Part shown: piece by piece, positions 1 to 64,000 of the stretch
How positions within the stretch are numbered: position 1 is the first letter of the stretch
Layout: every line of letters begins with the position of its first letter
DNA from: Sialis fuliginosa
Taxonomy: Eukaryota; Arthropoda; Insecta; Megaloptera; Sialidae
Reading direction: 5' to 3'
Length of the DNA stretch: 64,000 nucleotides
NCBI GenBank assembly: GCA_961205875.1
Contig: OY540818.1
Location: 976,001 to 1,040,000, forward strand
Notes under the pieces: generated by a model
The model's input: only the letters and a program-made list of their open reading frames with translations
What the model was told of the DNA's origin: nothing
The model's database searches: none
Made by a program: the position numbers and the translations under genes

Positions 1-923
1 TTTGTCTGTCTGTTTTCTGTTTGTTACCTTTTTACGGCTAAACCGCTTTACCGATTTTGATGAAATTTGGCAGTGAGATAGCTTGCATCCCGAGGACGGA
101 CATAGGCTATTTCGTATCTTAAAAATTCAACCCCTAAGAAATTGCAAGGGGGTAGAAATTTTTTAATTTTTTTTAGTAATTATTATTTTACCCCCCGATA
201 CATATGAAGGGTTGTAAGTGGTTTTATTCGATCCGGCGGGAAAAATACCACGGGGGCGTAGGTTTTAGGGGGCAAAACAACCCTCTATCTTGCATAGGAG
301 CCGAGATATTTACGATTTTGTATAATGAAAGAAAACTAAAAATAAGAAAAATTTAATATTTTACCCCCTGTCACATATGAAGAGTTGTAATTGATTACAT
401 TCGATCTGGCGGGCAAAAATACTACGGAAGAGGGATTATTAGGGGGACAAAACAACCCCTTATCTTACATAGGAGTCGCGACTTATATTATAAATGCGAA
501 AGTGTATCTCTCAGTCTGTCTATTTGTTACCTGTTCACGACTAAACTGCTTTACCGATTTTGATGAAATTTGGCAGTGAGATGGCTTACATCCCAAGGAC
601 GGATTAAGGCTATTTCATATCTCGAAAATTCAACCCCTAAGGAATTGCAAGGGGGAGGAAAATTTTAAATTTTTTTTAGTAATTAATATTTTACCCGTTA
701 CATATGAAGGGTTGTAAGTGGTTTTATTCGATCCAGCGGGAAAAATACCACGGGGGTGGGGGTTTTAGGGCGGAAAAACCCCTCTATCTCGCATAGGAGC
801 CGACACATTTACGATTTTGCATAATTAAAGAAAACTAAAAATAAGATAAATTTAATATTTTACCCCCTGTCACATATGAAGGGTTTCGAAATCCACGCGA
901 GCGAAGTCGCGGGTAGCAGCTAG
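1..923 (+). mobile_element. Helitron, non-autonomous, 5' end cut by window start
   Basis: The element ends in CTAG at 920-923, followed by a T at 924. A short GC-rich hairpin (CGCGA with TCGCG) lies about 12 nt upstream, which is the classical Helitron 3' terminus. The first base of the window matches base 3872 of the complete copy at 3841-5296, so only about 31 bp are missing on the left. The body is two diverged monomers of about 0.5 kb, the second starting near 481. No helicase or Rep coding sequence is present; the open frame at 391-579 lies inside the monomer and is not considered a gene. Confidence 0.8.
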
Positions 924-2357
924 TCTACTATATATAACGAAGTGTCCTCACTCACTGATAATCATTTTTTTGACCATTTCCACTCATCGGAGAACCTTGA
1001 AATTTGGTATATATATTCCTTGGGGGTAAAAAATAACAACTAGTGGGCCTTTTTTGAAAAAGTTTATAAATGGGGTGACAAGGGGCCCCCAATTTTTCAA
1101 AAAAAAAGTTAGAATTTTTGTATTATTTTTTTTATATTCCTTGGGCGATATAATGTAAGGTTCAAATTTCAGATTTAAAAAAAATAAAAAAAAAAGGAAA
1201 CAAAAAGTTTTGATGTAAAAAAGTATCAAAACGAAAACCGATATTAGATTTTTTTAATTTTTTTCAAATACTTTGGTTAATTGACAACCATGAACCCGTG
1301 TCTGATTTTTGAAAAAGATATGTTAAAGAGGAGAAAATAAACAAAATACGTTTACATATAATGCGCTTTAAGCATTTACTAAATTAATTGCAAATGTCGT
1401 AACTATGGATACATTATATTTTATTGATTATTTTAAAAAATTTTAAATGTCAGTGGCCATTTAAAATTTTGAAGTGAACAATAAAATATAACAAAAAAGA
1501 AATATAAAGAACATAACGAATGAAAAAATATGCACAACTCTAATGTAATATATAATTAAAATTTTCATAAATAAATTTGACAAAAAAATTGAAGACAAAC
1601 AATTACAGCATTCGGACACAATTCGACCAACATTCGGCGATAGATATGTGTTCCCGGTACAAATAAAAATTAAGTATATAATGACATTTTTTTAATCTTA
1701 AGTCATTGAATTATCAATATTTTTACTTTCATAGGTATAGGTATTTTATTATATTTATTTGTAATCATAAATATCAGAAGAATTTATATAATTTCAAATT
1801 AACATTGTAATTTTAAATGATATTATTTTAATTGTTGTTTGAAACTGTATATCTGTCATCTTTACCCAATGTATTCATACTAACCTAAAATGTACATTTA
1901 CAAAATTAAAACAAGATGTTGATTTATTGCGAATTGTTACGAAAACTTCATTCAATTTACAAGTACCTATATTTGATTGTAATTAATTAATTAACTGTAC
2001 AAAGGGTGTACGAGTATCTACAAGAGCTAATAATGTATTTATATAGAGACATTGATGAATTTTTGAAAGACACGAGCAGAAAAACCAAAAATGAAATTAT
2101 TTTTAATATTCATAAAATGTTCAAATCATGTAAGTACATGATGTAATACAATAAATACATGTACCATATATTTAAGTCTCTAAAAGTATATGTTATGTAA
2201 TATATTAATTTAAAATTGTTTTAATTCTATAGTTATAACATAGAAGTCATAAAATAATTTTTTGTCGTTGTCATATCAGAAACAAATGTCATAATATGTA
2301 TTTAGTATGCAATATATTTTCATACGACAAGAGTTGAAAACGCATCGTAAACAAATA
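924..2357. other. AT-rich DNA without recognised gene
   Basis: Low-complexity A/T tracts dominate. A short motif around 1003-1022 (ccttgaaatttggtatatat) has a loosely inverted partner near 1158-1173, which may mark an old degraded repeat. The open frame on the minus strand at 984-1229 is a poly-K/F/L translation of homopolymer tracts and is not supported as a gene. Confidence 0.5.
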
Positions 2358-2359
2358 TA

Positions 2360-2646
2360 CAGGTAATCCTCGACTTATAATTGTCTTTGTCTCTTTCTAA
2401 CATGCACATATTACATAAATGAATCAAACAGTTCCGGGAATTTCCCAAAAATGTAATATATTATTATTTATGTAGATATTTTTGGGAACCCGCAACTGTT
2501 TGATGTATAGAAAATGCGATTCGCTTCACATCAAGGAAAACGTCAAAAGCAAAAATATGTACATATTGTACGTGTTAACTTACAACTTATTCTATTTACG
2601 ACCGATGTCTAGGAACCTATCTCGGTTGTAAGTCGAGGAATACCTG
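2360..2646. mobile_element. TA-flanked MITE with long hairpin (Tc1/mariner type)
   Basis: The 287-bp element has terminal inverted repeats: CAGGTAATCCTCGACTTATA on the left, and on the right the inverse complement of CAGGTATTCCTCGACTTACA. It is flanked by TA on both sides (2358-2359 and 2647-2648), the duplication expected for Tc1/mariner-type insertion. An inner inverted pair (atcaaacagtt with gggaa near 2423-2447, and its partner near 2477-2503) shows that much of the element can fold into one hairpin. It has no coding capacity. Confidence 0.75.
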
Positions 2647-2648
2647 TA

Positions 2649-3840
2649 CTACGATATATAACGTATGTCTTATCAGTTTAAGCGTAAAACAAATATTCAA
2701 TGTTTTTAAATGCTGCGAGAAGTTCAAACATGCTTGACTGATTTAAATTTACTTTTTTCATTATTTTATATATTACTTACAAAATAACCAAGACGTTCCA
2801 TTAAAATTTCAGGATTTGTGAAGTGTTCTGTCGTAGGAAAAGTTTAGGAAGCACTGTTCTACATCATATTTCAATATCAACCAAATTGAGTTATTGAGGG
2901 TAACAAATATATTGAAAAAAACTCATAGAGAAACCATATTTAGTTTGTGCAATAAAGTTTTAACAGGTACGATTTTTCTAAAATATCTTAAAATTAATAA
3001 AATTAAAATTGATAAAAGCCCAGCTCTAATGAATAAATAAGAAAGCACTCTGTCACAGCACTATATTATTCCGTTGCGGCAAGTACCTTCCATATAGGCC
3101 AGTCAGGATCCACTCAGGGCTAGCTACGTCACTGGTTACGATACTATATTATTGTTGGTTACGATATTTCATAAAACAGATATCGGTGCTTAGAATACAT
3201 TGTCTGGAGGAATACGATAGTAAAAGTTTTAACAGATTTTTTAGCGGAAAAGAGAATTTTGTCGCTTATATATGAGATTTTTAGAATCGATAACTCAATT
3301 TCGCAAAAAGTGTATCTTACGATACTTTGCCTTGGAGGGGACGATATAGAAATAATTTAACCAGTTATGTTATAATTTAGGTATATAAAAACATAGTACC
3401 CAGCCATGGAATACGGAATTTTATAATTTACGGTTTCAATATTTTATTTTATTAATTTAGGTTACTATGATTATGTCTCTTTAAAATATTTTTTGTCGAA
3501 CAATTAAATGATTTTTGACACATATTAACAATTAAATATTTTGAAATGCCTATATTGATTGAAAATTTAAATATGAAGAAACATTTCACTTCCATGAAAG
3601 GTAAAATATCGAAATTAATTATTAGGTTTGGTGTAAATTTTTCGAAACACAATTTTTCGAATCACAATTTTTCGAAAAATTTAAGTTTTATTGTTCAAAT
3701 TTTAATTAGTTAATAAAATATTAAGTAAAGTGGTTGATACGGAGAATAGGGGTACAAGCTTTCACTACTGTCAAAAATACTCAAAAATCACTTACATAGT
3801 TACATAGAATAAAGTATTAATATTTGGACATTTTACGATA
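2649..3840. other. AT-rich DNA, possible hAT terminal fragment
   Basis: There is no recognisable gene. Around 3060-3134 is a GC-richer patch whose right edge reads, on the minus strand, CAGTGACGTAGC (3134 down to 3123), resembling a hAT terminal repeat. I could not identify a partner end or an 8-bp duplication, so this is only a possible fragment. The small minus-strand open frame at 3452-3652 has no recognisable features. Confidence 0.3.
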
Positions 3841-4855
3841 TCCATACTAATATTATAAATGCGAAAGTGTGTTTGTCTGTCTGTTTTCTGTTTGTTACCT
3901 TTTCACGGCTAAACCGCTTTACCGATTTTGATGAAATTTGGCAGTGAGATAGCTTGCATCCCGAGGACGGACATAGGCTATTTCGTATCTTAAAAATTCA
4001 ACCCCTAAGAAATTGCAAGGGGGTGGAAAATTTTTAATTTTTTTTAGTAATTATTATTTTACCCCCCGATACATATGAAGGGTTGTAAGTGGTTTTATTC
4101 GATCCGGCGGGAAAAATACCACGGGGGCGTAGGTTTTAGGGGGCAAAACAACCCTCTATCTCGCATAGGAGCCGAGATATTTACGATTTTGTATAATGAA
4201 AGAAAACTAAAAATAAGAAAAATTTAATATTTTACCCCCTGTCACATATGAAGAGTTGTAATTGATTACAATCGATCTGGCGGGCAAAAATACTACGGAA
4301 GAGGGATTATTAGGGGGACAAAACAACCCCTTATCTTACATAGGAGTCGCGACTTATATTATAAATACGAAAGTGTATCTCTCAGTCTGTCTATTTGTTA
4401 CCTGTTCACGACTAAACTGCTTTACCGATTTTGATGAAATTTGGCAGTGAGATGGCTTGCATCCCGAGGACGGACATAGGCTATTTCGTATCTTAAAAAT
4501 TCAACCCCTAAGAAATTGCAAGGGGGTGGAAAATTTTTAATTTTTTTTAGTAATTATTATTTTACCCCCCGATACATATGAAGGGTTGTAAGTGGTTTTA
4601 TTCGATCCGGCGGGAAAAATACCACGGGGGCGTAGGTTTTAGGGGGCAAAACAACCCTCTATCTCGCATAGGAGCCGAGATATTTACGATTTTGTATAAT
4701 GAAAGAAAACTAAAAATAAGAAAAATTTAATATTTTACCCCCTGTCACATATGAAGAGTTGTAATTGATTACAATCGATCTGGCGGGCAAAAATACTACG
4801 GAAGAGGGATTATTAGGGGGACAAAACAACCCCTTATCTTACATAGGAGTCGCGA
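3841..4855 (+). repeat. 503-bp Helitron monomer tandem expansion
   Basis: Each monomer starts with a version of ttatattataaatrcgaaag, followed by the box gctttaccgattttgatgaa and later gatccggcgggaaaaatac. The 503-bp offset is exact between the second and third monomers. The first monomer differs mainly at its outermost bases, where it forms the true Helitron 5' terminus. Confidence 0.75.
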
Positions 4856-5296
4856 CTTATATTATAAATACGAAAGTGTATCTCTCAGTCTGTCTATTTG
4901 TTACCTGTTCACGACTAAACTGCTTTACCGATTTTGATGAAATTTGGCAGTGAGATGGCTTACATCCCAAGGACGGATTAAGGCTATTTCGTATCTCGAA
5001 AATTCAACCCCTAAGGAATTGCAAGGGGGAGGAAAATTTTTAATTTTTTTTAGTAATTAATATTTTACCCGTTACATATGAGGGTTGTAAGTGGTTTTAT
5101 TCGATCCAACGGGAAAAATACCACGGGGGCGGGGGTTTTAGGGCGGAAAAACCCCTCTATCTCGCATAGGAGCCGACACATTTACGATTTTGTATAATTA
5201 AAGAAAACTAAAAATAAGATAAATTTAATATTTTACCCCCTGTCACATATGAAGGGTTTCGAAATCCACGCGAGCGAAGTCGCGGGTAGCAGCTAG
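3841..5296 (+). mobile_element. Complete non-autonomous Helitron, three monomers
   Basis: The 5' end is TC directly after an A (3840/3841). The 3' end is CTAG at 5293-5296 followed by T at 5297, with a CGCGA/TCGCG hairpin just upstream. This fits Helitron insertion between A and T without target duplication. The body is three head-to-tail monomers beginning near 3841, 4353 and 4856. The second and third are offset by exactly 503 bp and carry the same 62-codon open frame twice (4262-4450, 4765-4953), so a recent internal duplication separates this copy from the two-monomer copy at 1-923. No Rep/helicase gene is present. Confidence 0.85.
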
Positions 5297-6304
5297 TATT
5301 TATATATACGTCTCTTTCACTAACAGAGAATATAAAAGACGAATATTATTAAATAAAGAGATCATGATATTTTGATTTACAAAACTCTAGTCTATCTCTT
5401 TTTACAAATAATAAACCGGTTTCTAAATAAAATTATTGTGTCAGGTAAAATGTAACTAAACAATCAGTTATTTAATTAAATATTATATAAGTATATATTA
5501 TATTATATTAATATTTAATAATATATTAAATATCATTCATAACTGATGTGAAGATACAAATAACTTACATATTTATACATTTAAAAACATAATGTATGTT
5601 TATTTAGAAAATAACATTTTTATATCCATTTGTAAAGATATACAACGTACATACACTTTCAAATGATTTTTCCAATAAGCAGAGTTCAGAAAATAACCGA
5701 TTATTTAATAAGTAACAGTTGATATATTATTATTAAGACTTATTAATATCTAATTAAGTAAATTCATATCAAAATCAAGTTTAAATGAAATAAAAAAGAA
5801 AAAAAAGAATTTTTAAAATAACTTTTTTAAATTTCGCGGTACATTTTATGCGCATGCGTATAATTAATCTGTCACATAATGGTACGAATACCGTTATTAT
5901 ATTTAATTAGATCGTATTTTATGTAGTATTATGAAATATTTTGCTGTGACGTACAAACGGACGACAAAGTGACATAAAAAAGGTTTCTTTGGAAGCCAAA
6001 AAACTAACATAACATATGTCTAGTGTCCAATTCCTCAAAAAATACATATCGTTAATAATGTTCCCGAAATATACGTAAAGTATACATATAAATACTATTA
6101 TATGTCTAATGTATGATTCAAGGACATGTCCTCAAAAAATACATTTCGTTGATGATGATCCCGGAACATACGTTAAATAGAAGAAATAGTTTAACGGCTA
6201 AAATATTGTAATAAAAATAAAAATAAAATTGTTTTTTGATTCGGAGATGTATTTTACAAGTTTTTCAATAACAAAAAAAGGGTGTCTCAAAAAATACGCT
6301 GGAC
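5297..6304. other. AT-rich DNA with degraded repeat fragments
   Basis: No gene is seen. At about 5765-5870 (aagtttaaatgaaat, then aaatttcgcgg and gcgcatgcg) there is a diverged third copy of the dispersed repeat found at 48440-48515 and 58185-58260. At 5946-5997 there is a degraded end of the inverted-repeat family found at 53815-57201 (acggacgacaaagtgac then ggtttcttt). At 6032-6076 and 6129-6173 a 45-bp segment is imperfectly duplicated in direct orientation. Confidence 0.5.
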
Positions 6305-6326
6305 ATATATATATATATATATATAT
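6305..6326. repeat. (TA)n microsatellite, left of PLE-2
   Basis: This is a pure AT dinucleotide tract immediately before the inverted terminal piece of the diverged PLE-2. Confidence 0.95.
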
Positions 6327-6348
6327 TCGTATTCATATATATGACCAT
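6324..6348 (-). pseudogene. PLE-2 ORF start remnant
   Basis: Read on the minus strand from 6348, the sequence encodes MVIYMNTN, identical to the first eight residues of the PLE-1 protein, then runs into the TA tract. The match supports the start codon chosen for PLE-1, since the DNA just upstream differs between the two families. Confidence 0.7.
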
Positions 6349-6498
6349 TATTCTTGATAATATTTAACATACCATTTATAGGGGTTTTTTTTTAAAGGTC
6401 AAAAAATAATTAAATACTAAAATATAGTTCCAATCATATTTAATTATCAGCGCATGGATTTGTGCCTGCATATTTGTACACATTTTACTGTTTAAAGA

Positions 6499-6585
6499 GT
6501 AAGTTTTCTTAAAAAAATATTTGTAATCTGTTAATATCTAGTCATCTATTTATGTTTTTTGCTCATTTTTGTATATTTCTTATAG
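6499..6585 (+). other. Candidate GT-AG intron in PLE-2 partial pseudo-LTR
   Basis: GTAAGT at 6499 and a T-rich tract ending TTCTTATAG at 6585 define an 87-bp intron. It sits at the same place relative to the hammerhead core as the 83-bp PLE-1 intron, although the interior has diverged. Confidence 0.65.
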
Positions 6586-6595
6586 AATTATGTTT

Positions 6596-6641
6596 GTCCA
6601 TTTCTGATGAAGACAAAAAATTGTCGAAAATTATAAAAAAG
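6596..6641 (+). ncRNA. Truncated hammerhead ribozyme of PLE-2
   Basis: The CTGATGA core (6604-6610), stem II (GACAA/TTGTC) and GAAA are intact. The copy breaks off after the 5' strand of stem III, at the AGCGC loop, so the cleavage site is missing. Confidence 0.55.
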
Positions 6642-6642
6642 A

Positions 6643-6669
6643 AAAACATACCTAAATTTAATTAAGTAA
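6643..6669 (+). pseudogene. PLE-2 ORF C-terminal remnant
   Basis: The frame ends T-Y-L-N-L-I-K-stop, matching the PLE-1 C-terminus SYLNLIK. Everything upstream in the ORF is missing; the preceding base 6641 joins directly to pseudo-LTR sequence. Confidence 0.7.
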
Positions 6670-7277
6670 TATTTCCTCCTGTTTTGTTGTATTGTTTCCC
6701 CAGTTGTTTATGATTGTTTCTTTTTTCATTTTTGATAGATTGATTTGGGTTTTTAGGTTGTTTTTGGTGTTTTTCATGTTATCCTCTTGTTTGAAATTTC
6801 TAGGTTACCTTTTGCTTGTGGATGACATTTAACATAGATAGATTTTTGTTTCCATAGATAAAAATAAAAACAAAACTAATGTAACAATTTTGTAATACTG
6901 GTGTTTTTCTTGAAACACTAGTAATCTTATTTTTTCTTTTTTGTCTGTTACTTATAATGATATTTGTAACTAGATTTAAGTTTAATAGTTGTTTTATCGT
7001 GTTATATTGCGTTTTATCTTATTATAAATTTACGTTTCATCAGAATATAATGTGATAAAAAAAAAAAAAAAATTTTCAATTTTAAATTGTTTTTAATACT
7101 ATGTTTAAGTTTTAAATGTTTTATAAAAAAAAAGAAAAAATGGTTTGCAATGGTTTTATCTGTTTTAAATTCACATCAACATGGTTATATTTCTCTTTTT
7201 TTAAATTTAAAAGGATTTTTGATGTAATACGCATGGATTTGTGCCTGCATATTTGTACACATTTTACTGTTTAAAGA

Positions 7278-7364
7278 GTAAGTTTTCTTAAAAAAATATT
7301 TGTAATCTGTTAATATCTAGTCATCTATTTATGTTTTTTGCTCATTTTTGTATATTTCTTATAG
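7278..7364 (+). other. Candidate GT-AG intron in PLE-2 pseudo-LTR
   Basis: This is the second copy of the 87-bp intron, 779 bp from the first and with the same splice boundaries (GTAAGT, TTATAG). Confidence 0.65.
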
Positions 7365-7373
7365 AATTATGTT

Positions 7374-7440
7374 TGTCCATTTCTGATGAAGACAAAAAAT
7401 TGTCGAAAATTATAAAAAAGCGCTGATAATTAAATATGAT
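7374..7440 (+). ncRNA. Candidate type I hammerhead ribozyme, PLE-2
   Basis: The core CTGATGA is at 7383-7389. Stem II is GACAA (7391-7395) with TTGTC (7400-7404), and GAAA starts at 7405. Stem III is AATTAT (7408-7413) with ATAATT (7426-7431). The predicted cleavage follows TTA, after 7432. Compared with PLE-1, the innermost stem III pair is swapped (A-U to U-A) and stem II is longer, as expected for a selected fold. One extra A lies between core and stem II, and stem I is weak. Confidence 0.65.
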
Positions 7441-7505
7441 TGGAACTATATTTTAGTATTTAATTATTTTTTGACCTTTAAAAAAAACCCCCTATAAATG
7501 GTATG

Positions 7506-7506
<1 letters not shown>

Positions 7507-7557
<51 letters not shown>
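7507..7557. repeat. (TA)n microsatellite between PLE-2 and the PLE-1 array
   Basis: About 25 TA units separate the last base of PLE-2 from the first recognisable base of the PLE-1 array. It is likely the pre-existing insertion target. Confidence 0.95.
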
Positions 7558-7560
<3 letters not shown>

Positions 7561-8439
7561 AATATACCTATTTTGTAGGGGTTTTTTTTTAGGTCAAAAT
7601 ATTAATTAAAGAACTAAACCAATGTTCAAATCATTTTAATTAATAGCGCTTATTTTAATTTTCAACATTTTTGTCTTCATCAGAAATTAATAATTATCCC
7701 TATAAGAAATCATAAACATAAGTAAGTAACATAAGCAAATGAACAAGATATTCATAGATATAAACATATTTTTTTTACTTACAATTTAAACAGTAATTAG
7801 TGTGACCATATGTATGTAGTAAAAGATGCATATTACATCAAAAAAATTTTTTTTAAATATTAAAAAGTACCCATTCTTGTACAAAAGACTAAAAATATGT
7901 AAATGTGATATCCAACAGATAAAACAATATATAAAAACAATTTCTTTAAAACATTAAAACTTAAAAATTTAGTTTAAAAACGTTAAAAATAAATAAAATT
8001 CGTATCACATTGTATCACATGTTGAAAAGTATTTATACTAAGATAAAACTTAATTAAACAAGAACCATCAATTGTTTTTACTTAAAACTAGTTACAAATT
8101 TATTATACAAACATGAAAAAAGAAATAAAATTACTAGTGTTTCAATGAAAGAAAAGCACTAGTATTACAAACTTAATTATATTTATTACATCTATGGAAA
8201 ACAAAAATCTTATCTATGTTAAATGTCAATTTTAAGTACAAGGTAACCTAGAAAGAATTTTTTAAAAATTTTTTAAAAAGAGAGAAAAAAAGGGAACAAA
8301 AACCAACAAAATCAAACTAAAACATATACCTAATCAAACAAAAATGAAAAAAGTTAAAATTAATAGAAAAACCAAAAAATGGCATACAATACAAGCAAAA
8401 AGCAACGTGGAAAGAAGAAGAAAGAGGAAAAAAGAAAAT
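7555..8439 (-). repeat. Pseudo-LTR, outer left end of array
   Basis: This is the 3' flank of the outermost minus copy. In transcription order it holds a pyrimidine-rich tract after the stop codon, candidate AATAAA signals, the intron 7782-7700, the hammerhead 7692-7629 and the conserved end AGGTATATTTAAATA. It stops at the TA tract about 16 bp before where the next ORF would start. Confidence 0.8.
7629..7692 (-). ncRNA. Candidate hammerhead ribozyme, PLE-1 (outer left)
   Basis: On the minus strand the core CTGATGA runs from 7683 to 7677. It is followed by a short stem II (GAC with GTT), GAAA and stem III AATTAA/TTAATT around an AGCGC-containing loop. The cleavage triplet is TTA, with predicted scission between 7637 and 7636. 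Confidence 0.65.
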
Positions 8440-11109
8440 TTATTTAATTAAATTTAGATATGATTCTTTGAGGTGATTAAGATTTTCTCTAGAGTTAAGA
8501 CATTTAGGTTCTTTTAAGATATGTAACGATTCACTAAGTAATCTTTTTTTTAAAATAGGCTGAAAATCTAAAATTTCAACATCACCATATTCAACTTCGT
8601 GACCAGTCTGTTGTATATGGGTACGAAGTGCAGTAACTTCATTTTTAGCATATTTATGACTGTTGATTCTCTTTTGCAAGTATTGTTTAGATTGCCCTAA
8701 GTAAGAATAATCACAAGAACATTTAAGTTTATAAATAACGTTAGAACATTTCATCTTATCAGTTTTATTTTTTAATTTAGAAAAAAAAATTTTTGTAGTA
8801 TACTTATTTTTGTTTATCATTTTTATATTATGTCCAGAAACAACTCTTTTCATTTTTTCAGATAAAATAGGTATATACGGGAATGAAAAATATATTTGAT
8901 CATCATAAGAGTAATTGGAATTTTCTGCAACAGCCAAACTTTTACTATTTTTATTATGTCCATAAAGTATACTTTTGAGTCTATTATTTATAGTGTTTTT
9001 AAGAAAATTAATGGGATAACCATTTAATAAGAAAATATTGTAAACTTTGTTGAGTATTTGACTTCTATATTTAAAATTAGTGAATTTAATTGCCCGGTCT
9101 AAAATAGCAGTAATAACATTACGTTTATGTTCAATAGAGGAATTAGAATTGTAGTTCAAATATCTAGCAGACCAGGTAGGTTTAGTATACCATATGGTTT
9201 CAACTTTATTATGTTTGTTAACCAAAATTTTTATATCTAAAAAACTAATTTCTCTATTTTGATTTTCAAGTTCATAAGAAAATTGTAATCTATCATGAAA
9301 AGAATTAAAGCTATTGCATAAAGTTTCAATTTTATCCGAAGGTATTGCTGTAATGATGTCATCAACATATCTTTTAAAAAAAGGAATCTCATAATCTACA
9401 TTTTTCAAAACAGACTCTTGTAGTTCGTTCATAATAATATCAGCCAAAACAACAGATAGAGATGAACCCATAGGTGCTCCATAAATTTGTGAATAAAATT
9501 GATTTTTAAACTGGAAATATGACGTATTGCAACAAAATTTCAAACCATCAATAAAATCGTCCTTCTCAATATTAGTGTATTTTTTTATTTCTTCCCATTT
9601 ATTAGTGATAATCTCAATAGTAGTATCGATAGGTATGTTAGTAAACAATGATTTAACATCAAGTGAAATTAATTTATATTTATTAGGTATATGAAAATCT
9701 TTAATAAATTCATGGAATTCCCAAGAGTCTCTCACGGTATTATTATTAGCAGTAATATTTTTTAAAATATCAGAGAAAAATTTTGACAATTTTTGTTGTG
9801 GGCTATTATATGAAGCAACTATAGGTCTGACAGGATTATTTACTTTATGTAATTTTATCAACCCGTAAATTTGTGGAGGAGTACTATTATGCACTTTAAG
9901 TTGGTTACTCAAATTTTGATCAATATAACCCATTTCATAAAATTTTTGAATAATGTTATTGTTTCTGTTCTGGAAAATATTAGTGGGGTCTTTATGTATT
10001 TTAAGATATGTTTCACCATCATTTAACAGCTCATACATTTTATTATCATAATCTACTTTATCAATCAATACGGTTTTATTAGTTTTATCAGCACGAATCA
10101 CTTTGATATTTTCATTCTCCTTAAAAAACTTCCTTGCATCAGAAACATCCTTAATTAGAGAACAATTATATTTATTATTCAAAAAATTGTTTTTTTTCAT
10201 GTTATCCTTGTACTGATTAACATTATATATAAATTTATTTCTAATTAAGTTTTTTTCATTTTCATCTAGGTTGTCAATACCATATTCAAATGAAATAATC
10301 ATATCATTGATAGGTAGATTATTATTATTATAGGGTAAATTGAAATTTGATCCAAGTTTTAATAAATTGTTAATATTATCAGGTATCTTGTTAGAGGTTA
10401 AATTAACAACAAAATTCTCCTCATTGTGTTTAAGAGGGTTAAATTCAATATCTATTGGTAGCTTACAATTATATTTGTTATTATATTTAGAAACATGGTT
10501 ATTACTTATTATTAAATTTCTATTTTTATTATTATTATAGTTATCTACTATCTGTTTAGAACTATTGATACAATTATTAATATATTGATTTTCATTAACC
10601 ATGGCTTCAGACTTCAATTTATTAAATTTATTAATGACAACATTAAATGATTTATAATAAGTAAATTGATAAATAGAACTTTCAATGAAAAAAACTTGTT
10701 GTAAATCAGATATAGTGAGATATTGTTTTAGCAAACTATGACATTCATTAATACAATTTTTGTTATTTTTTAAATTACTAAAGGTTTCTGAAATTAACAG
10801 ATTTAATAGCTTGTACTTAAAATTATTTAAAATATTGTTATATCTATGTTTATTGCTATTATTACTTAAAGAAATAAAGTTTTTTTTATTATCAAATTTA
10901 CTATTCATAAATTTAGGAAAAAGATTATTCTTTTTACAACTTATAAGGAAAAATTTTTTTATATCTAGTCTTGCCTTTGTACTATATAATTTTCTTACTT
11001 GTTTCATTCTATCTTGGATGTCTTCATTTTTATATTTGTTGAGTAGAGAGTTCATATTACACTTATCATCCCCAGTGTTTTTTATATTAGTATTCATATA
11101 TATGACCAT
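8440..11109 (-). CDS. PLE-1 copy L1: reverse transcriptase with GIY-YIG endonuclease, 889 aa
   Basis: This is the single ORF of a Penelope-like retroelement. The RT domain spans roughly residues 330-680. It includes RADK (339-342), a typical early PLE motif; PQIYGLIKLHK (412-422); motif A SLDVKSLF with catalytic D484; GAPMGSSLS (544-552); and motif C YVDD (581-584), giving the catalytic triad D484/D583/D584. The thumb-like stretch KPTWSARYLNY with HKRNV follows, as in other PLEs. A GIY-YIG nuclease is at about 787-880: VIY 791-793, YLG 803-805, R814, H818, probable catalytic E860 and N872, with Cys 788, 797 and 799 nearby. The length is normal for an endonuclease-bearing PLE. The start is the first ATG after an in-frame stop and is conserved in PLE-2; Met5 is an alternative. 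The protein is rich in Asn, Lys and Ile, reflecting AT bias. No frameshift or missing catalytic residue is seen. Telomeric PLEs without an endonuclease are excluded by the nuclease domain. Confidence 0.93.
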   Translation of the reverse strand: MVIYMNTNIKNTGDDKCNMNSLLNKYKNEDIQDRMKQVRKLYSTKARLDIKKFFLISCKKNNLFPKFMNSKFDNKKNFISLSNNSNKHRYNNILNNFKYKLLNLLISETFSNLKNNKNCINECHSLLKQYLTISDLQQVFFIESSIYQFTYYKSFNVVINKFNKLKSEAMVNENQYINNCINSSKQIVDNYNNNKNRNLIISNNHVSKYNNKYNCKLPIDIEFNPLKHNEENFVVNLTSNKIPDNINNLLKLGSNFNLPYNNNNLPINDMIISFEYGIDNLDENEKNLIRNKFIYNVNQYKDNMKKNNFLNNKYNCSLIKDVSDARKFFKENENIKVIRADKTNKTVLIDKVDYDNKMYELLNDGETYLKIHKDPTNIFQNRNNNIIQKFYEMGYIDQNLSNQLKVHNSTPPQIYGLIKLHKVNNPVRPIVASYNSPQQKLSKFFSDILKNITANNNTVRDSWEFHEFIKDFHIPNKYKLISLDVKSLFTNIPIDTTIEIITNKWEEIKKYTNIEKDDFIDGLKFCCNTSYFQFKNQFYSQIYGAPMGSSLSVVLADIIMNELQESVLKNVDYEIPFFKRYVDDIITAIPSDKIETLCNSFNSFHDRLQFSYELENQNREISFLDIKILVNKHNKVETIWYTKPTWSARYLNYNSNSSIEHKRNVITAILDRAIKFTNFKYRSQILNKVYNIFLLNGYPINFLKNTINNRLKSILYGHNKNSKSLAVAENSNYSYDDQIYFSFPYIPILSEKMKRVVSGHNIKMINKNKYTTKIFFSKLKNKTDKMKCSNVIYKLKCSCDYSYLGQSKQYLQKRINSHKYAKNEVTALRTHIQQTGHEVEYGDVEILDFQPILKKRLLSESLHILKEPKCLNSRENLNHLKESYLNLIK

Positions 11110-12002
11110 CTTGATATTATTTAAATATACCTATTTTGTAGGGGTTTTTTTTTAGGTCAAAATATTAATTAAAGAACTAAACCAATGTTCAAATCATTTT
11201 AATTAATAGCGCTTATTTTAATTTTCAACATTTTTGTCTTCATCAGAAATTAATAATTATCCCTATAAGAAATCATAAACATAAGTAAGTAACATAAGCA
11301 AATGAACAAGATATTCATAGATATAAACATATTTTTTTTACTTACAATTTAAACAGTAATTAGTGTGACCATATGTATGTAGTAAAAGATGCATATTACA
11401 TCAAAAAAATTTTTTTTAAATATTAAAAAGTACCCATTCTTGTACAAAAGACTAAAAATATGTAAATGTGATATCCAACAGATAAAACAATATATAAAAA
11501 CAATTTCTTTAAAACATTAAAACTTAAAAATTTAGTTTAAAAACGTTAAAAATAAATAAAATTCGTATCACATTGTATCACATGTTGAAAAGTATTTATA
11601 CTAAGATAAAACTTAATTAAACAAGAACCATCAATTGTTTTTACTTAAAACTAGTTACAAATTTATTATACAAACATGAAAAAAGAAATAAAATTACTAG
11701 TGTTTCAATGAAAGAAAAGCACTAGTATTACAAACTTAATTATATTTATTACATCTATGGAAAACAAAAATCTTATCTATGTTAAATGTCAATTTTAAGT
11801 ACAAGGTAACCTAGAAAGAATTTTTTAAAAATTTTTTAAAAAGAGAGAAAAAAAGGGAACAAAAACCAACAAAATCAAACTAAAACATATACCTAATCAA
11901 ACAAAAATGAAAAAAGTTAAAATTAATAGAAAAACCAAAAAATGGCATACAATACAAGCAAAAAGCAACGTGGAAAGAAGAAGAAAGAGGAAAAAAGAAA
12001 AT
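11110..12002 (-). repeat. Pseudo-LTR between copies L2 and L1
   Basis: This 893-bp spacer is the 3' end of copy L2 and the 5' leader of copy L1. The intron is 11345-11263 and the hammerhead 11255-11192. The leader from the ribozyme cleavage site to the ATG is about 90 nt. Confidence 0.85.
11192..11255 (-). ncRNA. Candidate hammerhead ribozyme, PLE-1 L2/L1 spacer
   Basis: The core CTGATGA starts at 11246 on the minus strand. Stems II and III and the TTA cleavage triplet are as in the other PLE-1 spacers. It lies upstream of the L1 ORF. Confidence 0.65.
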
Positions 12003-14672
12003 TTATTTAATTAAATTTAGATATGATTCTTTGAGGTGATTAAGATTTTCTCTAGAGTTAAGACATTTAGGTTCTTTTAAGATATGTAACGATTCACTAA
12101 GTAATCTTTTTTTTAAAATAGGCTGAAAATCTAAAATTTCAACATCACCATATTCAACTTCGTGACCAGTCTGTTGTATATGGGTACGAAGTGCAGTAAC
12201 TTCATTTTTAGCATATTTATGACTGTTGATTCTCTTTTGCAAGTATTGTTTAGATTGCCCTAAGTAAGAATAATCACAAGAACATTTAAGTTTATAAATA
12301 ACGTTAGAACATTTCATCTTATCAGTTTTATTTTTTAATTTAGAAAAAAAAATTTTTGTAGTATACTTATTTTTGTTTATCATTTTTATATTATGTCCAG
12401 AAACAACTCTTTTCATTTTTTCAGATAAAATAGGTATATACGGGAATGAAAAATATATTTGATCATCATAAGAGTAATTGGAATTTTCTGCAACAGCCAA
12501 ACTTTTACTATTTTTATTATGTCCATAAAGTATACTTTTGAGTCTATTATTTATAGTGTTTTTAAGAAAATTAATGGGATAACCATTTAATAAGAAAATA
12601 TTGTAAACTTTGTTGAGTATTTGACTTCTATATTTAAAATTAGTGAATTTAATTGCCCGGTCTAAAATAGCAGTAATAACATTACGTTTATGTTCAATAG
12701 AGGAATTAGAATTGTAGTTCAAATATCTAGCAGACCAGGTAGGTTTAGTATACCATATGGTTTCAACTTTATTATGTTTGTTAACCAAAATTTTTATATC
12801 TAAAAAACTAATTTCTCTATTTTGATTTTCAAGTTCATAAGAAAATTGTAATCTATCATGAAAAGAATTAAAGCTATTGCATAAAGTTTCAATTTTATCC
12901 GAAGGTATTGCTGTAATGATGTCATCAACATATCTTTTAAAAAAAGGAATCTCATAATCTACATTTTTCAAAACAGACTCTTGTAGTTCGTTCATAATAA
13001 TATCAGCCAAAACAACAGATAGAGATGAACCCATAGGTGCTCCATAAATTTGTGAATAAAATTGATTTTTAAACTGGAAATATGACGTATTGCAACAAAA
13101 TTTCAAACCATCAATAAAATCGTCCTTCTCAATATTAGTGTATTTTTTTATTTCTTCCCATTTATTAGTGATAATCTCAATAGTAGTATCGATAGGTATG
13201 TTAGTAAACAATGATTTAACATCAAGTGAAATTAATTTATATTTATTAGGTATATGAAAATCTTTAATAAATTCATGGAATTCCCAAGAGTCTCTCACGG
13301 TATTATTATTAGCAGTAATATTTTTTAAAATATCAGAGAAAAATTTTGACAATTTTTGTTGTGGGCTATTATATGAAGCAACTATAGGTCTGACAGGATT
13401 ATTTACTTTATGTAATTTTATCAACCCGTAAATTTGTGGAGGAGTACTATTATGCACTTTAAGTTGGTTACTCAAATTTTGATCAATATAACCCATTTCA
13501 TAAAATTTTTGAATAATGTTATTGTTTCTGTTCTGGAAAATATTAGTGGGGTCTTTATGTATTTTAAGATATGTTTCACCATCATTTAACAGCTCATACA
13601 TTTTATTATCATAATCTACTTTATCAATCAATACGGTTTTATTAGTTTTATCAGCACGAATCACTTTGATATTTTCATTCTCCTTAAAAAACTTCCTTGC
13701 ATCAGAAACATCCTTAATTAGAGAACAATTATATTTATTATTCAAAAAATTGTTTTTTTTCATGTTATCCTTGTACTGATTAACATTATATATAAATTTA
13801 TTTCTAATTAAGTTTTTTTCATTTTCATCTAGGTTGTCAATACCATATTCAAATGAAATAATCATATCATTGATAGGTAGATTATTATTATTATAGGGTA
13901 AATTGAAATTTGATCCAAGTTTTAATAAATTGTTAATATTATCAGGTATCTTGTTAGAGGTTAAATTAACAACAAAATTCTCCTCATTGTGTTTAAGAGG
14001 GTTAAATTCAATATCTATTGGTAGCTTACAATTATATTTGTTATTATATTTAGAAACATGGTTATTACTTATTATTAAATTTCTATTTTTATTATTATTA
14101 TAGTTATCTACTATCTGTTTAGAACTATTGATACAATTATTAATATATTGATTTTCATTAACCATGGCTTCAGACTTCAATTTATTAAATTTATTAATGA
14201 CAACATTAAATGATTTATAATAAGTAAATTGATAAATAGAACTTTCAATGAAAAAAACTTGTTGTAAATCAGATATAGTGAGATATTGTTTTAGCAAACT
14301 ATGACATTCATTAATACAATTTTTGTTATTTTTTAAATTACTAAAGGTTTCTGAAATTAACAGATTTAATAGCTTGTACTTAAAATTATTTAAAATATTG
14401 TTATATCTATGTTTATTGCTATTATTACTTAAAGAAATAAAGTTTTTTTTATTATCAAATTTACTATTCATAAATTTAGGAAAAAGATTATTCTTTTTAC
14501 AACTTATAAGGAAAAATTTTTTTATATCTAGTCTTGCCTTTGTACTATATAATTTTCTTACTTGTTTCATTCTATCTTGGATGTCTTCATTTTTATATTT
14601 GTTGAGTAGAGAGTTCATATTACACTTATCATCCCCAGTGTTTTTTATATTAGTATTCATATATATGACCAT
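12003..14672 (-). CDS. PLE-1 copy L2: RT/GIY-YIG protein, 889 aa
   Basis: The translation is identical to copy L1, with the RT triad and GIY-YIG residues all intact. It is separated from L1 by one pseudo-LTR and preceded by another (14673-15565), so it has a complete 5' leader with intron and ribozyme and is potentially autonomous. Confidence 0.92.
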   Translation of the reverse strand: MVIYMNTNIKNTGDDKCNMNSLLNKYKNEDIQDRMKQVRKLYSTKARLDIKKFFLISCKKNNLFPKFMNSKFDNKKNFISLSNNSNKHRYNNILNNFKYKLLNLLISETFSNLKNNKNCINECHSLLKQYLTISDLQQVFFIESSIYQFTYYKSFNVVINKFNKLKSEAMVNENQYINNCINSSKQIVDNYNNNKNRNLIISNNHVSKYNNKYNCKLPIDIEFNPLKHNEENFVVNLTSNKIPDNINNLLKLGSNFNLPYNNNNLPINDMIISFEYGIDNLDENEKNLIRNKFIYNVNQYKDNMKKNNFLNNKYNCSLIKDVSDARKFFKENENIKVIRADKTNKTVLIDKVDYDNKMYELLNDGETYLKIHKDPTNIFQNRNNNIIQKFYEMGYIDQNLSNQLKVHNSTPPQIYGLIKLHKVNNPVRPIVASYNSPQQKLSKFFSDILKNITANNNTVRDSWEFHEFIKDFHIPNKYKLISLDVKSLFTNIPIDTTIEIITNKWEEIKKYTNIEKDDFIDGLKFCCNTSYFQFKNQFYSQIYGAPMGSSLSVVLADIIMNELQESVLKNVDYEIPFFKRYVDDIITAIPSDKIETLCNSFNSFHDRLQFSYELENQNREISFLDIKILVNKHNKVETIWYTKPTWSARYLNYNSNSSIEHKRNVITAILDRAIKFTNFKYRSQILNKVYNIFLLNGYPINFLKNTINNRLKSILYGHNKNSKSLAVAENSNYSYDDQIYFSFPYIPILSEKMKRVVSGHNIKMINKNKYTTKIFFSKLKNKTDKMKCSNVIYKLKCSCDYSYLGQSKQYLQKRINSHKYAKNEVTALRTHIQQTGHEVEYGDVEILDFQPILKKRLLSESLHILKEPKCLNSRENLNHLKESYLNLIK

Positions 14673-15565
14673 CTTGATATTATTTAAATATACCTATTTT
14701 GTAGGGGTTTTTTTTTAGGTCAAAATATTAATTAAAGAACTAAACCAATGTTCAAATCATTTTAATTAATAGCGCTTATTTTAATTTTCAACATTTTTGT
14801 CTTCATCAGAAATTAATAATTATCCCTATAAGAAATCATAAACATAAGTAAGTAACATAAGCAAATGAACAAGATATTCATAGATATAAACATATTTTTT
14901 TTACTTACAATTTAAACAGTAATTAGTGTGACCATATGTATGTAGTAAAAGATGCATATTACATCAAAAAAATTTTTTTTAAATATTAAAAAGTACCCAT
15001 TCTTGTACAAAAGACTAAAAATATGTAAATGTGATATCCAACAGATAAAACAATATATAAAAACAATTTCTTTAAAACATTAAAACTTAAAAATTTAGTT
15101 TAAAAACGTTAAAAATAAATAAAATTCGTATCACATTGTATCACATGTTGAAAAGTATTTATACTAAGATAAAACTTAATTAAACAAGAACCATCAATTG
15201 TTTTTACTTAAAACTAGTTACAAATTTATTATACAAACATGAAAAAAGAAATAAAATTACTAGTGTTTCAATGAAAGAAAAGCACTAGTATTACAAACTT
15301 AATTATATTTATTACATCTATGGAAAACAAAAATCTTATCTATGTTAAATGTCAATTTTAAGTACAAGGTAACCTAGAAAGAATTTTTTAAAAATTTTTT
15401 AAAAAGAGAGAAAAAAAGGGAACAAAAACCAACAAAATCAAACTAAAACATATACCTAATCAAACAAAAATGAAAAAAGTTAAAATTAATAGAAAAACCA
15501 AAAAATGGCATACAATACAAGCAAAAAGCAACGTGGAAAGAAGAAGAAAGAGGAAAAAAGAAAAT
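14673..15565 (-). repeat. Pseudo-LTR between copies L3 and L2
   Basis: This 893-bp spacer has the intron at 14908-14826 and the hammerhead at 14818-14755. It is the leader of L2 and the trailer of L3. Confidence 0.85.
14755..14818 (-). ncRNA. Candidate hammerhead ribozyme, PLE-1 L3/L2 spacer
   Basis: The core CTGATGA starts at 14809 on the minus strand, with the same stems and TTA cleavage triplet as the other units. Confidence 0.65.
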
Positions 15566-18235
15566 TTATTTAATTAAATTTAGATATGATTCTTTGAGGT
15601 GATTAAGATTTTCTCTAGAGTTAAGACATTTAGGTTCTTTTAAGATATGTAACGATTCACTAAGTAATCTTTTTTTTAAAATAGGCTGAAAATCTAAAAT
15701 TTCAACATCACCATATTCAACTTCGTGACCAGTCTGTTGTATATGGGTACGAAGTGCAGTAACTTCATTTTTAGCATATTTATGACTGTTGATTCTCTTT
15801 TGCAAGTATTGTTTAGATTGCCCTAAGTAAGAATAATCACAAGAACATTTAAGTTTATAAATAACGTTAGAACATTTCATCTTATCAGTTTTATTTTTTA
15901 ATTTAGAAAAAAAAATTTTTGTAGTATACTTATTTTTGTTTATCATTTTTATATTATGTCCAGAAACAACTCTTTTCATTTTTTCAGATAAAATAGGTAT
16001 ATACGGGAATGAAAAATATATTTGATCATCATAAGAGTAATTGGAATTTTCTGCAACAGCCAAACTTTTACTATTTTTATTATGTCCATAAAGTATACTT
16101 TTGAGTCTATTATTTATAGTGTTTTTAAGAAAATTAATGGGATAACCATTTAATAAGAAAATATTGTAAACTTTGTTGAGTATTTGACTTCTATATTTAA
16201 AATTAGTGAATTTAATTGCCCGGTCTAAAATAGCAGTAATAACATTACGTTTATGTTCAATAGAGGAATTAGAATTGTAGTTCAAATATCTAGCAGACCA
16301 GGTAGGTTTAGTATACCATATGGTTTCAACTTTATTATGTTTGTTAACCAAAATTTTTATATCTAAAAAACTAATTTCTCTATTTTGATTTTCAAGTTCA
16401 TAAGAAAATTGTAATCTATCATGAAAAGAATTAAAGCTATTGCATAAAGTTTCAATTTTATCCGAAGGTATTGCTGTAATGATGTCATCAACATATCTTT
16501 TAAAAAAAGGAATCTCATAATCTACATTTTTCAAAACAGACTCTTGTAGTTCGTTCATAATAATATCAGCCAAAACAACAGATAGAGATGAACCCATAGG
16601 TGCTCCATAAATTTGTGAATAAAATTGATTTTTAAACTGGAAATATGACGTATTGCAACAAAATTTCAAACCATCAATAAAATCGTCCTTCTCAATATTA
16701 GTGTATTTTTTTATTTCTTCCCATTTATTAGTGATAATCTCAATAGTAGTATCGATAGGTATGTTAGTAAACAATGATTTAACATCAAGTGAAATTAATT
16801 TATATTTATTAGGTATATGAAAATCTTTAATAAATTCATGGAATTCCCAAGAGTCTCTCACGGTATTATTATTAGCAGTAATATTTTTTAAAATATCAGA
16901 GAAAAATTTTGACAATTTTTGTTGTGGGCTATTATATGAAGCAACTATAGGTCTGACAGGATTATTTACTTTATGTAATTTTATCAACCCGTAAATTTGT
17001 GGAGGAGTACTATTATGCACTTTAAGTTGGTTACTCAAATTTTGATCAATATAACCCATTTCATAAAATTTTTGAATAATGTTATTGTTTCTGTTCTGGA
17101 AAATATTAGTGGGGTCTTTATGTATTTTAAGATATGTTTCACCATCATTTAACAGCTCATACATTTTATTATCATAATCTACTTTATCAATCAATACGGT
17201 TTTATTAGTTTTATCAGCACGAATCACTTTGATATTTTCATTCTCCTTAAAAAACTTCCTTGCATCAGAAACATCCTTAATTAGAGAACAATTATATTTA
17301 TTATTCAAAAAATTGTTTTTTTTCATGTTATCCTTGTACTGATTAACATTATATATAAATTTATTTCTAATTAAGTTTTTTTCATTTTCATCTAGGTTGT
17401 CAATACCATATTCAAATGAAATAATCATATCATTGATAGGTAGATTATTATTATTATAGGGTAAATTGAAATTTGATCCAAGTTTTAATAAATTGTTAAT
17501 ATTATCAGGTATCTTGTTAGAGGTTAAATTAACAACAAAATTCTCCTCATTGTGTTTAAGAGGGTTAAATTCAATATCTATTGGTAGCTTACAATTATAT
17601 TTGTTATTATATTTAGAAACATGGTTATTACTTATTATTAAATTTCTATTTTTATTATTATTATAGTTATCTACTATCTGTTTAGAACTATTGATACAAT
17701 TATTAATATATTGATTTTCATTAACCATGGCTTCAGACTTCAATTTATTAAATTTATTAATGACAACATTAAATGATTTATAATAAGTAAATTGATAAAT
17801 AGAACTTTCAATGAAAAAAACTTGTTGTAAATCAGATATAGTGAGATATTGTTTTAGCAAACTATGACATTCATTAATACAATTTTTGTTATTTTTTAAA
17901 TTACTAAAGGTTTCTGAAATTAACAGATTTAATAGCTTGTACTTAAAATTATTTAAAATATTGTTATATCTATGTTTATTGCTATTATTACTTAAAGAAA
18001 TAAAGTTTTTTTTATTATCAAATTTACTATTCATAAATTTAGGAAAAAGATTATTCTTTTTACAACTTATAAGGAAAAATTTTTTTATATCTAGTCTTGC
18101 CTTTGTACTATATAATTTTCTTACTTGTTTCATTCTATCTTGGATGTCTTCATTTTTATATTTGTTGAGTAGAGAGTTCATATTACACTTATCATCCCCA
18201 GTGTTTTTTATATTAGTATTCATATATATGACCAT
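15566..18235 (-). CDS. PLE-1 copy L3: RT/GIY-YIG protein, 889 aa
   Basis: This is an intact ORF encoding the same 889 residues. It is the middle unit of the minus-strand series, with complete pseudo-LTRs on both sides. Confidence 0.92.
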   Translation of the reverse strand: MVIYMNTNIKNTGDDKCNMNSLLNKYKNEDIQDRMKQVRKLYSTKARLDIKKFFLISCKKNNLFPKFMNSKFDNKKNFISLSNNSNKHRYNNILNNFKYKLLNLLISETFSNLKNNKNCINECHSLLKQYLTISDLQQVFFIESSIYQFTYYKSFNVVINKFNKLKSEAMVNENQYINNCINSSKQIVDNYNNNKNRNLIISNNHVSKYNNKYNCKLPIDIEFNPLKHNEENFVVNLTSNKIPDNINNLLKLGSNFNLPYNNNNLPINDMIISFEYGIDNLDENEKNLIRNKFIYNVNQYKDNMKKNNFLNNKYNCSLIKDVSDARKFFKENENIKVIRADKTNKTVLIDKVDYDNKMYELLNDGETYLKIHKDPTNIFQNRNNNIIQKFYEMGYIDQNLSNQLKVHNSTPPQIYGLIKLHKVNNPVRPIVASYNSPQQKLSKFFSDILKNITANNNTVRDSWEFHEFIKDFHIPNKYKLISLDVKSLFTNIPIDTTIEIITNKWEEIKKYTNIEKDDFIDGLKFCCNTSYFQFKNQFYSQIYGAPMGSSLSVVLADIIMNELQESVLKNVDYEIPFFKRYVDDIITAIPSDKIETLCNSFNSFHDRLQFSYELENQNREISFLDIKILVNKHNKVETIWYTKPTWSARYLNYNSNSSIEHKRNVITAILDRAIKFTNFKYRSQILNKVYNIFLLNGYPINFLKNTINNRLKSILYGHNKNSKSLAVAENSNYSYDDQIYFSFPYIPILSEKMKRVVSGHNIKMINKNKYTTKIFFSKLKNKTDKMKCSNVIYKLKCSCDYSYLGQSKQYLQKRINSHKYAKNEVTALRTHIQQTGHEVEYGDVEILDFQPILKKRLLSESLHILKEPKCLNSRENLNHLKESYLNLIK

Positions 18236-19128
18236 CTTGATATTATTTAAATATACCTATTTTGTAGGGGTTTTTTTTTAGGTCAAAATATTAATTAAAG
18301 AACTAAACCAATGTTCAAATCATTTTAATTAATAGCGCTTATTTTAATTTTCAACATTTTTGTCTTCATCAGAAATTAATAATTATCCCTATAAGAAATC
18401 ATAAACATAAGTAAGTAACATAAGCAAATGAACAAGATATTCATAGATATAAACATATTTTTTTTACTTACAATTTAAACAGTAATTAGTGTGACCATAT
18501 GTATGTAGTAAAAGATGCATATTACATCAAAAAAATTTTTTTTAAATATTAAAAAGTACCCATTCTTGTACAAAAGACTAAAAATATGTAAATGTGATAT
18601 CCAACAGATAAAACAATATATAAAAACAATTTCTTTAAAACATTAAAACTTAAAAATTTAGTTTAAAAACGTTAAAAATAAATAAAATTCGTATCACATT
18701 GTATCACATGTTGAAAAGTATTTATACTAAGATAAAACTTAATTAAACAAGAACCATCAATTGTTTTTACTTAAAACTAGTTACAAATTTATTATACAAA
18801 CATGAAAAAAGAAATAAAATTACTAGTGTTTCAATGAAAGAAAAGCACTAGTATTACAAACTTAATTATATTTATTACATCTATGGAAAACAAAAATCTT
18901 ATCTATGTTAAATGTCAATTTTAAGTACAAGGTAACCTAGAAAGAATTTTTTAAAAATTTTTTAAAAAGAGAGAAAAAAAGGGAACAAAAACCAACAAAA
19001 TCAAACTAAAACATATACCTAATCAAACAAAAATGAAAAAAGTTAAAATTAATAGAAAAACCAAAAAATGGCATACAATACAAGCAAAAAGCAACGTGGA
19101 AAGAAGAAGAAAGAGGAAAAAAGAAAAT
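18236..19128 (-). repeat. Pseudo-LTR between copies L4 and L3
   Basis: This 893-bp spacer has the intron at 18471-18389 and the hammerhead at 18381-18318. Confidence 0.85.
18318..18381 (-). ncRNA. Candidate hammerhead ribozyme, PLE-1 L4/L3 spacer
   Basis: The core CTGATGA starts at 18372 on the minus strand; the fold is as in the other units. Confidence 0.65.
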
Positions 19129-21798
19129 TTATTTAATTAAATTTAGATATGATTCTTTGAGGTGATTAAGATTTTCTCTAGAGTTAAGACATTTAGGTTC
19201 TTTTAAGATATGTAACGATTCACTAAGTAATCTTTTTTTTAAAATAGGCTGAAAATCTAAAATTTCAACATCACCATATTCAACTTCGTGACCAGTCTGT
19301 TGTATATGGGTACGAAGTGCAGTAACTTCATTTTTAGCATATTTATGACTGTTGATTCTCTTTTGCAAGTATTGTTTAGATTGCCCTAAGTAAGAATAAT
19401 CACAAGAACATTTAAGTTTATAAATAACGTTAGAACATTTCATCTTATCAGTTTTATTTTTTAATTTAGAAAAAAAAATTTTTGTAGTATACTTATTTTT
19501 GTTTATCATTTTTATATTATGTCCAGAAACAACTCTTTTCATTTTTTCAGATAAAATAGGTATATACGGGAATGAAAAATATATTTGATCATCATAAGAG
19601 TAATTGGAATTTTCTGCAACAGCCAAACTTTTACTATTTTTATTATGTCCATAAAGTATACTTTTGAGTCTATTATTTATAGTGTTTTTAAGAAAATTAA
19701 TGGGATAACCATTTAATAAGAAAATATTGTAAACTTTGTTGAGTATTTGACTTCTATATTTAAAATTAGTGAATTTAATTGCCCGGTCTAAAATAGCAGT
19801 AATAACATTACGTTTATGTTCAATAGAGGAATTAGAATTGTAGTTCAAATATCTAGCAGACCAGGTAGGTTTAGTATACCATATGGTTTCAACTTTATTA
19901 TGTTTGTTAACCAAAATTTTTATATCTAAAAAACTAATTTCTCTATTTTGATTTTCAAGTTCATAAGAAAATTGTAATCTATCATGAAAAGAATTAAAGC
20001 TATTGCATAAAGTTTCAATTTTATCCGAAGGTATTGCTGTAATGATGTCATCAACATATCTTTTAAAAAAAGGAATCTCATAATCTACATTTTTCAAAAC
20101 AGACTCTTGTAGTTCGTTCATAATAATATCAGCCAAAACAACAGATAGAGATGAACCCATAGGTGCTCCATAAATTTGTGAATAAAATTGATTTTTAAAC
20201 TGGAAATATGACGTATTGCAACAAAATTTCAAACCATCAATAAAATCGTCCTTCTCAATATTAGTGTATTTTTTTATTTCTTCCCATTTATTAGTGATAA
20301 TCTCAATAGTAGTATCGATAGGTATGTTAGTAAACAATGATTTAACATCAAGTGAAATTAATTTATATTTATTAGGTATATGAAAATCTTTAATAAATTC
20401 ATGGAATTCCCAAGAGTCTCTCACGGTATTATTATTAGCAGTAATATTTTTTAAAATATCAGAGAAAAATTTTGACAATTTTTGTTGTGGGCTATTATAT
20501 GAAGCAACTATAGGTCTGACAGGATTATTTACTTTATGTAATTTTATCAACCCGTAAATTTGTGGAGGAGTACTATTATGCACTTTAAGTTGGTTACTCA
20601 AATTTTGATCAATATAACCCATTTCATAAAATTTTTGAATAATGTTATTGTTTCTGTTCTGGAAAATATTAGTGGGGTCTTTATGTATTTTAAGATATGT
20701 TTCACCATCATTTAACAGCTCATACATTTTATTATCATAATCTACTTTATCAATCAATACGGTTTTATTAGTTTTATCAGCACGAATCACTTTGATATTT
20801 TCATTCTCCTTAAAAAACTTCCTTGCATCAGAAACATCCTTAATTAGAGAACAATTATATTTATTATTCAAAAAATTGTTTTTTTTCATGTTATCCTTGT
20901 ACTGATTAACATTATATATAAATTTATTTCTAATTAAGTTTTTTTCATTTTCATCTAGGTTGTCAATACCATATTCAAATGAAATAATCATATCATTGAT
21001 AGGTAGATTATTATTATTATAGGGTAAATTGAAATTTGATCCAAGTTTTAATAAATTGTTAATATTATCAGGTATCTTGTTAGAGGTTAAATTAACAACA
21101 AAATTCTCCTCATTGTGTTTAAGAGGGTTAAATTCAATATCTATTGGTAGCTTACAATTATATTTGTTATTATATTTAGAAACATGGTTATTACTTATTA
21201 TTAAATTTCTATTTTTATTATTATTATAGTTATCTACTATCTGTTTAGAACTATTGATACAATTATTAATATATTGATTTTCATTAACCATGGCTTCAGA
21301 CTTCAATTTATTAAATTTATTAATGACAACATTAAATGATTTATAATAAGTAAATTGATAAATAGAACTTTCAATGAAAAAAACTTGTTGTAAATCAGAT
21401 ATAGTGAGATATTGTTTTAGCAAACTATGACATTCATTAATACAATTTTTGTTATTTTTTAAATTACTAAAGGTTTCTGAAATTAACAGATTTAATAGCT
21501 TGTACTTAAAATTATTTAAAATATTGTTATATCTATGTTTATTGCTATTATTACTTAAAGAAATAAAGTTTTTTTTATTATCAAATTTACTATTCATAAA
21601 TTTAGGAAAAAGATTATTCTTTTTACAACTTATAAGGAAAAATTTTTTTATATCTAGTCTTGCCTTTGTACTATATAATTTTCTTACTTGTTTCATTCTA
21701 TCTTGGATGTCTTCATTTTTATATTTGTTGAGTAGAGAGTTCATATTACACTTATCATCCCCAGTGTTTTTTATATTAGTATTCATATATATGACCAT
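19129..21798 (-). CDS. PLE-1 copy L4: RT/GIY-YIG protein, 889 aa
   Basis: This is an intact ORF encoding the same 889 residues, flanked by complete pseudo-LTRs. Confidence 0.92.
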   Translation of the reverse strand: MVIYMNTNIKNTGDDKCNMNSLLNKYKNEDIQDRMKQVRKLYSTKARLDIKKFFLISCKKNNLFPKFMNSKFDNKKNFISLSNNSNKHRYNNILNNFKYKLLNLLISETFSNLKNNKNCINECHSLLKQYLTISDLQQVFFIESSIYQFTYYKSFNVVINKFNKLKSEAMVNENQYINNCINSSKQIVDNYNNNKNRNLIISNNHVSKYNNKYNCKLPIDIEFNPLKHNEENFVVNLTSNKIPDNINNLLKLGSNFNLPYNNNNLPINDMIISFEYGIDNLDENEKNLIRNKFIYNVNQYKDNMKKNNFLNNKYNCSLIKDVSDARKFFKENENIKVIRADKTNKTVLIDKVDYDNKMYELLNDGETYLKIHKDPTNIFQNRNNNIIQKFYEMGYIDQNLSNQLKVHNSTPPQIYGLIKLHKVNNPVRPIVASYNSPQQKLSKFFSDILKNITANNNTVRDSWEFHEFIKDFHIPNKYKLISLDVKSLFTNIPIDTTIEIITNKWEEIKKYTNIEKDDFIDGLKFCCNTSYFQFKNQFYSQIYGAPMGSSLSVVLADIIMNELQESVLKNVDYEIPFFKRYVDDIITAIPSDKIETLCNSFNSFHDRLQFSYELENQNREISFLDIKILVNKHNKVETIWYTKPTWSARYLNYNSNSSIEHKRNVITAILDRAIKFTNFKYRSQILNKVYNIFLLNGYPINFLKNTINNRLKSILYGHNKNSKSLAVAENSNYSYDDQIYFSFPYIPILSEKMKRVVSGHNIKMINKNKYTTKIFFSKLKNKTDKMKCSNVIYKLKCSCDYSYLGQSKQYLQKRINSHKYAKNEVTALRTHIQQTGHEVEYGDVEILDFQPILKKRLLSESLHILKEPKCLNSRENLNHLKESYLNLIK

Positions 21799-22691
21799 CT
21801 TGATATTATTTAAATATACCTATTTTGTAGGGGTTTTTTTTTAGGTCAAAATATTAATTAAAGAACTAAACCAATGTTCAAATCATTTTAATTAATAGCG
21901 CTTATTTTAATTTTCAACATTTTTGTCTTCATCAGAAATTAATAATTATCCCTATAAGAAATCATAAACATAAGTAAGTAACATAAGCAAATGAACAAGA
22001 TATTCATAGATATAAACATATTTTTTTTACTTACAATTTAAACAGTAATTAGTGTGACCATATGTATGTAGTAAAAGATGCATATTACATCAAAAAAATT
22101 TTTTTTAAATATTAAAAAGTACCCATTCTTGTACAAAAGACTAAAAATATGTAAATGTGATATCCAACAGATAAAACAATATATAAAAACAATTTCTTTA
22201 AAACATTAAAACTTAAAAATTTAGTTTAAAAACGTTAAAAATAAATAAAATTCGTATCACATTGTATCACATGTTGAAAAGTATTTATACTAAGATAAAA
22301 CTTAATTAAACAAGAACCATCAATTGTTTTTACTTAAAACTAGTTACAAATTTATTATACAAACATGAAAAAAGAAATAAAATTACTAGTGTTTCAATGA
22401 AAGAAAAGCACTAGTATTACAAACTTAATTATATTTATTACATCTATGGAAAACAAAAATCTTATCTATGTTAAATGTCAATTTTAAGTACAAGGTAACC
22501 TAGAAAGAATTTTTTAAAAATTTTTTAAAAAGAGAGAAAAAAAGGGAACAAAAACCAACAAAATCAAACTAAAACATATACCTAATCAAACAAAAATGAA
22601 AAAAGTTAAAATTAATAGAAAAACCAAAAAATGGCATACAATACAAGCAAAAAGCAACGTGGAAAGAAGAAGAAAGAGGAAAAAAGAAAAT
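21799..22691 (-). repeat. Pseudo-LTR between copies L5 and L4
   Basis: This 893-bp spacer has the intron at 22034-21952 and the hammerhead at 21944-21881. Confidence 0.85.
21881..21944 (-). ncRNA. Candidate hammerhead ribozyme, PLE-1 L5/L4 spacer
   Basis: The core CTGATGA starts at 21935 on the minus strand; the fold is as in the other units. Confidence 0.65.
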
Positions 22692-25361
22692 TTATTTAAT
22701 TAAATTTAGATATGATTCTTTGAGGTGATTAAGATTTTCTCTAGAGTTAAGACATTTAGGTTCTTTTAAGATATGTAACGATTCACTAAGTAATCTTTTT
22801 TTTAAAATAGGCTGAAAATCTAAAATTTCAACATCACCATATTCAACTTCGTGACCAGTCTGTTGTATATGGGTACGAAGTGCAGTAACTTCATTTTTAG
22901 CATATTTATGACTGTTGATTCTCTTTTGCAAGTATTGTTTAGATTGCCCTAAGTAAGAATAATCACAAGAACATTTAAGTTTATAAATAACGTTAGAACA
23001 TTTCATCTTATCAGTTTTATTTTTTAATTTAGAAAAAAAAATTTTTGTAGTATACTTATTTTTGTTTATCATTTTTATATTATGTCCAGAAACAACTCTT
23101 TTCATTTTTTCAGATAAAATAGGTATATACGGGAATGAAAAATATATTTGATCATCATAAGAGTAATTGGAATTTTCTGCAACAGCCAAACTTTTACTAT
23201 TTTTATTATGTCCATAAAGTATACTTTTGAGTCTATTATTTATAGTGTTTTTAAGAAAATTAATGGGATAACCATTTAATAAGAAAATATTGTAAACTTT
23301 GTTGAGTATTTGACTTCTATATTTAAAATTAGTGAATTTAATTGCCCGGTCTAAAATAGCAGTAATAACATTACGTTTATGTTCAATAGAGGAATTAGAA
23401 TTGTAGTTCAAATATCTAGCAGACCAGGTAGGTTTAGTATACCATATGGTTTCAACTTTATTATGTTTGTTAACCAAAATTTTTATATCTAAAAAACTAA
23501 TTTCTCTATTTTGATTTTCAAGTTCATAAGAAAATTGTAATCTATCATGAAAAGAATTAAAGCTATTGCATAAAGTTTCAATTTTATCCGAAGGTATTGC
23601 TGTAATGATGTCATCAACATATCTTTTAAAAAAAGGAATCTCATAATCTACATTTTTCAAAACAGACTCTTGTAGTTCGTTCATAATAATATCAGCCAAA
23701 ACAACAGATAGAGATGAACCCATAGGTGCTCCATAAATTTGTGAATAAAATTGATTTTTAAACTGGAAATATGACGTATTGCAACAAAATTTCAAACCAT
23801 CAATAAAATCGTCCTTCTCAATATTAGTGTATTTTTTTATTTCTTCCCATTTATTAGTGATAATCTCAATAGTAGTATCGATAGGTATGTTAGTAAACAA
23901 TGATTTAACATCAAGTGAAATTAATTTATATTTATTAGGTATATGAAAATCTTTAATAAATTCATGGAATTCCCAAGAGTCTCTCACGGTATTATTATTA
24001 GCAGTAATATTTTTTAAAATATCAGAGAAAAATTTTGACAATTTTTGTTGTGGGCTATTATATGAAGCAACTATAGGTCTGACAGGATTATTTACTTTAT
24101 GTAATTTTATCAACCCGTAAATTTGTGGAGGAGTACTATTATGCACTTTAAGTTGGTTACTCAAATTTTGATCAATATAACCCATTTCATAAAATTTTTG
24201 AATAATGTTATTGTTTCTGTTCTGGAAAATATTAGTGGGGTCTTTATGTATTTTAAGATATGTTTCACCATCATTTAACAGCTCATACATTTTATTATCA
24301 TAATCTACTTTATCAATCAATACGGTTTTATTAGTTTTATCAGCACGAATCACTTTGATATTTTCATTCTCCTTAAAAAACTTCCTTGCATCAGAAACAT
24401 CCTTAATTAGAGAACAATTATATTTATTATTCAAAAAATTGTTTTTTTTCATGTTATCCTTGTACTGATTAACATTATATATAAATTTATTTCTAATTAA
24501 GTTTTTTTCATTTTCATCTAGGTTGTCAATACCATATTCAAATGAAATAATCATATCATTGATAGGTAGATTATTATTATTATAGGGTAAATTGAAATTT
24601 GATCCAAGTTTTAATAAATTGTTAATATTATCAGGTATCTTGTTAGAGGTTAAATTAACAACAAAATTCTCCTCATTGTGTTTAAGAGGGTTAAATTCAA
24701 TATCTATTGGTAGCTTACAATTATATTTGTTATTATATTTAGAAACATGGTTATTACTTATTATTAAATTTCTATTTTTATTATTATTATAGTTATCTAC
24801 TATCTGTTTAGAACTATTGATACAATTATTAATATATTGATTTTCATTAACCATGGCTTCAGACTTCAATTTATTAAATTTATTAATGACAACATTAAAT
24901 GATTTATAATAAGTAAATTGATAAATAGAACTTTCAATGAAAAAAACTTGTTGTAAATCAGATATAGTGAGATATTGTTTTAGCAAACTATGACATTCAT
25001 TAATACAATTTTTGTTATTTTTTAAATTACTAAAGGTTTCTGAAATTAACAGATTTAATAGCTTGTACTTAAAATTATTTAAAATATTGTTATATCTATG
25101 TTTATTGCTATTATTACTTAAAGAAATAAAGTTTTTTTTATTATCAAATTTACTATTCATAAATTTAGGAAAAAGATTATTCTTTTTACAACTTATAAGG
25201 AAAAATTTTTTTATATCTAGTCTTGCCTTTGTACTATATAATTTTCTTACTTGTTTCATTCTATCTTGGATGTCTTCATTTTTATATTTGTTGAGTAGAG
25301 AGTTCATATTACACTTATCATCCCCAGTGTTTTTTATATTAGTATTCATATATATGACCAT
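22692..25361 (-). CDS. PLE-1 copy L5: RT/GIY-YIG protein, 889 aa
   Basis: This is an intact ORF encoding the same 889 residues. It is the innermost full-length copy of the left arm; its leader derives from the trailer of the truncated copy L6. Confidence 0.92.
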   Translation of the reverse strand: MVIYMNTNIKNTGDDKCNMNSLLNKYKNEDIQDRMKQVRKLYSTKARLDIKKFFLISCKKNNLFPKFMNSKFDNKKNFISLSNNSNKHRYNNILNNFKYKLLNLLISETFSNLKNNKNCINECHSLLKQYLTISDLQQVFFIESSIYQFTYYKSFNVVINKFNKLKSEAMVNENQYINNCINSSKQIVDNYNNNKNRNLIISNNHVSKYNNKYNCKLPIDIEFNPLKHNEENFVVNLTSNKIPDNINNLLKLGSNFNLPYNNNNLPINDMIISFEYGIDNLDENEKNLIRNKFIYNVNQYKDNMKKNNFLNNKYNCSLIKDVSDARKFFKENENIKVIRADKTNKTVLIDKVDYDNKMYELLNDGETYLKIHKDPTNIFQNRNNNIIQKFYEMGYIDQNLSNQLKVHNSTPPQIYGLIKLHKVNNPVRPIVASYNSPQQKLSKFFSDILKNITANNNTVRDSWEFHEFIKDFHIPNKYKLISLDVKSLFTNIPIDTTIEIITNKWEEIKKYTNIEKDDFIDGLKFCCNTSYFQFKNQFYSQIYGAPMGSSLSVVLADIIMNELQESVLKNVDYEIPFFKRYVDDIITAIPSDKIETLCNSFNSFHDRLQFSYELENQNREISFLDIKILVNKHNKVETIWYTKPTWSARYLNYNSNSSIEHKRNVITAILDRAIKFTNFKYRSQILNKVYNIFLLNGYPINFLKNTINNRLKSILYGHNKNSKSLAVAENSNYSYDDQIYFSFPYIPILSEKMKRVVSGHNIKMINKNKYTTKIFFSKLKNKTDKMKCSNVIYKLKCSCDYSYLGQSKQYLQKRINSHKYAKNEVTALRTHIQQTGHEVEYGDVEILDFQPILKKRLLSESLHILKEPKCLNSRENLNHLKESYLNLIK

Positions 25362-26254
25362 CTTGATATTATTTAAATATACCTATTTTGTAGGGGTTTT
25401 TTTTTAGGTCAAAATATTAATTAAAGAACTAAACCAATGTTCAAATCATTTTAATTAATAGCGCTTATTTTAATTTTCAACATTTTTGTCTTCATCAGAA
25501 ATTAATAATTATCCCTATAAGAAATCATAAACATAAGTAAGTAACATAAGCAAATGAACAAGATATTCATAGATATAAACATATTTTTTTTACTTACAAT
25601 TTAAACAGTAATTAGTGTGACCATATGTATGTAGTAAAAGATGCATATTACATCAAAAAAATTTTTTTTAAATATTAAAAAGTACCCATTCTTGTACAAA
25701 AGACTAAAAATATGTAAATGTGATATCCAACAGATAAAACAATATATAAAAACAATTTCTTTAAAACATTAAAACTTAAAAATTTAGTTTAAAAACGTTA
25801 AAAATAAATAAAATTCGTATCACATTGTATCACATGTTGAAAAGTATTTATACTAAGATAAAACTTAATTAAACAAGAACCATCAATTGTTTTTACTTAA
25901 AACTAGTTACAAATTTATTATACAAACATGAAAAAAGAAATAAAATTACTAGTGTTTCAATGAAAGAAAAGCACTAGTATTACAAACTTAATTATATTTA
26001 TTACATCTATGGAAAACAAAAATCTTATCTATGTTAAATGTCAATTTTAAGTACAAGGTAACCTAGAAAGAATTTTTTAAAAATTTTTTAAAAAGAGAGA
26101 AAAAAAGGGAACAAAAACCAACAAAATCAAACTAAAACATATACCTAATCAAACAAAAATGAAAAAAGTTAAAATTAATAGAAAAACCAAAAAATAGCAT
26201 ACAATACAAGCAAAAAGCAACGTGGAAAGAAGAAGAAAGAGGAAAAAAGAAAAT
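25362..26254 (-). repeat. Pseudo-LTR between copies L6 and L5, with a single variant base
   Basis: This 893-bp spacer has the intron at 25597-25515 and the hammerhead at 25507-25444. At 26196 it carries A where the corresponding base of every other spacer inspected is G on the left arm (C on the right arm). This is the only difference I noticed between array units. Confidence 0.85.
25444..25507 (-). ncRNA. Candidate hammerhead ribozyme, PLE-1 L6/L5 spacer
   Basis: The core CTGATGA starts at 25498 on the minus strand; the fold is as in the other units. Confidence 0.65.
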
Positions 26255-28838
26255 TTATTTAATTAAATTTAGATATGATTCTTTGAGGTGATTAAGATTT
26301 TCTCTAGAGTTAAGACATTTAGGTTCTTTTAAGATATGTAACGATTCACTAAGTAATCTTTTTTTTAAAATAGGCTGAAAATCTAAAATTTCAACATCAC
26401 CATATTCAACTTCGTGACCAGTCTGTTGTATATGGGTACGAAGTGCAGTAACTTCATTTTTAGCATATTTATGACTGTTGATTCTCTTTTGCAAGTATTG
26501 TTTAGATTGCCCTAAGTAAGAATAATCACAAGAACATTTAAGTTTATAAATAACGTTAGAACATTTCATCTTATCAGTTTTATTTTTTAATTTAGAAAAA
26601 AAAATTTTTGTAGTATACTTATTTTTGTTTATCATTTTTATATTATGTCCAGAAACAACTCTTTTCATTTTTTCAGATAAAATAGGTATATACGGGAATG
26701 AAAAATATATTTGATCATCATAAGAGTAATTGGAATTTTCTGCAACAGCCAAACTTTTACTATTTTTATTATGTCCATAAAGTATACTTTTGAGTCTATT
26801 ATTTATAGTGTTTTTAAGAAAATTAATGGGATAACCATTTAATAAGAAAATATTGTAAACTTTGTTGAGTATTTGACTTCTATATTTAAAATTAGTGAAT
26901 TTAATTGCCCGGTCTAAAATAGCAGTAATAACATTACGTTTATGTTCAATAGAGGAATTAGAATTGTAGTTCAAATATCTAGCAGACCAGGTAGGTTTAG
27001 TATACCATATGGTTTCAACTTTATTATGTTTGTTAACCAAAATTTTTATATCTAAAAAACTAATTTCTCTATTTTGATTTTCAAGTTCATAAGAAAATTG
27101 TAATCTATCATGAAAAGAATTAAAGCTATTGCATAAAGTTTCAATTTTATCCGAAGGTATTGCTGTAATGATGTCATCAACATATCTTTTAAAAAAAGGA
27201 ATCTCATAATCTACATTTTTCAAAACAGACTCTTGTAGTTCGTTCATAATAATATCAGCCAAAACAACAGATAGAGATGAACCCATAGGTGCTCCATAAA
27301 TTTGTGAATAAAATTGATTTTTAAACTGGAAATATGACGTATTGCAACAAAATTTCAAACCATCAATAAAATCGTCCTTCTCAATATTAGTGTATTTTTT
27401 TATTTCTTCCCATTTATTAGTGATAATCTCAATAGTAGTATCGATAGGTATGTTAGTAAACAATGATTTAACATCAAGTGAAATTAATTTATATTTATTA
27501 GGTATATGAAAATCTTTAATAAATTCATGGAATTCCCAAGAGTCTCTCACGGTATTATTATTAGCAGTAATATTTTTTAAAATATCAGAGAAAAATTTTG
27601 ACAATTTTTGTTGTGGGCTATTATATGAAGCAACTATAGGTCTGACAGGATTATTTACTTTATGTAATTTTATCAACCCGTAAATTTGTGGAGGAGTACT
27701 ATTATGCACTTTAAGTTGGTTACTCAAATTTTGATCAATATAACCCATTTCATAAAATTTTTGAATAATGTTATTGTTTCTGTTCTGGAAAATATTAGTG
27801 GGGTCTTTATGTATTTTAAGATATGTTTCACCATCATTTAACAGCTCATACATTTTATTATCATAATCTACTTTATCAATCAATACGGTTTTATTAGTTT
27901 TATCAGCACGAATCACTTTGATATTTTCATTCTCCTTAAAAAACTTCCTTGCATCAGAAACATCCTTAATTAGAGAACAATTATATTTATTATTCAAAAA
28001 ATTGTTTTTTTTCATGTTATCCTTGTACTGATTAACATTATATATAAATTTATTTCTAATTAAGTTTTTTTCATTTTCATCTAGGTTGTCAATACCATAT
28101 TCAAATGAAATAATCATATCATTGATAGGTAGATTATTATTATTATAGGGTAAATTGAAATTTGATCCAAGTTTTAATAAATTGTTAATATTATCAGGTA
28201 TCTTGTTAGAGGTTAAATTAACAACAAAATTCTCCTCATTGTGTTTAAGAGGGTTAAATTCAATATCTATTGGTAGCTTACAATTATATTTGTTATTATA
28301 TTTAGAAACATGGTTATTACTTATTATTAAATTTCTATTTTTATTATTATTATAGTTATCTACTATCTGTTTAGAACTATTGATACAATTATTAATATAT
28401 TGATTTTCATTAACCATGGCTTCAGACTTCAATTTATTAAATTTATTAATGACAACATTAAATGATTTATAATAAGTAAATTGATAAATAGAACTTTCAA
28501 TGAAAAAAACTTGTTGTAAATCAGATATAGTGAGATATTGTTTTAGCAAACTATGACATTCATTAATACAATTTTTGTTATTTTTTAAATTACTAAAGGT
28601 TTCTGAAATTAACAGATTTAATAGCTTGTACTTAAAATTATTTAAAATATTGTTATATCTATGTTTATTGCTATTATTACTTAAAGAAATAAAGTTTTTT
28701 TTATTATCAAATTTACTATTCATAAATTTAGGAAAAAGATTATTCTTTTTACAACTTATAAGGAAAAATTTTTTTATATCTAGTCTTGCCTTTGTACTAT
28801 ATAATTTTCTTACTTGTTTCATTCTATCTTGGATGTCT
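26255..28838 (-). pseudogene. PLE-1 copy L6, 5'-truncated at the inversion point
   Basis: The unit retains codons 30 to 889 and so keeps the whole RT and GIY-YIG domains. It has lost the normal start and its own upstream pseudo-LTR. An open frame of 855 residues from Met35 (28822) remains, so a nearly complete protein could be made only if transcribed from sequence across the inversion. The truncation point shares a 3-bp overlap (TCT) with the truncated plus-strand copy. Confidence 0.85.
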
Positions 28839-29858
28839 CTATCTGTTGTTTTGGCTGATATTATTATGAACGAACTACAAGAGTCTGTTTTGAAAAATGT
28901 AGATTATGAGATTCCTTTTTTTAAAAGATATGTTGATGACATCATTACAGCAATACCTTCGGATAAAATTGAAACTTTATGCAATAGCTTTAATTCTTTT
29001 CATGATAGATTACAATTTTCTTATGAACTTGAAAATCAAAATAGAGAAATTAGTTTTTTAGATATAAAAATTTTGGTTAACAAACATAATAAAGTTGAAA
29101 CCATATGGTATACTAAACCTACCTGGTCTGCTAGATATTTGAACTACAATTCTAATTCCTCTATTGAACATAAACGTAATGTTATTACTGCTATTTTAGA
29201 CCGGGCAATTAAATTCACTAATTTTAAATATAGAAGTCAAATACTCAACAAAGTTTACAATATTTTCTTATTAAATGGTTATCCCATTAATTTTCTTAAA
29301 AACACTATAAATAATAGACTCAAAAGTATACTTTATGGACATAATAAAAATAGTAAAAGTTTGGCTGTTGCAGAAAATTCCAATTACTCTTATGATGATC
29401 AAATATATTTTTCATTCCCGTATATACCTATTTTATCTGAAAAAATGAAAAGAGTTGTTTCTGGACATAATATAAAAATGATAAACAAAAATAAGTATAC
29501 TACAAAAATTTTTTTTTCTAAATTAAAAAATAAAACTGATAAGATGAAATGTTCTAACGTTATTTATAAACTTAAATGTTCTTGTGATTATTCTTACTTA
29601 GGGCAATCTAAACAATACTTGCAAAAGAGAATCAACAGTCATAAATATGCTAAAAATGAAGTTACTGCACTTCGTACCCATATACAACAGACTGGTCACG
29701 AAGTTGAATATGGTGATGTTGAAATTTTAGATTTTCAGCCTATTTTAAAAAAAAGATTACTTAGTGAATCGTTACATATCTTAAAAGAACCTAAATGTCT
29801 TAACTCTAGAGAAAATCTTAATCACCTCAAAGAATCATATCTAAATTTAATTAAATAA
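28575..29858 (+). other. Chimeric 427-codon ORF across the inversion junction
   Basis: An open plus-strand frame starts in sequence antisense to the L6 N-terminal region. It gives about 88 residues rich in Leu, Phe and Lys. It then passes in frame through the TCT junction into PLE-1 codons 551-889, after motif B and including YVDD and GIY-YIG. The antisense part is a chance frame and expression is doubtful, but it is a true structural fusion. Confidence 0.5.
28836..29858 (+). pseudogene. PLE-1 copy R0, 5'-truncated, RT palm/thumb and GIY-YIG only
   Basis: Codons 550/551 to 889 are retained (LSVVLADI onward), including YVDD and the complete GIY-YIG domain. The N-terminal region, fingers and motif A (D484) are missing, so it cannot encode an active RT. 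It is the inner end of the right arm and supplies the pseudo-LTR that leads copy R1. Confidence 0.88.
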
Positions 29859-30515
29859 ATTTTCTTTTTTCCTCTTTCTTCTTCTTTCCACGTTGCTTTT
29901 TGCTTGTATTGTATGCCATTTTTTGGTTTTTCTATTAATTTTAACTTTTTTCATTTTTGTTTGATTAGGTATATGTTTTAGTTTGATTTTGTTGGTTTTT
30001 GTTCCCTTTTTTTCTCTCTTTTTAAAAAATTTTTAAAAAATTCTTTCTAGGTTACCTTGTACTTAAAATTGACATTTAACATAGATAAGATTTTTGTTTT
30101 CCATAGATGTAATAAATATAATTAAGTTTGTAATACTAGTGCTTTTCTTTCATTGAAACACTAGTAATTTTATTTCTTTTTTCATGTTTGTATAATAAAT
30201 TTGTAACTAGTTTTAAGTAAAAACAATTGATGGTTCTTGTTTAATTAAGTTTTATCTTAGTATAAATACTTTTCAACATGTGATACAATGTGATACGAAT
30301 TTTATTTATTTTTAACGTTTTTAAACTAAATTTTTAAGTTTTAATGTTTTAAAGAAATTGTTTTTATATATTGTTTTATCTGTTGGATATCACATTTACA
30401 TATTTTTAGTCTTTTGTACAAGAATGGGTACTTTTTAATATTTAAAAAAAATTTTTTTGATGTAATATGCATCTTTTACTACATACATATGGTCACACTA
30501 ATTACTGTTTAAATT

Positions 30516-30598
30516 GTAAGTAAAAAAAATATGTTTATATCTATGAATATCTTGTTCATTTGCTTATGTTACTTACTTATGTTTATGATTTCTTATAG
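30516..30598 (+). other. Candidate 83-bp 5'-UTR intron (representative PLE-1 copy)
   Basis: GTAAGT follows AAATT at 30516, and the segment ends TTTCTTATAG at 30598, 17 nt before the hammerhead core. The same intron recurs in every PLE-1 spacer: plus strand 34079-34161, 37642-37724, 41205-41287 and 44768-44850; minus strand 7782-7700 and every 3,563 bp. A 5' non-coding intron of similar size in the pseudo-LTR is known from Drosophila Penelope. Confidence 0.7.
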
Positions 30599-30605
30599 GG
30601 ATAAT

Positions 30606-30669
30606 TATTAATTTCTGATGAAGACAAAAATGTTGAAAATTAAAATAAGCGCTATTAATTAAAATGATT
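30606..30669 (+). ncRNA. Candidate type I hammerhead ribozyme (representative PLE-1 copy)
   Basis: The core CTGATGA is at 30615-30621. Stem II is short (GAC with GTT) and is followed by GAAA. Stem III AATTAA pairs with TTAATT (30655-30660) around an 11-nt loop containing AGCGC. The cleavage triplet is TTA, with scission after 30661. Stem I pairs ATTT before the core with AAAT (30662-30665) after the cleavage site. One extra A sits between core and stem II. Hammerheads in pseudo-LTRs are established for Penelope-like elements; activity here is inferred. Confidence 0.7.
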
Positions 30670-30751
30670 TGAACATTGGTTTAGTTCTTTAATTAATATT
30701 TTGACCTAAAAAAAAACCCCTACAAAATAGGTATATTTAAATAATATCAAG

Positions 30752-33421
30752 ATGGTCATATATATGAATACTAATATAAAAAACACTGGGGATGATAAGT
30801 GTAATATGAACTCTCTACTCAACAAATATAAAAATGAAGACATCCAAGATAGAATGAAACAAGTAAGAAAATTATATAGTACAAAGGCAAGACTAGATAT
30901 AAAAAAATTTTTCCTTATAAGTTGTAAAAAGAATAATCTTTTTCCTAAATTTATGAATAGTAAATTTGATAATAAAAAAAACTTTATTTCTTTAAGTAAT
31001 AATAGCAATAAACATAGATATAACAATATTTTAAATAATTTTAAGTACAAGCTATTAAATCTGTTAATTTCAGAAACCTTTAGTAATTTAAAAAATAACA
31101 AAAATTGTATTAATGAATGTCATAGTTTGCTAAAACAATATCTCACTATATCTGATTTACAACAAGTTTTTTTCATTGAAAGTTCTATTTATCAATTTAC
31201 TTATTATAAATCATTTAATGTTGTCATTAATAAATTTAATAAATTGAAGTCTGAAGCCATGGTTAATGAAAATCAATATATTAATAATTGTATCAATAGT
31301 TCTAAACAGATAGTAGATAACTATAATAATAATAAAAATAGAAATTTAATAATAAGTAATAACCATGTTTCTAAATATAATAACAAATATAATTGTAAGC
31401 TACCAATAGATATTGAATTTAACCCTCTTAAACACAATGAGGAGAATTTTGTTGTTAATTTAACCTCTAACAAGATACCTGATAATATTAACAATTTATT
31501 AAAACTTGGATCAAATTTCAATTTACCCTATAATAATAATAATCTACCTATCAATGATATGATTATTTCATTTGAATATGGTATTGACAACCTAGATGAA
31601 AATGAAAAAAACTTAATTAGAAATAAATTTATATATAATGTTAATCAGTACAAGGATAACATGAAAAAAAACAATTTTTTGAATAATAAATATAATTGTT
31701 CTCTAATTAAGGATGTTTCTGATGCAAGGAAGTTTTTTAAGGAGAATGAAAATATCAAAGTGATTCGTGCTGATAAAACTAATAAAACCGTATTGATTGA
31801 TAAAGTAGATTATGATAATAAAATGTATGAGCTGTTAAATGATGGTGAAACATATCTTAAAATACATAAAGACCCCACTAATATTTTCCAGAACAGAAAC
31901 AATAACATTATTCAAAAATTTTATGAAATGGGTTATATTGATCAAAATTTGAGTAACCAACTTAAAGTGCATAATAGTACTCCTCCACAAATTTACGGGT
32001 TGATAAAATTACATAAAGTAAATAATCCTGTCAGACCTATAGTTGCTTCATATAATAGCCCACAACAAAAATTGTCAAAATTTTTCTCTGATATTTTAAA
32101 AAATATTACTGCTAATAATAATACCGTGAGAGACTCTTGGGAATTCCATGAATTTATTAAAGATTTTCATATACCTAATAAATATAAATTAATTTCACTT
32201 GATGTTAAATCATTGTTTACTAACATACCTATCGATACTACTATTGAGATTATCACTAATAAATGGGAAGAAATAAAAAAATACACTAATATTGAGAAGG
32301 ACGATTTTATTGATGGTTTGAAATTTTGTTGCAATACGTCATATTTCCAGTTTAAAAATCAATTTTATTCACAAATTTATGGAGCACCTATGGGTTCATC
32401 TCTATCTGTTGTTTTGGCTGATATTATTATGAACGAACTACAAGAGTCTGTTTTGAAAAATGTAGATTATGAGATTCCTTTTTTTAAAAGATATGTTGAT
32501 GACATCATTACAGCAATACCTTCGGATAAAATTGAAACTTTATGCAATAGCTTTAATTCTTTTCATGATAGATTACAATTTTCTTATGAACTTGAAAATC
32601 AAAATAGAGAAATTAGTTTTTTAGATATAAAAATTTTGGTTAACAAACATAATAAAGTTGAAACCATATGGTATACTAAACCTACCTGGTCTGCTAGATA
32701 TTTGAACTACAATTCTAATTCCTCTATTGAACATAAACGTAATGTTATTACTGCTATTTTAGACCGGGCAATTAAATTCACTAATTTTAAATATAGAAGT
32801 CAAATACTCAACAAAGTTTACAATATTTTCTTATTAAATGGTTATCCCATTAATTTTCTTAAAAACACTATAAATAATAGACTCAAAAGTATACTTTATG
32901 GACATAATAAAAATAGTAAAAGTTTGGCTGTTGCAGAAAATTCCAATTACTCTTATGATGATCAAATATATTTTTCATTCCCGTATATACCTATTTTATC
33001 TGAAAAAATGAAAAGAGTTGTTTCTGGACATAATATAAAAATGATAAACAAAAATAAGTATACTACAAAAATTTTTTTTTCTAAATTAAAAAATAAAACT
33101 GATAAGATGAAATGTTCTAACGTTATTTATAAACTTAAATGTTCTTGTGATTATTCTTACTTAGGGCAATCTAAACAATACTTGCAAAAGAGAATCAACA
33201 GTCATAAATATGCTAAAAATGAAGTTACTGCACTTCGTACCCATATACAACAGACTGGTCACGAAGTTGAATATGGTGATGTTGAAATTTTAGATTTTCA
33301 GCCTATTTTAAAAAAAAGATTACTTAGTGAATCGTTACATATCTTAAAAGAACCTAAATGTCTTAACTCTAGAGAAAATCTTAATCACCTCAAAGAATCA
33401 TATCTAAATTTAATTAAATAA
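30752..33421 (+). CDS. PLE-1 copy R1: RT/GIY-YIG protein, 889 aa
   Basis: This is the first full-length copy of the right arm, with the protein identical to the left-arm copies. Its leader is the pseudo-LTR of the truncated copy R0, which is the usual way a PLE tandem supplies a promoter to its downstream unit. Confidence 0.93.
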   Translation: MVIYMNTNIKNTGDDKCNMNSLLNKYKNEDIQDRMKQVRKLYSTKARLDIKKFFLISCKKNNLFPKFMNSKFDNKKNFISLSNNSNKHRYNNILNNFKYKLLNLLISETFSNLKNNKNCINECHSLLKQYLTISDLQQVFFIESSIYQFTYYKSFNVVINKFNKLKSEAMVNENQYINNCINSSKQIVDNYNNNKNRNLIISNNHVSKYNNKYNCKLPIDIEFNPLKHNEENFVVNLTSNKIPDNINNLLKLGSNFNLPYNNNNLPINDMIISFEYGIDNLDENEKNLIRNKFIYNVNQYKDNMKKNNFLNNKYNCSLIKDVSDARKFFKENENIKVIRADKTNKTVLIDKVDYDNKMYELLNDGETYLKIHKDPTNIFQNRNNNIIQKFYEMGYIDQNLSNQLKVHNSTPPQIYGLIKLHKVNNPVRPIVASYNSPQQKLSKFFSDILKNITANNNTVRDSWEFHEFIKDFHIPNKYKLISLDVKSLFTNIPIDTTIEIITNKWEEIKKYTNIEKDDFIDGLKFCCNTSYFQFKNQFYSQIYGAPMGSSLSVVLADIIMNELQESVLKNVDYEIPFFKRYVDDIITAIPSDKIETLCNSFNSFHDRLQFSYELENQNREISFLDIKILVNKHNKVETIWYTKPTWSARYLNYNSNSSIEHKRNVITAILDRAIKFTNFKYRSQILNKVYNIFLLNGYPINFLKNTINNRLKSILYGHNKNSKSLAVAENSNYSYDDQIYFSFPYIPILSEKMKRVVSGHNIKMINKNKYTTKIFFSKLKNKTDKMKCSNVIYKLKCSCDYSYLGQSKQYLQKRINSHKYAKNEVTALRTHIQQTGHEVEYGDVEILDFQPILKKRLLSESLHILKEPKCLNSRENLNHLKESYLNLIK

Positions 33422-34314
33422 ATTTTCTTTTTTCCTCTTTCTTCTTCTTTCCACGTTGCTTTTTGCTTGTATTGTATGCCATTTTTTGGTTTTTCTATTA
33501 ATTTTAACTTTTTTCATTTTTGTTTGATTAGGTATATGTTTTAGTTTGATTTTGTTGGTTTTTGTTCCCTTTTTTTCTCTCTTTTTAAAAAATTTTTAAA
33601 AAATTCTTTCTAGGTTACCTTGTACTTAAAATTGACATTTAACATAGATAAGATTTTTGTTTTCCATAGATGTAATAAATATAATTAAGTTTGTAATACT
33701 AGTGCTTTTCTTTCATTGAAACACTAGTAATTTTATTTCTTTTTTCATGTTTGTATAATAAATTTGTAACTAGTTTTAAGTAAAAACAATTGATGGTTCT
33801 TGTTTAATTAAGTTTTATCTTAGTATAAATACTTTTCAACATGTGATACAATGTGATACGAATTTTATTTATTTTTAACGTTTTTAAACTAAATTTTTAA
33901 GTTTTAATGTTTTAAAGAAATTGTTTTTATATATTGTTTTATCTGTTGGATATCACATTTACATATTTTTAGTCTTTTGTACAAGAATGGGTACTTTTTA
34001 ATATTTAAAAAAAATTTTTTTGATGTAATATGCATCTTTTACTACATACATATGGTCACACTAATTACTGTTTAAATTGTAAGTAAAAAAAATATGTTTA
34101 TATCTATGAATATCTTGTTCATTTGCTTATGTTACTTACTTATGTTTATGATTTCTTATAGGGATAATTATTAATTTCTGATGAAGACAAAAATGTTGAA
34201 AATTAAAATAAGCGCTATTAATTAAAATGATTTGAACATTGGTTTAGTTCTTTAATTAATATTTTGACCTAAAAAAAAACCCCTACAAAATAGGTATATT
34301 TAAATAATATCAAG
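33422..34314 (+). repeat. Pseudo-LTR between copies R1 and R2
   Basis: This 893-bp spacer has the intron at 34079-34161 and the hammerhead at 34169-34232. Confidence 0.85.
34169..34232 (+). ncRNA. Candidate hammerhead ribozyme, PLE-1 R1/R2 spacer
   Basis: The core CTGATGA starts at 34178; predicted scission is after 34224. Confidence 0.65.
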
Positions 34315-36984
34315 ATGGTCATATATATGAATACTAATATAAAAAACACTGGGGATGATAAGTGTAATATGAACTCTCTACTCAACAAATATAAAAATGA
34401 AGACATCCAAGATAGAATGAAACAAGTAAGAAAATTATATAGTACAAAGGCAAGACTAGATATAAAAAAATTTTTCCTTATAAGTTGTAAAAAGAATAAT
34501 CTTTTTCCTAAATTTATGAATAGTAAATTTGATAATAAAAAAAACTTTATTTCTTTAAGTAATAATAGCAATAAACATAGATATAACAATATTTTAAATA
34601 ATTTTAAGTACAAGCTATTAAATCTGTTAATTTCAGAAACCTTTAGTAATTTAAAAAATAACAAAAATTGTATTAATGAATGTCATAGTTTGCTAAAACA
34701 ATATCTCACTATATCTGATTTACAACAAGTTTTTTTCATTGAAAGTTCTATTTATCAATTTACTTATTATAAATCATTTAATGTTGTCATTAATAAATTT
34801 AATAAATTGAAGTCTGAAGCCATGGTTAATGAAAATCAATATATTAATAATTGTATCAATAGTTCTAAACAGATAGTAGATAACTATAATAATAATAAAA
34901 ATAGAAATTTAATAATAAGTAATAACCATGTTTCTAAATATAATAACAAATATAATTGTAAGCTACCAATAGATATTGAATTTAACCCTCTTAAACACAA
35001 TGAGGAGAATTTTGTTGTTAATTTAACCTCTAACAAGATACCTGATAATATTAACAATTTATTAAAACTTGGATCAAATTTCAATTTACCCTATAATAAT
35101 AATAATCTACCTATCAATGATATGATTATTTCATTTGAATATGGTATTGACAACCTAGATGAAAATGAAAAAAACTTAATTAGAAATAAATTTATATATA
35201 ATGTTAATCAGTACAAGGATAACATGAAAAAAAACAATTTTTTGAATAATAAATATAATTGTTCTCTAATTAAGGATGTTTCTGATGCAAGGAAGTTTTT
35301 TAAGGAGAATGAAAATATCAAAGTGATTCGTGCTGATAAAACTAATAAAACCGTATTGATTGATAAAGTAGATTATGATAATAAAATGTATGAGCTGTTA
35401 AATGATGGTGAAACATATCTTAAAATACATAAAGACCCCACTAATATTTTCCAGAACAGAAACAATAACATTATTCAAAAATTTTATGAAATGGGTTATA
35501 TTGATCAAAATTTGAGTAACCAACTTAAAGTGCATAATAGTACTCCTCCACAAATTTACGGGTTGATAAAATTACATAAAGTAAATAATCCTGTCAGACC
35601 TATAGTTGCTTCATATAATAGCCCACAACAAAAATTGTCAAAATTTTTCTCTGATATTTTAAAAAATATTACTGCTAATAATAATACCGTGAGAGACTCT
35701 TGGGAATTCCATGAATTTATTAAAGATTTTCATATACCTAATAAATATAAATTAATTTCACTTGATGTTAAATCATTGTTTACTAACATACCTATCGATA
35801 CTACTATTGAGATTATCACTAATAAATGGGAAGAAATAAAAAAATACACTAATATTGAGAAGGACGATTTTATTGATGGTTTGAAATTTTGTTGCAATAC
35901 GTCATATTTCCAGTTTAAAAATCAATTTTATTCACAAATTTATGGAGCACCTATGGGTTCATCTCTATCTGTTGTTTTGGCTGATATTATTATGAACGAA
36001 CTACAAGAGTCTGTTTTGAAAAATGTAGATTATGAGATTCCTTTTTTTAAAAGATATGTTGATGACATCATTACAGCAATACCTTCGGATAAAATTGAAA
36101 CTTTATGCAATAGCTTTAATTCTTTTCATGATAGATTACAATTTTCTTATGAACTTGAAAATCAAAATAGAGAAATTAGTTTTTTAGATATAAAAATTTT
36201 GGTTAACAAACATAATAAAGTTGAAACCATATGGTATACTAAACCTACCTGGTCTGCTAGATATTTGAACTACAATTCTAATTCCTCTATTGAACATAAA
36301 CGTAATGTTATTACTGCTATTTTAGACCGGGCAATTAAATTCACTAATTTTAAATATAGAAGTCAAATACTCAACAAAGTTTACAATATTTTCTTATTAA
36401 ATGGTTATCCCATTAATTTTCTTAAAAACACTATAAATAATAGACTCAAAAGTATACTTTATGGACATAATAAAAATAGTAAAAGTTTGGCTGTTGCAGA
36501 AAATTCCAATTACTCTTATGATGATCAAATATATTTTTCATTCCCGTATATACCTATTTTATCTGAAAAAATGAAAAGAGTTGTTTCTGGACATAATATA
36601 AAAATGATAAACAAAAATAAGTATACTACAAAAATTTTTTTTTCTAAATTAAAAAATAAAACTGATAAGATGAAATGTTCTAACGTTATTTATAAACTTA
36701 AATGTTCTTGTGATTATTCTTACTTAGGGCAATCTAAACAATACTTGCAAAAGAGAATCAACAGTCATAAATATGCTAAAAATGAAGTTACTGCACTTCG
36801 TACCCATATACAACAGACTGGTCACGAAGTTGAATATGGTGATGTTGAAATTTTAGATTTTCAGCCTATTTTAAAAAAAAGATTACTTAGTGAATCGTTA
36901 CATATCTTAAAAGAACCTAAATGTCTTAACTCTAGAGAAAATCTTAATCACCTCAAAGAATCATATCTAAATTTAATTAAATAA
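34315..36984 (+). CDS. PLE-1 copy R2: RT/GIY-YIG protein, 889 aa
   Basis: This is an intact ORF encoding the same 889 residues, with complete pseudo-LTRs on both sides. Confidence 0.92.
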   Translation: MVIYMNTNIKNTGDDKCNMNSLLNKYKNEDIQDRMKQVRKLYSTKARLDIKKFFLISCKKNNLFPKFMNSKFDNKKNFISLSNNSNKHRYNNILNNFKYKLLNLLISETFSNLKNNKNCINECHSLLKQYLTISDLQQVFFIESSIYQFTYYKSFNVVINKFNKLKSEAMVNENQYINNCINSSKQIVDNYNNNKNRNLIISNNHVSKYNNKYNCKLPIDIEFNPLKHNEENFVVNLTSNKIPDNINNLLKLGSNFNLPYNNNNLPINDMIISFEYGIDNLDENEKNLIRNKFIYNVNQYKDNMKKNNFLNNKYNCSLIKDVSDARKFFKENENIKVIRADKTNKTVLIDKVDYDNKMYELLNDGETYLKIHKDPTNIFQNRNNNIIQKFYEMGYIDQNLSNQLKVHNSTPPQIYGLIKLHKVNNPVRPIVASYNSPQQKLSKFFSDILKNITANNNTVRDSWEFHEFIKDFHIPNKYKLISLDVKSLFTNIPIDTTIEIITNKWEEIKKYTNIEKDDFIDGLKFCCNTSYFQFKNQFYSQIYGAPMGSSLSVVLADIIMNELQESVLKNVDYEIPFFKRYVDDIITAIPSDKIETLCNSFNSFHDRLQFSYELENQNREISFLDIKILVNKHNKVETIWYTKPTWSARYLNYNSNSSIEHKRNVITAILDRAIKFTNFKYRSQILNKVYNIFLLNGYPINFLKNTINNRLKSILYGHNKNSKSLAVAENSNYSYDDQIYFSFPYIPILSEKMKRVVSGHNIKMINKNKYTTKIFFSKLKNKTDKMKCSNVIYKLKCSCDYSYLGQSKQYLQKRINSHKYAKNEVTALRTHIQQTGHEVEYGDVEILDFQPILKKRLLSESLHILKEPKCLNSRENLNHLKESYLNLIK

Positions 36985-37877
36985 ATTTTCTTTTTTCCTC
37001 TTTCTTCTTCTTTCCACGTTGCTTTTTGCTTGTATTGTATGCCATTTTTTGGTTTTTCTATTAATTTTAACTTTTTTCATTTTTGTTTGATTAGGTATAT
37101 GTTTTAGTTTGATTTTGTTGGTTTTTGTTCCCTTTTTTTCTCTCTTTTTAAAAAATTTTTAAAAAATTCTTTCTAGGTTACCTTGTACTTAAAATTGACA
37201 TTTAACATAGATAAGATTTTTGTTTTCCATAGATGTAATAAATATAATTAAGTTTGTAATACTAGTGCTTTTCTTTCATTGAAACACTAGTAATTTTATT
37301 TCTTTTTTCATGTTTGTATAATAAATTTGTAACTAGTTTTAAGTAAAAACAATTGATGGTTCTTGTTTAATTAAGTTTTATCTTAGTATAAATACTTTTC
37401 AACATGTGATACAATGTGATACGAATTTTATTTATTTTTAACGTTTTTAAACTAAATTTTTAAGTTTTAATGTTTTAAAGAAATTGTTTTTATATATTGT
37501 TTTATCTGTTGGATATCACATTTACATATTTTTAGTCTTTTGTACAAGAATGGGTACTTTTTAATATTTAAAAAAAATTTTTTTGATGTAATATGCATCT
37601 TTTACTACATACATATGGTCACACTAATTACTGTTTAAATTGTAAGTAAAAAAAATATGTTTATATCTATGAATATCTTGTTCATTTGCTTATGTTACTT
37701 ACTTATGTTTATGATTTCTTATAGGGATAATTATTAATTTCTGATGAAGACAAAAATGTTGAAAATTAAAATAAGCGCTATTAATTAAAATGATTTGAAC
37801 ATTGGTTTAGTTCTTTAATTAATATTTTGACCTAAAAAAAAACCCCTACAAAATAGGTATATTTAAATAATATCAAG
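36985..37877 (+). repeat. Pseudo-LTR between copies R2 and R3
   Basis: This 893-bp spacer has the intron at 37642-37724 and the hammerhead at 37732-37795. Confidence 0.85.
37732..37795 (+). ncRNA. Candidate hammerhead ribozyme, PLE-1 R2/R3 spacer
   Basis: The core CTGATGA starts at 37741; predicted scission is after 37787. Confidence 0.65.
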
Positions 37878-40547
37878 ATGGTCATATATATGAATACTAA
37901 TATAAAAAACACTGGGGATGATAAGTGTAATATGAACTCTCTACTCAACAAATATAAAAATGAAGACATCCAAGATAGAATGAAACAAGTAAGAAAATTA
38001 TATAGTACAAAGGCAAGACTAGATATAAAAAAATTTTTCCTTATAAGTTGTAAAAAGAATAATCTTTTTCCTAAATTTATGAATAGTAAATTTGATAATA
38101 AAAAAAACTTTATTTCTTTAAGTAATAATAGCAATAAACATAGATATAACAATATTTTAAATAATTTTAAGTACAAGCTATTAAATCTGTTAATTTCAGA
38201 AACCTTTAGTAATTTAAAAAATAACAAAAATTGTATTAATGAATGTCATAGTTTGCTAAAACAATATCTCACTATATCTGATTTACAACAAGTTTTTTTC
38301 ATTGAAAGTTCTATTTATCAATTTACTTATTATAAATCATTTAATGTTGTCATTAATAAATTTAATAAATTGAAGTCTGAAGCCATGGTTAATGAAAATC
38401 AATATATTAATAATTGTATCAATAGTTCTAAACAGATAGTAGATAACTATAATAATAATAAAAATAGAAATTTAATAATAAGTAATAACCATGTTTCTAA
38501 ATATAATAACAAATATAATTGTAAGCTACCAATAGATATTGAATTTAACCCTCTTAAACACAATGAGGAGAATTTTGTTGTTAATTTAACCTCTAACAAG
38601 ATACCTGATAATATTAACAATTTATTAAAACTTGGATCAAATTTCAATTTACCCTATAATAATAATAATCTACCTATCAATGATATGATTATTTCATTTG
38701 AATATGGTATTGACAACCTAGATGAAAATGAAAAAAACTTAATTAGAAATAAATTTATATATAATGTTAATCAGTACAAGGATAACATGAAAAAAAACAA
38801 TTTTTTGAATAATAAATATAATTGTTCTCTAATTAAGGATGTTTCTGATGCAAGGAAGTTTTTTAAGGAGAATGAAAATATCAAAGTGATTCGTGCTGAT
38901 AAAACTAATAAAACCGTATTGATTGATAAAGTAGATTATGATAATAAAATGTATGAGCTGTTAAATGATGGTGAAACATATCTTAAAATACATAAAGACC
39001 CCACTAATATTTTCCAGAACAGAAACAATAACATTATTCAAAAATTTTATGAAATGGGTTATATTGATCAAAATTTGAGTAACCAACTTAAAGTGCATAA
39101 TAGTACTCCTCCACAAATTTACGGGTTGATAAAATTACATAAAGTAAATAATCCTGTCAGACCTATAGTTGCTTCATATAATAGCCCACAACAAAAATTG
39201 TCAAAATTTTTCTCTGATATTTTAAAAAATATTACTGCTAATAATAATACCGTGAGAGACTCTTGGGAATTCCATGAATTTATTAAAGATTTTCATATAC
39301 CTAATAAATATAAATTAATTTCACTTGATGTTAAATCATTGTTTACTAACATACCTATCGATACTACTATTGAGATTATCACTAATAAATGGGAAGAAAT
39401 AAAAAAATACACTAATATTGAGAAGGACGATTTTATTGATGGTTTGAAATTTTGTTGCAATACGTCATATTTCCAGTTTAAAAATCAATTTTATTCACAA
39501 ATTTATGGAGCACCTATGGGTTCATCTCTATCTGTTGTTTTGGCTGATATTATTATGAACGAACTACAAGAGTCTGTTTTGAAAAATGTAGATTATGAGA
39601 TTCCTTTTTTTAAAAGATATGTTGATGACATCATTACAGCAATACCTTCGGATAAAATTGAAACTTTATGCAATAGCTTTAATTCTTTTCATGATAGATT
39701 ACAATTTTCTTATGAACTTGAAAATCAAAATAGAGAAATTAGTTTTTTAGATATAAAAATTTTGGTTAACAAACATAATAAAGTTGAAACCATATGGTAT
39801 ACTAAACCTACCTGGTCTGCTAGATATTTGAACTACAATTCTAATTCCTCTATTGAACATAAACGTAATGTTATTACTGCTATTTTAGACCGGGCAATTA
39901 AATTCACTAATTTTAAATATAGAAGTCAAATACTCAACAAAGTTTACAATATTTTCTTATTAAATGGTTATCCCATTAATTTTCTTAAAAACACTATAAA
40001 TAATAGACTCAAAAGTATACTTTATGGACATAATAAAAATAGTAAAAGTTTGGCTGTTGCAGAAAATTCCAATTACTCTTATGATGATCAAATATATTTT
40101 TCATTCCCGTATATACCTATTTTATCTGAAAAAATGAAAAGAGTTGTTTCTGGACATAATATAAAAATGATAAACAAAAATAAGTATACTACAAAAATTT
40201 TTTTTTCTAAATTAAAAAATAAAACTGATAAGATGAAATGTTCTAACGTTATTTATAAACTTAAATGTTCTTGTGATTATTCTTACTTAGGGCAATCTAA
40301 ACAATACTTGCAAAAGAGAATCAACAGTCATAAATATGCTAAAAATGAAGTTACTGCACTTCGTACCCATATACAACAGACTGGTCACGAAGTTGAATAT
40401 GGTGATGTTGAAATTTTAGATTTTCAGCCTATTTTAAAAAAAAGATTACTTAGTGAATCGTTACATATCTTAAAAGAACCTAAATGTCTTAACTCTAGAG
40501 AAAATCTTAATCACCTCAAAGAATCATATCTAAATTTAATTAAATAA
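37878..40547 (+). CDS. PLE-1 copy R3: RT/GIY-YIG protein, 889 aa
   Basis: This is an intact ORF encoding the same 889 residues, with complete pseudo-LTRs on both sides. Confidence 0.92.
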   Translation: MVIYMNTNIKNTGDDKCNMNSLLNKYKNEDIQDRMKQVRKLYSTKARLDIKKFFLISCKKNNLFPKFMNSKFDNKKNFISLSNNSNKHRYNNILNNFKYKLLNLLISETFSNLKNNKNCINECHSLLKQYLTISDLQQVFFIESSIYQFTYYKSFNVVINKFNKLKSEAMVNENQYINNCINSSKQIVDNYNNNKNRNLIISNNHVSKYNNKYNCKLPIDIEFNPLKHNEENFVVNLTSNKIPDNINNLLKLGSNFNLPYNNNNLPINDMIISFEYGIDNLDENEKNLIRNKFIYNVNQYKDNMKKNNFLNNKYNCSLIKDVSDARKFFKENENIKVIRADKTNKTVLIDKVDYDNKMYELLNDGETYLKIHKDPTNIFQNRNNNIIQKFYEMGYIDQNLSNQLKVHNSTPPQIYGLIKLHKVNNPVRPIVASYNSPQQKLSKFFSDILKNITANNNTVRDSWEFHEFIKDFHIPNKYKLISLDVKSLFTNIPIDTTIEIITNKWEEIKKYTNIEKDDFIDGLKFCCNTSYFQFKNQFYSQIYGAPMGSSLSVVLADIIMNELQESVLKNVDYEIPFFKRYVDDIITAIPSDKIETLCNSFNSFHDRLQFSYELENQNREISFLDIKILVNKHNKVETIWYTKPTWSARYLNYNSNSSIEHKRNVITAILDRAIKFTNFKYRSQILNKVYNIFLLNGYPINFLKNTINNRLKSILYGHNKNSKSLAVAENSNYSYDDQIYFSFPYIPILSEKMKRVVSGHNIKMINKNKYTTKIFFSKLKNKTDKMKCSNVIYKLKCSCDYSYLGQSKQYLQKRINSHKYAKNEVTALRTHIQQTGHEVEYGDVEILDFQPILKKRLLSESLHILKEPKCLNSRENLNHLKESYLNLIK

Positions 40548-41440
40548 ATTTTCTTTTTTCCTCTTTCTTCTTCTTTCCACGTTGCTTTTTGCTTGTATTG
40601 TATGCCATTTTTTGGTTTTTCTATTAATTTTAACTTTTTTCATTTTTGTTTGATTAGGTATATGTTTTAGTTTGATTTTGTTGGTTTTTGTTCCCTTTTT
40701 TTCTCTCTTTTTAAAAAATTTTTAAAAAATTCTTTCTAGGTTACCTTGTACTTAAAATTGACATTTAACATAGATAAGATTTTTGTTTTCCATAGATGTA
40801 ATAAATATAATTAAGTTTGTAATACTAGTGCTTTTCTTTCATTGAAACACTAGTAATTTTATTTCTTTTTTCATGTTTGTATAATAAATTTGTAACTAGT
40901 TTTAAGTAAAAACAATTGATGGTTCTTGTTTAATTAAGTTTTATCTTAGTATAAATACTTTTCAACATGTGATACAATGTGATACGAATTTTATTTATTT
41001 TTAACGTTTTTAAACTAAATTTTTAAGTTTTAATGTTTTAAAGAAATTGTTTTTATATATTGTTTTATCTGTTGGATATCACATTTACATATTTTTAGTC
41101 TTTTGTACAAGAATGGGTACTTTTTAATATTTAAAAAAAATTTTTTTGATGTAATATGCATCTTTTACTACATACATATGGTCACACTAATTACTGTTTA
41201 AATTGTAAGTAAAAAAAATATGTTTATATCTATGAATATCTTGTTCATTTGCTTATGTTACTTACTTATGTTTATGATTTCTTATAGGGATAATTATTAA
41301 TTTCTGATGAAGACAAAAATGTTGAAAATTAAAATAAGCGCTATTAATTAAAATGATTTGAACATTGGTTTAGTTCTTTAATTAATATTTTGACCTAAAA
41401 AAAAACCCCTACAAAATAGGTATATTTAAATAATATCAAG
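40548..41440 (+). repeat. Pseudo-LTR between copies R3 and R4
   Basis: This 893-bp spacer has the intron at 41205-41287 and the hammerhead at 41295-41358. Confidence 0.85.
41295..41358 (+). ncRNA. Candidate hammerhead ribozyme, PLE-1 R3/R4 spacer
   Basis: The core CTGATGA starts at 41304; predicted scission is after 41350. Confidence 0.65.
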
Positions 41441-44110
41441 ATGGTCATATATATGAATACTAATATAAAAAACACTGGGGATGATAAGTGTAATATGAAC
41501 TCTCTACTCAACAAATATAAAAATGAAGACATCCAAGATAGAATGAAACAAGTAAGAAAATTATATAGTACAAAGGCAAGACTAGATATAAAAAAATTTT
41601 TCCTTATAAGTTGTAAAAAGAATAATCTTTTTCCTAAATTTATGAATAGTAAATTTGATAATAAAAAAAACTTTATTTCTTTAAGTAATAATAGCAATAA
41701 ACATAGATATAACAATATTTTAAATAATTTTAAGTACAAGCTATTAAATCTGTTAATTTCAGAAACCTTTAGTAATTTAAAAAATAACAAAAATTGTATT
41801 AATGAATGTCATAGTTTGCTAAAACAATATCTCACTATATCTGATTTACAACAAGTTTTTTTCATTGAAAGTTCTATTTATCAATTTACTTATTATAAAT
41901 CATTTAATGTTGTCATTAATAAATTTAATAAATTGAAGTCTGAAGCCATGGTTAATGAAAATCAATATATTAATAATTGTATCAATAGTTCTAAACAGAT
42001 AGTAGATAACTATAATAATAATAAAAATAGAAATTTAATAATAAGTAATAACCATGTTTCTAAATATAATAACAAATATAATTGTAAGCTACCAATAGAT
42101 ATTGAATTTAACCCTCTTAAACACAATGAGGAGAATTTTGTTGTTAATTTAACCTCTAACAAGATACCTGATAATATTAACAATTTATTAAAACTTGGAT
42201 CAAATTTCAATTTACCCTATAATAATAATAATCTACCTATCAATGATATGATTATTTCATTTGAATATGGTATTGACAACCTAGATGAAAATGAAAAAAA
42301 CTTAATTAGAAATAAATTTATATATAATGTTAATCAGTACAAGGATAACATGAAAAAAAACAATTTTTTGAATAATAAATATAATTGTTCTCTAATTAAG
42401 GATGTTTCTGATGCAAGGAAGTTTTTTAAGGAGAATGAAAATATCAAAGTGATTCGTGCTGATAAAACTAATAAAACCGTATTGATTGATAAAGTAGATT
42501 ATGATAATAAAATGTATGAGCTGTTAAATGATGGTGAAACATATCTTAAAATACATAAAGACCCCACTAATATTTTCCAGAACAGAAACAATAACATTAT
42601 TCAAAAATTTTATGAAATGGGTTATATTGATCAAAATTTGAGTAACCAACTTAAAGTGCATAATAGTACTCCTCCACAAATTTACGGGTTGATAAAATTA
42701 CATAAAGTAAATAATCCTGTCAGACCTATAGTTGCTTCATATAATAGCCCACAACAAAAATTGTCAAAATTTTTCTCTGATATTTTAAAAAATATTACTG
42801 CTAATAATAATACCGTGAGAGACTCTTGGGAATTCCATGAATTTATTAAAGATTTTCATATACCTAATAAATATAAATTAATTTCACTTGATGTTAAATC
42901 ATTGTTTACTAACATACCTATCGATACTACTATTGAGATTATCACTAATAAATGGGAAGAAATAAAAAAATACACTAATATTGAGAAGGACGATTTTATT
43001 GATGGTTTGAAATTTTGTTGCAATACGTCATATTTCCAGTTTAAAAATCAATTTTATTCACAAATTTATGGAGCACCTATGGGTTCATCTCTATCTGTTG
43101 TTTTGGCTGATATTATTATGAACGAACTACAAGAGTCTGTTTTGAAAAATGTAGATTATGAGATTCCTTTTTTTAAAAGATATGTTGATGACATCATTAC
43201 AGCAATACCTTCGGATAAAATTGAAACTTTATGCAATAGCTTTAATTCTTTTCATGATAGATTACAATTTTCTTATGAACTTGAAAATCAAAATAGAGAA
43301 ATTAGTTTTTTAGATATAAAAATTTTGGTTAACAAACATAATAAAGTTGAAACCATATGGTATACTAAACCTACCTGGTCTGCTAGATATTTGAACTACA
43401 ATTCTAATTCCTCTATTGAACATAAACGTAATGTTATTACTGCTATTTTAGACCGGGCAATTAAATTCACTAATTTTAAATATAGAAGTCAAATACTCAA
43501 CAAAGTTTACAATATTTTCTTATTAAATGGTTATCCCATTAATTTTCTTAAAAACACTATAAATAATAGACTCAAAAGTATACTTTATGGACATAATAAA
43601 AATAGTAAAAGTTTGGCTGTTGCAGAAAATTCCAATTACTCTTATGATGATCAAATATATTTTTCATTCCCGTATATACCTATTTTATCTGAAAAAATGA
43701 AAAGAGTTGTTTCTGGACATAATATAAAAATGATAAACAAAAATAAGTATACTACAAAAATTTTTTTTTCTAAATTAAAAAATAAAACTGATAAGATGAA
43801 ATGTTCTAACGTTATTTATAAACTTAAATGTTCTTGTGATTATTCTTACTTAGGGCAATCTAAACAATACTTGCAAAAGAGAATCAACAGTCATAAATAT
43901 GCTAAAAATGAAGTTACTGCACTTCGTACCCATATACAACAGACTGGTCACGAAGTTGAATATGGTGATGTTGAAATTTTAGATTTTCAGCCTATTTTAA
44001 AAAAAAGATTACTTAGTGAATCGTTACATATCTTAAAAGAACCTAAATGTCTTAACTCTAGAGAAAATCTTAATCACCTCAAAGAATCATATCTAAATTT
44101 AATTAAATAA
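41441..44110 (+). CDS. PLE-1 copy R4: RT/GIY-YIG protein, 889 aa
   Basis: This is the outermost full-length copy of the right arm, an intact ORF encoding the same 889 residues. It is followed by a complete pseudo-LTR and the first 27 nt of another unit. Confidence 0.92.
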   Translation: MVIYMNTNIKNTGDDKCNMNSLLNKYKNEDIQDRMKQVRKLYSTKARLDIKKFFLISCKKNNLFPKFMNSKFDNKKNFISLSNNSNKHRYNNILNNFKYKLLNLLISETFSNLKNNKNCINECHSLLKQYLTISDLQQVFFIESSIYQFTYYKSFNVVINKFNKLKSEAMVNENQYINNCINSSKQIVDNYNNNKNRNLIISNNHVSKYNNKYNCKLPIDIEFNPLKHNEENFVVNLTSNKIPDNINNLLKLGSNFNLPYNNNNLPINDMIISFEYGIDNLDENEKNLIRNKFIYNVNQYKDNMKKNNFLNNKYNCSLIKDVSDARKFFKENENIKVIRADKTNKTVLIDKVDYDNKMYELLNDGETYLKIHKDPTNIFQNRNNNIIQKFYEMGYIDQNLSNQLKVHNSTPPQIYGLIKLHKVNNPVRPIVASYNSPQQKLSKFFSDILKNITANNNTVRDSWEFHEFIKDFHIPNKYKLISLDVKSLFTNIPIDTTIEIITNKWEEIKKYTNIEKDDFIDGLKFCCNTSYFQFKNQFYSQIYGAPMGSSLSVVLADIIMNELQESVLKNVDYEIPFFKRYVDDIITAIPSDKIETLCNSFNSFHDRLQFSYELENQNREISFLDIKILVNKHNKVETIWYTKPTWSARYLNYNSNSSIEHKRNVITAILDRAIKFTNFKYRSQILNKVYNIFLLNGYPINFLKNTINNRLKSILYGHNKNSKSLAVAENSNYSYDDQIYFSFPYIPILSEKMKRVVSGHNIKMINKNKYTTKIFFSKLKNKTDKMKCSNVIYKLKCSCDYSYLGQSKQYLQKRINSHKYAKNEVTALRTHIQQTGHEVEYGDVEILDFQPILKKRLLSESLHILKEPKCLNSRENLNHLKESYLNLIK

Positions 44111-45022
44111 ATTTTCTTTTTTCCTCTTTCTTCTTCTTTCCACGTTGCTTTTTGCTTGTATTGTATGCCATTTTTTGGTTTTTCTATTAATTTTAACTTT
44201 TTTCATTTTTGTTTGATTAGGTATATGTTTTAGTTTGATTTTGTTGGTTTTTGTTCCCTTTTTTTCTCTCTTTTTAAAAAATTTTTAAAAAATTCTTTCT
44301 AGGTTACCTTGTACTTAAAATTGACATTTAACATAGATAAGATTTTTGTTTTCCATAGATGTAATAAATATAATTAAGTTTGTAATACTAGTGCTTTTCT
44401 TTCATTGAAACACTAGTAATTTTATTTCTTTTTTCATGTTTGTATAATAAATTTGTAACTAGTTTTAAGTAAAAACAATTGATGGTTCTTGTTTAATTAA
44501 GTTTTATCTTAGTATAAATACTTTTCAACATGTGATACAATGTGATACGAATTTTATTTATTTTTAACGTTTTTAAACTAAATTTTTAAGTTTTAATGTT
44601 TTAAAGAAATTGTTTTTATATATTGTTTTATCTGTTGGATATCACATTTACATATTTTTAGTCTTTTGTACAAGAATGGGTACTTTTTAATATTTAAAAA
44701 AAATTTTTTTGATGTAATATGCATCTTTTACTACATACATATGGTCACACTAATTACTGTTTAAATTGTAAGTAAAAAAAATATGTTTATATCTATGAAT
44801 ATCTTGTTCATTTGCTTATGTTACTTACTTATGTTTATGATTTCTTATAGGGATAATTATTAATTTCTGATGAAGACAAAAATGTTGAAAATTAAAATAA
44901 GCGCTATTAATTAAAATGATTTGAACATTGGTTTAGTTCTTTAATTAATATTTTGACCTAAAAAAAAACCCCTACAAAATAGGTATATTTAAATAATATC
45001 AAGATGGTCATATATATGAATA

Positions 45023-45030
<8 letters not shown>
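44111..45030 (+). repeat. Pseudo-LTR, outer right end of array
   Basis: This is a full 893-bp spacer (intron 44768-44850, hammerhead 44858-44921) plus the first nine codons of a next ORF (ATG at 45004, MVIYMNTNI). It then dissolves into the TA tract after AATATA. Confidence 0.85.
44858..44921 (+). ncRNA. Candidate hammerhead ribozyme, PLE-1 outer right
   Basis: The core CTGATGA starts at 44867; predicted scission is after 44913. Confidence 0.65.

Positions 45031-45059
<29 letters not shown>
45026..45059. repeat. (TA)n microsatellite, right of the PLE-1 array
   Basis: A pure TA tract directly abuts the truncated PLE-1 end. It is the counterpart of the tract at 7507-7557. Confidence 0.95.
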
Positions 45060-45061
<2 letters not shown>

Positions 45062-45062
<1 letters not shown>

Positions 45063-45082
45063 GCGTCCGTATATCGGACGCT
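45062..45082. other. Perfect 8-bp hairpin
   Basis: AGCGTCCG and CGGACGCT flank a TATAT loop immediately after the TA tract. The box gcgtcc recurs at 45124 and gtggacgc near 45236-45250. It may be a terminus of another small element; the function is unknown. Confidence 0.4.
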
Positions 45083-45350
45083 TTATTGAAAACCTTTATA
45101 ACTCAGTTCATATGATACTTTTTAGCGTCCAAGTGGGATTATCGACATCGGCGTTATAATGAGAATGATTTTGATGTATAATACAACCCTTTACTTATAT
45201 CCAGTGTTTTTAATTAGCAAAAAAGAAAATGGCAAGTGGACGCAAGTGGACGCTTTAAAAATAGAGCCCTGAACGGATCATGTATATTGCTAGTTCCGAG
45301 TTTTTACGCACCGAACGCCACCATCGACTTTGTATATTTAATTGTATATA

Positions 45351-45636
45351 CACCCAATTCTGTTTTTACACGGTCTTTTTTTACACGGTTTTGATTTAAC
45401 ACGGTCTAGAAAAAAAAAAAAATTTCCGTTTTTACACGATTTGATTCGATTTAGCACGATTATAAAAAGCCATTTGATTTAAATTTTAAAGAACAAGTAT
45501 AAAAACAAATCGTAGCTTAAATAAACGCCATCTGGCGACCAAACAAAATTTATGTACTTCATGTCTTTTTTTACACGGTTTTTTTTTACACGGTTTTTTC
45601 TGGAACGTATCTACCGTGTAAAAACAGAATTAGGTG
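45351..45636. mobile_element. TA-flanked MITE (286 bp)
   Basis: The terminal inverted repeats are CACCCAATTCTGTTTTTACA on the left and the inverse complement of CACCTAATTCTGTTTTTACA on the right, with one mismatch in 24 bases. TA is duplicated at 45349-45350 and 45637-45638. Internally the box tttacacggt recurs several times. There is no coding sequence. TA duplication suggests Tc1/mariner mobilisation. Confidence 0.78.
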
Positions 45637-45638
45637 TA

Positions 45639-48035
45639 TTTTGATAGTCTATCCCTTACGGTTTCCGGCAATAAGACAAGGAAAGAGAGAATCTGAAATG
45701 TCACAACGTCGCTATTTGGTACACACAAATTCACAATAGTTTATGTGTGTGTTTACATAGTGTATTTTAACCTTATTTTATAATTGACAATTTTATGAAA
45801 TCTAGAACGTTGATATGTATTAATTATCTCTATTCTTGAAGTCATCTTATAGTTTTTGTATTTCTATTATTGAAAATGAAATATTCGAAAGGGTACAAAA
45901 TAATTAGGTAAGTAACACATTTTATTTTAATATGTTTAAGATTTGATAACCTCAAATATTCTTAAATGTATCTTATAAACCGTTTGATCATAAAAACCCA
46001 CTTGTATATTTTAATTATCCTGTATTTTACAAAATATATGGCTTATCTTATTTGTAATTATGTATTGATATTGATTTATTTTTGTTTTTTTTTTACAGGA
46101 CTTCGAAGTCAGTTCCCAATTAAAAAAATTAACTTCCAACAGAAAATTTCATGAAGCAGGTTGAAAATTAAATGAATAATATAATATCTTGAGAAGTGAC
46201 ACAACCTTCAACAAGACATTGTGAAATCATTTTAAAAAACAGTGTTCGATAACAGATCATTTATGTGAAATTCTTTATCGATGTGTGGATATATTTAAAA
46301 TGCATGTAGCATTATTAAAAATAAGTACAATATATTGTTGATGTGAATTAATTTATGTACTTCTGTAATCAAATCGTACATATAGGTACAAAATGCTATA
46401 TTATTATTATTTATAGTGTAATTAAAATCAAAAGCGATTTAATTGTCAAATAATTTCTCGACAAGAAGATCGGATATTGTTTGTCATTATTAAACTGCCA
46501 GTTCTCCACTTTCATTTTAAATTAGAACATTTTAACATTCAAAGTAATTTATTTGTTTTGTTACGAATTAAACAATTTTGACAGCCTATATTATAACCGT
46601 TATGAATTTTTCCTTCTCGAAGAATGTGTTCGAATGAACGAAGTTCAGTGGCTGTGTAATTGACATCGGGTACAAAGCATTATTTAGAACATTCTCTTTT
46701 CTATTAAATCTTATTTCAATTTGAAATTCAATGAGACATTAAACATAGCGTTTAAACGGAACTTTACATTTAAAATCTAACAGTTTCCATGTTTTTTTCA
46801 AAATGACTAATTTTAGGCAGCTTTATTGGCTTTTAGAAAGTTATGCTTCGCTCTTCAAAGGGGGAAAAAGTTATCACCATGTTCTATACATCGAAATCTA
46901 CCAATTTCTTGAATAAATGTAATCCGTCAAAAATTAACTCAACTCACTGTCAAATGTTCCGGAATAAATAAAATCTTTGTTAATAAATTTTATTTGTTTT
47001 GGAACTAAGGTCTTTAGTCTAGAAATATTATTAAAGAAGATAGACATTATAATATAATATTATATTATAGAAGATAGATTGTATTTGTTAGGAACACATA
47101 AATTTTATTTGTTTTAACGGCTAAGAATATAAATAATATGAATGATCTTTGAAATATTTTGTATACATATAATATTTAAATAAATAATTCTGTTTAGATT
47201 TCAATTGTTTTCTATTATTTACCAATAATTATTATTAATTTTCTATATTTCAGATAAATTAATTTCAAAACTATATCATTTTCATGGATTTTTATGAAAT
47301 TCAAATATATCGATGGACTATAATTTTTTTTAGTTGTTTTTATACCCTCCAAATTTTTGATAAAGAGTTTTTTGTTTTAATAAAATCATTAAGGCATTTT
47401 ATATGTAATGAATATGTACAATTTCACAGTTCCGTGACAACTAATTAATTGCATCGGTTTCTATTATCTGTAAAATTTACAAGATGGACGCTATGAACGA
47501 TTATGAATAAAGAATATTTTTTTTAGTTTTGGATTCCGAAAAAGTTAAAATAAAATAAATTAATCATTAATTTCTAATTCTATATGGTATTATTACATGA
47601 CAAATGTTATTGTGCTGTTTCATTCATACAGCATCTACGTAAAGACGCCTTGGATATCGACCATTGTCTACGTAACTAACTATTGTCAATAATTAAGTTT
47701 TATATTACATTACGATCTTCAGAGTGAAACTTTCGATCTGATTTTGTCTGAATCCGATACCATCGATAACTTGTCCGAAATAGTATGTTTGATCGGACAC
47801 TATTGAAAATTTATTTGTCGTAGAGTGACAATTAATAGTAGGTAATATTGTTGGTCAGAAGAACCAATTAACGAACTGAATATGTCTGGATCGGTTTCAC
47901 ATGAAGATAGTGAAAATTTGTTTCAAACGTTCGCTTTATTTTTCGAAAACATTATTTTAGATGTGATTTCGATTTCAGAGGTCAATCGTTTCGAATAGAC
48001 AGCAACATAATATTCCAATAGTTGTTCGATTTAAA
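45639..48035. other. AT-rich DNA without recognised gene
   Basis: I see no conserved coding frame. The open frame at 45966-46154 is short, AT-driven and unlike any domain; a T-rich tract followed by CAG at about 46090-46099 could be a splice acceptor, but nothing supports an exon. No tRNA or long repeat was recognised. Confidence 0.4.
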
Positions 48036-49115
48036 TTTTATTCAGTATTTCTTAAATTATTTTAAGAGTAAATTAAAAAATAATTGTTAACTAACCTAGG
48101 TTAAATATGACAATTTTTTATTTATTTAATTACATTAAAAAACATTTTTTGATATTATATGAAATCACTGATTTTAAGTTAATAAAAGTTAGCAATTTTG
48201 TACGATGTTTTTAATATTAAAAAGAAAACATTGATATTGAATTCTCTTATAAAATTTAAGTTGCTGTTTATAAGCATGTAACATGTATGCAATGACCTGT
48301 CAGTTGAAAGATTCTAAATGAAAATTTTCTAATAATCAGAAAAAGGAAAACAAACGATATTTTTAATAAAATAACGTTTGATTAATTATGGTTAAGACTT
48401 ATTTATATATAATAAACTAATTTTAAATCAATCTCAAGTTTAAATGAAATATAAAACGTAAATAAAGAATTTTAAAAATGTAATTTTTAAATTTCGCGGC
48501 AGATGCGCGCGCATATTAGAGCTATCTAAAACCATTTGACATATTATCAGATCAGTGCGTGGACAGGTTAATAAGTTTAATTAATTATTTTAATTGATTA
48601 GTGTTTTAAATATAAGATTTTCAAAGTAGGGAATGTGTTATATAAATGTCAAAGTGTTTTATTATATTATTAGGTATTATATAAATAAGTATATTGTTTT
48701 GTACATAAATAATTCTAAAAAGTGTTTGGTGATTTTCAGTGACTTGATAACTGTGTTTGTTATAATATATTTATTTTATTTAATCATAAGAAAAATGGAC
48801 ACGGTTATTTGTTAATAATTTAGTTCAGTAATCAGTATGTATATTTAAAATGTTATATCTTAACATTTATTTCTTAAATGCAGCTGTTTTTATAGTTTTG
48901 TAAAACAATTTACAGTAGCCGACGGGGTTGAATTATAAAAACAAATTTTATTCATAATATTTGTGCATTATTTTATTATAACAAACTTTATAAATGTTAG
49001 ATTTTCAAAGTACAAAGTATGTAATTTTGTATTAAAATATCTCATATGCTGTATATTTTTTATTATCTTAATAAAATCATTGAGTAAAAAATAACAAGAG
49101 AATCAACGTATACGG
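48036..49115 (+). repeat. Dispersed repeat segment, copy 1
   Basis: This segment is similar in direct orientation to 57749-59408, sharing for example agcaattttgtacgatgttt, atttcgcggcagatgcgcgc and gcagctgtttttatagttt. It lacks the two insertions present in the other copy, and so provides the empty sites (gctatctaaaaccatttgac near 48520; gttaataagtttaattaatt near 48567). The end (cattgagtaaaaaataacaa) resembles the inner edge of the palindrome arms at 57.65 and 59.73 kb. The small frame at 48633-48815 is not considered coding. Confidence 0.65.
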
Positions 49116-49662
49116 GAGAGCTGAAACGCAGTAGATATATGAACCATGCACTATTTGAGCCCCAGGAAGTGCTGGTATCTATTGAAAAAATTATTAATTA
49201 TACATATGAAATATTTGGTTTTCGACTCTACTAAATCGTCAGATTCTAAGCTCCGCCCCTCTAAAATGATTTACGAACGTCTTGTTTACATTATTTTAAG
49301 TCGGCTGATACGTGATACAAAGGCAACAAAAACGTTGCAAGAAATTATTCGTTACTTATTATCTTTTTCTTTTAAATAAAACAAAAAAAATATGTAATGT
49401 TAAAATTATTTGAGATAATTGCTGCTATCAATAATATAATAGATTTTTGCTTTAAAGTAGATTTTTATAAGTTGTAAGAAATTTAAAATTGTGACGCGAT
49501 GTTACATTACTGATGATATAATTAAAATTAGATTGATCGTTTTATTCATTTCAAATTAATATAAAAATATATCAAAACTAAAAATATGGTTCTGCGGTTT
49601 TTTGTATCTACATTGCTTTAAACATAAAATATGGATTGTGGACCGATACATATTACGGGTTC
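49116..49662. other. AT-rich DNA, diverged continuation of the dispersed repeat
   Basis: A short match, taagctccgcc near 49247-49257, also occurs at 59908-59918, suggesting that the repeat continues in degraded form. The 77-codon open frame at 49146-49379 has no recognisable domain and lies in this degraded repeat. Confidence 0.4.
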
Positions 49663-50042
49663 CGGTCAATTTATCGTAAACAATTTATCGTAAACAGTTT
49701 ATCGTACAACAGTTTATCGTAAAACAATTTACCGAACGAACAATTTATCGTATGAACAATTTACCGTAAGAACAATTTATCGTAAAACAATTTATCGTAA
49801 GAACAATTTATCGTATGGACAATTTACCGTAAGAACAATTTATCGTAAAACAATTTATCGTAAGAACAATTTATCGTATGGACAATTTACCGTATGAACA
49901 ATTTATCGTAAAACAATTTATCGTAAAACAATTTCTCGTAGAACAATTTATCGTAAAACAATTTATCGTAAAACAATTTATCGTAAAACAATTTATCGTA
50001 GAGCAATTTATCGTAAAACAATTTATCGTAAAACAATTTATG
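49663..50042 (+). repeat. 15-16 bp minisatellite, left arm
   Basis: The unit is acaatttatcgtaaa with variants (agaacaatttatcgt, tggacaatttaccgt). The inner part is regular at 15 bp. A 75-codon frame here reads as QFIVK repeats purely because the period is a multiple of three; it is not a gene. Confidence 0.85.
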
Positions 50043-50352
50043 TATTATTATTGTCACAGACTCCACTGGACTTTCTTATACGTATTAAGGTCAAATCAAT
50101 TATGAAAATATTATATAATATATTATTATATAGAAATTGAAGATTGTTTTCTAATTTTATCAATTAAAAAAAATGTACAGATGCGTATTAAGTTAGATTT
50201 TAGGCCCAAATTATTAAAATAATAAATACACATTACATATAAATAATATATATAAACCTTATTTATTATTTAATCAATTAAAAAAAATGTACAGAAGCGT
50301 ATTGAGTAATTATTGAGACCCGTGTATTAAACTAATTAATAAACTCACAACT

Positions 50353-51960
50353 CGCCCCCTGTCACAGATGGAGGGTTGTAACTGGTCTCATTGGATCCGG
50401 CGGGAAAAATACTATAGGATTCTAGGGGAATGGGGGGCAAAACAACCCTCTATCTAGCACAGGAGTCGAGATATTTACGATTTTCTGTAATGAATACCAT
50501 AAGTTTCTAAACAGAAAAATTCAATATTTACAATAAATACTGCATATAAACATAAGATATTATTATTTAATTTAATAGAATGAAATAAAAAGTTCAGGCA
50601 TGTATTAAGTGATATTTTAGGCCCGTATTGTTAAAACAACAAATACACATATGTATATAGAAACCTTGTTTATAATTTAGTCAGTTAAAAATAATTTTAC
50701 AGAAGCGTATTGAGTGATTTTTGAGACCCGTGTATTAAACTAATTAATAAACTCACAAATCGCCCCCTGTCACAGATGGAGGGTTGTAACTGGTCTCATT
50801 GGATCCGGCGGGAAAAATACTATAGGATTCTAGGGGAATGGGGGGCAAAACAACCCTCTATCTAGCACAGGAGTCGAGATATTTACGATTTTCTGTAATG
50901 AATACCATAAGTAGCGAAACAGAAAAATTCAATATTTACAATAAATACTGCATATAAACATAAGATATTATTATTTAATTTAATAGAATGAAATAAAAAG
51001 TTCAGGCATGTATTAAGTGATATTTTAGGCCCGTATTGTTAAAACAACAAATACACATATGTATATAGAAACCTTGTTTATAATTTAGTCAGTTAAAAAT
51101 AATTGTACAGAAGCGTATTGAGTGATTTTTGAGACCCGTGTATTAAACTAATTAATAAACTCACAAATCGCCCCCTGTCACAGATGGAGGGTTGTAACTG
51201 GTCTCATTGGATCCGGCGGGAAAAATACTATAGGATTCTAGGGGAATGGGGGGCAAAACAACCCTCTATCTAGCACAGGAGTCGAGATATTTACGATTTT
51301 CTGTAATGAATACCATAAGTAGCGAAACAGAAAAATTCAATATTTACAATAAATACTGCATATAAACATAAGATATTATTATTTAATTTAATAGAATGAA
51401 ATAAAAAGTTCAGGCATGTATTAAGTGATATTTTAGGCCCGTATTGTTAAAACAACAAATACACATATGTATATAGAAACCTTGTTTATAATTTAGTCAG
51501 TTAAAAATAATTGTACAGAAGCGTATTGAGTGATTTTTGAGACCCGTGTATTAAACTAATTAATAAACTCACAAATCGCCCCCTGTCACAGATGGAGGGT
51601 TGTAACTGGTCTCATTGGATCCGGCGGGAAAAATTCTATAGGATTCTAGGGGAATGGGGGGCAAAACAACCCTCTATCTAGCACAGGAGTCGAGATATTT
51701 ACGATTTTCTGTAATGAATACCATAAGTAGCGAAACAGAAAAATTCAATATTTACAATAAATACTGCATATAAACATAAGATATTATTATTTAATTTAAT
51801 AGAATGAAATAAAAAGTTCAGGCATGTATTAAGTGATATTTTAGGCCCGTATTGTTAAAACAACAAATACACATATATTAAATAGAAACCTTGTTTATAA
51901 TTTAGTCAATTAAAAATAATTGTACAGAACCTTATTGAGTGATTTTTGAGGCCCGTGTTT
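50353..51960 (+). repeat. 408-bp tandem repeat, four units
   Basis: The units begin at 50353, 50761, 51169 and 51577 (box cgccccctgtcacagatgg), an exact 408-bp spacing. Each carries the Helitron-related module ggatccggcgggaaaaatac and tcgagatatttacgatttt, followed by an unrelated AT-rich stretch. The units are nearly identical, with occasional substitutions (for example aaattctata in the fourth). Confidence 0.85.
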
Positions 51961-52289
51961 AATTAATAAACTCGCCTCTGTCACGTGATGAAAGAATGTA
52001 ATATAACATTGTTTTACATTGAACAGTTTACCATAAATTGAACGCAAATCGATTAAATAATATTCAATGTTTCTAAATAGTAGGTATACGTGAATTTGTT
52101 ATTTTAAGAATACAGGCCTATATTATCACTTGATATACATCTGTACATTTTTAAAATTTATTTAATTTAGTAATAATATCTAAGGTATATTATTATTGTG
52201 TAAGAGGTGGATATTGATTTTGTTTCTTTTTCACTATTTATTCATAATAGAAAATCGTAATTAACACGTCACCTATACGAGTAAGGGGG

Positions 52290-53099
52290 TTGTTTTTAAT
52301 TAGTTTAATACACGGGACTCAAAAATCACTCAATACGCTTCTGTACAATTATTTTTAACTGACTAAATTATAAACAAGGTTTCTATATACATATGTGTAT
52401 TTGTTGTTTTAACAATACGGGCCTAAAATATCACTTAATACATGCCTGAACTTTTTATTTCATTCTATTAAATTAAATAATAATATCTTATGTTTATATG
52501 CAGTATTTATTGTAAATATTGAATTTTTCTGTTTCGCTACTTATGGTATTCATTACAGAAAATCGTAAATATCTCGACTCCTGTGCTAGATAGAGGGTTG
52601 ATTTGCCCCCCATTCCCCTAGAATCCTATAGTATTTTTCCCGCCGGATCCAATGAGACCAGTTACAACCCTCCATCTGTGACAGGGGGTGATTTGTGAGT
52701 TTTTTAATTAGTTTAATACACGGGCCTCAAAAATCACTCAATACGCTTCTGTACAATTATTTTTAACTGACTAAATTATAAACAAGGTTTCTATATACAT
52801 ATGTGTATTTGTTGTTTTAACAATACGGGCCTAAAATATCACTTAATACATGCCTGAACTTTGTATTTCATTCTATTAAATTACATAATAATATCTTATG
52901 TTTATATGCAGTATTTATTGTAAATATTGAATTTTTCTGTTTCGCTACTTATGGTATTCATTACAGAAAATCGTAAATATCTCGACTCCTGTGCTAGATA
53001 GAGGGTTGTTTTGCCCCCCATTCCCCTAGAATCCTATAGTATTTTTCCCGCCGGATCCAATGAGACCAGTTACAACCCTCCATCTATGACAGGGGGCGA
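52290..53099 (-). repeat. 408-bp tandem repeat, inverted, about two units
   Basis: The units are in inverse orientation to those at 50353-51960, with the diagnostic box ending near 52681 and 53089, again 408 bp apart. A degraded third unit starts near 52270. Confidence 0.8.
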
Positions 53100-53396
53100 G
53101 TTGTGAGTTTATTAATTAGTTTAATACACGGGTCTCAATAATTACTCAATACGCTTCTGTACATTTTTTTTAATTGATTAAATAATAAATAAGGTTTATA
53201 TATATTATTTATATGTAATGTGTATTTATTATTTTAATAATTTGGGCCTAAAATCTAACTTAATACGCATCTGTACATTTTTTTTAATTGATAAAATTAG
53301 AAAACAAGGTTTCTATATAATAATATATTATATAATATTTTCATAATTGATTTGACCTTAATACGTATAAGAAAGTCCAGTGGAGTCTGTGACAAT

Positions 53397-53768
53397 AATA
53401 ATACATAAATTGTTTTACGATAAATTGCTCTACGATAAATTGTTTTACGATAAATTGTTTTACGATAAATTGTTTTACGATAAATTGTTTTACGATAAAT
53501 TGTTCTACGATAAATTGTTTTACGATAAATTGTTCATACGGTAAATTGTCCATACGATAAATTGTTCTTACGATAAATTGTTTTACGATAAATTGTTCTT
53601 ACGGTAAATTGTCCATACGATAAATTGTTCTTACGATAAATTGTTTTACGATAAATTGTTCTTACGGTAAATTGTTCATACGATAAATTGTTCGTTCGGT
53701 AAATTGTTTTACGATGAACTGTTTACGATAAACTGTTTTACGATAAACTGTTTACGATAAATAGACCG
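53397..53768 (-). repeat. 15-16 bp minisatellite, right arm
   Basis: This is the inverse complement of the minisatellite at 49663-50042, with a slightly different unit number and order. Confidence 0.85.
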
Positions 53769-53857
53769 CAAATCACATATTACATATAACAATATATACA
53801 AAATAAGTTTTTATGGTTCCGAAGAAACCCTATTAATGTCACTTTGTCGTTCGTCCG

Positions 53858-53873
53858 TCCGTCCGTCCGTCCT
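53858..53873. repeat. (TCCG)n tract in terminal repeat
   Basis: Tandem TCCG (gtccgtccgtccgtcc) lies about 45 bp from the element end. It is mirrored as (CGGA)n at about 57152-57166 and again as TCCG near 60481-60494. Confidence 0.8.
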
Positions 53874-54125
53874 TTTCACTCAAAGCCAAATAGCTCGTAA
53901 ACTATATCAGCTAGAAACTTGAAATTTTTACTGAATATGTAAAATGACACCCTCTAGTAAAATATGTACAAATTTATTGAATAAATAATTTTTCAAGGGG
54001 GGCAATAAGGAGCTAAAGCTAGGTAAAAAAAATATTTTTTTTATACCATGGCATGTGGCACGTTAAAATGTATAACCAAACAAGCGGAATTTGACCTTTT
54101 TTCTATTTTTTTCTAAATCAAAAAT

Positions 54126-57100
54126 GGTGCCTGTAGGGGGCTTTAAAGCAAATCCCAAAAAACCAAAAAAAATTGTATACCAAGACGTGTGGCATGTCAA
54201 AATGTACATCTCAATTAGTAGAATTTGACCATATTTTTATTTATTTTCTAACTCTAAAATGGCGCCTATAGGGGGCTAAAAGCAGTATTTTATTCTGCCC
54301 CCCCCCCCCTCTAACTCTTGTAACTACCAGCTCAAAAAATCTGAAAAAAATTGGTAACGAGGTTTTGATGGGACTACCAACGACAAATACTAAAGTCGAC
54401 AATATAATTTTAAATTTTGGAATAATAGGGAGGGGTGTAAGAGAATTAAAAAAATGTATTTTCATATCTAGGCATGTGGTATGTCAAAATGTACATCTCA
54501 ATTCGTAGAACATGACCATATTTTTTATTTTTTTCTAACTCAAAAATGGCGCCTGTAGGGGGCTAAATGCAGTGTTTTATTTTGTCCCCCCTCCCTCTAA
54601 CTCTGTAACTACCGGCTCAAAAAATCTGAAAAAATTTGGTAACGAGGCTTTGGTGGAACTACCAACGACAAATACTAAAGTCAACAATATAATTTTAAAT
54701 TTTAGAATTATATGGAGGGGCGTCATAGAATTTTTTATTTTGATATCTAGGCATGTGGTATTTCAAAATATAGATCTCAATTAGTAGAACTTGACATTTT
54801 TTTATATTTTAACTTTTACTTAAAAATGCACCCGTAAGTGGTTCCAAACATTTCACGTAGTACGTACTTCGGAACCCTTATGGCATACCTACACTCGTGT
54901 ATGTCTTGCCCGAATTATTTTTTTTATCTTCTTCAATGAAAATTAAAAATTCTTTTTTTTTATTTCTCAAATATTAGATATTAAAATTACTTTTGACCAA
55001 ATATCATCGAATTTTTTTTTATTTTTGTAAGCTTGTTCAAATTGTCTAATAAGAACTAGAATAATGTGTGAGGAATGTGACGAGATTTTGCGATAAGTGT
55101 TTCAAAAACAAACACTAAAATAAGTCAGCTATCAGTGAGAGGCAAAGGGACTCAATAAAAAAGCACCCCAAAATGTACACAGTAATTTGAATATGACTGA
55201 AAGATATAAAACATGTAGTTTATAAAGTCTCATCACTAAAAATTCCGAAAAAAATGATGATTTTTTAATTTTTATCCCCACCATATTGAATTAAAAACGG
55301 GGAATGAGTGAAAATATTTACTGTAATAGTGTATCTAACATAGAATTTCACTTTTATTATAAGTAGCTCATAAAAGCATGATTATCGCAGAATAATACAA
55401 AAAAATCTAAATTTTACAAATTTTTTTATTATTTTTACCATTTTGGTGAGTTTAAAATGGTTCAAGGTGAGAAAAAAAATGTTTTCTTAAACTCTGATAC
55501 CTCCGATCACCGTTGATCATAGTTTCAATTCAATTCTGATACTCTTTCGACTCGAAAAAAAAAGTGAAAATACAAAATCTCTTATTTTTTTATACTTTTC
55601 GACTTAAAATCCGCCATATTTTTTTCAAAGCCAAAAAATTGCAATTTTGAACCCGGAAATCGAAAGAGCACACTCGAAAATAGTAAAATACATGACTTTT
55701 ATTTATATTACTTCCGTTATTCTTAATAAGTTTGGAGCTCAAAGATTGACGAAAAAAATTGTTATTTTGGTCCTTAATGGGTTAAATAACCGTTACCCAA
55801 AAAAGTGTTATGTCCATGTTCTTCTTCAGAATGCAAGCTTTCTCCCAGCCAAATTTCATTAAGATCGGTTTAGCTGTGAAAAAGTAACAGACAGAAAGAT
55901 AGACCCACATTCGCATTTATAATATAAGTACGGAATATTTCGGTTCCTATGTAAGATAGGGGGTTGTTGACCCTCGCTCGCATAGTATTTTTCTCGTCAG
56001 ATCGAATGAAACTTAAACAACCCTTCATATGAGAATGTGGGTGAAATATAAATGTTTTATTTTATTTTTTGGTTTTCATTCATTATACAAAATTGTAAAT
56101 ATCTCGACTCCTATGTGAGATAGGGGGCTGTTTTTCCCTCTAAACCTCCATTCCCGTAGAATTTTTCCCACCGAATCTAATAAAACTAATTACAACCCTC
56201 TATATGTGAATATATTTTTTTTAATTTTTTTTTTTTGGTTTTCATTCATTATACAAAATTGTAAATATCTCGAATCCCATGCAAATTAGGGGGTTGATTT
56301 TCCCCCTAAAACCCCTACCCACGTGGTATTTTTCCCGCCGGATCCAATGAAACCAATTACAACTCTTCATATGTGACAGGGGGTGAAATATTAATGCCTC
56401 ATTACCATTTTTTTTTCAGATTTTTTGAGCCAGTAGTTACAAAGTTAGAGGGGGGTGGGGACAAAATAAAATACTACTTTTAGCCTCCTACAGGCGCCAT
56501 TTTTGAGTTAGAAAAAAAATAAAAAATATGGTCATATTCTACTAATTGAGATCTATATTTCGACAACCCACATGCCTAGATATGAAAATTAAAATTAAAA
56601 ATTCTGACACCCGTCCCTATTATTCCAAAATTTAAAATTGACTTTAGTATTTGTCGTTGGTAGTCTCACTAAAGCCACGTTACAAAATTTTTGCAGATTT
56701 TTTGAACCAGTAGTTACCGAGGTAGAGGGGGGACAAAATTAAAAAATGCTTTTAGCCTCCTGCTGGCGCTATTTTTGAGTTAGAAAAAAATATATAAAAA
56801 AATAGGGTCAAATTTTACTTATTGAAATCTAAATTTTGATATCCCACACGTCTTGATAAACAATTTTTTTTTTTTGATTTGCTTTAAAGCTCCCTGCTAG
56901 CGCAATTTTTGATTTAAAAAAAAAATAAGAAAAAGCGTCAAATTCCACTGGTTTGGTTATACATTTTAACGTGCCACATGCCTTGATATAAAAAAAATAT
57001 TTTGTTTACCTAGCTTCTCTTTAGCATCAACCCTGAAAAATTATTTTTTCAACAAAGTACATCTTTTACTAGAAGGCATTATTTTACATGTTCAGTAAAA

Positions 57101-57663
57101 ACAAGTTATTCACTTATATAGTTAACGAGATATTTTGCTTTGACTGATAATGACGGACGGACGGACGACAAAGTGAGATTAATAGGGTTTCTTCGGAACC
57201 CTAAAAAAGAGTTTGTTCATTATTTTAATTTTAATAATACATTTATTATACCAATAAATTTTCCAACTACTAACATAACTTTTTCAATTACATATAAATA
57301 CTTATTCATGTTAGAAATGTATCAAATATATCAGTCGCGCCCGACGGAAGGTTAAAAATAAAATAATAATACGAATCACAAGTCACAACGTGTGAAATAG
57401 TTAAGCGTCGATGTTTACAATAACATGAACAGAAACTAGTAATATATATATTAAACTGGTTTGGGTAAAGGCGGAGCTTAAGCTTAGCGAGCTGTCAAGC
57501 GAGGGGTACGGGACGGATAATTTTGTATCTTGGATAATAAGTTAGTTCAAGTTCCGATTGTAAGATGGCTTGAGTGCTGCCATCTAGAGCTTGGAACATC
57601 GTCCCCGTTTCATCAAAATACATTGCGTTGTTTCTCTTGTTATTCTTTACTCAATGATAAAAT
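54126..57663 (+). repeat. Left arm of 10-kb palindrome
   Basis: This arm is the inverse complement of about 59727-64000 apart from insertions and deletions. Besides the element at 53815-57201 it includes a further 460 bp (57202-57663) with tcagtcgcgcccgacgg, gcggagcttaagcttagcg and agtgctgccatctagagc, all mirrored at 59.73-60.19 kb. Confidence 0.8.
55925..56395 (-). repeat. Helitron-like modules, three inverted units
   Basis: Three diverged units each read, on the minus strand, as a ccctgtcacatatgaag-type box, then gatccggcgggaaaaatac, then rrgagatatttac, as in the Helitrons at 1-923 and 3841-5296. The spacing is roughly 150-170 bp. The right arm of the palindrome carries the same set at about 61262-61720. 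Confidence 0.65.
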
Positions 57664-57737
57664 CAAAAAAAAAAGTTTATTGACATAGAATTTTTTTGAT
57701 CTTTTTAATTTTTTCAGAGGTGATTTATTTTTACTTA
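57664..57737 (+). repeat. Direct repeat bordering palindrome centre, left
   Basis: The sequence aaaaagtttattgacat, then gaatttttttgatctt and ttttcagaggtga, recurs in the same orientation at about 59407-59476, bracketing the central segment. Confidence 0.6.
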
Positions 57738-58282
57738 TTGTTAGCAATTTATTCAGGATTTCTTGAATTATTTTTAGTGTAGCTAGGTACCTATGTAATT
57801 GCATTACAAAATAATTTTTATTTTTTGACCTATTTTATAATTTTTGTAAATTAAATTTCATTAATAAAAAGAACATACATATATGAAATTACTCTTTTTA
57901 AGTTAATACAAATTGTTAGCAATTTTGTACGATGTTTTTAAAACAGAAAATAATTAAAAAGAAAATATTGATATTGCATTCTCTTATAAAATCATAAATA
58001 TGTTAAGTTGCCTGTTTATAAGCATGTAACATGTATGCAATAATCTGTCAGTTGGAAGATTCTAAATGAATGTTTTCTAATAATCAGAAAAAGGAAAACA
58101 AACGATATTTTTAATAAAATAACGTTTGATTAATTATGGTTAAGACTTATTTATATATAATAAACTAATTTTAAATCAATCTCAAGTTTAAATGAAATAT
58201 AAAACGTAAATAAAGAATTTTAAAAATGTAATTTTTAAATTTCGCGGCAGATGCGCGCGCATATTAGAGCTATCTAAAACCA

Positions 58283-58487
58283 TAGACATAGAGAAATGGA
58301 CCAGGCATCTGACTCGAACACAGAACCCACAAAACCGTGTCAAAAGAAAGAGATAGAAACAGATTTGGAATAACTGTGTAACTCTATGTCTATGTTCCAA
58401 ACTACACTGCATCTCTCTCTCCTTTTTTGAACAGATGTTACACCATTGAGTTAATACAGAATGCACTGTCCATCCTCTATGTCTATG
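58283..58487. mobile_element. hAT-like MITE in palindrome centre
   Basis: Compared with copy 1 near 48520 there is an extra stretch of about 205-215 bp flanked by a duplicated TCTAAAACCA (58273-58282 and 58488-58497). The left end reads TAGACATAGAG and the right end is CTCTATGTCTATG, inverse complements with a 6-bp register slip. The duplication is 8-10 bp depending on where the ends are drawn, so hAT is the best guess. Confidence 0.6.
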
Positions 58488-58537
58488 TCTAAAACCATTT
58501 GACATATTATCAGATCAGTGCTTGGACAGGTTAATAA

Positions 58538-58901
58538 TGTCCGGTATCATAAAGGACCTAACAAATTTGTTAGCTAACAAACACTTTCAACTGAGGTATC
58601 AAACATATATGACAGTTCTTTTGGAGTTTGTTGATGACTTTGACAAGTTTCGCGCACGCGTTGAAGGTAAATACAAACGGTATTAAAACAGTGGTGATGT
58701 TATGAAAATTATTTTGTACGGTCAAAGCACAGAATAAAGATTAATTTCTACGGTCAAAGATGCCAACTGTGTTACAATTAATTGAAGTGTCACTGCTCTA
58801 AATTCCATAACTAATCCATAGATACTAGTACAGTATTAATACCCCATATGAATGTAATTGCTAGCTAACAAATTTTGTTACGTCCTTTATAATACCGGGC
58901 A
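58538..58901. mobile_element. PIF/Harbinger-like MITE (364 bp)
   Basis: The terminal inverted repeats are TGTCCGGTATCATAAAGGAC and the inverse complement of TGCCCGGTATTATAAAGGAC. The 3-bp target duplication is TAA (58535-58537, 58902-58904). The pre-insertion sequence ggttaataagttta is preserved near 48567. A 3-bp TWA duplication is characteristic of PIF/Harbinger. No coding sequence is present. Confidence 0.8.
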
Positions 58902-59406
58902 TAAGTTTAATTAATTATTTTAATTGATTAGTGTTTTAAATATAAGATTTTCAAAGTAGGGAATGTGTTATATAAATGTCAAAGTGTTTTATTATATTAT
59001 TATTATATAAATAAGTATATTGTTTTGTACATAAATAATTCTAAAAAAAGTGTTTGGTGATTTTCAGTGATTTGATAACCGTGTTTGTTATAATATATTT
59101 ATTTTATTTAATTATAAGAAAAAGACACGGTTATTTGTTAATAATTTAGTTCAGTAATCAGTATGTATATTTAAAATGTTATATCTTAACATTTATTTCT
59201 TAAATGCAGCTGTTTTTATAGTTTCGTAAAACAATTTACAGTAGCCGACGGCGGTGAATTATAAAAACAAATTTTATTTATAATATTTGTGTATTATTTT
59301 ATAATAACAAACTTTATAAATGTTAGATTTTCAAAGTACAGAATATGTAATTAAATTTAGTGTTAAAATATCTGATACCTATGTTGTATATTTTTTATTA
59401 TCTTGA

Positions 59407-59476
59407 TAAAAAAAAAGTTTATTGACATTGATGAATTTTTTTGATCTTAATACTTTTTTCAGAGGTGAATTATTTT
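59407..59476 (+). repeat. Direct repeat bordering palindrome centre, right
   Basis: This is the partner of 57664-57737 in the same orientation. It is followed by about 250 bp of AT-rich DNA before the right palindrome arm. Confidence 0.6.
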
Positions 59477-60199
59477 ATATATTATTAATATTTAACACAA
59501 CATGCAATATTACAATTGAAAAATTTAATAAAATGGTTATTATTAAAGAACATTAGTTGATTTAATTTGTCAAACAAAATATTTACACCTGTTATTTTTT
59601 AATATCAAACAAAATATAAAGAAAGCATAAACATCATATACATAATTAAAATAAAATACTAAAATCATTTGTTCCATTAGAAAATAAAAAAATTAAAATA
59701 TTAAAAATATCGACTTAAAATAATCGTAACCATTGAGTAAAGAATAACAAGAGAAACAACGCAATGTATTTTGATGAAACGGGGACGATGTTCCAAGCTC
59801 TAGATGGCAGCACTCAAGCCATCTTACAATCGGAACTTGAACTAACTTATTATCCAAGATACAAAATTATCCGTCCCGTACCCCTCGCTTGACAGCTCGC
59901 TTAGCTTAAGCTCCGCCTTTACCCAAACCAGTTTAATGTATTTATTACTATTTTCTGTTCATGTTAATGTAAACATCGACGCTTAACTATTCACACGTTG
60001 TGACTTGTGATTCGTATTATTATTTTATTTTTAACCTTCCGTCGGGCGCGACTGATATATTTGATACATTTCTAACATAAATAAGTATTTATATGTAATT
60101 GAAAAAGTTATGTTAGTAGTTGGAAAATTTATTGGTATAATAATTGTATTATTAAAATTAAAATAATGAACAAACTCTTTTTTAGGATTCCGAAGAAAC

Positions 60200-60452
60200 C
60201 AGTGGCGTAATAAGAAAAATTTTCGGGGGGGGGTTTTGATATTCCAAAAAATATGCGAAATTTTTTTGATTGAAAAAGCAAAAATTTTAGTTGATTATGA
60301 CTTTTATTGACTAAAAAAAAAAATATTATGAAGACTTTTTTTTTTTAGTTTAATTAAATACAATTAATTATATGGTCCAATATATTTTAACAGCATTGAA
60401 AATTTCGGGGGGGGGGGTCGACCCCAAAACCCCCCCCGTTCCTACACCACTG
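60200..60452. mobile_element. hAT MITE (253 bp) with 8-bp target duplication
   Basis: The ends are CAGTGGCGTAATAAG and the inverse complement of CAGTGGTGTAGGAAC. The 8-bp duplication is GAAGAAAC (60192-60199 and 60453-60460). The uninterrupted sequence survives at 57190-57200 and 53819-53830. Interior runs of 9-10 G and 8 C can pair with each other. No transposase is present. Confidence 0.88.
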
Positions 60453-61254
60453 GAAGAAACCCTATTAATCTCACTTTGTCGTCCGTCCGTCCGTCATTAT
60501 CAGTCAAAGCAAAATATCTCGTTAACTATATAAGCGAATAACTTGTTTTTACTGAACATGTAAAATAATGCCTTCTAGTAAAAGATGTACTTTGTTGAAA
60601 AAATAATTTTTCAGGGTTGATGCTAAAGAGAAGCTAGGTAAACAAAATATTTTTTTTATATCAAGGCATGTGGCACGTTAAAATGTATAACCAAACCAGT
60701 GGAATTTGACGCTTTTTCTTATTTTTTTTTTAAATCAAAAATTGCGCTAGCAGGGAGCTTTAAAGCAAATCAAAAAAAAAATTGTATATCAAGACGTGTG
60801 GGATATCAAAATGTAGATTTCAATAAGTAAAATTTGCCCCTATTTTTTTATATATTTTTTTCTAACTCAAAAATAGCGCCAGCAGGAGGCTAAAAGCAGT
60901 TTTTAATTTTGTCCCCCCTCTACCTCGGTAACTACTGGTTCAAAAAATCTGCAAAAATTTTGTAACGTGGCTTTAGTGAGACTACCAACGACAAATACTA
61001 AAGTCAATAATATCATTTTAAATTTTGGAATAATAGGGACGGGTGTCAGAATTTTTAATTTTAATTTTCATATCTAGGCATGTGGGTTGTCGAAATATAG
61101 ATCTCAATTAGTAGAATATGACCATATTTTTTTTTTTTTTCTAACTCAAAAATGGCGCCAGTAGGAGGCTAAAAGTAGTATTTTATTTTGTCCCCACCCC
61201 CCTCTAACTTTGTAACTACTGGCTCAAAAAATCTGAAAAAAAATGGTAATGAGG

Positions 61255-62310
61255 TATTAATATTTCACCCCCTGTCACATATGAAGAGTTGTAATTGGTT
61301 TCATTGGATCCGGCGGGAAAAATACTACGTGGGTAGGGGTTTTAGGGGGAAAATCAACCCCCTAACTTGCATGGGATTCGAGATATTTACAATTTTGTAT
61401 AATGAATGAAAACCAAAAAAAAAATTAAAAAAAATATATTCACATATAGAGGGTTGTAATTAGTTTTATTAGATACGGTGGGAAAAATTCTACGGGAATG
61501 GAGGTTTAGAGGGAAAAACAGCCCCCTATCTCACATAGGAGTCGAGATATTTACAATTTTGTATAATGAATGAAAACCAAAAAATAAAATAAAACATTTA
61601 TATTTCACCCACATTCTCATATGAAGGGTTGTTTAAGTTTCATTCGATCTGACGGGAAAAATATTATGCGAGCGAGGGTCAACAACCCCTTATCTTACAT
61701 AGGAACCGAAATATTCCGTACTTATATTATAAATACGAATGTGGGTCTATCTTTCTGTCTGTTACTTTTTCACAGCTAAACCGATCTTAATGAAATTTGG
61801 CTGGGAGAAAGCTTGCATTCTGAAGAAGGACGTGGGCAACTCTCGAAAAAACAACACCTAAGAGATTGAAAGGGGGTGGAAAAGTTTGTATGGAAAAAAA
61901 TTGTTTGGTCATTAATATTTCACCCCCTGTTATATATTCAGGGTTGTAATTGGTTTCATTCTATCCGGCGGAAAAAAACCACGAGGGTGGGGGTTTTAGG
62001 AGGAAAAAAAACACCTTATCTCACATAGGAATCGAGTTATTTACGATTTTGTATAATAAATAAAAAAAAAGGAATACTTATTTATTTCACCCCCTATTCA
62101 AATATGAAGAGTTTTAATAAGTTTTATTCGATCCGGCGGGAGAAATACTACGGGGTTGGGGATTTTAGGGGTAAGACAACCCCCTATTCCGCATATGAGC
62201 CGTGATATTTACGTTTTTGTATAATGAATAAAAGGAAACAAATTTAATATTTCACCCCGTTTCATATATGAATAGTTTTAATTTGTTTTATTCGATCGGG
62301 TGGGGGGGGG
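61255..62310 (+). repeat. Helitron-like modules in right palindrome arm
   Basis: Five or six diverged modules are present (boxes ccccctgtcacatatgaag, gatccggcgggaaaaatac, gagatatttac). Around 61723-61840 lies a Helitron 5'-type segment (cttatattataaatacgaat ... ctaaaccgatcttaatgaaatttgg). No CTAG-type terminus was found here, so these are incorporated fragments and not a complete Helitron. Confidence 0.6.
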
Positions 62311-64000
62311 ATACCACTTTTTTGGGTAACGGTTATTTAACCCATTAAGGACCAAAATAACAATTTTTTTCGTCAATCTTTGAGCTCCAAACTCATTAAG
62401 AATAACGGAAGTAATATAAATAAAAGTCTTGTATTTTACTATTTTCGAGTGTGCTCTTTCGATTTCCGGGTTCAAAATTGCATTTTTATGGCTCTGAAAA
62501 AAATATGGCGGATTTTAAGTCGAAAAGTATCAAAAAATAAGAGATTTTGTATTTTCACTTTTTTTTCGAGTCGAAAGAGTATCAGAATTGAATTGAAACT
62601 ATGATCAACGGTGATCGGAGGTGTCAGAGTTTAAGAAAACATTTTTTTTTCTCACCTTAAACCATTTTAAACTCACCAAAATGGTAAAAATAATAAAAAA
62701 ATTTGTAAAGTTCAGATTTTTTTGTATTATTCTGCGATAATCATGCTTTTATGAGCTACTTATAATAAAAGTGAAATTCTATGTTAGATACACTATTACA
62801 GTAAATATTTTCACTCATTCCCCGTTTTTAATTCAATATGGTGGGGATAAAAATTAAAAAATCATAATTTTTTTCGGAATTTTTAGTGATGAGACTTTAT
62901 AAACTACATGTTTTATATCTTTCAGTCATATTCAAATTACTGTGTACATTTTGGGGTGCTTTTTTATTGAGTCCCCTTGCCTCTCACTGATAGCTGACTT
63001 ATTTTAGTGTTTGTTTTTGAAACACATCGCAAAATCTCGTCACATTCCTCACACATTATTCTAGTTCTTATTAGACAATTTGAACAAGCTTACAAAAATA
63101 AAAAGAATTTCGATGATATTTGGTCAAAAGTAATTTTAATGTCTAATATTTGAGAAATAAAAAAAAAGAATTTTTAATTTTCATTGAAGAAGATAAAAAA
63201 AATAATTCGGGCAAGACATAAGTACACGAGTGTAGGTATGCCATAAGGGTTCCGAAGTACGTACTACGTGAAATGTTTGGAACCACTTACGGGTGCATTT
63301 TTAAGTAAAAGTTAAAATATAAAAAAATGTCAAGTTCTACTAATTGAGATCTATATTTTGACATACCACATGCCTAGATATCAAAATAAAAAATTCTATG
63401 ACGCCCCTCCATATAATTCTAAAATTTAAAATTATATTGTTGACTTTAGTATTTGTCGTTGGTAGTCCCACCAAAGCCTCGTTACCAATTTTTTTCAGAT
63501 TTTTTGAGCCGGTAGTTACAGAGTTAGAGGGAGGGGGGACAAAATAAAACACTGCATTTAGCCCCCTACAGGCGCCATTTTTGAGTTAGAAAAAAATAAA
63601 AAATATGGTCATGTTCTACGAATTGAGATGTACATTTTGACATACCTACCACATGCCTAGATATGAAAATAAAATTTTTTAATTCTCTTACACCCCTCCC
63701 TATTATTCCAAAATTTAAAATAATATTGTTGACTTTAGTATTTGTCGTTAGTAGTCCCACCAATACCTCGTTACCAAATTTTTTTCAGATTTTTTGAGCC
63801 GGTAGTTACAGAGTTAGGGGTGGGGGGGGGGGGGGGCAAAATAAAATACTGCTTTTAGCCCCCTATAGGCGCCATTTTAGAGTTAGAAAATAAATAAAAA
63901 TATGGTCAAATTCTACTAATTGAGATGTACATTTTGACATGACACACGTCTTGGTATACAATTTTTTTTGGTTTTTGCTTTAAAGCCCCCTACAGGCACC

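Follow-up and report, generated by a model that had tools for sequence, protein, structure and literature searches.

Among the closest described systems, the purified enzyme of a Penelope-like element (PLE) from the lizard Anolis (PAc), a predicted dimer, cuts and extends both strands of its target and starts reverse transcription at two adjacent internal sites corresponding to the element's 'tail'; ribozyme cleavage was unnecessary for insertion in vitro, and the steps after the start of reverse transcription were left to be validated, at least within the available portion of that study (PMC11167929). In Adineta vaga, a 31-bp tail is optional on one inverted pLTR, direct repeats of 8-10 bp accompany the cases quoted, and the inversions of bdelloid Penelope elements were explained by self-priming on an antisense template, according to the available extracts of that report (PMC3846280). 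Metazoan non-LTR retrozymes are tandem units of ~170-400 nt with hammerhead motifs; the accessible part of their description proposes circular RNA as their template and PLE enzymes as a possible means of copying it (PMC7229834). A rolling-circle, two-armed insertion is considered here as the mode of jumping, which had not been pinned down before for the Penelope family.

The locus lies in a window of 64,000 nucleotides from Sialis fuliginosa, the whole stretch of DNA that was analysed (contig OY540818.1, positions 976,001 to 1,040,000). Self-BLAST and an exact period test identified nine complete and two 5'-truncated Penelope-like units arranged head to head at 7555-45030, with a period of exactly 3,563 bp in both arms, in agreement with the extent, period, unit counts and single inversion reported in the initial annotation. 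The left arm (7555..28838, minus strand) contains five complete units and one truncated at unit position 87, and has its outer end at unit -9 ('short'), while the right arm (28836..45030, plus strand) contains one unit truncated at 1648 and four complete units, and has its outer end at +27 ('long'). Both truncated units sit at the array centre, where the arms overlap by 3 bp (TCT, 28836..28838), a head-to-head junction with comparable joins at other loci. The complete ORFs, five on the minus strand (8440..11109 and copies starting at 12003, 15566, 19129 and 22692) and four on the plus strand (starting at 30752, 34315, 37878 and 41441), had been described as encoding the same 889 residues and are identical even in nucleotides, forming one distinct sequence. 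The innermost units retain 5'-truncated ORFs, at 26255..28822 (minus strand) and, beginning inside the reverse transcriptase (RT) region, at 28836..29858 (plus strand). Pairwise nucleotide comparison likewise confirmed the near-identity suspected of the copies, with all eight complete ATG-to-ATG units being identical to the letter and a single substitution in 37.5 kb, at 26196, the sole position inside the array that departs from the period; the other period mismatches occur at the outer ends, where the array runs into (TA)n. The units of both arms carry one haplotype.

The insertion target is AT-rich, with a (TA)n tract at 7507..7566 overlapping the short end on the left and an (AT)n tract at 45010..45059 overlapping the long end on the right, and the flanks on the two sides are unlike each other. 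The left (TA)n is common to the array and to a second two-armed insertion, at 6322..7519, which belongs to a related subfamily, is older and diverged, and has its long end on the left and its short end on the right. The flanking repeat also stands next to (TA)n at L076 and L077, where the bases inspected contain no PLE.

The Penelope-like identity proposed for the units was borne out by an RT match and by the tandem and inverted arrangement. The RT segment of the ORF matched PF00078 (38.8 bits, E = 1.1e-9, cut-off 29.6), and a profile search with the whole protein gave no RT match. The C-terminal region, which we take to be GIY-YIG-like from its motif order, gave no GIY-YIG match in Pfam and no PDB match, but could be aligned to a neighbouring PLE-like fragment (BLASTP E = 8e-6) that itself scores 19.9 bits with PF01541, under the cut-off of 22.6. 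A single-sequence AlphaFold prediction had a mean pLDDT of 34, too low for use, and a search of IMG/VR for relatives found nothing. The PLE traits found are pseudo-LTR-forming tandem and inverted units, a 36-nt tail, carried once by 73/75 paired insertions (described below), and intron retention, the array being unspliced for an 83-nt GT-AG intron in the non-coding part of the unit (unit 3328-3410; 41205..41287, plus strand, in one unit). Downstream of this intron, a hammerhead-like core (CTGATGA ... GAAA; 41300..41354, plus strand, in the same unit) was spotted by eye and its position checked; Rfam returned no hammerhead at the gathering threshold across the whole window, and the sole match for 451 bases was to an unrelated snoRNA (E = 6.7). 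By eye, the start-codon region also offered a second hammerhead reading, which was abandoned since it is not conserved in the older subfamily.

The head-to-head arrangement is the usual form of this element in the genome (392 Mb). Among the motif matches listed, 29 of 35 clusters occur on both strands and six are one-sided, a count that used 95 of the 100 listed among 334 places (exact matches, C1 to C4:26.07M only) and left out five matches of the C4:26.07M cluster. The inversion highlighted in the initial annotation is therefore present but not special. The two end types, 36 nt apart, are divided between the arms with considerable regularity: of 75 paired insertions, i.e. adjacent '-' then '+' ends, 73 combine one long and one short end (40 SL, 33 LS; binomial p = 7.5e-20), where the pairing used 100 listed of the 110 long ends found together with 88/88 short ends, and left 38 ends unpaired. 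The same rule is seen in 9/9 insertions of the older subfamily, including the one in the window, and, outside the 75 pairs, also fits C4:26.07M, C12:16.03M and C5:31.74M; at C9:662k the right end is long and the left end lies ~7 nt inside the usual short end. The exceptions among the 75 are one SS and one LL pair. The SS pair (C3:33.66M), which was kept in the count, probably represents two insertions, because its arm periods differ (3576-3577 vs 3562), and the LL pair (C14:4.13-4.15M), with two different flanks, counts against the rule. A further LL case, C10:63-91k, has perfectly inverted flanks and is probably an assembly fold-back or duplication, and one arm alone is found at C14:4.81M and C5:347k. 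PLE copy counts are lower bounds, because 51 of 1022 protein candidates were scored. Distances between the end patterns of two-armed insertions range from 87 bp to 37 kb, and the window array, at 37.5 kb as assembled, is the longest of the paired insertions, differing from the others in length but not unique in kind. These results strongly support two-armed priming.

The two arms of an insertion also resemble each other in sequence. Locus-marking variants are common to the compared units across both arms at C6:5.18M, C14:3.55M (4 units), C14:4.69M, C3:21.75M and the window, and, with L053 set aside, the other 17 among the 18 smallest insertions have 24 variants in common between arms vs 9 that are arm-private. 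The intron kept in the window array is precisely missing from 14 arms elsewhere, and was spliced in both arms in 6/6 insertions with both arms reaching it; both arms are unspliced in five small insertions whose arms stop at or inside the intron. The array at C5:25.5M is inhomogeneous, three units carrying C/T/T at 2686 and T/A/T at 3042, which is not what a single monomer circle predicts. Arm lengths correlate when the 18 smallest insertions are pooled with 8 chosen for full copies or mini-units, a pool that mixes insertions selected by size, and some insertions have very unequal arms (e.g. 510 vs 9,940 bp); the motif counts of this test left out the C3:33.66M pair (4 vs 2) and one-sided clusters, and are replaced by the recount given above. 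Direct repeats flank the two-armed insertions at two of the three loci examined, 13 bp at C5:31.74M and up to 14 bp at the C4 mini-array; at the third, the surrounding (TA)n would mask any repeat.

At two other loci the tandem unit is 263 bp, with boundaries exactly at the splice sites (acceptor 3411 to donor 111) and not at a cleavage site. The corresponding piece of the window, 41288..41551 (plus strand, 263/264 nt), runs from the splice acceptor into the next ORF, up to a GTAAGA that resembles a splice donor and follows unit 111. The C4 mini-array (26.07M) has seven joins per arm (7+7), with 11/12 full units identical, and the C14 mini-array (4.81M) has 18 joins in one arm, with 17/17 full units identical; both carry the PLE's own end types. 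Splice-bounded mini-arrays of this kind point to templates that would have been circular.

A fairly probable explanation for these observations is that the window array is one PLE insertion, made by two-armed target-primed reverse transcription that ran round circular RNA and ended with the joining of the cDNA ends. Under this model the enzyme would cut both strands of the AT-rich target, and each cut 3' end would prime RT at one of two internal RNA sites, -9 and +27, around the start codon, with the start sites divided such that each arm uses a different one. Both enzymes would copy the same kind of template, moving in the 5' direction. If that RNA were linear and capped, they would run off at its 5' end near unit 3060-3080 and yield short arms that necessarily lack the ORF, which lies 3' of the start sites; on a circular RNA, both enzymes could make repeated rounds, so that an arm would come to hold several exact units. 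End joining would then unite the 3' ends of the two cDNAs head to head, and fill-in of the staggered cut would produce the direct repeat. The circle may originate by hammerhead-like cleavage and ligation or by back-splicing, and from the sequence evidence we infer that both arms probably copied the same molecule. Single-event synthesis, suggested in the initial annotation, is accordingly the best-supported origin, given one haplotype in both arms and the direct repeats at two other two-armed insertions.

The same two-armed priming could instead have used a long linear read-through RNA from a tandem source array, unit number then reflecting the distance travelled. PLEs are transcribed as multi-copy RNA in a published scenario, as far as the available text of that source goes (PMC11167929), a heterogeneous multimer would give the two differing sites among the C5:25.5M units, and serial splicing could also produce 263-nt units. 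However, the fixation of locus-marking variants in the units compared would require a single-unit bottleneck, templates would tend to shrink each generation, and serial splicing could have made the C14 mini-array (18 joins; 17 full units, all identical) only from a source of 18 units, or ~64 kb, while the largest paired span seen is 37.5 kb. The start of contig C10 and the end of contig C3 both fall within a unit; because arrays of this kind interrupt contigs, the assembly may lack source arrays of greater length. On balance, a linear multimer appears rather unlikely. End-to-end template jumping, in which an enzyme that finishes one monomer RNA passes to the 3' end of another and builds concatemers, has a precedent in R2-type enzymes, which perform such jumps. 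It appears very unlikely here, as the unit joins of the window array are seamless and identical, with no non-templated letters and no mixed haplotypes, and none of the arrays compared mixes the haplotypes of different loci. A published relative, moreover, starts RT internally, according to the part of the account available (PMC11167929).

Amplification at the DNA level after a simple insertion, by unequal crossing-over, gene conversion or break-induced replication, classically yields identical tandem units, and both arms could be kept alike by gene conversion; but the same two-armed form is found from 87 bp to 37 kb, each arm of the C4 mini-array has seven joins, end types are fixed and arm lengths are correlated, making this origin highly improbable. 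An assembly artefact, with the inversion or the unit number made by the assembler, had been put forward as the main alternative. The contig ends inside units indicate that reads did not always span these arrays, and C10:63-91k has mirror-image flanks. However, an inverted architecture that is the usual insertion form counts against this reading, the 18 smallest insertions read are two-armed at under 1 kb, within ordinary long-read length, and the window array has differing flanks, arms that differ in length and end type, and counterparts flanked by direct repeats at two loci. An artefact is rejected for the architecture because tiny insertions are also two-armed, and is a marginal prospect overall. 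Self-priming fold-back, in which one cDNA folds back and copies itself, would account for head-to-head palindromes and for the arms of some small insertions that stop at the same coordinate (e.g. L042, L046, L050). A copied arm is not expected, however, to gain or lose the 36-nt tail in 73/75 cases, single-unit substitutions are unmirrored (window 26196; C4 mini-array), and either arm can be the longer one, the short-end arm in the window, L051 and L052 but the long-end arm in L055 and C5, so that fold-back can scarcely be credited. In LINE-1 twin priming, two primers copy different parts of one RNA and generate a head-to-head inversion. Both fold-back and twin priming were rejected because of the end rule and the arm overlap.

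Two-armed priming on a circular RNA extends to a general scheme that we judge about evenly balanced: the PLE would replicate via circular RNA, with two subunits, one per cut strand and each starting from a fixed site of its own, 36 nt from the other, chasing each other round one circle and their cDNAs forming the two arms. If true, circular-RNA replication alone would explain the retained intron, tail, tandem units and inverted copies of PLEs, and back-spliced circles of the element would start new retrozyme-like satellites. The end rule predicts that both RT start sites serve in every insertion, with a different one for each target strand. Together with the mini-arrays, it opens several old questions to tests in a single system: the reasons for tandem units and inverted copies, the nature of the tail, the survival of introns and the possible origin of small tandem satellites that carry ribozymes. 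A limited literature search found no published account of the one-long-one-short rule, common arm haplotypes or rolling-circle arrays.

LINE-1 twin priming likewise involves two primers at one target and a head-to-head inversion, but here both arms copy the same 3' region, with starts 36 nt apart. The element shares with Anolis PAc (Penelope/Poseidon-type) a single ORF with an RT and a putative C-terminal GIY-YIG region, an AT-rich target, tandem units with pseudo-LTRs and a 30-40-nt 'tail' between two RT start sites; RT starts further into the ORF in Anolis (111-118, compared with -9 and +27 here), and the available portion of that account does not include one-site-per-arm use, common arm haplotypes or multi-round arrays (PMC11167929). 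Head-to-head inverted pLTRs and intron retention are shared with the Penelope families of Adineta vaga, for which the self-priming explanation, as given in the extracts available, does not fit the end rule (73/75) and the unmirrored substitutions seen here (PMC3846280). DRT2, for which the accessible part of the source describes rolling-circle reverse transcription, also has an RT making unusual cDNA, but is a bacterial defence system and not a transposon (PMC11100668). The 263-bp mini-arrays resemble non-LTR retrozymes in their small tandem units, but unlike retrozymes, as portrayed in the available part of that description (PMC7229834), they are cut directly out of the PLE at its splice sites and carry PLE end types.

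The giant head-to-head inverted array that the initial annotation had described in the window was recovered by self-BLAST and exact period comparison as two tandem blocks (arms) of Penelope-like element (PLE) units, the left at 7555-28838 on the - strand and the right at 28836-45030 on the + strand, with 3 bp common to both at their junction. The unit measures 3,563 bp from ATG to ATG and contains an ORF of 2,670 bp. The near-identity of copies on this exact period was confirmed, with eight complete units letter-identical in the unit comparison and the period broken inside the array by one substitution alone (position 26196), and the nine full ORFs, said to encode the same product, proved to be one sequence even at the nucleotide level. 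The RT segment of the PLE protein, searched alone, matched PF00078 (E = 1.1e-9), and by BLASTP (E = 8e-6) the C-terminus resembled the GIY-YIG region of a different PLE-like fragment from the same genome; Pfam gave no direct recognition of GIY-YIG at this C-terminus.

Across the genome, at least 51 full-length, stop-free PLE copies are present (51/51 candidates scored, from the 1022 of a protein search), and, when up to 3 mismatches are allowed, a 41-letter non-coding motif occurs at 334 places, 157 of them forward and 177 reverse, against 0 for the control. The 100 places listed, all exact, extend from contig C1 to C4:26.07M, and 95 of these were clustered, the five in the last cluster (C4:26.07M) being omitted. 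Among the matches listed, the 95 places formed 35 clusters, 29 of which were head to head ('-' block then '+' block, 3' ends outward) and six one-sided. Motif counts were equal in both arms of 26 of the 29 listed two-strand clusters, 25 of them certain given that the cluster at C3:36.75M (4 and 4 motifs) runs into a contig end, and unequal in three (1/3, 4/2 and 6/1 motifs); nine listed clusters have more than one motif in at least one arm, comprising five equal, three unequal and one interrupted by the contig end.

The outer ends of the loci first read were of two kinds, 36 nt apart: a short end, which finishes ...AGGTATATTTAAAT, and a long end, which extends 27 nt into the ORF start. Ends abutting (TA)n were sought with two patterns; of the 110 long ends matched, 100 were listed, as were all 88 short ends. 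When each listed '-' end was joined to the '+' end that follows it at most 50 kb away, 75 insertions resulted, their patterns lying 87 bp to 37.5 kb apart, and 38 listed ends had no partner. The two ends were discordant in 73/75 pairs (40 short-long, 33 long-short, 1 short-short, 1 long-long; binomial p = 7.5e-20 vs one half). The window array, with short-long ends, is the longest of the 75; unit number in the largest arrays is as assembled, contigs C10 and C3 breaking inside units. Beyond the 75, insertions at C4:26.07M, C12:16.03M and C5:31.74M obey the same rule, and at C9:662k the right end is long and the left lies ~7 nt further in than short ends usually do. In an older subfamily, whose longer aligned parts are 72-82% identical, 9/9 pairs were discordant after three internal matches had been removed; among the nine is a small, older and diverged two-armed insertion at 6322-7519 of the window, with its long end on the left and its short end on the right. 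The short-short pair is likely two insertions, since its arm periods differ (3576-3577 vs 3562). The long-long pair at C14:4.13-4.15M, whose flanks differ, is an exception to the rule, and a third long-long case, C10:63-91k, outside the 75, offers no usable test because its two flanks mirror each other perfectly for >1 kb.

Single-event synthesis of the window array, one of the two origins originally suggested, is strongly supported by locus variants common to units and both arms. Such variants are common to the units read and both arms at C6:5.18M, C14:3.55M (four units), C14:4.69M and C3:21.75M, and are each private to their locus among the loci compared; the window array has AA at 2836-2837, found in none of the other loci compared, and three same-strand units at C3:33.68M have variants of their own in common. 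With the rearranged locus L053 excluded, the other 17 of the 18 smallest insertions together had 24 departures from the family state shared by the arms vs 9 private to one arm. A GT-AG intron of 83 nt (unit 3328-3410) was precisely removed in 14 arms. Both arms were spliced in 6/6 insertions in which both reach the intron, the remaining two spliced arms being those of L047, whose partner has only 58 nt, and L079, which stands alone; five small insertions with arms stopping at or inside the intron were unspliced in both. Precise intron loss and the matching splice state of the arms indicate that the template is RNA; the two arms report the same kind of RNA and, most simply, one molecule. Stops between unit 3059 and 3082 in 12/14 spliced arms are as expected if synthesis ran off an RNA 5' end, with earlier stops in L054 (right arm, 3183) and L056 (left arm, 3121).

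In a survey of joins at 22 loci and the window, with arm ends as placed by BLAST, arms overlapped by 1-6 nt at 13 loci and by 3 nt in the window, and were separated by inserts of 0-7 nt at nine; in addition, the arms overlapped by 12 nt at C14:4.69M and had an insert of 9 nt between them at C14:3.55M. Small overlaps and inserts of this kind are typical of end joining. Both arms of many small insertions stop at nearly one template position, with a median arm-length difference of 46.5 nt vs 137 with shuffled partners (p = 0.00085), and those of L047, L051, L052 and L055 stop at unlike positions; the pooled arm-length correlation (Spearman 0.69 over 26 insertions) combines sets that had been selected by size. 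The longer arm is in some cases the long-end and in others the short-end one, and substitutions are unmirrored between arms, indicating that neither arm is a copy of the other.

Reverse transcription would start at the ORF beginning and proceed 5'-ward, such that a linear monomer would yield the non-coding part only and copying of the ORF would require a multimer or a circle. A tandem 263-nt unit is present at two loci; its limits are exactly the intron acceptor (3411) and, in the next ORF, a donor-like GTAAGA (111), and the join reads CAA on one side and GGATAATT on the other. The mini-array at C4:26069251-26072942 (L059, L061) has 7 joins in each arm, 11 identical units among the 12 full ones, a short end paired with a long one, and flanks with a direct repeat of up to 14 bp; that at C14:4805368-4810050 (L062) has 18 joins in one arm and 17/17 full units identical. 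Rolling round a small circle is the simpler origin for these arrays, as a linear multimer undergoing serial splicing would have to come from a source of 18 units (~64 kb) and no paired insertion exceeds 37.5 kb, although arrays interrupted by contig ends could do so. By the same reasoning, a circular template can be inferred for the 3,563-bp unit. A single-unit bottleneck would explain why locus variants are fixed in the units read; counting against it, three units of the array at C5:25515692-25525632 (L060, L027, L028) differ at unit positions 2686 and 3042. A circular template for PLE insertion is likely but not proven, and the splice-bounded mini-arrays possibly represent the birth of a retrozyme-like satellite.

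Most ends of the first 30 loci lie within (TA)n, and a dispersed repeat (L001:5074-5400 and 19 further copies; 20 found) flanks several insertions. At L076 and L077 the 330 bases viewed contain the same (TA)n beside this repeat and lack a PLE; (TA)n is therefore part of the target. The two-armed insertion at C5:31.74M is flanked by a 13-bp direct repeat. The dispersed repeat itself adjoins (TA)n tracts, the older insertion at 6322-7519 has one (TA)n, on its right, in common with the window array, and a fragment of another PLE-like family (L070, C14:4150301-4150900; weak PF01541 match) adjoins a (TA)n that also received the present PLE.

The C10 start (L064) and C3 end (L066) lie inside a PLE unit by BLAST, and the assembly therefore breaks at such arrays. 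The PLE array at C10:61901-92500 (L036, L037, L072, L073), with perfect mirror-image flanks of >1 kb each side, may be a genuine inverted duplication or may have arisen by fold-back in assembly. Several insertions also lie near contig ends (C3 end, C5 140 kb, C7 47-91 kb, C10 62-93 kb, C11 52-77 kb); contigs C5 and C7 have CCTAA telomere repeats at their starts, which may point to an arthropod. Large inverted-repeat blocks, most 94-98% identical, occupy window positions 49660-53771, which include a 408-bp tandem repeat, and 54126-64000; window self-BLAST gave no match between these blocks and PLE units.

Support is strong for the two-armed architecture and for a single-event origin, and of the mechanisms considered two-armed priming from two sites has the best support. 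Neither the use of both start sites per insertion, one per arm, nor multi-round PLE arrays were found in the literature searched, which included few subscription papers. A study of a purified lizard PLE reports that it cuts and extends both target strands, that reverse transcription begins at two adjacent internal sites matching the tail, and that the enzyme is a predicted dimer, with later steps left for validation (PMC11167929). For bdelloid Penelope elements, the published account describes pLTRs in inverted orientation, one of which may carry a tail, and attributes them to self-priming (PMC3846280). Copying of small circular RNAs by PLE enzymes has been put forward as a possibility by authors working on retrozymes (PMC7229834, PMC7761336).
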